A DNA stretch of 64,000 bases from Callaeas wilsoni (Eukaryota > Chordata > Aves > Passeriformes > Callaeidae), in NCBI GenBank assembly GCA_013398955.1, contig VWPU01012124.1, positions 1 to 64,000 on the forward strand. Direction: 5' to 3'. The translations under genes and the position numbers were made by a program. This document shows positions 1 to 64,000 of the stretch, piece after piece. The notes below the pieces were generated by a model. That model was given only the letters and a program-made list of their open reading frames with translations. It made no database searches and had not been told where the DNA came from. Positions within the stretch are counted from its first letter, which is position 1, and each line of letters opens with the position of its first letter.

Positions 1-210
1 CGGGGCGAGCGCGGGGCGAGCGCGGGCTCCGCAGCCGCCGCGGGGCCGCCAATGGAGAGGCGGTGCCGCCGTTAACTCTCGCCGGGCTGCGGAGCACCCG
101 CCCGCTGCGGCCGCTTGTGGCCGCCCGGACGCGGCTCTCGGGGCTCCGCACGGCGCACGGCGCGCTGAGACCCCGCGGGCGCGGGCACGGGGAGCGCTGA
201 GCCCCCGCGA
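1..210. promoter_or_regulatory. GC- and CpG-rich segment, possible edge of a CpG-island promoter
   Basis: The segment is very rich in G, C and CpG and has a CCAAT-type motif (gccaatgg, about 48-55). It could be the edge of a promoter island for a gene off the left side. I see no coding exon and no splice signal that I trust. It runs straight into the minisatellite, so the GC content could also belong to that array. Confidence 0.35.
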
Positions 211-714
211 GGGTTGGTACGGGGATACTCGGACCCCGCGGGGGCGCGCACGGGGGGCGCTGGGACCCCGCAAGGGTTGGTACGGGGATACTCGGACCCC
301 GCGGGGGCGCGCACGGGGGGCGCTGGGACCCCGCAAGGGTTGGTACGGGGATACTCGGACCCCGCGGGGGCGCGCACGGGGGGCGCTGGGACCCCGCAAG
401 GGTTGGTACGGGGATACTCGGACCCCGCGGGGGCGCGCACGGGGGGCGCTGGGACCCCGCAAGGGTTGGTACGGGGATACTCGGACCCCGCGGGGGCGCG
501 CACGGGGGGCGCTGGGACCCCGCAAGGGTTGGTACGGGGATACTCGGACCCCGCGGGGGCGCGCACGGGGGGCGCTGGGACCCCGCAAGGGTTGGTACGG
601 GGATACTCGGACCCCGCGGGGGCGCGCACGGGGGGCGCTGGGACCCCGCAAGGGTTGGTACGGGGATACTCGGACCCCGCGGGGGCGGGCACGGGGAATG
701 CTGAGACCCCGTAA
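211..714. repeat. 63-bp minisatellite, 8 copies
   Basis: Copies start at 211, 274, 337, 400, 463, 526, 589 and 652, exactly 63 bp apart. The first seven are nearly identical; the eighth is altered at its 3' end. Each unit is itself a pair of related halves of about 30 and 33 bp, each ending in a gaccccgc-type box. Because 63 is a multiple of three, open frames run through the array on both strands; these are not genes. The plus strand has many runs of four or more G. Confidence 0.97.
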
Positions 715-965
715 GGGCCGGCATGGGGGATGCTCAGACCCTCGCAAGAGCTCGCACGGAGGATGCTGAGACCCCACAAAGGCCGGCACAAGGGATGCTG
801 AGACCCCACAAGGGTCGGCGCCAGGGATGGTGAGGTCCCTCAGGGATCGGCACGGGGGATGCTCAGACCCCACAAGGGCCGGCCCGGGGGATGCTCAGAC
901 CCCACAAGGGCCAGCCCTGGGGATGCTCAGACCCCACAAGGGCCAGCCCTGGGGATGCGCAGCCC
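715..965. repeat. Degenerate 32-bp minisatellite continuing the 63-bp array
   Basis: About eight diverged units of 31-32 bp, built round ggggatgctcagacccc and acaagggcc, follow the 63-bp array. The last three are nearly perfect 32-mers. The unit is clearly related to the half-unit of the upstream array, so the 63-bp repeat looks like a dimer of this older monomer that was amplified later. Confidence 0.85.
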
Positions 966-1106
966 CCGCCGTCCCTCCCCCGGGCTCTGCTGTGCCCGCC
1001 GGGGTCGCGTCCCCCAGGGTTTAGGGTGCTGCTCAGTCCTGTCTCGGTCGAGTTGCAGATTTCATTCCACACCAAAAAATTGTTATTTTAAAAAATTTAT
1101 CCGTGG

Positions 1107-1233
1107 TTTTGATCTGGTTTTACATAGGATCCTGTTTTAATTTTTATAGCAGAACATAAGCATTTGTCTATATTTAGCCTGTAAAATACAGCAGTTCTCG
1201 CGTTACACGGTTAAAACCCCCAGAAATGTGCCT
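1107..1233. repeat. Local duplicate, copy A
   Basis: It matches 1891-2015 in the same order and orientation, with an identical core of over 30 bp (tatagcagaacataagcatt and onward) and shared ends (ttttgatc at the start, cagaaatgtgcct at the end). It is a diverged direct duplication about 785 bp apart, or two copies of an unrecognised dispersed repeat. Confidence 0.85.
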
Positions 1234-1890
1234 GTGGACGGCCGGGAGGTGCCTCTGACACCAGCAGGGCTGCGGTCCGTGGCAGGGCTGGGAAAGGTGA
1301 CAGAGCTCCCCTTCAGCTGATGCAAACCTTGTTCGAAGGAATGGAGCTTACACAGATTTGATTTTATGTTTTAGATGGTGATAACCGCACACTCAGGCTG
1401 CTTCAACCTCTTGTCTTTGGGAATTTAAATAAACTCGTCAGGGATGTAATACAGGGAGGAAGACACCAGACCCTCCCAGGAGGTCGGCTGAGAGCAGGGA
1501 TAACTCTGGGTCTTAGCGCACACCCTGAGCCAGAAGGAACAAGGATATTCCTCTTCCTGCCTTCCCCCAAATGCCATTTCCTCCTCTGCAGCAGGAGCAG
1601 CCCTCCATCCGCCCGTGGATCGGGAGCCAGCAGTTGATTTTGCAGCACAGGAGGAGACAGCAGTGCTCCATCCCAGCATTACGCCGTAATTAATGTTCCC
1701 TGAACGACCTTGAGAGAGGTACACGAGGGTATTGACTTGTTTAAATGTGGAAAGAAAAGAGCTCTAATGAAACAATAATAAAAACACGGGCTTAAACAGT
1801 GTTTGGAGATCCTTCGAGCTGTTAAATTGGTAAAAGTTGCTTTAAGTCCTTTCCTAAGTAGCAGAAAAAAGTGACATTCCTTTTTGTTTG

Positions 1891-2015
1891 TTTTGATCAG
1901 GTTTTACATAGAGTTGTTCCAGATTTTATAGCAGAACATAAGCATTTGTCTATATTTAATGTGTAAAATAGAATTCCTAACATATTACTTTGTTAAAGCC
2001 CTCAGAAATGTGCCT
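1891..2015. repeat. Local duplicate, copy B
   Basis: This is the partner of 1107-1233. The middle part is almost unchanged and the 3' third is more diverged, so the event is not very recent. There is no coding content. Confidence 0.85.
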
Positions 2016-3354
2016 AAACACATTGCTGTAATTCTTCACTCTGCTACCTATTTGGAAACACAAGACCTGCAGCTTACTGTGTATGTTTCCTTTAAAAGCA
2101 AAATTTGAATTACCTTATGTAAGTTGAAAATACAACAGAAATAAGATCCCGAGGCCTATTTTTATTTCATAGCCTAAACAAAACCAGACCCAAATCATAC
2201 CTGGAAGGTGATGCTTGCATACACACAAAGTGTAATTTGCAGCAATGTGGAATTTGTTTAAATAATTTTACTTTCTGATGCACTGAACATGAATGGTCTG
2301 ATATCAGGACACTTTTTTCTGTTGAAAAGACTGGATTTTTCGAGTGTATGCTTCCTAAGGAAATCTTTAATTTACCAATATCAAGTATTGCAATTTATTT
2401 CCACGTCTAGTTTTTCACCAGATTTAATGAGAGTGTCTGCTAGCCTATGGAAAGTTGCCAGAAATCTCTTTCGATACCAAGAGGGATCAATGGGAATGAA
2501 TAAAAAAATGGGACCAGCATAGAAAAGGATGCTGAAGGTGGAGTTATGGCTTGGAAAACACTCGGTTATTGGAGCAGGAAGAGGTGCTGTGCTGCTGAAG
2601 GCACTTCTTGGCAAATTTACCTGTGGAATTCCATCCAGGACACAAAAACTGGAGATCTGACAGCCCTTCCTGAGAAATGTGAGCGTGTTCAGGAAGTGGC
2701 TGGAGCCAAACCAAGCAAGTTTTTCCTCCTTCAGACTTTGTGTCCTTCTCCCAACAGCGATGAAGAGCAGACTGTTCTCCAGAGCTGTCATCGTTTCCAT
2801 GTCCAGGGAAGAGATCTGGCACCAGCCTCTGTGGCTGCTTGTGATTAACAACTCACTCTGAGTTCTGGTGGGAGATCCACGGGTTTGGAGGGTGGTGCAG
2901 GGAAGGAAAATGGTTGGCACAGCAGTTAAGGCCCTGAACCCATCAAAAATGTATAACACTACAGGTTAACTGCACCTTCCCCTGCGCTTTTGGCCTTGCA
3001 CTGTCTCGCAGCAAAACCCAACTATTCATTCCAGAGCCAAGCACACCCACAGGCTTTGGCTTGGTCAGCCTGCTCGTGCTGGCTTCGTGTGAATCCTCTG
3101 TCTCATTGTTTGCTCTCTTAGCAGTCCATCTGTTTCCTGAGAGCTTGTCCTGTGCCCCAGACTGCAGTAAAACTCAGCCTGGACTTTTCGTGTCATAGCT
3201 TCAACATTCTGCTGCTCAGGCCAAACCCAGATCTGCTCTAAGCTGCGGAGCCCCAGCAGCAGCTCAAACCCAGCAGCATCCCAGATTGCTTTCCAGGCCT
3301 CCAGACAGACCCAGCACCACGGGGTTTTGGCTTTTCTGCTTCTCCTCCACCGGG

Positions 3355-3360
3355 TTTATT
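3355..3360 (-). terminator. Candidate polyadenylation signal of the GOLIM4-like gene
   Basis: AATAAA on the minus strand, about 2.4 kb after the stop codon, is the first canonical hexamer I see in that direction. A nearer variant hexamer could be used instead, so this is only a candidate. Confidence 0.25.
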
Positions 3361-5740
3361 GTCTCTTCTTAGAGGAAACAGTGAACGAGTACTAAAACGG
3401 GGGCAACTCGCTATGGGCCAGGCAATGAAGCACTGACAACCTACAGCTCACAATTTATGCAACACTGCTAATTTTAGTCTCAGATATGGCCAGGGCAGAC
3501 AATCCCCAGGGCAGAGATGCTTGCTCTCAGCTGAGGGCAGCATATGACATATGGTTCCTAAAGCATCCTCCAAGCAGGGAGCTTTGCATTTAGGCCTGAG
3601 TTGCCACAGTTCCCTCCGAGTCATAACTTTGAGGATTACTCACTCTAGACATGCAAACGCAGAGAATCTGCCTCCTAATTTAGATTATCCTGCAGCCTGA
3701 ATCAGTGAGCAGCCTCACCCCCACCGGGCTTCTATTTCCAGTGCTTGATTCACTTCCAGTGAGGGCTGAACCTCCCCGCTCTGACAGTGCCGGGCTAAGG
3801 GAGAGCAGTGAGTGAGTGGAGCAGGGCAGGGAGAGCTGTGCTAAACACAGCTGGGGCAGCTTGGGCACGGAGCTTTGGCACTGGGGCCACGCTCTGGGTG
3901 GTCAGGGATGCTGCTCTGGCCTGGGAAACAACAGCATCTCACCAGCCCAGCTGGGAACGGGAGGCAGTTTTGATCAGGATGCTCTGAAGCAGTAACTGCA
4001 GCCCCAGCTGATCTGCTGTGAATGTGCTATTTATAGAGGAGCAGCCTCGCATCACGCAGCAGGGCTGGCAAGAGAAAGCACTAACGCAGCTTTAACCATC
4101 TCAGGGCATTTGGGGTATCTTCAACCCCACCAGAGTTTTGTAGTGAGCTCCTTGCAGAGCTCCATGAGCAGCTCTGGCACTTGGCTAAAAGATAATTTCC
4201 TAAACTCTGGCCCCTTTCCTTATTCTGCTCCACTCTACGCCAGAGTTGGACTTGCACAGCTGATTGTACTGGTAAGGAACACAAGCAGAATAAAAACAAA
4301 GAACCAAAAAGTCCTATGAAATGTAAATTTCAAGCTCCATTACAACCACTGGAAGAAAAAATAATGCTGTCAGAATGAAAAAGGCTGAGCTTACTGGGAA
4401 ATAAATATTGTTTTCCCCAATGTCTAAAAGTGCTTGCAAAATATGCCACAAACAAGGGATTAAAAAGAGCTCAACTAATTCAAATAGAGAACAAAGATCC
4501 TCTGATTTTTTACCAGGTGATGACGTTCAGCCAAAAGCTGTGTTTGATGAGTGAGGTCCCAGGGTCTGGGATTTCCAGCGTGGTGATGAGGAAGCAGGAG
4601 ACAGCTCAGACACAGAGGTGTGGCACAGGGCAGGGAGTGTGACAGCTCTGCCCTGTTCTGATCACTTAGAACAGGTTCTGGGCTTTGAGATATTGTGATT
4701 AAGCCCATTCTCCTTTCATTTTAAATTCCAGGGATCCCAGCTGTTCCTTCTTTCTCCCTGAGGTCAGATAAGATGTCTTTTGGAGGCCAACTAAAGTATC
4801 ACAGGTTTCAATCTACTGCATCAACACAAGAAATACCCAGTTTGCCAATTAAAAAGGAGTAAAATTTACCTTAGCTCCCTGCCAAATGTTGGGAGACTGG
4901 AAATAAGCCAAACAGGTTGGAACTGCATTAGCTGGGCCGCAAATATTCCTTCTTTCCCGTTTCTTGGTGCAGCTGTCCCTGTCCCCATCGGGAAGAGCCT
5001 GTCTCAGCTCAGGCCAGCCCTCACCTCCAGCTGCAAGGTCAGGGAAGAGGCACAGCATTCCACGGGGACGCTCCAAGCCCAGCAGGACTGTCACAGCTCG
5101 AAGCCAAGGAGAGGAGAACTCTACAAGGATCTGCTCCAAGTCTCTGGGGGTCTCTGCACCAGGAAGGGGGTCCAGGTGTTCACATCCACACACGCCCCAC
5201 TGCTGGCCATGGTTGGTGCTCTTGCACTGCTCCAAAGGGCAGGAAATTTCCTCTGATTCCCTCCCCACCCTGCTCAGAGGGGAGCAAAGGGTGTGTTAAA
5301 GAAACACTACTGAGCAAAATAATTTCTGAAGACAGATTCCTTTGTATTAGTGATCAGTCGAGTGAGTCCAGGGACCAGCTCAGGCACCCCGCTGCCCAGG
5401 AGGGTAAAAAACACCCCCCAAAACCAACCAAAAAACCCCTCTCCAGCTTCAAAAGGGGAGGTGGAAAACAAGAGGGTGAAGAACACAGTAAATCAGAAAG
5501 TGCTTCTAAGAAAAGCAGCAGGATAAGATCATTCCCAGTCTGAGAGCACTCCCAATCACCCAGGGAGGCAGCAGTGGCCCCGCACTGAGATGGATTTCTC
5601 GTCTGCAAACCCCTGCCAGGGCCTGCCCAGAGTTACCTCCTCCTGCCTTTGTTCTGGGCAGTGTTTGATACAGGAGCCAGTTCCCAGGAGGAGTTCCCAT
5701 CCCCTCATTCCTGGCGTATCCCATTTTCCTTCAGCAGCTT

Positions 5741-5851
5741 TCAGAAGTAGTCATCCTTCTTGCCACCAGCTCCCTGCATTCCCGCATGGTCCTTCCGCTC
5801 TTGGACAAGCTCCAGGTCGTCGTTGTCATCCACCTCCCCTCCATGATCCTC
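5741..5851 (-). CDS. GOLIM4-like exon 14: C-terminus and stop
   Basis: The acceptor is CCTCTGCCCCCAG. It encodes residues 556-591, very acidic at first (EDHGGEVDDNDDLEL) and ending GGKKDDYF, then TGA at 5741-5743. The acidic composition fits the C-terminus of the family, but the last residues differ from those of GOLIM4 as I recall it. Confidence 0.88.
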   Translation of the reverse strand, partial: EDHGGEVDDNDDLELVQERKDHAGMQGAGGKKDDYF

Positions 5852-8800
5852 CTGGGGGCAGAGGGGACAGCCAGGAAGGGAAAATCAGCCAGGCCTGGAA
5901 AAGGAGACCCTAAATGACAGCACACCACGCTGCTCCCGAGCACTGCTGCTCCACCAAGCCAGCCCAGCCCTAGAAACCTGGCAAAACAGGGAAGAACCCA
6001 CCTCTGCCGGGACCTTTAGGTGTCATTGGCGAGACACAGAGGTGTTGCCATGATCAGCCAGGGTGTTTTAAGCACATTTAATATCCTGGCAGTGCAATGG
6101 ACCTGTGACATCTCAGCCTGTTGCCACGGCTGCACGAGGAGCTGACATGAGGAGCTGACGTGAGGGGCAGATACAAAGAGCAGATATCCTACATCCACCC
6201 CATTTAAAACTGTGCCACAAACCCCACCCGTGACATGCAGCAGCCAGCACAGCCTCCACGGATGCTTTCAGCTCCAACCACCCAGTGCAGACACCCACAA
6301 GAGGCCTGGATGCACACAGAGGAAGGAGACCTGACACCTGCTCTGCCCACCCCTTATTCCCCCACCCCCTTCATTCCCAGAGGCAGCCCAAACCATCAAC
6401 TCCTCAGCAATCCCGGTGAAACTGCAGGAAAAACCCTCAGAGCAGCCACTCACAAAGGGCAGGGAGAGAATGAATGAGACTGGAGGAGGACTCATTTCTA
6501 TCTCTGTGAGCCAGAAGGCACCAGGGTGAGCCTCTCTAGCTCATGCTTGAAGAAACACATTGATCTGGCCTTGCTGCTCTGGCACAGCCTGTGATTGCTC
6601 CTGTGATTCCTCCTGTGATTCCTCCTGGGCAACCTGGGACAGTGGAAGGTCTGCTGTTTGGGAAGCATCCCACAGCTCAGCTGCTGCAGGTGGATGCAGA
6701 CGGAAAGGAGGAGGGGACACAGAGCACAAAGGGTGCTCTGAACACCTGGAAAAGGGAGCAGTGGGCTCCAGGCTTGTTCTGGAGACCTCACTGAGCAGGC
6801 AGAGGCAGACCTGGAGTCCCTAAAAGCTGAGTCCTCCCCAGCTCCTGGCTGCCAACACACCCAGGTGACGCCACACCAGAGAGGCAAAGAGGAAGAACCT
6901 TGGTGTCGTACAATTTCTTGCTCCTGATCTTCTTGATAATCATCCAGCGGGTCTTCCCTGGGCTTGGCAGGTCTGCCAGCATCCTGGAAAACACAGCCAG
7001 ACACGCTTGAGAGTGCCCCAGCCTGCTCCCATTCCCTGCCAGGGACACAGCTCCCGGGATCAGAGCCCCAGGTCTGGAAGTCGGGGCTGCCCTGGGGATC
7101 ACGGGGAGCAGAGGGACAATCAAGCAACCCCAACTCCATTTACTTCTGCCACCCAGTCTCTTTTCCCACCTGCTGGCAGCTCCTTCCACTTGGAGAGGGA
7201 GGTTTCTCCTGCAGCAGGAGGGCCCCAGGGCTCTTGCCTCAAGCTCCAGGACTCTGGGAAACTTTGACTTATTTAGGGTAGAGGTTTAGGGAGCACAGCA
7301 CAGCCAGATCTGAAAGCCAGGTATTTATGTCACTAATTCTTTCCACATTTTCACTAATCTCAAGGAGGTGTTGCTCTGCTGGTGCCAGCATCTCTCTCTT
7401 ACTTTATTTCACTGGCCTGGATTTCTTTTTTTCTTTCTTAATCCCACTATTAATCATGATTTTAGAGTTTGACGGATAAAACACTCCTTTTTTAAAACAA
7501 GCAACATTCAGCTGCTTGTCAAAACAAATGAACATTTCCCTGATGCAGAGTCTGGCTTCAGGCAGCAAGAAACACTTTGTGAAATAAATGGATTCCACCT
7601 GCAAGGAGGCAAACAAGGAGGCAGAGCTCTCACATGTTGTCACTGCTGCCAGGAGCCTTGGACAGGGCTGCACGGACCAGAACCCAAGCACAGATTCAGA
7701 TTATTGTCTCTGGTTCTGCTCCCAAGGGCATGAAAAGTCCCAGCCCCTGTGCAGGAGCAGCTGGGAGTGAGCCATGCCCTGTTCCACGTTTCTCTCCAGC
7801 CATGAAGGTGTTGCAAGTGCCAGGGGGGACTTTGACAAGCAGAGAGGACAAGGCCAGAGCAAGCTCTGGTACTGACCAACCTGCCAGAGAGCTGCCAGCT
7901 GCCTGCCACATCCTCACAGGGGGATTACGGATCCATCCAGAGTGTGATGTTTCCCTTTCAGTCCTTAAGCTCTCTGCCCACCCACCCACAGCTGGGGATC
8001 CCTCCCTGGCCCTGCTGGTTGTCCCCAGTCTGTCACCTTTGGTGGCTTCTCCTTTGACTCTTCTTTAACGCTGGGCTCCTTGAACTTCTCTGAGCCTCCC
8101 ACCTTCTCCTCAAAGTCAGGTCTCTCCAGCTCAGCCTCCTCAAACTCATCCTCACCTTGGTTATTGGGGTCCTGGGCAGGATCTGCAGCATCATCTGGCA
8201 TCTGGACAAGAAAAGCCTCTTGTGAATACATGGCAGGATATTCCCTCAGGAGGCAGAAAGATGTCTTCCCCAGCAAGCAGGAGCGCTGGCCTGGAGCACT
8301 TGGTTGCACCTCTCCAATCCTGTCAGTGTTTGTTAAAAAATCCCCAAACCAGTCTTTGTTATCCCTCCAGATCCAAGGAGTTTGGAGTTGCACATTACAG
8401 AAACTTCTGGGTAATTATTGACTCATTGGATTCTTGTTCCGAGCCAGAGCTGCATTCGGATGAAACGTGGCAGGACTTTCCACAGCCAGGCTGGGTGGGG
8501 CTTGGAGCAACCTGGGACAGTGGAAGGTGTCCCTGCCCATGGCAGGGGGTGGGCTGAGATGGTCTTTAAGGTGCCTTCCAATGCACTGAGTGGTTTTATG
8601 ATGCTGAGGTTACTCACCATGGGCTCCTGGACCACGGCCTCTTTCTGCGAGTGCACGTTCTCCTCCCTGTCGATCACTCCTGCATCTGCAAGGGACAGGG
8701 ACAGGGACAGGGATGGGGACAGGGACAGGGACAGGGATGGGGACAGGGACAGGGATGGGGACAGGGACAGGGACGGGGACAGGGACAGTCAGTGGGGTCT

Positions 8801-11800
8801 CCTCAAGGCCACTGCCACCAGTCTGGCAGTTTGTCTCCACCTGCTTGGGGCAGCCAATGCTCTGTGAGCGTGTGCAGGGGAATCCAATGCCAAGAATGAA
8901 ACGTTTCCGTACCCATTTCCAGCTCCTCCTCATCCGCCCTCTCCTTCTCTGCTGCCTGCTCTGCCCCTCTCCTCGGGCTGGGGGGCTGGGGGCTGCCTCT
9001 CTGCACCTCCTGCCCGCCCTTGGGGGCAAAGTGAAGGTTCTTGGGGTACCCATGGACTTGTTCCTCATCCATCTGGGCGTTCACCTTGCTAACGATGTCC
9101 TTCCAGCTGCAACCAAACAGAACCCCCTGCCTCAGAACACATTCCATAAAGCCATTTCATAATGGCAAGCAGAGAAAGGAATACTCCAACACATGCAGAA
9201 GTTTGGCCTAATTTAACTTTTTTTCATCGAAACTAGCAGGTTGTATTAATTACTGTGATATCTGCTTGAAAAAGAACATTTAATATGCCACATAGTACGG
9301 AACAAGTTCTGCTTTACAAACGCAATTTATTGTAGAACTCCCTTTATATTATTCACGTGACAATGACATCCACATAGCAATAAACTCCAGTTCTAAATAG
9401 GTTCTTACTCATGCCTCACACATACCCAAACACACACATCTAAGGGTTTAAAAATATCAAAACCACAACTCTTCTTTATTGTTCCAGCTTCATGGAAAAT
9501 GAAGATGCTACTAAAGTAAAATGAATGCTTCCCAAATGTCTGAGTAGCCTTAGTCAGGGACAGCTTCAGAAGTAAAGAACAGATGAAATCCCAGTGATAG
9601 GGACTCAAAAATAAGTGAAGCAAAAACTTTTAACCCCAGTAAGTTGCAGCAAGTTCCAAGCAGTCTGACTGCTTGCTCCAGCCTGTCCTCTACACGAGAT
9701 TTAAAAATCTATTTAAAACATTTCAGTTTTTAACTGCTGGAAAGGACAAGTGGCTTTACCTTTAGCAGCTCTTGAAGTCAGCACACAAACCCTTCTGTGA
9801 GGAAAATCACAACCTAGCCCCCAGCTCAGATTTCCCCATTATAAAACCATCAAAATGCAAGTTGGCCACTAAGAGCTCATCTGGAAGCCGCTGGTCAGAG
9901 CCTCCCAAGGCAGCAGTTCCTGGATGTGGGGCCCCTTTGTGCTCTGCTGCAGCCCCGTGTTGCTCTTGGCTCCGACAGGGCTGGGTTTTGTGCTCCTTAT
10001 CACAAATCTCAGCCCATGTAAACAACAGCCTCCAGCTGCTCTCTAATTCCTTGGTGATAGCTCCAGGAAAAGCAAAGCACACCAAACACCCCAGGATCCC
10101 TGTCCTCGCCGAAATGCCTCGCCAAGCAGATCAAATATTTGCATTTTCTGCCTCACATGGTGACAGGAAGCTGGCTGGGCTCTGCGAGGTGAGGAAAGGC
10201 CATGCTGCCACCACAGCCCTCAGTCACAGCCGCAGCAGAAGCAGCAGAACATCCCCCGAGCTGCTCCTGCTGTGTCCCTGCAGATGGGATTTATCACAGC
10301 ACTTTGGGGAGGACGTGGCCAGCTAAAGAAACAAGCAAAGCACTGTCTCTGCTCTGGAAAGGCCGCAGGTTAAGTGAACAGACAGAAATAGAAGAGGAGA
10401 AAGGGCAGGATCAGGCTGAGTCTAGAATGAAATCCAGAAGTTTCCTCTACAGATAAAACAGAAATGAAATCCTGTTTGCTCCAATAAACTGAACAGGCAT
10501 GACCTGCACACACACAGGGGATAAATAAGTTAAAGGAGGAAGCACTATTTTCAGAGTCACTTTTTGGATTGTGGCCAGATTTTGGTGAATTGCAGCCACA
10601 GAGGGACATTTTCTTCCTTTTGCAGAACAGAGCAGTCTCCTGCCAGTGCTGCTGAGACAATACACGGCTTCCCCTGTGCCTGCACAGCACCCACGGGATC
10701 CTGGGCCCTACCAGACTCCCAGGAATTCCACCAATACCAGTAACACACCAAAAAAAAGGCTGTTCTTCCAACCACCTTTCAAACAGACTCACAATAAACA
10801 CCAGACGAGGGATGTGCCTGTGGGCGCCTTCACCCCGGACGCTGAGGGCAGAAGAGTTTTGTGTCACCAACCTTTGCATTTGCACCTGTCTGTTCCCTGC
10901 TGAGTGGTGGTTGTCTGGCACTGGAGGTTTTTCTGCTGGAGAGGGCTGTCTTGGATCAGCCAGGGACAGCCCAGGAGCCTGGCTTTCCTCATGGCTTCGC
11001 ACCTGGATGCGCATCACCATCTTCACGTCCTGCAGAGGAGACACGTGTGGGCACCTGGGATATCAAGTACCCCCAAATGTGGACAGGTTTGTGGGCCAGA
11101 CAGTCCTTTATCAAAGAACAAACATTCTGAAGTGCTCCAGAACCAGCCTACAGTCCTGCCCACCCTGCAGCAGAAGACTCCTCCTTTAATGCGGCCAAAA
11201 AGGAATAATTTAGACCCTGTGTGACCCAGGCTTGTCTGGAGTAGGTGAATCTCCAAGAAAAGAGGAACAACAAAACCACCTCTAAAATACCCCTCCCACA
11301 TCCACATTACTGTAATTAAAGTCTAGCCACACTGCAATTATTGTCTTTTTTTAGAGATTAACTCCCTGTCAATCACCCCAGGAGTCTGGCGGGGCTGCAT
11401 TGATGATTTGCTCTTTGCAGACTCGGCAGAAGAACCCACTCCCCTGAGCCCGGCCGTGAAACCACCAACCCCTGAGAGTGCAGGCTGTGCTAAACCCGAG
11501 GGCAGCGCTGCCCCCACTCACGACACCACAACCACCAGAGCTCCGAGCTTGCCCAAAAGCAGCCGCGGCCTGCAGGACCTACCGGGCTCGCGTTGGGCAC
11601 GCTGTTCATGGTGCGGGTGAACCTGACCACATGGCCGTCCCCGTGCCGGGCTGGCCAGGCTGGCACGGCCTCTGGCAGCGAGTTGGCATCCCGTGCTGGG
11701 GCTGCCTGGGTGAAGGGCACGCGTGGCTGTGGCCTGGGGCCGTCGTGGCTGGAGGATCCCCGTCCCGCGGGCAGCTGAGCGCCGGGCAGCGCGGAGGGCA

Positions 11801-14800
11801 GCGCGTTCACGGCGGGACGGTTCTCCTGGCTGACCTGGAAAGGCTGGAGGGAAGGAGGGAAGGAAGGGAGGGAGGGAAGGAGGGAAGGAGGGAAGGAAGG
11901 AAGGAAGGAAGGAAGGAAGGAAGGAAGGAAGGAAGGAAGGAAGGAAGGAAGGAAGGAANNNNNNNNNNNNNNNNNNNNNNNNNNNNNNNNNNAGGAAGGA
12001 AGGAAGGAAGGAAGGAAGGAAGGAAGGAAGGAAGGAAGGAAGGAAGGAAGGAAGGAAGGAAGGAAGGAAGGAAGGAAGGAAGGAAGGAAGGAAGGAAGGA
12101 AGGAAGGAAGGAAGGAAGGAAGGAAGGAAGGAAGGAAGGAAGGAAGGAAGGAAGGAAGGAAGGAAGGAAGGAAGGAAGGAAGGAAGGAAGGAAGGAAGGA
12201 AGGAAGGAAGGAAGGAAGGAAGGAAGGAAGGAAGGAAGGAAGGAAGGAAGGAAGGAAGGAAGGAAGGAAGGAAGGAAGGAAGGAAGGAAGGAAGGAAGGA
12301 AAAGAGCAAACTGTCAGCTGGAGGGAGCTGGAGCTTTGTTCCTCCAAAGCCCCGGGAGCCCTGCAGAACGCTGCTCCCTGGGTTTTCCTGGGAATACCAC
12401 ACCTTCTGCCTCCCCGGCTGCAGCTGGCTGCTGGCTGGCACCAGGGGCTGCTGCCACTTCCCAGCTCCTCCTCCTCCTCCTCCTCCTCCTCCTCCTCCTC
12501 TCAAGCCCGGCATCTTCTGGAGAGCTTCCTTGAGCTGCCTGAACTCTTCCATCTGGGCCTGAGGGGAAGAGAAGGATACAGAGGAACCTCACACAGGGTT
12601 AAACATCTCTGTGCTGGGAACAGCCACTCCTTATTCGTTTGGCACAGGTAAAAGAAAAGAGGTATTTCATACATATGAAAGGTCGGAGAAAATCCACAAC
12701 CACCAATGACAAACCCAGCTTGCCCTCCAGATTTCGGTATTCCCCCTTTGCCCATCCTGCCTCTTATTTTATTGCACTTTTACCCTGCGAGTGCTGAGCT
12801 GTGGCACTGATTCTTTTCCTGATGCTGTTCAGTGCAGGAGCCATGGATTAACTCCTGCCTCGGCACAAGGATTGTATCCTGGCTCTTAGCTGTGCCTGCC
12901 TCTCCTCCTGTCCCTCCAGGTCACCTTATTCCCTTCCAGTGGAGGCATTTCCCCCTGGATGTGCTCATCCCAGCGGGGCTGACAATAATTGGCATAATCC
13001 TACTTGACAATCCAATTTACTTTGCAAGACAAAGGAAAATCGATTCTCCTGGGCTGAGTAAGCAAATGCAACCCTCCTCTCTCTCCTGCAGTTTCTTTCT
13101 TTCATCTCCAGCCCTGAAAAGTAGGGCTTGAAAAAGCCACTCAGGAAAAGCTCCTCATTTCCACCCTGGTTATTTATAGGAAATTGAGGGGGGAGACCTT
13201 TTCATGTGCTTGCCAGGGTACCTGGAAATGGACCAAATTAGGGACTGGGCAGAGCAGGAAAGCTTCCAAGCAGCAAGCAAAGTTTAGCAGGAAATTAATT
13301 CCTGAGCAGGCTCTGTTGATTTCAGTTCTTCCCCCTGAAATGTGACCTTAAAATTAACATTAAAAACAAAACAAACACCAACAAAACCCCTCAGCAAAGC
13401 AAACATAAAAGGAAGGAGGAAAAGGCAGCCAAGAAGAGTTCCTGGGATATGAATTTGTAGGAAACTTCCAATCAGGACAAACCAGATGGATGCAAAACTT
13501 GTACCCATCAATTCACCATCACTTGGAAGTGTTTGGGATGTGGGCAGGTGACAGGAGGTATTCCAGGGCTGGGAATTCAGGGACTTGTGCAGCAAACCTG
13601 AAAATACTGAAAGTGTTTTCAGCTGCTGGGACAGATTCCAGGCTGGAGAAATTTAGAGAATGGATCTACACTACCAACACCTACCAGCGCTGTTTCAGGC
13701 AACTCACCACTCTAGAATACAGCTGGTAGCAGGATTTATTAATTATTTAGAGAATGTCTGAATGCAGGCCCCAGGTGGTTACCTGGGCACTGAGGAGCTG
13801 GGAGTGAACCTCCTGGTGGGCCTTCCTGAGGAGCTTGCTCTCTTCTCTCAGTTTAAACACTGTGTCTGCAGGAGAAGAAGAAATTTGTTTAACAGAGCTG
13901 TTTTGGCAAGTGTGGCATCTCCCTTTCTCACCACAAATTCCTCCTGACCCCACAGACCTCTCCAAGCCCAGGAATTACAAACCTGCTCATCATTCCTCCC
14001 AGCACTCCCGGGAATTCCTTCTCTCCAGAGTCTCTGCTAATTCCTGCTCTCAGCTCAGGCTCTCGCTGTGTTTGCCGCAGGAGTCAGATAATTTGGGGTT
14101 TTATTTCCCTTCCCCCTTGCAGATGAAGAGCAGGGGGAGCAGGGAGTCACTGCCCCTTCCTGGGGGAACTGGAAGCTTCAGGAAGAACCCCAAGAGGGGT
14201 CTGCCAGGTCTCCTGAGCCCACAGATTCCCTCCTCCTACACGGAGAAGCTGCTTCTCGATGGTACAAACCAAAAAAAACCCCACGACCCACTTCGAGAAA
14301 ATAACCATGGGACAGTTCTGTCCCCAGGCACGTTTATTCCTGGGCTTTTAAGGATCAGTTGTGCCCTGCAGCCTCCCGGCTGGGCTTTTTCAAGCTCCTT
14401 GCACACTCCTGAGCACTCCAGCGCCAAGATGCGTGATGTGCCGAGGGCTGGGTATCACCGTGTGCCCTCTGAAAGGAAAGGCTGTGTCCCAAAATGCCAG
14501 CCCTGGTTCGGGTCCTGGATCTCTCAGAATACCCCAGGACAGGATGCACCGGGGTTCCTCTGCGGGCACAGTGGCACTATGGGCTGGCATGGGAATTTTT
14601 CCGTAACTGGACGGTCTCTGCAATAGGATGAATTGCCACAAGGCTCAAAATTACAGATATTTCTGCTTACAGGGTGTTTCTTTTCTTCATATTCAGCCCT
14701 GAGACAACACATTTTGCCTCTGAGGATGGGTGCTGTGCTCTTGCCTTGCAGTGAAGGTTGACATCAAACTGAGAGTGGAACACTCAGTGAGAGCCAACCT

Positions 14801-17800
14801 AACAAAACCCCCTCCATTCCCCTCTAACAATCTGTATTTCAGGAAGACAGACAATCAAATATTTAGGTTTCACTTATCTGTCCTCAATTTCCCCCCTTCT
14901 AACCCAAAAGCTCATCAGATATTATACTGGGCTTTGCTGAGCAGAGGGAGAAAACCCAAACACGAGCAGATTTTGATGTTCCAGACCTCATCAAGTAGGA
15001 ACAGATGCAAACCTTAAAAGCCCTACAATGTAATTAAACAGCAGACTGAATAAAAACCACTCTTTGGGAATTAAAGGGATCAGCATTGCCTACAACACTC
15101 GCACTATTAAATTGCATTTTATAGACCTACACCATTAATTACTAAAAGTATGTTTCATTTTGCTCCCATGCCCCAGTGCCAGGGTCTGCAGGATTTGTTC
15201 CTGCAGCACCACTCGAGGCAGGACAATGCTCCAGCTGAGGCCAAGACACTGCACACTGCCACACAAAATTGTTCCTGGGGGTGTTTTTGGGGGCCTGCAG
15301 AGGAATCCCTGCCCTCTCCTGATCTCAGCTCTTCAGTCCTTCCTCAGGCTGGTGTTTTCTCAGATTCTGATCACCCTCACCCTGCAGGTTGGTGACCTCG
15401 CTGTCCTTCTCCTGCTGCAGCTGGGCAAGTTTCTGGCTGTGGGTCTCCAGGCTCTTGCGGTGCTCCAGTTTCAGGCTGTTGTGCTGCAGCTGCAGGTCCA
15501 GCAACTGCTTCTTGACATCATCGTGCTGGTTCTGGAGAGGAAGAGAAGGGGCAGGGTCAGTACCAGAGTGATGTAGCTACTGCCAAGTGTGTCTGTTCAA
15601 TGAATTGTTTGAGGGGGCAGAAGAGATGTTTGAGGCAGCCAGAGACCCCAGGTACAATCGAACATTCTCTGTGCTCAGTGGTCCAGGGGAAGATGTGAAA
15701 TTCAACTGAACTCCACTTTGGGAAGAGGTTTTGGGGGTTTCCTTGGAAGCCACTAAGCTGGAGGCAGAACGTGGTGCCAAGTCCCATTCTGGGAGGGAGG
15801 GAGACTTTGGTACAGAGCCGGGAGCTGCTCCTGCTCCTCCCTGCAGGAATCCATCGCCGTGCAGGCCACGACGTTTGCTGGTATCGAACCGAATGCCTGT
15901 GGAGCTCACACCCAAGGGCCTTTCCAGAGGTCCCAGACATCTAAAGGACATTCCCTGCTCTTTCCCTGGAGCACCATCCTGCCACTGCAGGGTGGGAATA
16001 ATCACCTTTGACCAGGTCTCATTCCCACGACCTTCCTCAGGTGCTGGACACACACCTGAACACCCAGGCGTTTTCCTTCTGCTTGGTTTGCTTCCCAACA
16101 GCCTGGAAGTTCTCCCAGCCAGCCCTCAGAGCTGCTCCAACAGGAGGGAGAGCTTGTGCAGGGATCCCAGGGAGAGCCCACGTTCCCCACGGCACCGCGG
16201 GGCTCGCAGCCATCGAATTCCAGGGTAACGAGACTCTCACAAGACCACAGACTATTTCAAGCAGGCCAAGAATTCAGCAGACAGAAGTGGGCTGGAAAGC
16301 TGCTGTCTTCTCCCCTCCCCTCTTGCAGAGCCCAGGAACAAAACAGGCAGAAACATCCTTTTGCTCGGACCCGCTGAACCAGAATTCACCTCCTTTTTTT
16401 TTTTAAATTTTGTTCCCATGGTAACCTAGAGAGAGATTCCTTCCACATTCAGTTTGTCAACACCAATTATGTATGCAGATTGACTGGCTCTCAGGTGAAC
16501 CCTGGCCCTGCCACACAATCCCTCCTCAGGACTCAGGCAGCCATTTCAATCAGGCTTCCTGGGGGAAAAAAATAATAATAAAAAAAAATCTTCTTTTTTT
16601 AAAAAACCCCAAACCTCTAAATGCTATCGATGCTTGCACTTATCTCCAGGAAAACAAAGTGTCTGTGGCCCAGGCATTCCCCCTGCAGCAATTATCCTCC
16701 ACTGAAAGAGATGTAGCTGTGCTCCAAAAATACAGGCAGTGCAGAGGAAAAGATGGAGAGGTCCCAGAGACAGAACAAAGAAGAGAGACAAAAATGTCAA
16801 GTTCATCAGATCACAAGATCCGGAGGGAAAATAAAGGGAACTGAAGACTCCTGCTTTGGATTTCAAAGGCAGGAGGTACTCAGAGCTCTCATCAGAGCCC
16901 CTGGCAGAAAGAACTGCAGAGGAACCACTTCCCTAAAATCATTTTGATACCAAACACCTCAGAAACCACAACATTAGTGAGCGAGGATTGATTTAAACAA
17001 GAAACTCTTGTGAAATCCAAGGAATTTTAAGTCCTCATCAGCTCAGGCCAATTAATTTCTAAGCCATATTCTGCCCGCAAGGCGATGTGCATAATGTGTG
17101 TGCCCAGACTGCTCCCAGGCAGGAAGAAGGGAGCAAATATTCATCCTCTGCCAGCAGCAGGAAGCTGGGGAGGGAGAGAAGTGCCTGGACCAAGGTCTCA
17201 CACAGCACCCGGGGCCATCTGCTCATCCAGCACAGGGAGCATCCCCACTCCCAGCTGCTTTCTGAGCTGTCTGGGGCCAGGGTGTGCCAGCTCCAGGAGG
17301 AACCCAAAGATGCTGCTGGAGGAGCTGCAGGCAGGAGGTCTGGAACACCCCACATGGGATTATTTTTCAGAGAATTGAATCATCTGCAAGCAGAATATTC
17401 CTGACACAGTCAGTCCCACCAAGGCCAGGTGTCCTGAGGAACCCAGGAACCTCCCATGCCCATCTCAGTGAGAATATTCCCTTCACCCCACGGTTCTGCT
17501 GCTTTACTCAGTCAAGCAGCAGCTGCAGGACACAGCACACGGATGTTGTGTAAATGATGTTCGGTGCAGCCGGGGTGAGGGATGAGACGTTGTCCTGGCA
17601 TTTCTGGGGGGAAATCTTATCATTCCCAAGTGGGCTCATCTCCCAAAAATCAGGAGTTCTTCCAGTCAGCTGGAAGAGTTCAGAGCAGCAAGTTCTCCCA
17701 TCCCACCTTCCCTCTGCTGTTCAGACAACAGGGAAGTGCCCCCGGTGTTTCAGACCTCTCTCCCCGAGGCAGAAATGATCAGGTGAAGGGGAGGAAGGCA

Positions 17801-20800
17801 ATAACAGCACCTCAAACCCAGCTGCTTCTGCCCTGAGTTAAGAGCAGCTTTGTGGACAGCAACTGGACGGAGTAGAATCAATAACTTGGATGTTTAACTC
17901 ACGAGCAGAGGAAGGCCACACCTCATTTTTCACGTTCCAGCAGTTCCAGGAAGTCCAAGTCAGAGTTCCTTGGCCTGCTGCAGGGAATGCCAGGATCCCT
18001 CCTGCAGAGGGATGGCAGCGAAACATTTTCATCTCCACTCAAGAGGAAGAAAGGACTTGTAAGACAAAGCCTGGCCCCAGCAGGAACCCAGACACAGGCA
18101 ACGGCTCCAGCTGCTATTTTCGGGCAAAGTCAAGCCCCTCGCCCCTCTGAGCTGCTGTGCCAGCTCCAGATGTGAATCAGCCATTGAGGGAGGACTTTGG
18201 GTGACAGCAGAGGCCCAGGAACACCAAAGCCAGATGTGCTGGGGTGGCTCCATGGAACCCTTTGGTGACATTTGGGACCTCCAGCTCAGTTGCTTCTGTT
18301 CAGCACGACATTTCCCAGGTGATGACATTCCTGGCAGCAATCTTCCTCCTGAGGAAGCCAGTTCCAGTGGGAAGCATTTTTGCCTGGGCTCCAGTGACAG
18401 AAGTGTTACCCACAGCCTCATAAGGAGCAGAAACTGGGCTAAAAACTGCTTTTTCAGGCTGGGGAGGGTTTGAAATCTCCCACAGTCCCAAGGGCTGGTT
18501 ATGTCTTTCAGCAGCTGTAAATGTAGTGTAAAAAAATAGATGGTTGGTTTGTTGTTTTTTTTTTTCCCACCCCTCCAATAAAAGGAAGCAAGAGAAAGGG
18601 AGACAGGATGAAAAAAGCTCTGAGTGTCCCCTTGAGAGAAGCAAAGCAGAGCATTCTGCTCAGCCTGCAGTTGCTATGAAGAGGAATGCTGCTATTGCAG
18701 AGCGTTCCCAGAATCCACGGTGCTGGAGAATGCCCAAGAGACAGAACTGTACTTCCCTTTTCGCCAGGTTTGAATCCAAGAGCCAGGCAGCTGGAGGTCC
18801 AGCTCAGCTCAGGAAATCCAGCCCAGCGGTGCTAAGGGCTGCTGGAACCCAGCCCTCTTTCTCCATCCCAGAATTAAATTAGCATTTCACTGCCAAGGCT
18901 TGGACTAAAAACGTTTTAAAAACCACCCCAGCGGCCCCCAGTTGCACTGCTCGGTTGCACTGCTCCAGCAAAAGCAAGATATGCTTCAGGTAGAGCACGT
19001 GATAAGCTATAAAATGCTATAAAATGCTATAAAACGCTATAAAATGCTATAAGCGGCCCTGCTCTGAGCCTCTTCCATGGACTGGAATATTTTGGATGAG
19101 CCCAAAGGGCAAGCTCCAATGAATAAACCCATTTTCACACGGAGAGACCCAGGAAAACAGCAAAACCCTGTGTGATAAAAGCAGCAATGGCACAAAGGCA
19201 CAAAGGTGTAGGTGAAAGCTGTAACCTGACACAGAAGAAACAGGAACTCCCCTGGACTGGGCAGTCAGGAAGGAACGTGGATCAGCACGGATCTCCTTCC
19301 TAAGAGCAGGAATCCCTCGGTCCTTCCTGGGATTCTCCATCCCTCAGAACACAGCAGACAAACCCCCCTTACCTTCAGGATCTTGTGCTGGGAACTGAGG
19401 GCCCCATATCTGTTCATGGAGTCTTGCTAGGGAGAAAAAGATCCAACAGTGCCGTTAGAGTCCAGAAAAATCCAAGGCAGGGAGAAAAAACCACCCAGAG
19501 GCACCTGCCCAAATCCCTGCTGCCCCTTCACACCCACGGCCGGGACTGGGACAAGCCCACCACGGGGACCAGCAGAACATGCAGGGCTGGAAAAGAACTT
19601 TTCCAAAGAACCTTTTCAAAGCAACCCATCCAGCAGCTCATTAACTGCATGCTTAATTCACACTCAGAGTGGTTTTCCCCAGCCTTCAGCCCTCTCTGAA
19701 GGCCAGGGCTGGTGCTGAAGGAGCTTTGCACAGTGAACCCCTTCCCTGAAGGCTGAGCTCTCCTGGCAGCTGAGGGGGAGGCAGAGAAAGCAGCAGAGCT
19801 CAGGCTGTCACCTACACACAGAAATTGCACCGTTTCCCCAAAAAATGGATCACTAGGCAATCGAGTGAGCCTCAGGCAAACTCTGTCACCAGGCACAGCA
19901 GCCAAACTGAGCTCAGCTGGCACCAAACAGCAGAGGAGAGGGATTTTCCCCTCCAGAGGGGTCTGTACCTGTCCAACAGCTCAGGCCTCGCTAAGGGTCA
20001 CCTCCTTCCTCTGTGTCCCCAAGGCACCGTTCCCCACCCCATCACAGCAGGTGTGGAGCCACCAGCCCCTGTGCCCAAAGGCTTTGTCCCCAGGGCAGCA
20101 GTGGCACCCGAGAGGGGACAGTCCCAGTACAGGCAGGTTTACAAAACGTCTGCTGGGGTCTGGGTTTGGGCACTCCAAAGCAAAGCAAAGTGAGCACCAT
20201 GCAGAGACTGCCACTACGACCCTCAATTCAGCAGGAGAAATACTCAATAAATACTCAATGCAGTCTCAAACATCACCAGCAAATCAGCCCAAATTGCAAG
20301 GGAGTTGCCCACCATTAAAAAAAATTCAGATATCTTTCTGTCATTCACCCAGAGAGGAGCGGGCTGAAAGTGATTCCCCTTCTCCAGCATCTCATCCACA
20401 GATGCTCTGGGAAAGGAACAAACCCAGCCTGATAACTTAAGTGAATGTGACAGACTGTATCCCAGGGATGCATTTCTTCCCAGCCCCCACTGAAGAGTCC
20501 TTTCCCTGCCGAGTGGGGAGCCCACAGGCTGGTGAAAATCATCTGACAATCCCTGGAGACAGAAAACAATGGATATGCTTTCCCCAGCACCACCGTGGCC
20601 GTTCCTCCCCGTGTTCCTGCGGTGAGCCTCGCATTCTGCCTCCCCAGGCCTCTCCTGTCCCATGGAACAGCAATTCCCCTGCCACAGCAGGAGCCGGGAA
20701 TCATCTCCTCGGCTGCCACACGTGGGAGAACAGGCAGAGCAGCTCCAGCCCTGCACAGCCCTTCCCCGAGATGGAGTAAATCCTCACACACTCCTTGAGC

Positions 20801-23800
20801 AGAGGAGTCAGCCAAAGTTCAGCCTGTACCACGCACACACGGAGCCTTCCCTGCCTTCCAGTGGCCTCCCGGCCCTGGTGGCACCAGAAAAAAACATTTC
20901 CCATTGTTCCACAGACACCCTGGGATAAACCACACCTACCTTCTCCTTGTTGAGAGCTTCCTGAGCTTCTAACTTGTACACTAAAAAATCTAGAAATGGG
21001 AGAAGAGGAGGCAGTTTAATGAGCTGGAATTTCACAAGGATCTGGTTTGTATTTTGGAGGGGAGGGGGAGGGAAGAAGGAACTTAGCCCCTTGCTGAGCA
21101 AAAAGCTGCAAGTCAATAAGCTGGAATGCAGATGCTGCTGGGAGACCATTCCATGCCCTTGGGAAGATGGGAGAGCTCTCCATGAGAGCTGTCCACCCAA
21201 ATGTCCTTCCTTTCCCATGCCATAGGCAAGGGCATTGGGGATCTCCTCCTTCAGCACACAAGCAGCTTCAGTTTGATGTCAAGGAGGCTGAATAACTTTG
21301 TGGGGTGCTCTGAAATGAGAGATGAGTCTGGAGAAGGGGAACCAAAGCCGTGAGACCCAAACTCATGTGCTGCTCTCGTCTGTGCCACCTTCTTAAAACA
21401 GGAAGGTCCCGTGACAAGGACACGTGTATCAGGACGCTCCATTTTCTCACCAAATAAACTGAAGGGGCAGCTCAGAAATGCAGCTTCTGCCTCAGCCAGA
21501 CAGCCAAACCTGGGTGCTGAATCCAGCACCCAGAAGCACAGAGCATGCCGGAGTGAGGGGCAGGGACCTTACCCCACACACCACTTCCAAAGATAAAGCC
21601 CAAGTTATTAAACTGCCAACAACAATCGGGTGGAGAGGGGCCTGACACCCCAGCACAGCACTCTGCTGAAAGGCACGAGTTAATCTGTTGGCTTTCTGCT
21701 TCCTGCTGTATTTCACGGTCGTAAAATCCCCTGCACGTTTGTGTGTCCTTCTGTGCACCAGCTCTGAAGGACCTGACAGCCTGCATTGTCCACGCGTGGT
21801 GGAGGGCAGTGATGCTGACACCACTGAGCACTTGTAGAGCTCAGCATCTTCAGCTCACTTTTGGAAGAAAGTTGACATCTTTCCAAGAAAAAAGCATGGT
21901 CCAGTGCCAGGTTTAGTCACCACTTGAAGCGTTCAGACACCACGACAGGGGCACTGTTACTCACAGATTGGCCTGAGGACAAACGTAGGAGTAGGAGAGA
22001 ACAGCATCCACCTGCCAGCACCTTCTGCCCACGGGCGCTGGACACGTCACTTCACCACTCCCAAACGGCACTCAGTGACAGCCACACGTGGCCCTGAGGC
22101 AGGAGAGGCTTTGGGGACAGCTGGGGCTTTGCCTGGCCGCTGCTGTGCCACCCATGCAAGGGACTCACCTTCCTTTGTCTTCTTGTGCTCCCCTCGCTCC
22201 TTCTGCAGGGATCGCTCCAGCCGGGACCTGTGCTCGTACACCACTGTGGGAGCAGCGAGAGGCAGAGCGTGACTCAAACCTGGAATTTATCCCCACCTAT
22301 CTTCTTCCACATATTTATTCTCCTGCCTGGAGCAGGGAGGGGACAGTCGGGCTGCAGACCACGGGTATTGCCGATATAATGCACCATGCAGAGACTGCCA
22401 CTACAGCCCCCAACTCAGTATGATAAATACTCAATAAATACTCAGTGCAGCCTCAAATATCCCCAGCAAATGAGCCCAAATTGCAAGGGAGTTCACCGCC
22501 ATTAGTTTGCTCACCCACAAATTGGGAGTATTTGCACTCAGGTTTTGCTTTGGAGCCCAAGCTGTGATGCCCAAGAGCTGCTTTAGTGGCCAGTGGCTAA
22601 ACTTTGTGGGCCAAGCTCCTGCCAGGCTCAAGCAGCCAGAGTCACCTGTTCTGTAAAGTCCTCAGCACCATGCAGGAGAGACATTTTCCCCCTTCTACAA
22701 CCCAGCCACTGACTGGCCCTCAGGGCAGAAGGGAAATTTTTTCCCCTTCTACAGCCCAGGCCACTGAGAAAAACTGAACCAAGCAGCCCCTTACACACAA
22801 AACAGCTCGAGAACGGAGAGGGCTGAGCAGCCACAGGGCAGATGGGAGTGCCAGAGAAGCCTCCTGTTGGATGATGACTCGAATCCACCCTGAGGTGTCA
22901 ATGCCACCACACTCAGCTCCAACGGGCTCCTCACCCCCTCGGACGGGCCAGGGCAGCACTCAGAGGGAGAGGTGATGGAAGAAACCTTGCCAGAGCCAAG
23001 ATCCCTGCAGAGCCAAGACCTTTGGGGGCCAGTCGTGCCATACACACGGCCTCCAGGAAAATGCAGCAAGGGGGGTGATGTCTGAGTGCATGAAACCAGC
23101 GCTAATCCATTCCTTGCTGAGATCTTGCCAAGCCAAGAGCCCCAAGTGACTCATGCTCTCACTCCAAGTGGGTCTGTGGAGCCTGCCAGCTCCACTCGGG
23201 TCGTGCTGCAGCAGCAAATTCCTGTGTCACGTCTGACCTCCCTCAAGGGGCAGGAAGGGGCAGTGCCATAGGTGAGCCAGGCCATCTCCTTCCTTATCTT
23301 TGAGAACACACGGACATCCCAGTGGTGAAGATGCTTCCCCTGGGCTGGGCCACTCCACTCAGGCTTTCCTCTGAACCGTTTCAATTGTTCAACCCATTCC
23401 AGCAGTGGTTTCAACCTGGAAAGATGCTTCCCCCTGCTAAGCAGCAAACCCATCTCAGCAGCTGCCCAAGCCTCCGAGACAGCTTTGTTTTTAGGAGCAC
23501 TCTTCCCAACAGACTGCTCAGATGTCACCCTGCGGGCTTCCGGGCCGTGGGTGCTTCTCCACTCCATGCTAGAAAGACTTGTCCAATGGAATTGTCAGCT
23601 TGGGAACATCAGCCACTTCCCAGAGGATTTGGGAGCCCTGGGCATTCACTTTCTGACTTTCTTACATCTTTCTCACAGTCTTATCTAGCAGAGCTCCTGA
23701 GGGCAAGGCTTTGATGCGATGGGAACTTCCCAGCAGCAATGGAAAGCATCTGAAGCAATGGGCTTGTGTTAACACCCAGAGCCACAGATCCTAACGAGGC

Positions 23801-26660
23801 CATCCCGGAGCGGGGGAGGCTTCAGGGACAGCTCCCTATCACGGGCTGTTTATTCAGAATTTTACAACACAAAATCTGGCTCTCCCCAACCCTGTTTTTA
23901 TAAGTCAGATAAACTGAAGCAACCTCTAATGACTAGAGAAGAAAGTTTTAACCTCTCCTGCCTTTCCTGCAGCTCCCCAGAGCCCAGAGAAAGCGGGTTC
24001 AGCTTTACACAGAGCAGGGAGTCAGCACGGCACACAGCAGTGTCTCAGCCCTCGAGGCTGTGCAGGGCCTGGAGTTGGACTTTGATAATCCCAGTGGGTC
24101 CCTTCCAGCTCAGGATAATCCAGAATTCTATGATTCTTTACTCATCTTTGTGGTGGAACACAGCAACAACTCATCCGACCAAACTGGCACTGCACAGCTT
24201 CGGAGGCCAGGGAGCCAGGAAGTCTTTAACAATTTGCTTTTACGAGAGAGAATGGAGGGTGGTCAGAGTCTAAATCCAGGCTGGAATCCAGCCAGGGCTC
24301 TAAGGCACCATCACCTGCTGCCAAAGGAGCTGCTGAAACAATGACATCCCTTGCTGAAAAGGCAGGATCAGATGCACAAGACGACAGGGGAATTAAAGTC
24401 ATGCAACAAGTGCAGGGACAGAGCCCAGAGCCCCAGGTTTGTCCCCAAAGCGCTGCCGGGAGCAGACACAGCCCCGCAGCCACGGGCAGATGTGCCAGGC
24501 ACCACTGCACTGCAAGACTTGCACGAGCAGCGCTCCCATCTGCCACTTGCCAGGCTTCTCCCGGCAGCCAGATCCAAAAAGAAGCCTTGCCTTTGTTAAA
24601 ATTGTTGGACAAGTGAGTGTCTTCTCAAAATAAAAAAGGGTAGCCATGGCAACAACTGTATTTAGGAATGGGAGGACTGACAGGGGCTTAGAAACCCCAG
24701 CAACAGGCTGCAGCTCTGCCATTAGCACATATTTGGGTGGAAAAACTGTGAGCTTGGCTCAGTTTTTGGCCTGTTGTTCCCAAAACCGGGGTTCCCTGAG
24801 GCTACCACTGTCATTCTCTGGAGAACCAGCCCCTCTCCCCAAGAGGAGCAAGAGTTGCTGACACACCAGAAAGGAATGTGGGTTAACTTCTGCCCTGCTG
24901 ATCTCTGCACACCCCGAACTCGGGATGCAGGTGGAAATCGTGGCTGGGACTGAGCTGTAGGTGTTTGATTGCCTCGTGGAGTGAGGAAAAATGGAACCAA
25001 ACCGTAAGATAATAGCGCTGAACCTGAACGCGCATTAGATCAATTCCCAAGGCTGACGGGGTTTTGTTTCCTGGAGAGGAGCACACACCCCCCACGCTCT
25101 GCCAACGGGAACACACAGCCCTGGGCACCAGCAGCCCTGGTGGGATGTTCCATTCGCATCACAACACTGCACACAAAACCACCGGGAGAAGGTTTAACCC
25201 TGAAAGACATCAATGTCGAGTCACAGATCTGCAGAATTCCCCAGCAATTTCTCTAGGCAGAATACTCCTGGATGTGTCCAGGGAGGTCATGACAGATATC
25301 CTGTGTTCGATTTTAGCCTGACGAAGAGCTCTGATATAAACACCGTGATCTAAACTGACTTTTTAGGGGGGAAAAAAAAGGGGGGCTAAATTAATCTCTT
25401 GACCTTGAGTAGAACAATATTTTGGCCACATCGATTCATTCCGTGGGCACTCCAGAGGCAGCCCGTCCTCCAGCATGACACACCCAAGCGCTGGCTACCC
25501 CGAGGGGATTCCCACCAAACCTCTCCACGGGGAGCTCAGCAAATCCCTCCAGAGACTCCAAATCCTGTGACAGCTGCTGGAAACGTCGCCTTGGCAGACA
25601 CAGAAAGGCTGGAATGATAGGCTAGACAAAGGAGATAAGAGTTCAGCGGTGGAGTAACCGCGTGTCCTCAGCCTTCCCTGCCGACAGCTCCCCGTGGGCA
25701 AAAATCCCATTTTCCCACAGTGAGGCATTTATGTAAGGAGGACAAATGAGGGGAGAAAGGGGGAGGAGGAATCCACACACTGTTTTTGCCTTCCGGTCTC
25801 CGGCAGCTCTTGCCAGAGGAACCGAGTGCTGGTCAGCGGGATCAGAAAAGCCAATCCTTCCTCCTCCTCCTCCCCTCTTTTTAGGGAGCTAAAAATGCTG
25901 TGCCGCAGCATCCATCAGACCCAAAAATGCTGGCAAGATTTTTTCTAGTCCCGGATCAACCTCTTGAGAACGAGGTGGGTTTACTGCCTTGCGAAGGCAG
26001 TGGGCAGCAGCAGACTGTGACAACAAACTTTAGTGAAAGATCCCTTCCCTCTCTGCTCACTTCCACACGGGGCAGAGAGAGCGGAGCCTCATCTCAGTGC
26101 CTGCCTAAGCAGCCCCTGCCAGCCCTGCCTGCGTTTTTACTGCTCCACATTTAGCACGACAGGGGCTTAGATTTGCAGCCGAAGGCAGAAGAAATGGAAT
26201 AGACGTGACGCAGCTGAGCTCGCCGATCCAACACGCTCCGTCCCCGCTTTGCTGCGAGCAGCAAATTCAGACTCAAGGCTGTTCTAATTCCAGACAGCCA
26301 AAGGCGAGGGGGGGAAGGAAACAGGCACAGCATCTTTAAAGCCGAGGGCTGCACGTCCCCAGGGCGCCCTGCTTGTGGCTGGGCAGCGAAGCCACCAGCA
26401 GGTAACGCTGGGAGGGAGCGAAGTTCGGGCAGGGTGTGCGCACGCAGAGGCACATCCAGAGCGGGTCACTCACCTTGGAGCTGGGCTGACAGCGCTTCCT
26501 GCTGCTGTTTGTATTTCTGCGCCAGGGCTTCGGCGTTCCGCACCTTCTGCTGCAAGTGGTTGTAGAGGAAAACTCCGGAGCCCAGGCACGCCACGGTGAC
26601 CAGGCAGAAGGCGGTCTGCAGCAGCCCCTTCTGCCTCCTCGAGCACATCCCGGTGCCCAT
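5741..26660 (-). CDS. GOLIM4-like Golgi type II membrane protein, 14 coding exons, 591 aa (span of whole gene)
   Basis: Exons in coding order: 26474-26660, 22169-22243, 20940-20989, 19373-19426, 15381-15531, 13783-13865, 12403-12558, 11583-11834, 10872-11029, 8913-9106, 8618-8685, 8037-8201, 6912-6983 and 5741-5851. Total 1776 nt including TGA; all phases agree. The product has a basic N-terminus, a membrane segment at about residues 12-33 and a lumenal heptad-rich coiled coil at about 35-220. Next come 11 glycines (221-231), a proline-rich linker and an acidic tail. Family signature: SAQLQVVYEHRSRLE and DFLVYKLEAQEALNK in the coil, and DPNNQGEDEFEEAE near the C-terminus. GOLIM4 (GPP130) is a cis-Golgi protein that cycles through endosomes and is degraded under high manganese. 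Human GOLIM4 has about 696 residues; this protein is shorter and lacks the long Gln/Glu-rich middle. The divergence and the MIB2 neighbourhood suggest a paralogue rather than GOLIM4 itself. Confidence 0.88.
5852..6911 (-). other. Intron 13 of the GOLIM4-like gene
   Basis: It holds the doubtful exon 6586-6633 and no other feature I can support. Confidence 0.7.
6586..6633 (-). CDS. Possible small optional exon (Glu/Gln/Ser repeat)
   Basis: It has a good-looking acceptor (TTCCACTGTCCCAG), phase 0, and would encode VAQEESQEESQEQSQA from three near-copies of a 12-15 bp unit. The donor (GTGCCA) is weak. The acceptor side also matches the CR1 sequence accttccactgtcccagg, so it could be a CR1-derived splice site or no exon at all. 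It is not included in the 591-residue product. Confidence 0.25.
6912..6983 (-). CDS. GOLIM4-like exon 13: acidic tail (3' end uncertain)
   Basis: There is a good acceptor (GTGTTTTCCAG). It encodes DAGRPAKPREDPLDDYQEDQ and EQEI, residues 532-555. The 3' end is set at a weak GTACGA donor because that keeps phase 0 for the last exon. An alternative is 15 nt further on (CAAG followed by GTTCTT), which would need another exon to restore the phase. Confidence 0.72.
6984..8036 (-). other. Intron 12 of the GOLIM4-like gene
   Basis: Unique sequence of ordinary composition; I see no repeat, exon or RNA gene in it. Confidence 0.75.
8037..8201 (-). CDS. GOLIM4-like exon 12: conserved acidic family motif
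   Basis: The acceptor is TTTTCTTGTCCAG and the donor GTGACA; phase 0 at both ends; residues 477-531. It carries DPNNQGEDEFEEAE, a stretch I recognise from the acidic C-terminal region of GOLIM4, then a Lys/Glu-rich end (KEESKEKPPK). This motif is far from the coiled coil, so two separate conserved regions support the family call. Confidence 0.93.
8484..8607 (+). mobile_element. CR1 LINE fragment, 3' end
   Basis: It has the typical order of avian CR1 3' ends: ggagcaacctgggacagtgg, aggtgtccctgcccatggca, a ctttaaggt box, then a decayed tail (tttatgatgctgag). It is plus-oriented, antisense to the gene, and ends about 10 bp from the donor of exon 11. Confidence 0.85.
8618..8685 (-). CDS. GOLIM4-like exon 11: acidic tail
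   Basis: The acceptor is TCCCTTGCAG and there is a perfect GTGAGT donor; phase 1 in, phase 0 out. It encodes residues 454-476, DAGVIDREENVHSQKEAVVQ plus EPM. The TGTCCC repeat lies directly upstream on the coding strand, and a CR1 fragment begins right after the donor. Confidence 0.88.
8688..8793. repeat. (GGGACA)n hexamer repeat in intron 10
   Basis: About 17 units of gggaca with gggatg and gggacg variants. On the coding strand it reads TGTCCC and leads directly into the exon 11 acceptor, supplying its pyrimidine tract. Confidence 0.95.
8913..9106 (-). CDS. GOLIM4-like exon 10: lumenal region with charged C-terminal part
   Basis: The acceptor is TTTGGTTGCAG and the donor GTACGG; phase 2 in, phase 1 out. 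It encodes residues 390-453, with WKDIVSKVNAQMDEEQ at the start and an acidic end EKERADEEELEM. Around FAPKGG and PQPPSPRRG it is proline- and glycine-rich. The split codon at the 3' end makes an aspartate with the next exon. Confidence 0.85.
9107..10871 (-). other. Intron 9 of the GOLIM4-like gene
   Basis: Unique sequence, AT-richer between 9180 and 9620. I see no exon, RNA gene or clear transposon. Confidence 0.7.
10872..11029 (-). CDS. GOLIM4-like exon 9: lumenal linker
   Basis: The acceptor is TCTCCTCTGCAG and the donor GTTGGT; phase 0 in, phase 2 out. It encodes residues 337-388, opening DVKMVMRIQVRSHEESQAPG and ending NRQVQMQ. The last codon is split and completed as serine by the next exon (SWKDIV). 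No recognisable domain; Pro-, Gln- and Ser-rich. The donor is weak, but the phase match with the next exon supports it. Confidence 0.8.
11583..11834 (-). CDS. GOLIM4-like exon 8: proline-rich lumenal linker
   Basis: The acceptor is CCTTTCCAG and the donor GTAGGT; phase 0 at both ends; residues 253-336. It opens VSQENRPAVNALPSALPG and closes FTRTMNSVPNASP. It is rich in Pro, Ala and Arg and has one possible N-glycosylation site (NAS at the end, followed by P, so probably not used). The region has little similarity to the Gln/Glu-rich middle of GOLIM4. A second AG lies 9 nt upstream (11844-11845) and would add Pro-Phe-Gln in frame. Confidence 0.83.
11846..12301. repeat. (GGAA)n / (TTCC)n microsatellite in intron 7, with gap
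   Basis: A pure purine tract on the plus strand: first mixed GGAAGG/GGGAGG units, then a perfect GGAA array. It is interrupted by the 34-N gap. On the coding strand it is only C and T, and it runs up to about 11 nt from the exon 8 acceptor, so it forms its polypyrimidine tract. The true length is unknown because of the gap. Confidence 0.97.
11959..11992. other. Assembly gap (34 N)
   Basis: A run of 34 undetermined bases inside the GGAA array, bounded by identical repeat on both sides. The size is likely an estimate, since a short-read assembler cannot span a long pure array. Confidence 0.99.
12403..12558 (-). CDS. GOLIM4-like exon 7: end of coil and polyglycine tract
   Basis: The acceptor is TTCCCCTCAG and the donor GTGTGG; phase 0 at both ends. 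It encodes residues 201-252. AQMEEFRQLKEALQKMPGLR is like the TQV.EYKQLKDTLNRIPSLR segment of GOLIM4. It is then followed by 11 glycines, all GGA codons (12466-12498 as TCC repeats), and a Gln/Pro-rich stretch. The polyglycine is an in-frame trinucleotide expansion not known to me in GOLIM4, and its length may vary between individuals. The weak donor makes the 3' end less certain than the start. Confidence 0.82.
12466..12498. repeat. (TCC)11 / (GGA)11 trinucleotide repeat inside an exon
   Basis: Eleven perfect triplets code for eleven consecutive glycines on the minus strand. The tract sits where the coiled coil ends and the proline-rich linker begins, a place where a flexible spacer would be tolerated. 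Confidence 0.95.
12559..13782 (-). other. Intron 6 of the GOLIM4-like gene
   Basis: I looked here for the counterpart of a further coiled-coil exon of GOLIM4 and did not find one. No repeat is apparent. Confidence 0.65.
13783..13865 (-). CDS. GOLIM4-like exon 6: coiled coil
   Basis: The acceptor is TCTCCTGCAG and the donor GTAACC; phase 1 in, phase 0 out. It encodes residues 173-200 with FKLREESKLLRKAHQEVHSQ, matching the YNLREEN..LRKAHQ.IH.Q segment of GOLIM4. In human GOLIM4, as I recall it, a further coiled-coil exon follows here; I did not find it in this gene. Confidence 0.93.
15381..15531 (-). CDS. GOLIM4-like exon 5: coiled coil
   Basis: The acceptor is TTCCTCTCCAG and the donor GTGAGG; phase 0 in, phase 1 out. 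It encodes residues 123-172, starting NQHDDVKKQLLDLQLQHNSL and ending QLQQEKDSEVTNLQ. LEHRK and LQLQQEK-type motifs match the corresponding GOLIM4 exon. The repeated Leu/Gln heptads indicate a continuous coiled coil. Confidence 0.94.
15532..19372 (-). other. Intron 4 of the GOLIM4-like gene
   Basis: Mostly unique sequence. It includes an A/T-rich stretch near 16388-16412 and 16566-16606 and the 10-bp tandem repeat at 19006-19052. No exon recognised. Confidence 0.7.
19006..19052. repeat. 10-bp tandem repeat (gctataaaat)
   Basis: About 4.7 copies with one base change. Each unit resembles a TATA box, but there is no other sign of a promoter. Confidence 0.93.
19373..19426 (-). CDS. GOLIM4-like exon 4: coiled coil
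   Basis: A 54-nt exon, phase 0 at both ends, with acceptor TCTCCCTAG and donor GTAAGG. It encodes residues 105-122, QDSMNRYGALSSQHKILK, which aligns with the QDS.SRY.AL..QH..LK segment of GOLIM4. Confidence 0.93.
20194..20317. repeat. Duplicated intronic segment, copy A
   Basis: It is about 85-90 percent alike to 22381-22504 over 124 bp in the same orientation. Both begin gcaccatgcagagactgcca and include aaatactcaataaatactca. It is either a local duplication or two copies of an unrecognised interspersed repeat. Confidence 0.9.
20940..20989 (-). CDS. GOLIM4-like exon 3: coiled coil
   Basis: The acceptor is CATTTCTAG and the donor GTAGGT; phase 1 in, phase 0 out. It encodes residues 88-104, DFLVYKLEAQEALNKEK, almost unchanged from GOLIM4. 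This is one of the strongest pieces of evidence for the family assignment. Confidence 0.95.
22169..22243 (-). CDS. GOLIM4-like exon 2: coiled coil
   Basis: The acceptor is TCCCACAG and the donor GTGAGT; phase 1 at both ends. It encodes residues 63-87 (VVYEHRSRLERSLQKERGEH and on), highly charged and heptad-like, and very close to the same exon of GOLIM4. The flanking codons complete a valine at the 5' side and an aspartate at the 3' side. Confidence 0.95.
22381..22504. repeat. Duplicated intronic segment, copy B
   Basis: Partner of 20194-20317, 2.19 kb away; exons 2 and 3 lie between the two copies. Similarity fades after ccatta on both sides. The minus strand carries a short shared open frame, which is probably accidental. 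Confidence 0.9.
22505..26473 (-). other. 5' part of intron 1 of the GOLIM4-like gene
   Basis: Largely unique. It contains a CR1 fragment at 24061-24146 and a short gggggg/aaaaaaaa/gggggg run near 25366-25386. No other exon seen. Confidence 0.7.
24061..24146 (+). mobile_element. CR1 LINE fragment, 3' end
   Basis: It reads gcagggcctggagttggact, then cccttccagctcaggat and ends cagaattctatgattct, the characteristic CR1 3' tail. Only the last 90 bp or so remain. Confidence 0.85.
26474..26660 (-). CDS. GOLIM4-like exon 1: start codon, membrane anchor
   Basis: The ATG at 26660 opens residues 1-62 and the exon ends in phase 1 at a GTGAGT donor. MGTGMCSRRQK is a short basic cytoplasmic head, followed by about 22 hydrophobic residues ending in VFLY, then the start of the coiled coil with EALSAQLQ. 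Basic residues before the membrane span fit a type II signal anchor. The head MG.GMCSR.QK is shared with GOLIM4, while the membrane segment itself is different. Confidence 0.93.
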
Positions 26661-27420
26661 GGCGGGGCCGGAGCGCGGCGATGCACCGCTGCCTCGCCGG
26701 CGCTGCTAAAGCATCTGATTATTTTTGCCCAACGGCCCCTTTCCTCCGCAAACTCGCAGAGCCCTCCGGAAGATGCGATCGCAGGCTCGCCTTCGCTCCC
26801 TCCCAGCCCCGGGAGCGGCTCCTGCCAGGCTCTATTTCTATTCCTCGCTGTCCGTCGGGACGCGGCGCAGCCCCGGGCCGGTGTCCGAGCGGAGCCGCCG
26901 CATCCTCCGGCGGCCGGGGGGCGGCCCGGGGGGGCTGCGGAGCGAGGGCAGCCGGCGGAGGGCACCGAGCAGGAGCAGCGGGAGGAGGAGGAAAACTTTT
27001 GCTTCCCATGTGCTGCGGCGGAGAGGGGGGGGCGGGAAGGGGGTACAGCCGCCTTTGGCTCTTCCCACCTCCTCCGCTGGAGCACCGACCGGAAAAAATA
27101 ACCCGGCGAGAGGAGGAGAAGCCCTCGGGCCCCCTCCCCGCGGCTTCCCCCGCCGGCAGCTCCGGGAGGAAGCGGCGGCACCGCGGCCGGGAGAGCGGCC
27201 AGGAACGCGGCGGCGGCGGCGGCATCCGGGCTGCGGCGGCGGAGAGTCCGCCCTCGGCGGCGGGAGGGGCTGCGGGGACCGGAGGGGACAGAGAGGGACC
27301 GGGGAGACCTGGGGGGGATAACAGAGCCTCGAGCCCTGCCGCCCCCCGGGGGACCCGGGTCCCGCCCGCCTCCCTCCGCCTCCGCCGGGCCCCGGCAGCA
27401 CCCGGACCCCCTGGTCCGTG
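26661..27420 (-). promoter_or_regulatory. CpG-island promoter of the GOLIM4-like gene
   Basis: Strongly GC- and CpG-rich sequence directly upstream of the start codon, with GC-box-like runs (ggggggcggg near 27027) and a (CGG)n stretch at about 27208-27222. No TATA box at a sensible place. Long open frames on both strands here are composition artefacts. The transcription start cannot be fixed by eye. Confidence 0.75.
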
Positions 27421-27624
27421 TGTTCCTTTCCCCGCTCCAAACGAGCTGCCGGCACCTGTTGCTAACGGGAGATGGATGAGGGACACGGGAATGGATTCAC
27501 CGGGAGAGCATCCTCACACGAGTTATTTAACACCTGCTAGAAGCTGTGGTTTCTCCTCGGGAAAATAGGAGCTGATAAAGGCAGGAGTGCGGCACGAGGA
27601 GAAGGGTGTGAGTGTAGCGTTTTC

Positions 27625-27795
27625 CGAATGGTTTGCCTTGGAAGGGACCTTAAAGCTCATCCCATTTCCCTGCCATGGCAGGGACACCTTCCACTGTCCC
27701 AGGATGCTCCAAGCCCCGTCCAACCTGGCCTTGGGCTCTTCCAGGGATGGGGGATTCCAAGGTGTTCTGGACAGCTGAGCCTCTCCCAAGCACCT
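27625..27795 (-). mobile_element. CR1 LINE fragment, reverse orientation
   Basis: Reverse complement of a CR1 3' end: gaatggtttgccttggaagg, ccctgccatggcagggacac, tccactgtcccaggatgctc and the following cagggatggggg box. The 3' end points left. Confidence 0.88.
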
Positions 27796-27856
27796 GCCCT
27801 CCATGTGGGCTCTTCTGGCAGAGCCCAGATTGTTTTACCCAGGTGTGGGATGCACA

Positions 27857-27906
27857 AGGTGACCTTTAAAGGTCCCTTCCAACCCAAACCATTCCGTGAT
27901 TCTGCA
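27857..27906 (+). mobile_element. CR1 LINE 3'-tail fragment
   Basis: aggtgacctttaaaggtccc then aacccaaaccattccgtgat is the last 50 bp of a CR1. It lies close to the copy at 27625-27795 but in the opposite orientation. Confidence 0.8.
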
Positions 27907-30900
27907 GCTCATGGGACAGACAAAGCTCCTGGAGCCTTGCCTGGGTTCTGAGCTCAGGTTTTTGTAAGACTCCTGGGTTTATAACGAATCCTGCCTGCAC
28001 CAACGGCCTGACTGTTAGGCGGGCTCATCCCTTATCTGAGCTCGCAAGGATGTTTCTTCTGGAATTCTGCCAAGTTCCCTCTTTCAGGCACCTGGGGAAT
28101 AAGCAACAATCACAACAGTTCTTCAGCAGCAATTCCCCTCTAAGAATCATGCGTGGTGGTTTCATAAATGTTAATCAAAAGAGCTTTACAGCACTGCTGG
28201 GAATCAGTTGAGTGGCACTTCTGTCACCGTCATTTGTCGAGGGGAAAACTGAGGCACAGTGTTCCTGTAGGGTTATGATTTATCCAAAGTAACTTTTTTA
28301 TGGTAGGATTTTTTTTCCCCTCCCAGGCATTTTAAGTGGATTTGGTGGATTTGTTCTGCCAGACCTTGGGTGAGACTCAGCCTGCTGGAAATGGGGTGAT
28401 TTGGCTGACGGTCCTGGCTCTGGGTACAGCTTCCACTAAACATTATAGGCTTTCCTCAATGAATTAACTGATTACTCCAGCTCTTTCTGAAAACCAGAAT
28501 AGCACTGATGGGATGTTTCATGGCAGCCTTTGTCTGCCATGGATCATGGGCATGTAGGTCCAGGGATAACCTCGTTCCTGGTTCCCAGATACTCAGTTCA
28601 AGACACTCCGCTGTACCAGACAGATTTACTGCCCAGCTGGGTCTTTACACAAATGCCCAGCCCTGGGGGTTGCTGAATGCTCTTCAGGCTGTTTGTCAGG
28701 AGCTGGAATGTCTTTTGTCTGCATCTTGAGGACTGAGCAGGCAGCCCATGGGATGAGGGGTTTCAGTCTCAGTTTTGCCTCTATTCAGCACATTCTTTTT
28801 TTTGTTGTTTGGTTGTTTTTGGTTTTTTTTCTCCTCCTGCACTCATTAATTACTTCCTCATGTGCTGGTTCCTGCCTGAGAAACACTGGGAGTTTTCGAG
28901 GTTGTGACAGAGAGGAGTCTGGAAAAGGTTAAAATATAGATTAGGGAACGTTTATCTGAGAAAGATTTGATTGACAGAACTTCTGTGAGCAAGCACTTTA
29001 CTTCTGTAATGAATAACTTTACTCCTGCAATAAACTCGGGTTTAGATTTAACCCCATATTTCTGCACCAGATCTAGGGCCAGTGTAGCCCCAGTGAGAGC
29101 CAAAGGCTTTGCTTCCTGCTCCTGCTTTACCAGTATTTTTGTGATTCAGATGATTCTTCCTCATGCAAATTACCACAACATCCCACCTCTCTAAAGGTCT
29201 GCAGCCACTGGGCACGAGTATTTTTAGGAAGATACGGAGGAGGAGAGACCCCTGAGCTAAACAAATTGACCATAGGTGACAGCTCCCTTCAAACCCAACT
29301 CAAAATGCTTTGTGCCTCAGGGATTATCTGATCATCTCCTTCTGCTCCCTCTAATCCAGTGGGTGATCACATCTGATGACAGCTTTAAAATAATAATCTG
29401 AACAAAACAAGCAATTCCCATGGGAAAGCTCCGGGTGGATGTTCTTGTAAAGAAAATGCCACTTTCTCCCCTGTAGAACAAACCATGAGTATTAACCATC
29501 TGTGCGAGTAGTGCAGTCCTGGAAAGCTCCAGCCTTTTAATCAGAGCTTTGGATTTCATAGCTGGCATTTAATCGGCTGTGGGAGTGTTTTCAGCCAGGT
29601 TATGAAAATGCTGTCAAGACACCAAGTGTCTGAAAAAGATGGATGGAAGGGACGTGTTGGGAGGAGGCAGAGGGGAGGCTGGATTGTTTGGGGGTTGCAG
29701 TTTTACAAACCTGCAGATCAAATGGGCAACATCCACAACCCTCTGACACTGGACACCCTAAAAGCTGTATGGGGTTTGGATGTGCCTTCCAGGGAGACCC
29801 AGTCTGAGAATCCAGCGCACAAATGTGGGAGGGAATAGGCTGAGCAGGGGAGGAGTTTGGGGCAGGAGTCCAGAGGATGAGAAATGACAGGCACAAATGT
29901 TTGAAAAAGAAAGTGTTCTCAAGTGGGCATCTGGATCTGCGTGGATTTAGAGCCTGAGGGGAACCTGCCAGCACTCCTGGAGGTGCCTGTCCTTCCCCAC
30001 ACAGAAATTCCCAATTAATTTCCTCCAGGAGTGAAAATGCCCTAAATTTAACCATTCCTGGGGACAGATCTCATCGCGGTGTTGCCAAGGTTAAGGGGTG
30101 GGAGAGCTGAGGCATTCCTGTCTCCCCATAACAAGAAGTGACAGCTTCTAATTAGAATTCATTAGAGGCTGCCCCGGAGAGTTGATGGGACCATTTTTCA
30201 TGATGTGTTGTTGAAATTGTTTTTCATCTCACGGTGACACGTTGGCTCAGCGCTCTGAGTTCTCTTCCCCAAGCCCAGAGGTGTCCTTTGAGTCATCTGT
30301 GCTGTGCCTAAAACTGAGGATATGAGATCCCAGAACCCTGAGCAAATTGTGGGCATGGCCCTGATACGAGAGAAAGGGAATGGGGGAGCAAAGTGAGGCA
30401 CAAACATTGGGGGTTTTGAGTTACAAGGTAAAAACCTCATCATCTGGAAGAGCATTCCATAGAAACTGGAGCACAAGGAGATCCACAATTACTGATGTCA
30501 GTAATATTTTCGCAGTTACTTGGTACTTTCCTTAAAATATCAGCTCCCAGAGTCAAAGTATTCTGAGAGAAACTCTTTATTCTTTCAAAAAGCTATCTTT
30601 ATTCCAAGAATTTACAAGTGCAAAAAATTTCCACCACGTGAACTATTCCATCTTAGATCCTCTGGAAAAAACCCATCTTTGCCTTTTAGTTTCACCTCTT
30701 CTTTTACAGTTTGGACTGGGAATCTTCCTTGCCTTGAGTCCTGAGCTAGTCTGTGATTTGGGTTATTTTTTAATCAAAAAACAATAAAAATTCGTTTCAG
30801 AGGGATAAAAACAAACAAGAAGGGACAAAGAGCATATTCTGCTTAGAAAATGCATCACAGTACACTCAGAGCCTGTGACTCCATTGCCTGTTTGCTTTTA

Positions 30901-32612
30901 CAGCCTTTCCAAGGTTCAGACATTTTTTTTAGAGCCAAGGAACATTCCAGCTTCCAAAGGTAATAAAAATGCAATGTGCCAGAAAACAACAGCAAACAAT
31001 AGCAAAGGGATTTTTGGTTTGTGAGGTGCTGCTAAATCTGCTGTTACTGCCTCTCTCAGGGTTCCAGCATCACCCCCCTTATGGGACAGACACCTTGTAT
31101 TCCCAAATTCCTCCATGGCTTCATGCCTTTGGGGCTCTGAGGGGTTTAATTAATCTTTCCCCTGGGATTATGAGCCTCTGCTCACACGAAGGACCTGGGG
31201 ATTCCACCTCTGTGCTCTGCTGAAGCTTGGGGCAGCCAAATCCGTGATGGTTGGAGCTCCTCTTCTTCCACTGCATCCTTCAGCCTCTGTGGCAGGGTAA
31301 AAGCAGAGATGCCAGGAGGAGGCTTTGCACGTGGTTAAGATGGATAAAGCCTCAGCTGCCCATTCCAAAGAACAAGTGGAAAAATATGGTTGAACTCTGT
31401 GCCCGGGGGAGAAAAGCTTGGCAGGACTGATCACAGCCTGCTGGGCTCAGCCACGGGTATGAGCCATCCTCACCTTGAGAGGGATGGAATTGTCTCTAGG
31501 ATTTCAGGTTCCTCCTATTCCACATGGGCTCTGCTCTGTCTGCAGAGAAATTGTGCCACAGAAAGAGAGAGAACACTGGCACCAGCACAAAAATTTTTCT
31601 TCTGACAGGACCACTGAGCTTTATGAAGTCCAGTAACCCAGCAAGACATATTCTGCAGGCTCCAGGACATTGACCCTGGATTTGCCTTGCAATAATGGAT
31701 TTCAGAAAGTCTGCCTCAGCCCCACCGTCCTGGATCATCCAGGAGTTCCTCACACCATCACGAGGCAGGATTCTGGGGGTGCTGTGGGTGGTGTGCCATT
31801 TGTCACCGCATTGTTGTGGGGGGAATCTCTGGGGAAAATAAAGAACTTTTTAATTGTTGCTAATCAGGCTGGAGCCTGAGCAGGCAGTGCAGGTGATGGT
31901 GGGAGGAGAAGGCAGCAGCGTGGAGCTGACACAGAACACTCAGCAGCAGATCTGCATGTTCTGGTCCCTCCTCCAGGATGTTCTACTGCGCCCTGTGGCA
32001 CCTCAGGATGACACAGCGATGAGAATTCCTCATGCTCTCACTCCAGTGTTTTTCCAGGGGAAGCTTCATGCCTGCACAAGCATTCTGCTGGGATCAGCCA
32101 GCCTCATCAGTTGGACACAGGGCTGCTTTGTTTGACTTCATGCTATGCAGATATCCATGACACATCAAGCTGGAAAGATCATTTATGAGCAGCTCAAGCT
32201 GGCATTTCTACACACGAGGTGTCAGCCAGGGAGATTTCAGTCTGGCTTTTAATACCCCCATAAGCCAAGAGCTTAAGTCATCTCTGCTTTGTCACTGTAT
32301 GTTAACTGTAGCCATCGACAGATTTAGGGTGAGATTTTAGACATTGCTTAATCATGGTTGATTTTAAATAGAATAGACTTTCCTGAACCATGCGTTTGGG
32401 TTCTGAAAATTCCATTCAGCATTTTTCCTGCACTTGGATAATGGGAATGTGGTCTAAAGGGTTTTGCCAGAGAGATGTGGAGGCTGAGGTTCACATCTGT
32501 TTTCAGAAGTGATGAGAGGACCTGGGACTATCTGGGAATCCTTCTAAGGTGGATTCAGCAGCCTCCTTCCAGAGATCCATCTCCAGCTGGCAGGAATGAA
32601 TGTCTTTAGTAG

Positions 32613-32729
32613 CAAGACTTTGATAAGGAGAGCAACACAAAGGCACAAAAATGGAAATCAGACGTGTGCTCTTCCGATCTCAAGACTTTGATAAGGAGAG
32701 CAACACAAAGGCACAAAAATGGAAATCAG
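32613..32729. other. Assembly artefact: 49-bp duplication around an Illumina adapter
   Basis: A 49-bp sequence beginning caagactttgataaggagag occurs at 32613-32661 and again, identically, at 32681-32729. The 19 bases between (32662-32680, acgtgtgctcttccgatct), with the preceding tcag, match the 3' part of the standard TruSeq read-2 adapter. Read-through into an adapter at a contig join explains both the adapter and the duplicate. The true genome probably has a single copy. Confidence 0.96.
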
Positions 32730-33948
32730 CTCCTGTTCCCTATTAACCTGTCAAAAATTCCCTCTGTGGCCAACAATCAAGCTGACAAGGAGCTAATTAC
32801 AGAAAGACCTCTAAATAGGAGAAGCATTAGATTGACTGAGAAGTTGTTACCTGCCTGTATTTTCCTGTCTGAGCAGCCCAGAAGTCTAAAAGCACATTGT
32901 TGATTTGCCTCCCTGCACACACCCCAGGGGCTGTGTGGGGAGATAAAACCTGCAGGATTTTATCACAAAATCACACAGGCCTGTGCCTCTCCCAGATCCC
33001 GTGGCTGGAGGTACAGCAGCCAATTTGGCTGCACAAAAACGCTCCTTCCATCCAGCACTGCCTGCAAAGTCAACCTCAAGGAGCTCCAACTCTGTTTGTT
33101 ACATAACACTCAGTAACGAGGTGGAAAGTCCTCCCAGCCCTCCTTCCATCATTTAGATAAGAAAAAAGCCCCTTTAGGGCAAAGTAATTCAAGCCCCTCT
33201 TCTGCAGATGATGGGTAGTGCAGGCTTAGTCCTACAGAGCATTTAAAGCCCTGAGGAGCACAGCGCAGGACAATGATGCTGAAATTCCAGCTTTTCCTCT
33301 CTGAAACTTTGCCAATTACTCCCCTTTTCCCTTGCTCGGTGTTTATTTGCTATTGGCATGTCCTCCCTGCCTCCAGCTCGGCACAAAGGGACGCTGCAGT
33401 GTCCCACACTCCTCGCTGCCCTTGGCTCCCAGCAGTTTCCCTGTCTCGGTGCGTGGATAGAAAAGGGGGATCCCTGTCAGGGAACGGCCGTGAATCCCGT
33501 TCCCGGGGCACCACAGGAGTGCAGAGTGGACTCTGGCAGGGAATGATCGGCCCTGCAATATCTCCTTCCTCAGCATTCCTGCAGCAAAGATGGGATGTCC
33601 CTCCTGGTGACTCTCCCAGCGCCTGCAATCGCACCAGGATTTCATGAATTGGGTTTTCAGCAGAAGCCAGTGACTGTAAAGATCTCCAAACCCGGGCTTG
33701 CAAGAGGTTCATGCAGGACTCAAAGGGTGGGGTTGTCGTGTGCGGGTTCGCTTTTAAAAATTAACTCTGATTTAAGGCAGGACCTGACAAGATTTACAGC
33801 ACGAGCACTATTCATAAAATTCTTGTGTGTGCACCACAGCCGGGGAGGCACAAAGACCTAATTCCCCAAGAACAAAGCCAAACATTCATTTACAGCCACA
33901 CAGGCCTCGGCTCAGGTACAGGAGTTGCTTAAATAACTGCAGCAGCAG

Positions 33949-33992
33949 GGGAAAAAAAAAAGGAAAAAAAGGAAAAAAAGAAAAAAAGGAGG
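33949..33992. repeat. Purine-rich (A)n-GG low-complexity run
   Basis: Runs of 6-10 A separated by GG or G. Low complexity only; not followed by any gene signal. Confidence 0.9.
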
Positions 33993-35754
33993 ATTGGTTT
34001 CCTGGTGTACCCTGTGCCTGGGCCCAGGTTCAACGCGGGTGTAATCCCAGTGATTCCACTGAGGTCCCACTCGGGATCACTTTGGGATTTTGAAGGCTCT
34101 GTTGATGCAGCAGGATGCTGCTCTGCTCCCAGGCTTTCCCACCCATTAGCATTCTGGGGTGGTAGAAACTCGTCCCATCACACAGTGCTGAGAATTTTAA
34201 AATAATAAAGAAGCCAAGATGCCTGCTGTCACCACCGCCAGCTAATTATAGCAGCATGGACAGGCTTCCCTTGCAGAATTCCATATGCTGTGTTCCTCCA
34301 GCACAACAAATAAACCATATTAGAGAGGGAAGGCTGAGAAGACATTTCTGATTTTTGAAATCCTCTAACCCCGAAGTCAGAAACACATGAAATAATTCAA
34401 TGGGAATTTGCCTTTTTAAATTTATTTTTCCCCCATATGTGCTTCTGGGGAAGTGGGCAGAGCGCAGGGGCAGGACCTGATATTTAGCAATTTATTAAGA
34501 ATTTCTGCATTAGACTCCTCCACACAACCCTGGGCTTTAGGCACAACCATCCCAGAATTCAGCCAGTTTTCCACTTGGCACTGCTGGGACACTCAGCAAA
34601 GACCAGAAGACTGATCCAGTTTTCCCAATTTTTCAGTGATGCTGAGCATTGGAGGGATCCTGCCTTAGATATTGTGTGGAGCAGCCACAGGAGGAAGAGG
34701 GCACTCAAATACCCCTCAAAGAGCAGAACTGCTGGCCCAGGTGATTATCCCACACAGGGTCTGTCTCCTGCCTGGTACTGCTACCCTTAATTATTCTTTT
34801 TGCTACATTTTCCAGTTGTTTATCAGTGCTAAAAATTGTTGGAAGGCAATAAACAGGAATCCCCCTTGGGCTTGGATTCTATTAAGCCGTGGTTCCATTT
34901 GCTTCAGAGGAGAGAGACCTAAATGTGGAAGTGAATTTCCTCAAAGTTAATTCCCAAAGCTGGGCACTGGAGGGATGTAGGTCACTTTGCTTTGTTCTGA
35001 GGCTGAGCTGAGCTATAAATACCATTGGTTTTTCTCTGAAAAGTGGGAGCACACACATCCTTGCTGCTTTATCCAGGTCACTGCCTCCGAAGGCTGTGCC
35101 ACAAGGTAACATCACTGGCTCCTGCTGCCACTTCCAGGCTCTGCTTTTAAGGAGAGAATTCTCCAAACCAATTTTTTCCTGTATTAAGTATGCAAAACAG
35201 CACTTCAGGACACGCACTCGAGGGGATTATTTTTCTCTACAGGTCCTGAAAACACATTTTGGGCAGCCTGTTGTCCCCTCAATCCCCAATATATTTTTGT
35301 GCCACGAGCTGTTCACCTTCAAAGAACATCACAAAAGGATCAAGCAGCCCAAGTTTTCCGTGTGCTGTATCCGGAAGGTGCAAAATGTTAAGGGGATTTC
35401 TTTTTGGGGAAAAAAGGCAGGTTCACAGGGATAAATCCACAAAGCCTGGCTGACCCTGGAGTGGCTTCCACGGCTTGCAGAAGGTGCTGAAGAAATAGTC
35501 CATGAATATTTCTGTGGAACAGCGGCATCCAGTGGGCAAAGAACGATTCCTGCTAATATCCTTGGAAAAACAGCATAGGGCCACGGAAAAGCAGAGGTTT
35601 CTCCCCAAGATTCAGTGCTGTGCAACTCCAGCCCGTTGCAGTAAACATTGCAATGCCCAAATTTTCCTCAACATCCAAGCTGAGTTTTCATTGCTGCATT
35701 TTGACCCATTACTTTTTGGGCTGAGGATGCCTGAGAAGGTAACTTCACAGTCAG

Positions 35755-35845
35755 TATTATTTTAATTTTATTTTTAAAAGAGAGAGGAGCTTGAATTTTA
35801 TTTTTTTTTAAATAAAATATTTTATTTTTATTTTTATTTTTTAAA
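35755..35845. repeat. T/A-rich low-complexity block
   Basis: Imperfect ttttatttttat and aaataaaatatttta runs. Possibly the remains of an A-tail, but no element body is visible next to it. Confidence 0.85.
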
Positions 35846-36805
35846 GAGAAATGATCTTGAAAAAAATCCCCAACCTCACATAACTCAGAGCCTGGATGTG
35901 CAAGCTCCTGTTTACAATGAGCACTGGCAAAAGTAAGGCCTAAATTATCTCAGTATTTATTGAGTGAGCCCAAAACTCTGTGAATGGATCTTGATGGACA
36001 AATGCTGTTGGATGCACTCACCAGCTTCTAATTTATTTTTATATTTACATTAATATAAATCTGCCTGGCAAAAAGCAAGCTGAGGGAGGGAACACCAGAG
36101 CATGTTCAGACCCCCTGGCCACATTCCAAAATATCTCCCAGCACCCACTTTTCACCTTCTGGCCAAAGGCTGACATCAAATGCAGTTGTGCCAGGACCAA
36201 GGCAGATCAATTCACTCATTTCACGCTCACATGTTCCCATTTCCCCAGTTTGTGTGTTTAGCTGGCCTGGCCAACATCACTTTTACGCAACACAGAGGAC
36301 AAGGGACACCGAGTCCTCCCGTTTGGCTTTATCAAGCGGCAATGACAAGCTTGTTTTTGGACAGGTCCTTTGTACCCTGCGGCCATAAAACTTAGGGTAA
36401 CAGCTGCTGTGCCCTGACACTGTCTCAGAAATTTGCTCTCTTCAGTCTCCACGAGCCGCAGGCAATGCTGCTGCCTGATGTCCTTCTTCCCTGTGTTTGA
36501 GTTCCAGGGCTCTGGTGGTGCTCCTGATGGGCTGGGGTGGCACGAGGGACCTTTTTTGTGACCTTGCTGCTATATTCCTGCTGTGAGTGCAGGGTGTTAA
36601 CGCTGGCAAGGTTTTACCTCACTTAACCAGGAAGTTCACAAGGTGCCTCAGAGCTCAGCAGGGGAAAAGTCAGGGAGTGTGTGTGTCCTGCACCTGAGAG
36701 GAGAGATCCACATGAACACTGCCATCACTATCGTCATCCCAGACATGATACAAACTCCTAAATTGCTTCTGGAGCTAATTAAAAGTAGTAGGTCTTTTGC
36801 TTTAA

Positions 36806-36917
36806 GGTTCAAGGGCAGGCTGGATGGAGCCACCCGGCCTAGTGGAAGGTGTCCCTGTCCACACAAGGGGCTGGAATTGGATGATCTTGAAGCTCCAACC
36901 CAACCCAGTCCACGATT
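36806..36917 (+). mobile_element. CR1 LINE fragment, 3' end
   Basis: ttcaagggcaggctggatgg, agtggaaggtgtccctgtcc, tggatgatcttgaagctcca, ending ccacgattcag. Standard CR1 3' order in plus orientation. Confidence 0.88.
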
Positions 36918-37056
36918 CAGGTGTTCAGATTCATGTGTGGTGGCACTTAAGCCACCAATGATCTCATTCCAGGCAGAAGGCTGGGGCAGGCAGTGCGAGG
37001 AGGATTTCAAACCCCACCTGGCCACTTGCTGAACAAAGACACAAATCTCCCTTCAT

Positions 37057-37265
37057 AGTATCATAGAACGGTTTGGGTTGGAAGGGGACCTTGAAGAGCA
37101 TCTCGTTTCACCCCTTGCCATGGGCAGGGACACCTTCCACTATCGCAGCTTGCTCCAAGCCCTGGCACTGAACACTTCCAGGGATGGGTGATCTACACCT
37201 TCCCTGAGCGACCTCTCCCAGTGCCTCACCCCCTTCACAGTGCAGAATCTTCCCCTAAAATCCAA
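37057..37265 (-). mobile_element. CR1 LINE fragment, reverse orientation
   Basis: Begins tatcatagaacggtttgggt (the CR1 tail reversed), then ggcagggacaccttccacta, cttccagggatgggtgatct and cccagtgcctcac. The longest CR1 piece here, about 100 bp from the MIB2 CpG island. Confidence 0.9.
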
Positions 37266-37369
37266 TCCAAACCCACTCTTTTAAAATTTGATCCCGCTAA
37301 ACTAAGGAGTTGTTGGACTGAGTTATCCCCAAACCCCCAAACACCCAACCATTTAAACACGAGCATCTC

Positions 37370-37876
37370 TCCCGCACCCCTCCCCATCTCCTCCCGCGGG
37401 CTGCGCGCCTGCTCCGCCCGGGCAAAGCGGACACGCTCCCGAATTTTCCCCCTCACCCCCGAGCCGGGGCGGGCCGGGGGCTGCCCGTGGGCTCCCCGCG
37501 GGCTCCCCGCGGGCAGGGTATTGTTGTAGTCGGAACGCCCGGAGCGGAACTACGGCTCCCGGCTGCCCGCGGGAGCGCAGGCGGGGCGGCCCCGGGGCCG
37601 AGCTGCGGCTGCGGCAGCGGCACCGCGGGGACGCGGCGGCCGCGGGGACACGGCCCGGCTCCGGGGACACGGCCCGGCTCCGAGGCGGGGGGGTTTGCCT
37701 CAGCCGCACCGAGAGGTACTGGGATAAGGGCGGATCCCAGCCCCGGCGCCCAGCCGAGCCCCTCACCCGCGTTCTCCGCCCGCCCGGGCGCGGCTGTGGG
37801 GATGGAGGAGGGACGGCGGCGAGCGCAGCGCTGGGATTGTGACTCTGGGGATCCTCGGCTCTGCCTTCGCGCTGAG
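37370..37876 (+). promoter_or_regulatory. MIB2: CpG-island promoter and first exon region of MIB2
   Basis: GC- and CpG-rich, with GC boxes (gggcggggcc-like) and no TATA box. It contains actacggctcccggctgccc at 37549-37568, a near match to the ZNF143/THAP11-type ACTACA..TCCC motif, and a shorter reversed ACTACAAC at 37521-37528. It ends in a good donor, GCTGAG then GTACGT (37877). The exon start is not defined. That this exon joins MIB2 is inferred from position, orientation and the lack of another gene. Confidence 0.6.
37802..37876 (+). other. Upstream open reading frame in the predicted MIB2 first exon
   Basis: ATG at 37802 in a strong context (G at -3 and +4) opens 25 codons to the donor. 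If spliced to the acceptor at 48368 the frame continues ATG TGC TGA and stops, so it cannot be an N-terminal extension of MIB2. Confidence 0.45.
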
Positions 37877-37963
37877 GTACGTGCCTGCCTTTTCCCCGGT
37901 TATCCCCTCTGCATGGGGCAGCTGGGAGCGGCCGGGGTGCTTCTAGCGCCTTTCAGCCAGGTT

Positions 37964-38268
37964 GGTTCTGGCTCCTTCAGCCAGGGTATTTCTGGCCTCT
38001 CATCCGGGGTGGTTTTGGCCGCTTCAGCTGGGTGGTTCTGGCCCCTTCAGCCGGGCTGGTTGTGGCTCCTCATCCGGGGTGGTTCTGGCTCCTTTAGCCG
38101 AGAGGTTCTGGCCCCTTCAGCCGGGCTGGTTGTGGCTCCTCATCCGGGGTGGTTCTGGCTCCTTCAGCCAGGGTATTTCTGGCCTCTCATCCGGGGTGGT
38201 TTTGGCCGCTTCAGCTGGGTGGTTCTGGCCCCTTCAGCCGGGCTAGTTCTGTCCCCTTTAGCCGGGAT
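37964..38268. repeat. 23-24 bp minisatellite with higher-order repeat, MIB2 intron 1
   Basis: About 13 variants of ggttctggccccttcagccg. The order of variants repeats: the block starting at 37964 returns at 38151, 187 bp (eight units) later. It begins under 90 bp after the first exon donor. Confidence 0.92.
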
Positions 38269-41200
38269 TGAGGCCGCACCCCCTGCTGCTGCTCCAGCTC
38301 CGTTCTGTTTTCCTGGCTGCCCCGGAGGGTGTGAGCACCCGTCCTGTTCCCCAACAGGTACTGCAGGTAAGGCCTGGCTGGCGGAGGTGAGGGCAGGGAT
38401 TCCTACCGGGAATTTCGTGTCCCTGGAGCGTGTGGGGAAGAAAGCTCAGAGCTGAGGCACATATGGCTTTTTCTCTCCTGTGTTTCTGTATTTCCAGTCT
38501 GCCTGAATGGAGGCAGAAAGGGCCAGACTAAACCCACAGACGTTGCTGCAGCTGCGCTGGAGGCACTAAAGGTGTTTGCTCTCATTTCACTGCCCGTGGT
38601 CAGCTGCAGAATTACTTTCTGAATGCCACAAATTCTGATTTCTTACCTCACTGAGAAGCAAGTGAGCCCTGGCTCACCTTCATGGAGGTCACTTGAGCTT
38701 GGCTTTACTGCTCAACATTCTCTCTTTTTGGCGAAGAGCCTCATGACATCCTCTGCACTTCTCTGTTGCTATAGGAGGAGTGTATTTGGCTCAAATGAGA
38801 TACCAGTTTTATTTCTCTTCTGTTTAGCAACTCCATGGTTTCCTGAAACTGCTTGCTACAAAGAATGATCCAGTTGTTCATCCTTCTAGGACCTTCCTCT
38901 GTGCTTGATTACCTGTTGAATTTTTCATTCATGGTTTCAGGATGTAGAAGAGTAAATTGTCAAGGGATGCAGATCCTGTAAATAACCCACATCCCACATT
39001 TTTATGGTGGGAGTGGTGCTGTGTGACAAGTAGATAATGGAGATGAGGAAGGGGAAGCTTCCACAGCCTTGGCAGAGCTGGAGAAGTTCTTGCTCTGTTT
39101 TGAGCTTTGTTTTCTGCTCTGAGTTGCAGGTGTCTAGGTTTGTGCCTGGAGCAAGTGACATCTTTTGGGCAGGTGATGGTTCCTTTAGAAAGTTCTTTTT
39201 TAACTTACAGAGCAGTAGTTGGGTACCAGGTAACTCACTGCAGTCCCAGCTCTACCACTGGTGTATCTTCAGTACCTTATGCCCTTTCTTCAGACTGATT
39301 TGATTGTGTGGTGGAAGGGCAGGAGTTCCTTTAGTGTGCCTGCAGCATTGTTAACAGCTTCCCAGTTGTTATTTAACAGCATCACCACTGGATCTGTTTT
39401 ATTGAGGAGTTACTCCCTTTTTAGGCTTCACAAAGGTAAATGTGTTTCCCATCCCTTCCTCTTTGCACAGCACAGCTCTGTGAGTCACTGCCATGAGAAG
39501 AAGCTTCATATTCGTGTGATATTTGGCTCGGCTCAATTCTCTGCTTATTCTGATATTGCTGTATAGCATCATATGTTTTGACATTTATTTTGAGTGCATG
39601 TTTGGAGCTTTGTGGCTGTGAAAATCCTCTGCCAAATTTGTGTATAAAGAATCTGGTATTCTCCTGCTTTGGTCTGCAATGGCCACTGCTGGGATTGTTT
39701 GGAAGAACTGGGGTGGGGTGCACAACCCTTTTCCACTAAAACTTTGTCAAATATCTGGGAAATTGCAAAAAAACATGGAAGTACCGTAAGTGTGGCGGTT
39801 GCAGTTGTCTCCTTCCCTTTTTTTTGGGGAAGGAGTATGTCCATGGCTTTTTAAGCTGCCTTGATCTAGAAGTGGGTGGCTCCAGGAGCACAGAATGCTC
39901 AGAGCTGTGGCTGCTGCCTCAGAAACGAGCTCATCTCCTGCCTCGTGTTTGTGTATGTTTGATTTTGTTGCTCACACAGGCTCATCCTGGTGGTTTCTCT
40001 GGAGTTGGAGGCTTTCTCCAACCTAGTTCAGCTCTCTGAGGTCGTGTTGTCCCTGCCTGTTCCCATCAAATCTGTTTGCCTTGCTCATCATCTCTGCTCC
40101 CGGAGTGCTCCTGGGCTCTGGCAGGATCCAGGGCTGTGCTGAATGTGACCGTGCCACTCACAGCGGCACTGATCCTGCCCTTTCCCTTTGGCTGCTGTTT
40201 TCCAGGGATAGAATGGACAGTCCTGTTTGAGTTCTGGTTGTTTTTCAAGGATTCTAATTCATGGCTTATCAAGGGCGTTTTTGGAGGGGCCAGAATTGTC
40301 CTCAGAGGGAGACCAGCACACCTTTCCATACACTCTCCCTGGAAGCTCTGATAGGAGAGAGATCATTGAATTCTCCTTAAACAAAGAGAAAGTGGAGTCT
40401 CTTTTTTCTTGGGAGACTTGCAGTATTTAAATATTTATTTTCCCTCTGTACTAGAGTCTGAAATTTCCAAGAATACAGAAAAAGTCTTCCAGCCTTTAGA
40501 CTGGAAAATGGCATCACTGGAGTTACATTGCTGTGCTGGCAGGATATTCAGTTGATCGATCTTAGACCTTGATCCACATTCCCTAATGGGACCCCAAGGA
40601 AATGAGGGATGCGTGCTGAATCAGGGGTTGAAACTCCCTTCTCTTCCTGTGACCAGGTTGTGGAGAGCAGAACTTGGAGCTGGGATGTGTGAGCTTTGTT
40701 CCTGGCTCTGCCACCAATCCCACGTGTACCTACGGCTCCATTTCCCATCTGCAGAGTGCTTTCGTGTTCCCCAGAGTACCCAGAGCTGAAAGATAACATC
40801 TGGGCTTGTAAAGTGCACAGACTTGGAGGTGAATTGATGGACGCGCTGACCCTCAAACGTTGGTTGAGGAAGGAAGGCAGCAGCTCCTCCTCACTTTGTT
40901 CTGCTCCCACACGCCTGCCTGGCCAAAGGCATGTCAGGAGAGATTAGACTTAAACCTCCTGATCTGCTTTCAGAGCACAGAAAGGGCAAGTTCCAGGCTG
41001 AAAGCAGGCAGGAGTGCAGTGCTGACCCTTCTGGAAGCCTGAAGGGGAATCTCAAGTCGGTAGGATGAGCTATCAAGGCTCATCAGGGATCCAGCAGGTT
41101 TTATGCTCCAGCTCTCTCTGTGCCAGGCTGAAGGAGCTGCTTTTCGTTTGGAAAAATTGGAGGAGGTTGTGTTCCCGACTCAGAGGATTTGTGAATCCCT

Positions 41201-44200
41201 TTGTACCACCACTGCTGAGGGTACTGGAGTCCAAATACCTGGAGCAGCCCCACCCCAGAGCCACAGCTCTGTGTTTCCTCAGCCTCACTCTTCAACCACC
41301 TCTCAGGACATCAGAGTTAATTCCTCTTGATTTTTTCACTCCTGCAGTAAGTCAGGATTTTGATTTTGAATGACTTTTGGGGACACTTACTGCCTGTCTG
41401 GACAGGCAAGGCAGTCGTGTCATTAGATTGGAGGTTTATGAACTTTTAAGTGCTCTAACTCAGCTTTTAATGGTAAATAGGAGTTGATAGCTGGTGTGAG
41501 AGAGATGCAGACCTGAGCTTTACCAGGGCTCCACACCATCAGCTCTGGGCCAGATGGTCTTGCCTCTGAGAAATATATTAGAGCAATGTCAAGGAAGAGC
41601 ACAGTTGAAATCCTCTGCCAAGACAGATTTCTCACTGTTGGAATATGTTTCTGTCTCATCCTCTATTTCTAGATGATTGAAAATAGTTCTGGAAGGGATT
41701 TTGCTGAGGCCACCTAGTCCATCCTTTTCCACAAGGCATGATAAAGTACACTGAAACCCTTCCTGATGGATCTGTTAAGCTTGTTCTTTAAGCAATGGAG
41801 ATTTCCCAGCTGCCCTGAGTGGGTTGTATTTGACTTTATTAAACTATTTTTTTAAATGTAGTGGCATTTGTCACTGTTCTGGGCACAGAAACGAGGGATG
41901 CAGGTGATTGATTGTTGACCTCTTAAAGCCAAGGGCCAGAAAAGTGGTGGTGATTCCAGGCAGGAGATGGGAGAGGACTCACTCAATGCAATGATATTGA
42001 GTTTTTGTTTGTTTTCCACAGGGATCCTCCATGGAGGGCATGGGAAAGTTGAAATACCGTTCTCCCGGTTTTTTTCTATGCAAAGTGAAAAACACCTTCA
42101 TTCAAACTTAGCAAATAATTGCTTTTTTTTTCCCTTTAACAACATTACCTAGTGGTTGTGTGTGTGGGCAGGGAGTATTTGTTTTTACTGCAAAGCAATG
42201 TAAATTTAACTCTGAGATGTGCTGTTGAGGAAAAAGTGGATTCTCATCAGCTACTGAGCTTTTTCAAGGCTGCAGGCTCAAATCTGCAAACTGTCGGCTC
42301 CAATTAAAGCAAATGGCTGGAGCTGTTTTTTCTCCCTCCTGGAAAGAACACAGTTCATCAAAAGCCAGAAGGAAATTTCATCGGGCTCATGAGCAATTAT
42401 CTCATGGGATGTAATAAGAGAGAGCCACGAGATGCCCAGTGTGAACTTTCACTTGTAATCACTTTTAATTCTCCACTGGGCACATGAGCACTGATCTCAG
42501 CAATTTGAAGCCTGAAGATTTCCTGTGGAGTGGAAGCTGTTAGAGGGAGCTTGTGCTTTTGTAGGGTTTGATTGGTGTTGACGTAGAAATGTGAATTTTG
42601 AGCATCCCTGACCTGGCAAAAGGTATTCCACCTTTCTGTGGGGGGTGGGTTAACCCTGGCAGCTCCCTTTCACCCCAGTGGGACAGGGAACAGGACTGGA
42701 AGGGTAACATTAAGGAAGCAGGACTTCCTCAGGTGTAAGGATTGCTTGGGAAGGCAAAGAGACTCCAAACATCCCCTCACCCTATTTCTTGCCCCAGTTT
42801 TTATTGCTGAGCACCTGTGGTCACTCGGGGTCAGCTGTGCTGGCTGCTGCCTCCCAAATTCCTGTGCACCCTCAGCCTCAGTGGGAAAGCCAGAAAATGC
42901 TCTGATTGCTGAGCCCCAGCTCAAACCCCCCTGTGCTGTCAGCACTGCTTTGCTCACGGATCCAAAGCAGAGCACCAGACAAGCTCCAGTGAAGGAAATG
43001 ACGTGAATCCCAGCCAAACCAGTACCCTGTGGTGTGCCACAGCTTCTGGTGGTGGCAGCCTTGCCAGCTGTTTATTTTTGGTTTATGGCGGTGTTTCCTA
43101 AAGGTGGTGTTTACATTTCTGTGTTTTAAAGCAAATATTGGCCATTGTGCAATCCAGTTCGTTTCATGGTTTAGTCCTTCAGTTAGCACGGAGCTGATTC
43201 ATGAAAAACACTGTGTGCGTCTTTGCTCCTGGCTGATCACTGTCACTTTCTTTTTAAATAATTTTGTTACTCACTGCTGACAAAAAGCCCTTTTAGGTCC
43301 ACAGATCTCAGTGACAAAGCCAGTTTGCATCAGTGCTGTGTTTTTGGAGCAGGTTCACTTTTCTGTGCCTGTTGTCGTCACAGGGGGGTTGAAATTTGAG
43401 TTAAATGGAAGGTTCAAGGCCAGCTCAGTTTGGTTTTTGTGTCCACTGCAGCTTTTGGGTCCTGCCATACTCACACACCGTGAACCCAAAATTTAAGATG
43501 TGTAACTTCTCTATAACTTCTTCCACCTTTAGGTGGAAGATCATTTATTTAGATCATTTATTCTGAGGTTGTTGGCCATTTTTTAGGAAACCAGAGGGCT
43601 GGAATGAAGAGTTTGCACAAAACTACTGCTCCTGAATATTAGTGAATTTGCTGGTGCTCCCTTTAGACCTGCTTGATTGATTAAGGTGAAGGAATAGATG
43701 GAAAAGCAGAGTGAGAACCACTGGAATATTGCTGAAAGGGAAAGGAACAACTCAGTGCCACGACACAAGCAGCATAAAATGGAATGTAAAATTCAGTTTG
43801 GGCAAAACAGATCAATGGGCTGGCATTTGTAAAGGCCAAGTGTTGATTGCAGTGATAAAATGCTCGGTGGGGACTCTGAGCCTGGCTGGGTATTTTTAGC
43901 ATTTCCTCCCTGTGTTTCAGGATGTGCCTGTGCCTGCGCTCATGCTGGAATGACAAGATATTAATCCCTGAGCAAAGGCCTATTAATCACCTGCTTTATT
44001 CTGTTTATGTAATACAGTTAAATATACTCTGGGAGCAGGTGAGGTTTGGGCCCTGGAAATGATTTCACGTCATGCAGGCTTTTTTTTTTTTTTGATTGAT
44101 TGATTGGTTTCACCAGTGGCAGCTGCCCCATATCTGATTTTTTAATTTCAGCTCAGACTGATTTATCAGTAAAATGGGTTCATTTATCTGCTGTTGGTAT

Positions 44201-47200
44201 TTAAGCCACAAAATCAGCATCTGCTCCTCTCTCTCTCCCTCCTCCCCTCCCTCCCCTGTGCCAGTGATGCCATTTTGCAAAATTTTAGACTAAACAGAAT
44301 TCCTGATTGCACAAGGAGAGGGGAAGAAAAGTGTCAGTGAGGCTTTGGGGCTTTGCAGGGGAATATCATGGAATTCCAGACTGGTTTGGGTTGGAGGGGA
44401 CATTAAAGCCCATCCTATTCCACCTCTGGCCATGGCCAGGGACACCTTCCTCTATCCCAGGCTGCTCCAGGCCCCGTCCAGCCCGACCTTGGGCACTCCC
44501 AGGGATGGGGCAGCACAGCTCCTCTGCTGCAAGGCAGTGTCCGTGTGGTGGTGGGTCAAAAACATTGATTTACTGTGGGTTTTGCTGGTTTTCTGCTCTG
44601 TTTTCATCTAGTAGTGACTATGTTCGTGGGAATTTAAGGTTTTAGGCAGGGATGCTAACTTTGGTAATAAACTCAGCAGCTGTAAGCCTTGAGCAGAGGT
44701 ATTTGATCCTAGTTGTTGTCTGTTATTAAAGTATTTTATTTCTGGCTTGCAGGTAGGAAAACGGGTAGGGAACAACACTTGATGGTGCAGGTGAGCTCTG
44801 GGCAGGCGTTGAGCTGTGAAATTTGTGCCAGGAAAGGGGGAAAATCCCTGCTGAGCCTTATTTCTGTAGGGAAATGATCACGGGATCAGTGGAGAAAGTA
44901 GTACTGCTAAAAACCAGCGGTTTTTAAGTCAATATGAGCTGACTTAATTCAGCCATTACTCCAAAATTGATATTCCTGGTGTGAGGATATGCAAAATTAA
45001 GTCTTAAAGCTTTACAGCGGTGGTGGCTGATCAATCTACACTTTTAATGGCTCGATAAGACTTTATTTAATGGCACGGGAAGAGTCAAAGAGAACAAAAA
45101 GAGTAAGAAATAGGGGCTGATGTTATTTTCAAAATGCTCAGTGTAATAGTGGGTTCTTTGGGGGCTTATCAATGGGGGAAGTTGGGAATTTTGGAGAAGT
45201 GTGTGATTTGCAGTTGCCTGAGGAAGCATCTCCTGCATGGGCAAACGTCTCTAAAGTGAAGCAGTTCACCTCCGAAGACAATTCAAGCTGCAAAATACGT
45301 GTAAGGGAAGAAAAAAAAAAGCTGCTTTTCTTTTTTTTTAAACACTTCCTCTGTTTACCATGCTGTTCAAATAATGTGATCACCAGGTTGCAGGCACCGG
45401 TTTTGTCAGCTGCTTGCAGCACTGGGTTCTCTTGGCTGTGGGGCCAGACCAGCAGCAAGCTTTGCCTCCCACGAGGTGGATATTGGGCTGTCACAGTTGA
45501 ATATCGGCAGAAAGTTGCCCCAGTTATTGCAGCTGAAGTGTTGTGGGCTGAAAGCTGGAGTATTTTCCCTTTGTTCCCGTGAAGTGTTACTGGGATTTCC
45601 TAAAACTGGACTCACAGGTTAACCTGGGCTGCTCTTTCCCATGTCACGATAGGCAAGGTCAGAGTGTCAGATCAGGATTCAGAAATCTGCTTTTCTTACA
45701 ATGCATTATTTCTTCATGGTTACATGAAATTCCCATGGGAGACCGATGTTTTCTCTGCGAATCATTTCTGGCAGCTATTACCTGTGCTTCCCTGGAATAA
45801 TTATGGCCCAGGCAGCATCAGGGGAGGAATATTTGCTTCAGTGAGTGAAACATTTCCACTTAGGAAGTCAATAATGCTGCTCTGGCAAGGCTCAGACCAC
45901 CAGAGCGCCGTAATTCATCTTGTAAAGATTTTGAACAGCCCTTTCCTCCTGTTGTGCATCTCCCCTGCGGAGGAGATGGAGCTGCAGGATGCACTTGGTG
46001 CGTTCTGGTTTGGAAAATGGAATATTCACATTAGGAAGGCGTCCTTAGATCAGCCAGCAAGGGACTGGTGGTGATTTTTGCAGCACTGGCAGCTCCTTTT
46101 AAAGCATTCAGCATCACAGCTGTGCAGTTGAGCTCCAGCAGCATCCAAAATTTGTGGGAAGGTGCGCAGGGAAAGTGTGGGTTTGCCTTTCTGGAACACA
46201 GGGTTGGCTCTGCTGTTGGGATTCTCTGTTGGGCCCTTGTCAGGATGTGTCAGTGCCAGCCTGCTCTGCTCTTTTCAGGTAGGGAGGGATTATCCTCCTT
46301 TGTGCTGCAGGGATTTACGTTTTATGGGTTTGTGGCGCAGCCTGGAATGCTCTTTGATCAATAATTGCTGGAACTGGCACTGCCTTCCTTGGAATGCTGA
46401 GAGTTCTAAGCCTGTGATGGTTCATTCATTCCTGGGGAGAGGAAGAAGGCCCAGTGAAATGGCAGAAAACTCTAAAGGCTGAGAAGTGACTCTCTGTCCC
46501 CACCTAATACCCCGTGGAATTTATTGCTTCCTTCCCTAAGCATGGAATTCCTTAGGATGAAACAGGAAGGGGTGGTGGTTCTCTTTAAGGAAAAGCCCTG
46601 TAGCAATAATTGAATTATTGTTCTCTTGTACCTTTTGCATTGTTGGATGTTCCCATTTGTTTTCTCTGCTTGACTGCCTCGACTGGTTCGTAGCAGCCTT
46701 TAAAACAAAGCAGTTCTGCCTCTTAGTTGAAGCAATAAATAGTCCATTTTATTCATCTCTGATCTGGAGGAAGAGGGAAAATCTCACCAGGCTCTGCAGT
46801 GCTTTCTAAAAGGGATATTCTTTGATAATTCCTGCTCTGATGAAGACAGTAAACACTGGTGCACCTTCAGCTCAGCAATGTTACATCCACCCCCACAAAA
46901 ACAAATGAAAGAGTCGCCCAGGGCGGCCTTTAGTGATGATTAGAAGGGGAGATGATGTGAAGGTCCCAAGGACAGCTGGGTTTGATGTTGCTCTCGTGTG
47001 ACAGGTGTTTGGATGTCACAGTGATGCGCGGCAGGGAGAGGCTGAAGCTGCAGAGATGCTGAAGCTGAGCAGAAATCAGGCTCACGTTGCGCTCTGGAAA
47101 TGTGGTTTTGCATCAAACGACTCCTCCATGCATTCAAAAGGGGATGTTTGGCTGGAGGACGGGTTTATTTTTAGGGCTTGGTGGTTTCAGTTGCTTTTAT

Positions 47201-48368
47201 TGGTGGGTGGGAGCGTTGACAACGCGTCCCAGGGCCCAGAGCTGCTCCTGGTGCTGGGGCTGAGCACATCCCATCAGCTGGACCAGCTCCTCACCCTGGC
47301 CTGAGCTGGCTCTGTGTCGTGGCTCTGGGGGAGCTTTGCTTGTGGCATCTGCATTATGCAGCCCTTGGCATCCTCTTGGGCCTTTTTTTCAATTTTTGAG
47401 AAAATCTGGGTGCTGTGGATAGCTCAGGAGGAAGAGGGAGACCCGAGGATGCTAAAGGAGCTTTTTCCAGGCTCTACATATGGAAAGGCACACTCCTCTT
47501 CTCTGTCTTGTTGTGCTGCTAAAGAGAGAAACAAGGATTTGAGAATCTGCGTGATTTAAAATCTGATATAATTCAGAATTGAGGATGTGCTGCATCTGTG
47601 TGGTGTTCACCTCATTTCCCCATTGTCATGGCAACAGTTGGGAAGGCTGTCCCTGTCTCACTGATCCCAGCACTGAATCTGCTGCGTTTATTGCAGGTTG
47701 AGCAATAGCCCTTCCCTGTTCCTGCCGTAGCTTATGGGTGAATAACAGGAAAAGACTGCAATTAATCTGACATTGGCCATGTTTTTGAAAAACCACAGTT
47801 ACTTGGGGAAAATGGACAAACGCTTCTTTCAAGTTTTAAAACTTCCTGTATCCTCAAATCAAAACCAAAACTGACTTGAAGGGCAAGTGAAACTCCACGG
47901 TGCAGTATTCAGATAAGATGCATGTGAAGAGACTTCCTGAAAAATAGACTGAGATTGACTTTTATTGCTAAAATTGTGCTGCTGGTGTTTTCTTGGTCAT
48001 TTCTTTCAATTTTATTTACTGTGCTTGCTTGTTTCTGCTGCTCTCGTGTCTCTGGTGGCTGTTGTGCTTATTCCTGAGTTTGGAATCAAGGGCTGGTACT
48101 GGAATTTTGTAGACTCCTTGCCCAGTTCTCTTCACTCATTCACAGTGCTCTGGAACAAATTTTTGGGTATTACTGCAGATGCTGATGAGCCTTGGAAGCC
48201 TGGTTAGTTTCTGTATCATTCCCATCCGTGCTGAAGCTGCGAGAATCCCAGTTTTGAATAAAACAGATTTATCTCCTCAGCGGGGCAGTCTTTTTCTGCA
48301 GCCAGATCATTCTGAGGGGAAATGTGGTGTGTGGAGTGGCATCACCTGAACTCCTGTTGTATTTCCAG
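38269..48368 (+). other. MIB2 intron 1, remaining part
   Basis: About 10 kb without any exon that I recognise. It holds a CR1 fragment (44362-44520), a poly-T followed by (gatt)3 near 44081-44107, and possibly an older CR1-like remnant near 41685-41835 (weak). The first introns of vertebrate genes often hold enhancers, but nothing can be pointed out here. Confidence 0.6.
44362..44520 (-). mobile_element. CR1 LINE fragment, reverse orientation
   Basis: aatatcatggaattccagac, tggtttgggttggaggggac, ccatggccagggacacctt, tcccaggctgctccaggccc, then cactcccagggatgggg. Reverse CR1 3' end, moderately diverged. Confidence 0.88.
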
Positions 48369-48719
48369 ATGTGCTGACCATGCTGCCCACGACGCCGCGA
48401 GTGCTGCTGGTGATCCCGCCCGTCTCCGAGACCCCTCTCCAGGAGGAGTTTTAGGGTTTGCTGTGCAGATCCATGGACCTGGACCCCCATGCCAGCATGC
48501 AGGTCGGGATGCGGGTAGTCCGTGGAGTGGACTGGAAGTGGGGCAGCCAGGACAGCGGCGAGGGCAACGTGGGCACCGTGGTGGAGATCGGCCGGACGGG
48601 CAGCCCCACCACGCCGGACAAGACCGTGGTGGTGCAGTGGGACCAGGGCAACAGAACCAACTACCGCACGGGCTTCCAGGGGGCCTACGACCTCCTGCTC
48701 TATGACAACGCCCAGATAG
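48369..48719 (+). CDS. MIB2: MIB2 first coding exon: 5' UTR end, start codon, MIB/HERC2 domain 1
   Basis: The acceptor is TGTATTTCCAG (48368) and the donor GTGAGC. The start codon is the ATG at 48473 ([20 protein letters not shown]); coding 48473-48719 covers residues 1-82 and ends in phase 1. [34 protein letters not shown] and [10 protein letters not shown] are the MIB/HERC2 fold, which in Mind bomb proteins binds the tails of the Notch ligands Delta and Jagged. The next in-frame ATG upstream is lacking; only TTG precedes, and a stop lies further up. Confidence 0.95.
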
Positions 48720-51700
48720 GTGAGCAGGGCCTGGGCAGGGGCACAGCCACCTCCTGCCCACGTCCCGGGTGCTGGGACAGCCTTTGGCACCTGTGGGCAG
48801 AGCACACTCAGCCTGTGCATGGGCAGGACATTCCTGTTTCCCTCTGTGCAAAGGCTCTGCTTGAGCAGAGCCTGGGCAGGGGCACAGCCACTGGCAAAGC
48901 CACCTCCTGCCCACGTCCCGTGTGCTGTGACAGCCTTTGGCACCTGCAGACAGAGCACACTCAGCCTGTCCGTGGGCAGGACATTCCTGTTTCCCTTTGT
49001 GCAAGAGCTCTGCTAGAGCATGGCCGCGGCAGGGGCACAGCCGCCTGCTGCCCATGTCCCGTGGGCTGGGACAGCCTTTGTGGCATCTGCATTATGCACA
49101 CAGCAGGGGCACAGCCACCTCCTGCCCATGTCCCGTGTGCTGGGACAGCCTTTGTGGCATCTGCATTATGCACACAGCAAGGGCACAGCCACCTCCTGCC
49201 CACGTCCCGTGTGCTGGGACAGCCTTTGGCACCTGTGGGCAGAGCACACTCAGCCTGTGCGTGGCCAGGACATTCCTGTTTCCCTTTGTGCAAAAGCTCT
49301 GCTAGAGCATGGCCTGGGCAGGGGCACAGCCACCTCCTGCCCACGTCCCGTGTGCCAGGACAGCCTTTGGCACCTGTGGGCAGAGCACACTCAGCCTGTG
49401 CATGGCCAGGACATTCCTCTGTGCAAAGGCTCTGCTTTCCTCCTTTTTCCTTCTGTGAGCTGAACACTTTCACTGACTCTGTCATTCTGCAGACGTGGCT
49501 TTAGGAGGAGAGGCCCTCCAGCCAGGAAGTGGATATTTCAAATTACACATGTCACTTCACACTGTAGTATTACGTCACCTACAACACACGATTTTTTCCC
49601 CCTTTAAAACATGCATTAAACAAGCTTCCTTCAAATCTCCTTTAGAGTTGTGTGTCCTAATTCTGTAAAGTGTGGACTAGGAGGAGTAGGTTCATTCAGA
49701 ACAGTTGTGCCAGGGTTTTCTAGCCCTTAAATAATTTCTCTTTAGAAATAAAGCTGTTTCAGTGCCCATGGCACTTTTCCATGAGCAGTATTTCTGCTGT
49801 AATGAACAGAGGTATTTACTTTAGACAGGACTAAGATAAAAAATGGGAATGTAAGAAGCTGGAAAGAGGTGAACACAGGACTCACAGGATTTCTGTTGTG
49901 TTTGTGTGTGAAGTACTCGTGCCTGCCCTTGGCTCAGCGAAGGGTCTTTTTGTGGAAGGGTTTGACGTTCTGCAGAGCTGGAAAGGGGGTTCTAAGAGCC
50001 TGGTTTTCCCTGGAATTTGTGTGGATCTCCCATTCCCTTTTGCTCCCCTAGGTGTCCGTCACCCCAACATCATCTGTGACTGCTGCAAGAAGCACGGGAT
50101 CCGAGGCATGAGGTGGAAATGCAAAATGTGCTTTGACTACGACCTGTGCACGCAGTGCTACATGAACAACAAACACGACCTGTCCCACTCCTTCGAGCGC
50201 TACGAGACTGCTCATTCCCAGCCGTGAGTCCCCTTCACCCTCAGCACATTCATGGGGCTCCCTTCCATCCTAATACTCTCCAAAAGCTGCTGTGTGCACC
50301 CCAGGGGTGTGCAAGATAACCCAGCAGTAACACAGTAGAGCCTTACTGGTACATGTCTGGGTAATTTATAAATAAATTCATGTAAATATATTGGGCAGCG
50401 CTCAGTTTTTGCTGGTTGGGTCACACGACCAGAAAAGTTTGTTCTATAGAATAATGTCAGGCTTGGTTAGGTTTTATGAAGCTGATGGAAAAAAAAGGCA
50501 GCAAACAGAAATCTGCAGAGTGTTTTTGTGAAGTGACAAAAGAATGATTTCTGCTCTGGTTTTTCTCTTCCTCAGCCCCCCACAATTAAATAATTTCCTA
50601 GACATGCTTTGCTATTTGCTGTTCTCAGGCCACTGGGAGGCTGGCAGGGATCTTACACTCCCAAATTGTTGATTTATTCTTGGGGTCTATTCACTGAAGA
50701 GCAGCACTTTCTCATTTACTCCTGCTCTGCACATTAATATTTTTTTGAGGTGACTGCTGCGCTGATGCCTGTGGAACAGCATCTGTAATTTTATGCTCCT
50801 CCATGATTTGCCAAAACATGGGAGATTTGTTCTCCTGTCCTGAAGAAGAACTCAAAAATAGTCTCAACAGTACTTTTATTTGCACCTCCTAAAGTGGGCA
50901 TGAAGATGAATCATGTAATCCTCTTGCCTTCAGGAGAAGGAATACGAAATCAGCTTATCTCTGTCATTGATTTTCTTTTCTTGTCTTTTTTTTTTTTTGC
51001 CTCCCTTTGAAAATATCACTGTGCCTTGCATCCATCTGTGGAATGAAAAGTGTAATTACTGTGCTGAAGGCAGCGGTGTGGGATTTGCAGCTGCTTCTCC
51101 TGCCATGTGGGAAGCTCTGCCTGGAGCTGATTGCCAGAGTGGTGCCAGCGTTGGCTGAGGCAGAATTCCCAGGCCTAGCAGAGGAGGGATGCTGCTGGCC
51201 AGAGAATCTCCCCTCTGAGCTTTGAGGCTTGTGTTTATCCACCAGATTAGGGTGTTTCTGGAGCTTGTGCTAATATGACAAGCCAGCCAGATCCTGCTGT
51301 GAAATGAGCTTCACAATTCGGTGTATCTATAAAAACGCACATCTCTATAAAAATAGGCATGAGGGGGTTTTTTCTCTTTCTATTAGTAACAGAGTTATCT
51401 CCAAGTAGTTACTCAGGGATGCCTGCTTGTGTCTTTTATTTAAGCTTAAGGTACTTCATTTTACTCACATTTAAATTAAAAAAAAAAAAAAGAGACACTG
51501 CTGCAGAGCAGCCCCAATTTTCTGCCCTGTGTTGGGGATTTCCCAGCCCTGCAGGTGGGAAATCCTTTGGGCAGCAGGGACCTGACCCTCCCCAGGAGCA
51601 CCTCGAATGCTGTCCTGGATCAAAAGGCAGATTTCTAGGTAATTTCTCCCCAGGACTCATCCTCTGCAGAACTTGTTCCTTTTTTCTGAGGAATCTGACT

Positions 51701-54700
51701 GGTGGAAGATGTAAATGGAGCAAATCTCCCTTCCGAGGCTTGTCTCTGCCTGTGTCCAGGCTGCCGCTGGAATTGGGCAGTGGAGTTCTTGCTGTCAGGG
51801 TGAAAAAGGGAGCTTGGAGGATGGCCAGGAGACTTGCCAGGGCCAGAGCTGTCCCGTGGGAATCGTTTGGCTTTCCCAGAAACTGCAGCAGCACTCTGGA
51901 ATGTCGTGGAAGCACTGGAGAGCTCTTTGGAGGTAGAGCAGAATGTGATGTCTGATGGTGCTTTGGTAGTTTTTTGGTTGGGTTGGGATTTTTTTTTTTC
52001 TAAGTTCTTTTGCCTTTTTAAAATTTTTTTTCTGTGAGTGTGGCTGGTTGAGTGTTTAGAGAAAATGTGATCTAAATTAGCTTTATTTGACAAAAACAAT
52101 TCTAGACATAGGCCAGAGTGCCTGATACCACATCTTTATAAAATTAGCACTATTCTGATTTATTTTGCTGTGTGTTAGCAGGAATAAGGATCTTCATAAC
52201 AGCAAGCAGCTAATAAAAAAAGGACTGAAAAAAATAAAAATAAAAAGAGGCACAGCATGAGCCTGTCAGATGTGGCAGTGATTTCTGGGAGCCTCCATAA
52301 GGGGCAGGGATAAAACAGCAGTTGTAATTGAGTAAGGCAACACCTTTCCTGCTGTTCCTGTGTGGCAGGTATTGATTCCAGCTGAGTTTTGGGATGGAGA
52401 GGAATTAGAAATTTTCACGGAAGAAGCTCTCTGTTGTGGAAAGCTGCAGTTTTAGTGGTGAATGAAAGGTTCACGTTGTGGTTCTTGGAAGCCGCTCAGC
52501 TTTTGGAGCAAACAGGTTGTCAGAAATGGGTTTGGTTTCAGGGTTTGACCGAGGGTGGCACAATAACTGCAATAAATGGGTGTTTTCTGCAGGAGCTTTC
52601 ACACGGAGCTGGCAAATTAAATCCCTTTTACTCTGAAATGCCTGGCAGCGCAGGGGCAGGGAGCAGTGGGAACATCTTTGCTTTAATGCAAATTAACCTG
52701 TGATTTGTTGGTCCAGGGTTTGGGAGGGTGCTCTGCACTAAGAATGGAATGTCCTGATGTGAAACAAAGGGCAGGATCACCTCTGAACAATGCCATGGAG
52801 AGGATTTCTGTGGAATAAAGGAAGTCTGAGCAGTGGAGACACTTTGCCTTAAGCACTGCAGCATCCTTTTGGAAGGACAGAAATTGCCTGCTTCTGACTC
52901 ACTGTGCTATTGCTTAGATCACTCATCTCTCTTTCTCTTTTTCCTTTTTTTTTCTTTTTTTTTTCCCTTCTAAATAAAGTAGAAGATAAAACCTTTGGCA
53001 GTTCCCTAAGGACAAAAAGAGGAAATCAGAGTATTTAAAAAGACGTGGTAAATGCTGTGTGGGTTTGGGTTTATTGTTGAGTGGCTGTGAAATACAGGAT
53101 GAGTCTCCTTTAGAGACCAGGATTCTCCCACCTCCTTTCTCTGGGAACAGGGATCCTGTGGTTCTTCACAAATTCCTGCTGCTGCTGCCAGAGCCACCAC
53201 TGGCCACCTGAACCAGGCAAGGCCAACACATCCCTGTTTGTAGCAGGTCACTAATCCCAGGATTTAGGACGATTTAACCCCAGACAGACACTGCAGAGGG
53301 TTCCCAATCAGTTTTCTAAAGAGGCTTTGAAGACACCTTTACCTGAAGGCTATTTCAGCTCTTAAAATGACCTGAGTTTGAACTTTAGGTGACAGGAAGT
53401 GCTGATTTTCTTTTTTAATTTTGCTATTTCAGGTAATCTCTTCCTGACCTCCTGATTTGTTATTTTGATTGGTCTTGTTTGGTTTGAATTTTATGGCTGT
53501 TGTGGGAGAGGCTTTCATCCTTGGCTTAAAAGAATGGAACAATTCAGCATTGCTGAAGAGCTTTTTTCAGAGTTGTTGTACCCATTTGCTGAATATGTGC
53601 TTAGTAATTAGAAGATAAATCAGTGTCTGTGAGCAGGGCAGCAAAGCAAAGCTCATCAAGTTTATATTGGGGTTGGAAAAGTCGGGCACACTCTGGTCAT
53701 TTCTGCAAATAATCGAGCCTGGGAGAATCCCATCCAAACTGTTAGTGTTGTTGTATTCCCATGCAGCACTGGCATTTTGCTTGGATCACCTGCTCAGGGA
53801 TGGGGCTGAGTTGAATTTCAGATGCGGTGCATTTCCAGGCTTTTTTCTAGCCTTCACTCACCAGTAAATCACAACCTCAGTAGTTTTTCACAAGCCCTGG
53901 GTTTTTTTTTTTTTCCCTGGCAAACAATGGAGCTGGAGGAGCCAGCGAGCTGCACAGGGAAGTGTTTTGTGTAATCAAGCAATAAGAAATACAAATATTT
54001 TCTCCCATTGTGTTTTATCCTGTAGTCAAAACAGAGATTGCAGTTATTTTCAGCTGTAATTCTTAAACCAGCTCTGTCTGGTGGCGTTACCAGCTGGATT
54101 GGGAAATCAGATCCAGGAACAAGCGCGTGCTCTGATTTAGGTCTGTGCAGTGCAGACCCATTCAAGGCATCTTTAATAATCCAACCTCCCATCTGTGGCT
54201 GCTTATACTGAGAGCTGAGCGAATCCAGCAGCTGAGTGACAACTGCTGGGTGTTTGATTACTGGGCAATGAAGGGATGCAGGTTTATTTACGTAGTAACC
54301 TCCTCAACAGGTGTTATTTGTGCAGTGGCAGTTCAAGCTGAGAAATTTGGGTGAGGAATATTTGGAATTGAACGTGACTCTTCTGTGCTGACGGTTTTAT
54401 TTCCTGACTTGCAGAAAGTGTTCATGAAGTATGAATGAATTTATTTATATGAATTTATTATTTTTTTTCCCGTTAATGAATTTGTATCATTTTCCTTTAG
54501 GGAAAATCCCACTATGATTTGCCAGATAAATTGCCTGTGAATGAATTTATTAATATTAATTTCTTTTTTTTCTGTTAATGAATTTGTATCATTTTCCTTT
54601 AGGGAAAATCCCACTATGATTTGCCAGATAAATTGCCTGTGAATGAATTTATTAATATTAATTTCTTTTTTTTCTGTTAATGAATTTGTATCATTTTCCT

Positions 54701-57700
54701 TTAGGGAAAATCCCACTATGATTTGCCAGATAAATTGCCTGTGCCTCCTTAAAAAACCCCAGACATGAGCATTGGGGTGTATTGCTGCACTAGGGCTTCC
54801 CTTGTGTAATTTGGATTATTCTGTTTGATTTGTGGAACAGAGATTGTGTTTCAGTGATATATTTTATCTTTATATTTTCTGGAATTACATGATCAAAGCT
54901 GCAAGCAAGAGAAGCCTTCACTGAACCAGCTTTAGCCTGGGTTTTGAACTAATAATGATGTTTGAAGGAAGATAACAAGACATTTTCACTCCGTGGCTCA
55001 GCGGTGCTTCTGCACCTTCTCACTGCAATATTCTGCCTTTAAGGGCTCTGTATAAACAGCTCTGAGAGCACAGTTGTGAAAAACTGTCTGCAGGAACCTT
55101 TTTAGTTCCCATTTAGTAGCCTTGGTCTGAAACCTTCCCTGCTGTGGCTTTCCAGAACAGGATTTGATCCCAGTTACTTTGGGGGTTACAAAAAAAAATG
55201 CAGCTTTCAATTATAAAGATACAGCTGGTTTTGTGAGGAACTGTGCCTTGTCAAGGAAGGAGAGGATTGAAAAGGAAAAAAAAAATCTTGGTAAAGACAG
55301 TTCCTGAAATAGATTTCTGTGATCCTGATCCCTCTCCAGCATCCTTGTCTTAGGCTGGTTCCTGCTTGAGCAACCAGCAGCCATCTGTCAGAACTGCCTT
55401 CCTTTATCCTCTGCTGGAAGTGCTTCAGGAAAAGCTTTGCTGGGGGGATTAGAAAACCTGGAATTTCTGGCATTGAGGTCATTTTTACCTGTTGTTCCTG
55501 CAGGATCTTGGTGTTGGCTTTTCTGGAGGTGGATCTTTGTGCGCCCTGGCAGGGATGTGGGTTTGTGTCTCCCACGAGCTGAAAATCTGGTTTAGAGCTG
55601 TGCCCTGTGAAGGGATTAATGTGATATTTATGGCCTGCCACCTTACAGGGTGACCGTCCCTTCTGCTTCCCAGTCCCCTCCATTGTGTTTATTTCTTCAG
55701 ATAAGAACTTTCTGCAGCAGAAAAATCTCACCAAACGCATCAACGATGCCTGGCGTGAAGGGGCTCTGGCTTGCTGCTGCAAATCAAAAGTAGTTTTTGT
55801 TGAAATTTCTCCAGATCAGTTGATTTGGGTCTCTCATCCCTCTCTCCAAAGCAGGGGTAGTTCTGCTGTTCCAGATGCTGGAGCAGAGTTCTCAGGGATG
55901 TCAAAAGCCAAATAAGCACCTCAGAGAAACTTGAGCACAGGCAGAACATCCCCAGGGAGTGGTTCCCAGCATGCTGGAGAGAGTCATAACTCCATTCTGT
56001 ACAGTGCATGCTCCCAAGTGCTTTCTGGGCTCTCCAGTAATTTAATATCCTTGGAATTTGTAGGGCAGAAATGGCTGCAGACTTGTGCTGTCATAATTAA
56101 CGTTGTTATTAAAGGCAGTATCGCAGTGATTAAATTTATCCCGGGGGTATTTTTGCATCACGCTGGCTAACTTTGTTTGTTATCCAGCATTTGGAGCAAA
56201 ACATGTTAAATTAGATTAAAACCTTAATAAGAATCATTGGCTCAGGACATCTGGTGCTTGCATGACTCTTCGGTGGTGCTGGTCAGCAGTGGTTTGAGGC
56301 AGGGTCAGAATTTTGGGGAGGCTGGGGAAGGAGGATGGTTCTGGTGGGTGGCCCCCAGCATTTCAGCAGGACAGGAGATGGAGTTTCTTACATTTTCCTT
56401 CTTTAAGGAAGCTCAGCTTTCTAAACTGATCAGCTTTGGGGTTTTTTTTGTCCCCAACCACAAATTTCAGAGGAAGTGGCAGGTTAATGTGAGAGTGTTG
56501 AGCTGGGGAATGACTACTGTTACATGATAATCCAAAAAGGGAACTTACGCTAAGAATAGAATGAGTGGTGGATATTTTGCTATTTAAACATCTTAAGCTT
56601 AGCTCGGTGCTTTATTTTACTATCACTGAGAATCTTTGCATTGAATCCCATCCCCTGTGAGAGAAGGCTTTGGAGGAGAGAAGTGTATTTTTATCACTTT
56701 GTCTCAGGGCTTGGCTAAGACATCTTTGAGAAATTATTAGGAAAACATGGAACAAAATGCAGTGAAAACATCTAAGCTGTTTCAGAGGCAGTACCCAAAT
56801 CCATGCTGGTTTTTGAAGCCAGTCTCTAGTGCCTGACACAGTGCAATAAAATGAATGCTGAGCAGTGGCTCTTTTTAGCTGAGCTTTTCCCTCCACTGTC
56901 ATTATCTTCTCTCTTAACAACATCCAGCCTTGATGGTGCTTAAACCAGACAAAATCTCAACCCTCCAAATAAAGGGCCTTCAGGTTCCTCGTGTTGAGCT
57001 CCAGCCTGGGTAATGAACATTCAGTGATTATAAAAGCAAGGCATAAATAATCTCTCCCTCTTTTGAAACACGTGAGGTTGTAAACCGCAGGTGGGAGATC
57101 TCTTAACGGGTTAAGAAAGGTAAAAGACTTAAGCATTTGGTGGATAAGTAAACAGTAAGTTCAAGCATAAGCTTTTTATCCTCCTGAGTCTCCACCTTCC
57201 CTCTGGAGGTATTAGATGGAAAATAAATACAGTGTTCTGAGGTCAGCCCTACCCCCAGGAAGCTTCCCCTCCCCTTGCCCTGTGGAACAGCTGCTGAACT
57301 TGGGTTGCTCTGTCTGGCTGGGAGTTGCCAAGAGCCTGTCTGGCTCCACGGGCATGGAGTGGGGCCCTTTTGCAGTCACCTAGAAAAGGGGATTGTACCC
57401 TGGCTGAGCAGCCAGGCAGGTCCCCGTGGATTCTGGGGTCTTGGTAACTCATGAGAAGGCTTTGTGCCAGCCTGGGGACAGCACACACAGAGCCAGCAGA
57501 GAGGCTGCTGTGACGTTATGGGAATTGGGAGCTGCTTTAACAGGACATCAGACCCCCTGTTCACTATCACGTAGGTACCTTTTCCCTTTTCCTTTCAGCT
57601 GCAGGGGGGTCTGTGCTGGGGATGTGGGGTGCAGGGCAGGTGGGAAGCTCTGTGAGAGCCTGGGAGTGGTCCAGCCACAGCACTGCTGGTGTAATCTCTG

Positions 57701-58033
57701 CTTTTCAGGTTGTAGAAGTGCTGAGCTCCATTAATACCTCGCTGCAGGGCCACCCCAGTAATGTCCCTTGCCCTAAAGTGAAGGATGGTCCTCATGGGAC
57801 AGCCCTCAGCTGGAACAGAGCTCTGTCAGTGTCTATAACAACAACAAATTCATTTGTTTCCTCTGATTTTGTTTTTCCAGGGTCCTAGTGAGCCCTCGAC
57901 AGAATTTGACTCGCATCACATTAAAAGGGACTTTCCAGGGGGCTAAAGTGGTCCGTGGGCCTGACTGGGAGTGGGGTAACCAGGATGGTAAGCTGCTTTT
58001 GGGATGTCCTGTAAAGCACCATTTGACTTTGTT

Positions 58034-58077
<44 letters not shown>

Positions 58078-61000
58078 GCATTCTTTTATTTTTGCAAATT
58101 GCTGGTTGAAAATCCGCATGCTGAGCAGCAGCTTCTAGGGGAGTTGTTCAGGTGATGCAGGTTCCTGTTCTTCAGAGTAATTAATTTCTATTGTTTTCTT
58201 GTATTTGTTGTTTGCTACATTTCTGTGACATAAACCGTGTGCAGGGTGTGGGAGGGAAGTTTTGCTGCTCCTCTTTCATAGCCGTGAAAACCTCCGGGAG
58301 CCATCCTGGAAGTTCTTTTGTAAAATTGTAAATGCACACCATGTTACAAGAAAATCAAGACCTCTCCTTTCCTGAAAAAGCTTTAATTGACAGTGAAAGG
58401 TTTGTCTGACGTTGTGTACAGTATCCATTTTCTTTTGGAGTTCTGTGGAATGTCCCTATTTGGATACTTTTAAGAACAGTGAGGAGAAATTCTCTGTTAG
58501 GAGGGTTTCAAATGATGCACTAATGAAGGACTCTGTGGTTACTGGGGAGGGGTTCCTGCTTTCTGTAGGAATTGAAACCTTCAGGCTGAAAATGCAGTGG
58601 GACAAAAATGCCTTTTGAAAGCTGCTTTTGGGGTGTAATGCCTGTCCCCAGTTCACTGATAGCAATTTCTGTCTGGTGCTCCAGGGCCAAGGGAACTTTG
58701 CTGCCCGTTTGCCCCAGAGCCCTGTACACACACTGTGATGTTTACAGCTCCTTTTGCCCCTTAAGAATTAAGTCAGAAGTTCAAAGGTTTCCAAAGTTGA
58801 CTCTGCCATTTGTTGCAGCTCTGGGTTAAGTGGAGGACGTGGATTCTTGCGGGGTCTGAGAGCAAAAGCAGCTTATGCTCAATACAGCTTATCCATCCTT
58901 TTGAGATCAGAGCAGCATTTACATGTCTGAGACTCGTGCTGCTTACGGTGGTGCTGACCTGACAGCAGCTCCCTGAGCAGGAGCAGTGAGAGGAACCCCA
59001 AATCCAGCCCTCAGCTGGTCTCCCATGGCCCTGCTTGTGGTGGAGCTGCCCCCATCCACAGCCTTGTGGTCTGTCATGAGCAGAACCGACACCAAAACCC
59101 AGTGTTTGTATTGTGCTTTTTGGATGAGCTGATAGATGAGGCGTTCGCCTCCTTTAAGCTGTTCAGGACTTTGCAGACAATCAGAAGTTGCTCAGTGGGA
59201 CAGATGTTGCTGTCCCCGTTTGGGGAAATCCTGGGGAAGGGCTGGGACTTACCCCAGTGCACCACAGAGTGACCTGGCAGCAGAGTGGAGTTGGGAACCT
59301 GCAAACCCTGGCTGCCTTCACGAGGCTCAGTGTCACCTCTGGGATGAGAGCACGTCCCGGTGCCCAGCCAGATTCACCTCCACACCTCCGTCCTCCTGTT
59401 CTGGTTTCTTCCAGTCTCCTGCTCCTTGCTTGAAGAAAACAAAGTTTATTTGATGTTCCCCCACCTGGACGGTGTTGGGGAGAGATTTAAAGATCCTGGG
59501 TGGGTTTTGCAGCACTGCTGAGTTTTTTTTTCTTGCCACAGTGTGGTGCCATGACATCATGTGTGTGCTCCCCAGCTAGGCCATGCTTCTGCACAGCAGG
59601 AATTCTCCACAGAATCATTCCCAAATGAATGGCTCGCTGGGTTTCAGCAAATTTAACTTAGAGATTCCCTCCTAATTGGTCAAAATGAGCTGTCTCATGA
59701 TCCAACTTTCCTGATTTTCACTTCTTTTCCCCTCAGGGGGTGAGGGTAAGACTGGCCGCGTGGTGGATATCCGGGGCTGGGACGTGGAGACCGGCCGCAG
59801 CGTTGCCAGTGTCACCTGGGCAGATGGAACCACCAACGTCTACAGGGTGGGCCACAAGGGAAAAGTGGACCTCAAATGTACTGTGGAGGCTTCTGGGGGC
59901 TTCTACTACAAGGAGCACCTCCCAAAATTAGGTGAGTAGAGACACATCTTTGCTGAGAGAAGTCTTTGTTGAGAAGTTTTGATTCACGCAGCTGTTGGCG
60001 CCCAAAATGAACCCATTTTGTTTGGAAGACATAAAAACCTCCTCATTTTCTGAAGCTCCCACATAATGAGCATCATTTGAGAGAATTTGGTTTGTGTGTA
60101 AACATACTGCTTGATCTCAGAGTGGTTCATGAAATAGTTTGGCCTTTCAGTGGTAAAACTATCAGATGCCCACAGCTGTATCCCAAGGAATGTAACTTCT
60201 GCTGGAAATGCAGGAAATTCCCACTCTGTTACAAAGAATCCAGCTTTTCTCACTTTTGTCACATTTGTCAATCCAAAGCTTTCCGTTCTTCAGGCAAGCT
60301 GTTGTTCACTGGGCTTTTAGAGAGCAAACACTCTCCTGGTGGAGCCAAAAGTGTGTTCAAGGGGGGAATGTGACCAAAGGGAGACTTTGGAGAATGGAAC
60401 TGCCAAAGATTACAAAAAGTGATGGGAAAAGGTGATGTCTGAATTGGCAACTTGCTGCAATCCACCTTTCCTCTTAAGTCCAAGGAAACTCCTTGTGGTT
60501 TTGGACTTGGAGCTTTTTTTCCTCACGTGTAATTTAGTTGTGGGGTTGTTTATTTTAATGAGATGCAAGGACCATCTCTGGCTCCCCTGAAGGAAAACAG
60601 AGGGGTCTGTTCTTGTGTTTGTAGCAGCAGAATCAGGGTTTTTGTCAGAGTTTTCAGATAAAACTTTTCAGGAAAACTTTTATCAGTCTTTCTCAGACTT
60701 TTCTCTCCCTGAGCAGCTTGGCAAGAGCATGAGGGGAGGGAAGGGTTGGATGAGGAGCTTAATTCCAGGGGTATGGCTGCATGGGAAGGGTAGGAGGGGT
60801 AAGGCACTCCTCAGAGTGAGTTCTGTGGCTGCCTGTGGAGGGGAGGGCTAATTTTGGCTGCTGTGTGGGTGTGTCTGAGCAGCAGTTGTGGGCGAGTGGA
60901 TGGCTAAGAACAGCTCCTGGTGTCTGCCACAGCCTGAGAGGCATTCCCTGCTCTGCAGAGGGGCAGAATGTGTCTTGTTGGAGCTGCTTTTGTTTAATTC

Positions 61001-64000
61001 CTATTAACATCCTGTGGGCTTCCAAGCAGGGGTTCAGAGATGCAGCGAGGCAGGAGTCCAGAGCGAGGAATGAATTATTTATTAAATTTACAATCCCATT
61101 TATATATTCTAGTTCCATAAAGCAATTGAACAGTGCTCACACTTCTCCTGGGGTGATTGGTCAAAGTCTCAGACACCCACTTAGAGATGTTTTTTCCTAA
61201 TATAATGTACACGAGGGCAGAAAATGCAAGAAATGAATGCTATTTACAAAAACCCTATCTATGGTTTACATAGCTTACACAGCAAAGGAAAAGTTGTCAC
61301 AGAATGAATGCAAGAAGAGAAAATTCCCCTGCTAACAGCATTTCAGCATCCACAACATCCAGTTGGAGTTAAATCCTGATTGCTCTGCATGGTGCTGCCC
61401 TATGGAGTGTATAGGGCATGAAAAGGGGTTTGCACCATTCTGCCCCAATGAGTGTTAATTTTCAACCCTTGTAATGAGGCACCCAGGGGGTGTGACTGCA
61501 CCCTGCATGCCTGTGGGTGCTGTCCTTGTTGTCCCCAGGGAAACCAGCTGAGCTGCAGAGGAAGGAGAGCACAGACAGGCATCCCTTCCAGCACGGGGAC
61601 AAGGTGAAGTGCCTGCTGGACATCGACATCCTGCGGGAGATGCAGGAGGGCCACGGAGGCTGGAATCCCAAAATGGCCGAGGTACGTCCCTGGGTGCTGC
61701 CCTGGGTGCAATGCCAGCCTGTCCCTCATTCTGCACTGCTCAGGAAGTTACCAGGGCATCTTGGTGTGACCTTAAAGTTGACTGAATCACAAATACAGAT
61801 TTTTTTAGTGATAGGACGCTGGAGTCAGAGTTATTTTTAGGCTCTGTTGGATGAGAATGGCCTTGTGTATCCCTGCAGAAGTTTTGGAAGCAAAAAAAAA
61901 AAAAGAATAATGGCTGGTTTGTTTGTTTTTAAATGAGCCACGGATCTTTTCTTTGGAGTTCTGGATCCATTCCTTGTTTGGCTTCTTTTGTGCTGTGCAT
62001 TACTGGTAATGAAAGTTACGTGTTTTTTCAACACTGGGCTCTGTCCCTGGCCAGGGCTAAAATTTCTCACCCCATATGATATTTTTGGAGCTTAGTCTTG
62101 CCTTTAAATTGAAGAGCCATCAGTCTGCTGTCACCTGTTGTCTTAAAAAAACCAGAGAGTGAAGGAAATAAAGATAGAAATGGCACCGATTACTGTAAAT
62201 AACATGAATAAATGTTATAAAACTATAAAAGGTACGTTAAATATGTATCCTGGCCCAACCTGCCCTGTAGGTGAGCAGACTTTTTGAAATCAGGCTTCAA
62301 AATGTCAAAATTACAAACTTTGTCACTTCAGTTTCAATGTGGAAATCTGTTAACTGTGCATCAGCCTCTTTTTTTGGGGGGGGGATTTCAGCCTGGCAGG
62401 CAGAGATTTGGCATCTCCTGATGAGCTTTAACAAAGCTGCCAGTGGAGCCATGAACTTTTTTATTCCAGCTAAGGAGTACACCCCCAAAGCTGTAGATTT
62501 GAGGTGTTGCTGTGTTTGTTGTTGGTTGTTAAAGCTCTGTGCTCCTGAATTCCTGTTCTTGGGGAATGCAGGGGTAGAGAGGGATGTTAAACAGAGAAAC
62601 AGGAACCTCCTGTCACCTCAGAAATTGGCATTTTTTACCTCTTTATAAACTATGAGCTGCTCAGGACCTGCCAGAACAGCAGATCTAGAACCCTGCAGCA
62701 CACAATTATATTTTGTTTTCTGTACCATGCCCCTTTTTCCCCTCTCAGAGTGCGCCTTGCTGCTATTTTATAATGCAGAACATTGTGGGAATCCCTGCGC
62801 ACCTCTGTCACTTGGAAAGAGCACGATTTGTGCTACATTTTCAAGCATTTTTGCACTGTATTCCTATTCCCCTCCTCCCCCAATATGCTTCTCCTTCAGA
62901 GGAGCTTTTAGAGGAGCCTTTCCCCTCCTTTTGTAGAAAAACAATGTTTACATCTCATGTAGAGCAGGTTTGGGAGCACTGTGGGTGGGAAATGCTGCGT
63001 GATTTAGCCATCTATGCCTTGGATACCTTCTTTACCCACTATTAAGCAACGTGATTTATTTATGGGCTTTCCCCTCCTTTTTTTCTGGTCAAAAGTTCAT
63101 TGGCCAGACAGGGACCGTGCACAGAATCACAGACAGAGGGGACGTGAGGGTCCAGTTCAACAGCGAGACCCGCTGGACTTTCCATCCTGGAGCCCTGACC
63201 AAGGTAGGTGCTGGGCTTGGCCTGGGAATGCTGCAGGGAAGTCACTGAACCTGCTGGGTTGGGGCTCAGTGTGTCCCCAGCAGGTGCTGAAGGAACACCC
63301 TGCTCTTATAAACACACTTGTCCTGTTTTATGAACTTCTGCATTTGTAAATCCTTAAGGTAAACTCAGTTTCTTAATTTCAGCTTTTTTATGAGTGCTCA
63401 CAGTAGACCTGCAGTCCCTCATCCTTCAGGCAGCTGCCTTTCCCTTGTGGTGAACCTTTCCCCACATAATTTCCCTTGGATTTTTTTTCTTCTTCCTTGT
63501 TTTGTGTCTCCATGTTGTTGTTTTTTGCATCTTTGTCTCGCTTCTCTCTGATTTCTTCTGTCTTTAATCCAGCCCTTCTAATTTTGTGGCTACATTTCTA
63601 AAGCTCACAGCTCTGGCCTTCCCCAGAGGTTTGAAATGCGGATGATTAGAAATAGAGATAATTAGGTATAGAGGAAGCTGCTGGAAGACCACAAAATTCT
63701 GACCTGAGCAAGGTCACAATGCTAAAAACTCCCAATACCAGTGGAAAATGCAGTGTCAGACTCTTTTGCACAAAACTAGTCTGCTCTGAAAAGTATGTTT
63801 TGACCCTGCTCCCTTCCTAGCTCAGTGAGCAGAGGGAGCATCTGGCAAATTACCAGCACAGATAAACCCTGTTTTCCCTTTTCTGTTTTAAATAACAAAC
63901 AGATTTAACTTCCTTATTAGAGTGAATTAAAATCTCCAGTGCCAAGCCAGGTGTAGCGAGGAGATGGACCAAGAAAAGCTTCCATACTTTATCTGGTATT
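48369..64000 (+). CDS. MIB2: MIB2, E3 ubiquitin-protein ligase Mind bomb 2 (5' part, span)
   Basis: Coding exons 48473-48719, 50052-50223, 57881-57987, 59737-59931, 61539-61681 and 63096-63203 total 972 nt, 324 codons, in one frame with no stop. Order: MIB/HERC2 (about 1-80), ZZ finger (91-130), MIB/HERC2 (about 145-225), REP start (about 240-324). Full-length vertebrate MIB2 has about 950-1010 residues. The protein ubiquitinates Notch ligands such as Delta and Jagged at the plasma membrane to drive their endocytosis; the catalytic RING part is outside the window. Nothing in the visible exons suggests a pseudogene. Confidence 0.96.
48380..48454 (+). other. Upstream ORF in the MIB2 leader, 24 codons
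   Basis: ATG at 48380 in a good context (acc before ATG) reads [15 protein letters not shown] and on to TAG at 48452-48454, 18 nt before the MIB2 start codon. It is in another frame than MIB2. If the acceptor at 48368 is used, ribosomes must bypass or reinitiate after it. Confidence 0.5.
48722..49437. repeat. Minisatellite with long units, MIB2 intron 2
   Basis: Units of about 140 bp (with two shorter, about 75-bp versions round 49090-49195). They are built from ggcaggggcacagccacctc, ctgggacagcctttggcacc, gcagagcacactcagcctgt and aggacattcctgtttccctt. Roughly six copies. It starts directly after the donor of the first coding exon and keeps long open frames on both strands that are not genes. 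Confidence 0.93.
50052..50223 (+). CDS. MIB2: MIB2 coding exon 2: ZZ zinc finger
   Basis: The acceptor is CTCCCCTAG and the donor GTGAGT; phase 1 in, phase 2 out; residues 83-139. [19 protein letters not shown] leads into a ZZ-type finger with all eight expected zinc ligands: Cys91, Cys94, Cys106, Cys109, Cys115, Cys118, His124 and His128. ZZ fingers bind two zinc ions and act in protein contact; in Mind bomb the finger sits between the two MIB/HERC2 domains. Confidence 0.97.
50224..57880 (+). other. MIB2 intron 3
   Basis: About 7.7 kb without an exon that I recognise. It carries the 102-bp triplication at 54436-54741 and short T-rich runs (for example near 50988, 52950 and 53902). The rest looks unique. 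Confidence 0.65.
54436..54741. repeat. 102-bp tandem triplication in MIB2 intron 3
   Basis: The landmark ggaaaatcccactatgattt starts at 54501, 54603 and 54705, exactly 102 bp apart. Copies 2 and 3 are almost identical; copy 1 differs at its start (tatttatatgaatttatta). It is AT-rich. Being a multiple of three it keeps a 34-residue repeat frame open on the minus strand, without coding meaning. Confidence 0.97.
57881..57987 (+). CDS. MIB2: MIB2 coding exon 3: start of MIB/HERC2 domain 2
   Basis: The acceptor is TTTGTTTTTCCAG and the donor GTAAGC; phase 2 in, phase 1 out; residues 140-175. It reads [19 protein letters not shown] and [16 protein letters not shown], the start of the second MIB/HERC2 domain, with [10 protein letters not shown] parallel to [10 protein letters not shown] of the first. 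Confidence 0.96.
58036..58079. repeat. (TA)n-(CA)n microsatellite
   Basis: About 15 TA steps followed by acacacac, in the intron after exon 57881-57987, some 50 bp from the donor. Confidence 0.95.
59737..59931 (+). CDS. MIB2: MIB2 coding exon 4: MIB/HERC2 domain 2
   Basis: The acceptor is TTTTCCCCTCAG and the donor GTGAGT; phase 1 at both ends; residues 176-240. It encodes [48 protein letters not shown] and [12 protein letters not shown], nearly identical to the same part of mammalian MIB2, and closes the second ligand-binding domain. Confidence 0.97.
   Translation, partial: GVRVRLAAWWISGAGTWRPAAALPVSPGQMEPPTSTGWATREKWTSNVLWRLLGASTTRSTSQN
60976..61357 (-). mobile_element. Solo LTR-like element (old endogenous retrovirus LTR), 382 bp
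   Basis: On the minus strand it begins TGTTGTGGATGCTG and ends CTCCAACA, so the ends form a TGTTG/CAACA inverted repeat. In between are, in the right order, a CCAAT box (gaccaatcacc), a TATA-like box (atatataaatggg) and AATAAA about 20 bp later, as in U3-R. No retroviral coding sequence lies next to it, so it would be a solo LTR. I see no matching target-site duplication (tgtct and tccag at the two sides), so it is old or the ends are slightly off. Confidence 0.6.
61539..61681 (+). CDS. MIB2: MIB2 coding exon 5: start of the REP region
   Basis: The acceptor is TTGTTGTCCCCAG and the donor GTACGT; phase 1 in, phase 0 out; residues 241-288. [40 protein letters not shown] and GWNPKMAE match the Mind bomb repeat (REP) region. 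In Mind bomb 1 this region also contacts ligand tails. Confidence 0.97.
63096..63203 (+). CDS. MIB2: MIB2 coding exon 6: REP region, gene continues beyond window
   Basis: The acceptor is TCTGGTCAAAAG and the donor GTAGGT; phase 0 at both ends; residues 289-324, [20 protein letters not shown] then [16 protein letters not shown]. It is the last MIB2 exon I can see. The second REP repeat, ankyrin repeats and RING fingers must lie to the right of 64000. Confidence 0.97.
63204..64000 (+). other. MIB2 intron after the last visible exon
   Basis: No exon, repeat or RNA gene recognised up to the window edge. Confidence 0.7.

Follow-up and report, generated by a model that had tools for sequence, protein, structure and literature searches.

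A GOLIM4 paralogue without the optional exon 7 lies next to MIB2 in the genome of Callaeas wilsoni

The genome of the bird Callaeas wilsoni contains, next to MIB2, a second gene of the GOLIM4 family, here named GOLIM4L, which is a paralogue of GOLIM4 and has a locus separate from that of the bird's own GOLIM4. It was found in the first 64,000 bases of an 86,018-base contig (C6768); this stretch, analysed at its full length, is called the window below. Fourteen exons on the minus strand (26660..5741) form an intact open frame for a GOLIM4-type protein of 594 residues. The best explanation as a whole, which we regard as probable, is that of an intact second family gene that originated in an early duplication and encodes a Golgi scaffold that would work without the ATP2C1 pump.

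Gene structure and genomic neighbourhood

The reading frame of GOLIM4L starts with an ATG at 26660 and closes with a TGA that ends at 5741 (Table 1). All 13 introns have GT-AG borders, the phases agree, and there is no internal stop. The coordinates given in the preliminary description for 14 phase-consistent exons are therefore exact, and the product is intact and full-length as described there, albeit with 594 instead of 591 residues. Least certain are two of the donor sites, that of exon 7 (12403, GTGTGG) and that of exon 9 (10872, GTTGGT). Both of the family signatures described earlier were found, i.e. the GOLIM4-type stem and the C-terminal motif DPNNQGEDEFEEAE, the latter in 132 of the 139 GOLIM4L relatives examined. 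Membrane anchor, linker and C-terminus had been characterised as unlike GOLIM4; linker and C-terminus do differ, but the N-terminal tail is not clearly different, as MGTGMCSRRQKG aligns with GOLIM4 MGNGMCSRKQKR.

Table 1. Features of GOLIM4L and its surroundings in the window
Feature	Position	Strand	Evidence or remark
Exon 1: N-terminal tail MGTGMCSRRQKG, membrane anchor, start of stem (aa 1-62)	26474..26660	-	Owl GOLIM4 query matches at 55%
Exon 2 (aa 63-87), convertase motif HRSR70	22169..22243	-	100% identical to Heterodontus; R68, R70 in 133/133 aligned rows
Exon 3 (aa 88-104)	20940..20989	-	94% identical to Heterodontus
Exon 4 (aa 105-122)	19373..19426	-	94% identical to Heterodontus
Exon 5, stem helix	15381..15531	-	Gene model, exon-wise comparison
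Exon 6, stem helix	13783..13865	-	Gene model, exon-wise comparison
Intron 6, site of the optional exon 7 of GOLIM4	12559..13782	-	No recognisable remnant, no GCATG
Exon 7 of GOLIM4L: end of stem and glycine run; position about that of GOLIM4 exon 8	12403..12558	-	Gene model
Exon 8, linker with FTRTMNS motif	11583..11843	-	Gene model, alignment
Exon 9, linker, weak donor GTTGGT	10872..11029	-	Gene model
Exon 10, SWKDIVSKVNA motif, absent from the GOLIM4 rows aligned	8913..9106	-	Gene model, alignment
Exon 11	8618..8685	-	Gene model
Exon 12, family motif DPNNQGEDEFEEAE	8037..8201	-	Invariant in 14/14 alignment rows
Exon 13	6912..6983	-	Gene model
Exon 14 and stop, C-terminus KKDDYF	5741..5851	-	Most sauropsid rows end similarly, with KKxxYF/Y
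GC-rich stretch around exon 1	26001..28000	.	GC 0.641
MIB2 (MIB_HERC2 and ZZ exons in window)	48455..64000	+	Continues past the window

Two observations concern the processing of the transcript. A (GGAA)n tetranucleotide run of about 450 bases (11846-12301, broken by 34 N at 11959-11992) directly abuts the exon 8 acceptor, whose pyrimidine tract it provides. An alternative C-terminus of GOLIM4L produced by reading through exon 13 is possible: many avian models include an isoform in which the exon 13 donor is read through and the protein ends with ...EIVRHQGG, and the window (6880-6983) leaves this frame open (EIVRHQGSS).

GOLIM4L (minus strand) and MIB2 (plus strand) are arranged head to head on one contig, in line with the neighbourhood given in the preliminary description. 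The MIB_HERC2 exon (about 48455-48730) and the ZZ exon (about 49925-50227) lie on the plus strand in the window, and the contig continues past it with the ankyrin and RING exons. By its sequence, we take this gene to be MIB2, not MIB1. The GC-rich stretch around exon 1 of GOLIM4L is likely to be a CpG-island promoter; bacterial promoter patterns, for which exon 1 was also scanned, are meaningless in a bird and were disregarded. A second GC-rich stretch (36-38 kb), which includes a GC-rich tandem repeat at 37931-38266, is possibly the promoter region of MIB2. Further repeats are a 63-base minisatellite near the contig start (9.7 copies, 94% matches, 169-779), a 141-base minisatellite right after the MIB_HERC2 exon (48721-49418), and an AT-rich unit of 102 bases that occurs three times inside MIB2 (96% matches, 54432-54743). 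A perfect 22-base Illumina adapter (32659-32680) has the same 49-base sequence on either side (32613-32661 and 32681-32729); the adapter with its flanking duplicate (32613-32729) is an assembly artefact.

GOLIM4L and GOLIM4 are separate loci and separate clades

When an owl GOLIM4 (P0214) was compared with the bird's own assembly (1.0 Gb, 12,470 contigs), 15 matches were obtained. Thirteen are on contig C4535, where exon 1 matches at 98%, and the other two are on the window contig and correspond to exons 1 and 2 of GOLIM4L. The same genome therefore has an ordinary GOLIM4 locus in addition to the window gene.

For the phylogeny, the window copy was combined with 27 of 139 GOLIM4L proteins and 16 of 85 GOLIM4 proteins (five placentals, two birds, two snakes, two geckos, three frogs, lungfish, and coelacanth), and the tree was drawn with a midpoint root, not an inferred one. 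In the resulting 44-protein tree (596 columns), all 16 GOLIM4 rows are on one side of a branch with a support of 100/100, at a split where long shark and GOLIM4 branches meet and with four rows of odd composition in the data. The other side comprises the window copy together with sauropsids, frogs, marsupials, and sharks/rays. A tree of the stem only (217 columns) gave the same split, again with 100/100, and the two kinds are told apart by 17 class-diagnostic positions among residues 1-217. The window copy is not placed inside the GOLIM4 orthologue clade, and the earlier interpretation as a GOLIM4 paralogue is upheld. The branching within GOLIM4L departs from the species tree (in the stem tree, frogs and marsupials are found among reptiles). 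Both kinds are present in each of three species, i.e. Bubo bubo, Crotalus tigris, and Heteronotia binoei, and they are on separate contigs in Crotalus (6.2 and 0.86 Mb) and likewise in Heteronotia (51.9 and 150.6 Mb).

Relatives and conservation

The closest relative is a Corvus kubaryi protein of 590 aa with 93% identity over 100%, and the best 120 of the 611 proteins with E-values of 1e-5 or better all belong to the GOLIM4L kind. Among the matches listed, many bird and reptile relatives bear the database name “Golgi integral membrane protein 4-like”, some bird rows are named plainly “Golgi integral membrane protein 4”, and several database models are partial. The “4-like” rows of e.g. Corvus and Chrysemys are of the GOLIM4L kind by sequence, and their annotation is silent on origin and function. 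GOLIM4L is already annotated and, as far as found, uncharacterised; no paper on its origin or function was found in the open-access literature searched, including the best 20 of 2,555 matches in the largest listing.

Conservation differs strongly along the protein. The identity per exon with the shark Heterodontus is 100, 94, and 94% for exons 2-4 and goes down to 13% for exon 9. Within the 60-residue core encoded by exons 2-4, the window copy agrees with a turtle and with one frog at 60 of 60 positions, with a marsupial at 59, with Heterodontus at 58, and with Hypanus at 56, compared to 44-47 of 60 for six GOLIM4 rows. Relative to owl GOLIM4, exons 8-11 and 14 have identities of 8-26%, and exon 1 of 55%. 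The near-identity of exons 2-4 with those of a shark and the divergence of the linker indicate strong constraint on the stem core but not on the linker.

Neither the stem nor nine relatives had a Pfam match above the cut-off, three sequences had nothing above the cut-off in NCBIfam, and no relative was found in the PDB at E 0.1. A few of the rows listed carry a precomputed Pfam label (PF26052), which was not recovered when two of them (P0119, P0137) were rescanned. An AlphaFold2 model of the Corvus relative, made with 14 other sequences, has helices at residues 8-81 and 86-215 and a further, short one (389-407) at the SWKD..SKVNA motif; 145 residues have a pLDDT of at least 90, and 348 of the 590 are under 50.

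These results bear on three other views of the gene. That the window gene is the bird's GOLIM4 orthologue, moved or misplaced, could be argued from its family membership and from the plain GOLIM4 name of some bird rows, but a far closer GOLIM4 is present elsewhere in the same genome, and the 100/100 separation in two data sets as well as the 17 diagnostic positions add to the case; the second locus on C4535 rules this view out, and we give it practically no weight. Equally negligible is a recent duplication in birds or sauropsids with fast divergence, in favour of which nothing was found: sharks, frogs, and marsupials carry the same kind, the core evolves slowly, and a constrained clade of seven bird GOLIM4L and two bird GOLIM4 rows was rejected with a p-AU of 1.8e-54, so that a bird-specific duplicate is ruled out by the tree test. 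An inert or decaying gene retained by chance would be compatible with the fast evolution of the linker exons 8-9 and with the partial database models. However, the frame is open across 14 exons, the core is identical to that of a shark at 58 of 60 positions, and, provided that LOC419409 is GOLIM4L (see below), chicken shows regulated expression of the gene. The intact frame and the conserved core rule out a pseudogene, and decay is scarcely more credible than the two preceding views.

Absence of the optional exon 7

Exon 7 of human GOLIM4 is reported to be alternatively spliced, with inclusion driven by RBFOX2, and GOLIM4 without exon 7 neither bound ATP2C1 nor rescued secretion in lung-cancer cells (PMC11178546, PMC11380049). 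Some GOLIM4 rows contain an optional exon of 28 residues, which we infer to be the published exon 7 from its place after six coding exons. It is present in nine of the 83 complete GOLIM4 rows, including four mammals, two snakes, a frog, and coelacanth; two of the 85 rows are incomplete, and one of the 83 (P0211) has another insert. The corresponding value for GOLIM4L is 0 of 136 complete rows, and the window gene also is without the exon. Three of the 139 GOLIM4L rows were set aside, i.e. P0072 and P0078, which also skip the next exon, and P0073, which has an unrelated stretch at this place; none of the three has exon 7. Two of the counted 136 rows (P0063, P0102) have inserts at the border of exons 5 and 6 that are not exon 7.

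The bird's own GOLIM4 has the optional exon in its DNA (C4535:14290-14373, QQHKNLLSQHNELVVTLEDHKSALAAAQ), with the borders ...tgtag and gtcag (AG/GT). A 5701-base piece of C4535 contains nine GCATG on the strand of the exon, four of them within about 185 bases downstream of exon 7. Three of these four are TGCATG, which we take to be the RBFOX motif, and the whole piece contains six TGCATG. The cluster by exon 7 is the only 190-base stretch of the piece with three TGCATG (83 of 5511 overlapping windows). For comparison, intron 6 of GOLIM4L (1224 bases) contains no GCATG, and a search in it for a remnant of exon 7 gave a score of 32, which is within the range of 100 shuffles (mean 23.8, maximum 36). 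Eight TGCATG are found in the whole gene of 20,920 bases, none of them in intron 6.

As neither the gene nor any of the 136 relatives has exon 7, GOLIM4L is fixed in the short form that is a splice option in GOLIM4. From the absence of the exon, GOLIM4L is predicted not to recruit ATP2C1. The GOLIM4 isoform without exon 7 resembles GOLIM4L in that exon 6 is spliced directly to the next stem exon, but in this human form without ATP2C1 binding (PMC11178546) the junction is a splice choice influenced by RBFOX2, whereas GOLIM4L has no such recognisable exon. In Crotalus, GOLIM4L occurs together with both isoforms of GOLIM4 (P0210 is the short one, P0212 the long one), and therefore the splicing of exon 7 did not arise to replace a lost GOLIM4L.

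Distribution and origin

A second search, with lengths from about 598 aa, yielded 297 proteins with E-values of 1e-5 or better. The 120 listed comprise 57 GOLIM4L rows with at least 344 bits, followed by 63 GOLIM4 rows with at most 247 bits. Eight sharks/rays, four frogs, and two marsupials (Trichosurus vulpecula and Petaurus breviceps) are among the 57. Placental GOLIM4L was not found among the best 120 of 611 or the 120 of 297 matches listed, and no ray-finned fish GOLIM4L is named among them either. The preliminary description had added to its paralogue interpretation that the gene may be absent from mammals. This part did not hold: the copies of Trichosurus and Petaurus rule out absence from all mammals and put the loss of GOLIM4L within mammals, not before them. 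As far as the matches listed reach, GOLIM4L seems to be missing from placentals.

In the unrooted tree, coelacanth, lungfish, and tetrapods are on the GOLIM4 side, and sharks and tetrapods are on the GOLIM4L side. This distribution implies a duplication before the coelacanth-tetrapod split, irrespective of whether the root is between the two kinds or on the shark branch, and on the tree obtained the GOLIM4/GOLIM4L split is older than that of coelacanth and tetrapods. Probably the root is between the kinds, in which case the duplication would predate jawed vertebrates, as the early genome duplications predict. MIB2 adjoins GOLIM4L, with synteny read on the window contig. Human GOLIM4 is located at 3q26, and we take the 1p36 region to pair with 3q26, e.g. 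in PRDM16/MECOM; through this pairing, the MIB2 neighbourhood would fit an early-duplication origin. A whole-genome duplication, with GOLIM4L as an ohnologue as proposed in the preliminary description, is the likeliest reading, based on the age of the split and the 1p36/3q26 pairing.

An unlikely alternative is an old single-gene or segmental duplication, or a duplication of bony vertebrates in which the shark copies represent the undivided ancestor. It would be compatible with the midpoint root of a tree that contains no outgroup, and with the protein searches, in which no ordinary shark GOLIM4 was found (including the best 120 of 611 and the 120 of 297). However, two shark/ray copies have core identities to GOLIM4 of 43-47 of 60, and are thus as distant from it as tetrapod GOLIM4L, and they differ from tetrapod GOLIM4L at only 2-5 of 60 positions. 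A later split would require that most of about 13 core differences arose quickly in GOLIM4 and were followed by near-stasis. The pairing of the 3q26 and 1p36 neighbourhoods also argues against this alternative, as does the published position of GOLIM4, which is said to adjoin TRPV8 “throughout vertebrates” in a comparison that names sauropsids and includes two chondrichthyans, with shark GOLIM4 unnamed (PMC9664204). The same source describes a single copy of genes including GOLIM4 in reedfish and gar, and a second copy through the teleost duplication in some teleosts; a GOLIM4L paralogue is unmentioned in its section 3.4.4.

Functional motifs and expression

GOLIM4L has in common with GOLIM4/GPP130 the N-terminal tail MGxGMCSRxQK, the coiled coil of the stem, HRSR70, Cys6, and the motif DPNNQGEDEFEEAE. 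It differs from GOLIM4 in the lack of the optional exon 7, in position 12, which is mostly G and not R, in a different linker (FTRTVNS, SWQDIVNKVNA), in the short C-terminus KKDDYF/Y, in the 17 diagnostic residues, and in its locus. Cys6, which may be palmitoylated in GPP130 (PMC12250082), is a C in all 127 aligned GOLIM4L rows. The furin/PC7 S1 motif of GPP130/GOLIM4 is described as lying around R70, and GOLIM4L has this motif with both arginines, R68 and R70, in all aligned rows (Table 1). The GOLPH3-binding pair described for GOLIM4, K11-R12 (mutant K11A;R12A), is half lost: K11 is present in 127 of 128 GOLIM4L rows and R12 in none of them (G in 122, including the window copy), compared to R12 in 81 of 81 GOLIM4 rows. 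As positive charge close to the membrane is what GOLPH3 generally recognises (PMC8421267) and R8, R9, and K11 remain, binding may persist. GOLM1 (GP73) and GOLM2 (CASC4), Golgi proteins with GOLPH3-binding tails, are listed alongside GOLIM4 (PMC8421267).

From its annotated name, the chicken gene LOC419409 is probably GOLIM4L. Its expression is reported to be 5.45-fold higher in the magnum, the egg-white gland, of laying compared to non-laying hens (PMC8088581), and elevated in the eggshell gland of one cross (log2 1.95, PMC12027243). LOC419409 is also listed in an array study of the ductus arteriosus (PMC6428269), among the vesicle proteins of chicken tracheal cells (PMC8780788), and in a list of genes with selection signatures (PMC8230197).

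Discussion

By its anatomy, GOLIM4L would be a type II membrane protein of the Golgi that has a short tail in the cytosol, a long coiled-coil stem in the lumen, and an acidic tail that is disordered. We infer from the sequence that it resides in the Golgi and, like GOLIM4, may sort or scaffold cargo in the Golgi-endosome circuit. As exon 7 is permanently missing, GOLIM4L is not expected to recruit the ATP2C1 pump; its retention in the Golgi may also differ, given that only half of the GOLPH3 “KR” motif is present. Furin/PC7 should shed it at HRSR70, as is the case for GOLIM4. Its use is probably in heavily secreting epithelia, e.g. the egg-white gland.

A more far-reaching view can be offered tentatively, and we consider it possible but doubtful. 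Jawed vertebrates might ancestrally have had two Golgi scaffolds. In one of them, GOLIM4, the RBFOX-controlled exon 7 would switch the recruitment of ATP2C1; the other, GOLIM4L, would be a short form dedicated to working without the pump and upregulated where secretion is massive, e.g. in the egg-white gland. Placentals would have lost GOLIM4L, leaving the exon 7 switch, which is tied to secretion in cancer, as their sole source of a pump-free scaffold. The presence of both GOLIM4 isoforms next to GOLIM4L in Crotalus speaks against this last step.

GOLIM4 is treated as the only one of its kind in the portions of the human and mouse literature consulted. If birds, reptiles, frogs, sharks, and marsupials indeed have a second, conserved copy that lacks the exon for ATP2C1 binding, work in chicken or frog must distinguish GOLIM4 from GOLIM4L, and a natural short-form GOLIM4 would provide a clean test of the role of exon 7.
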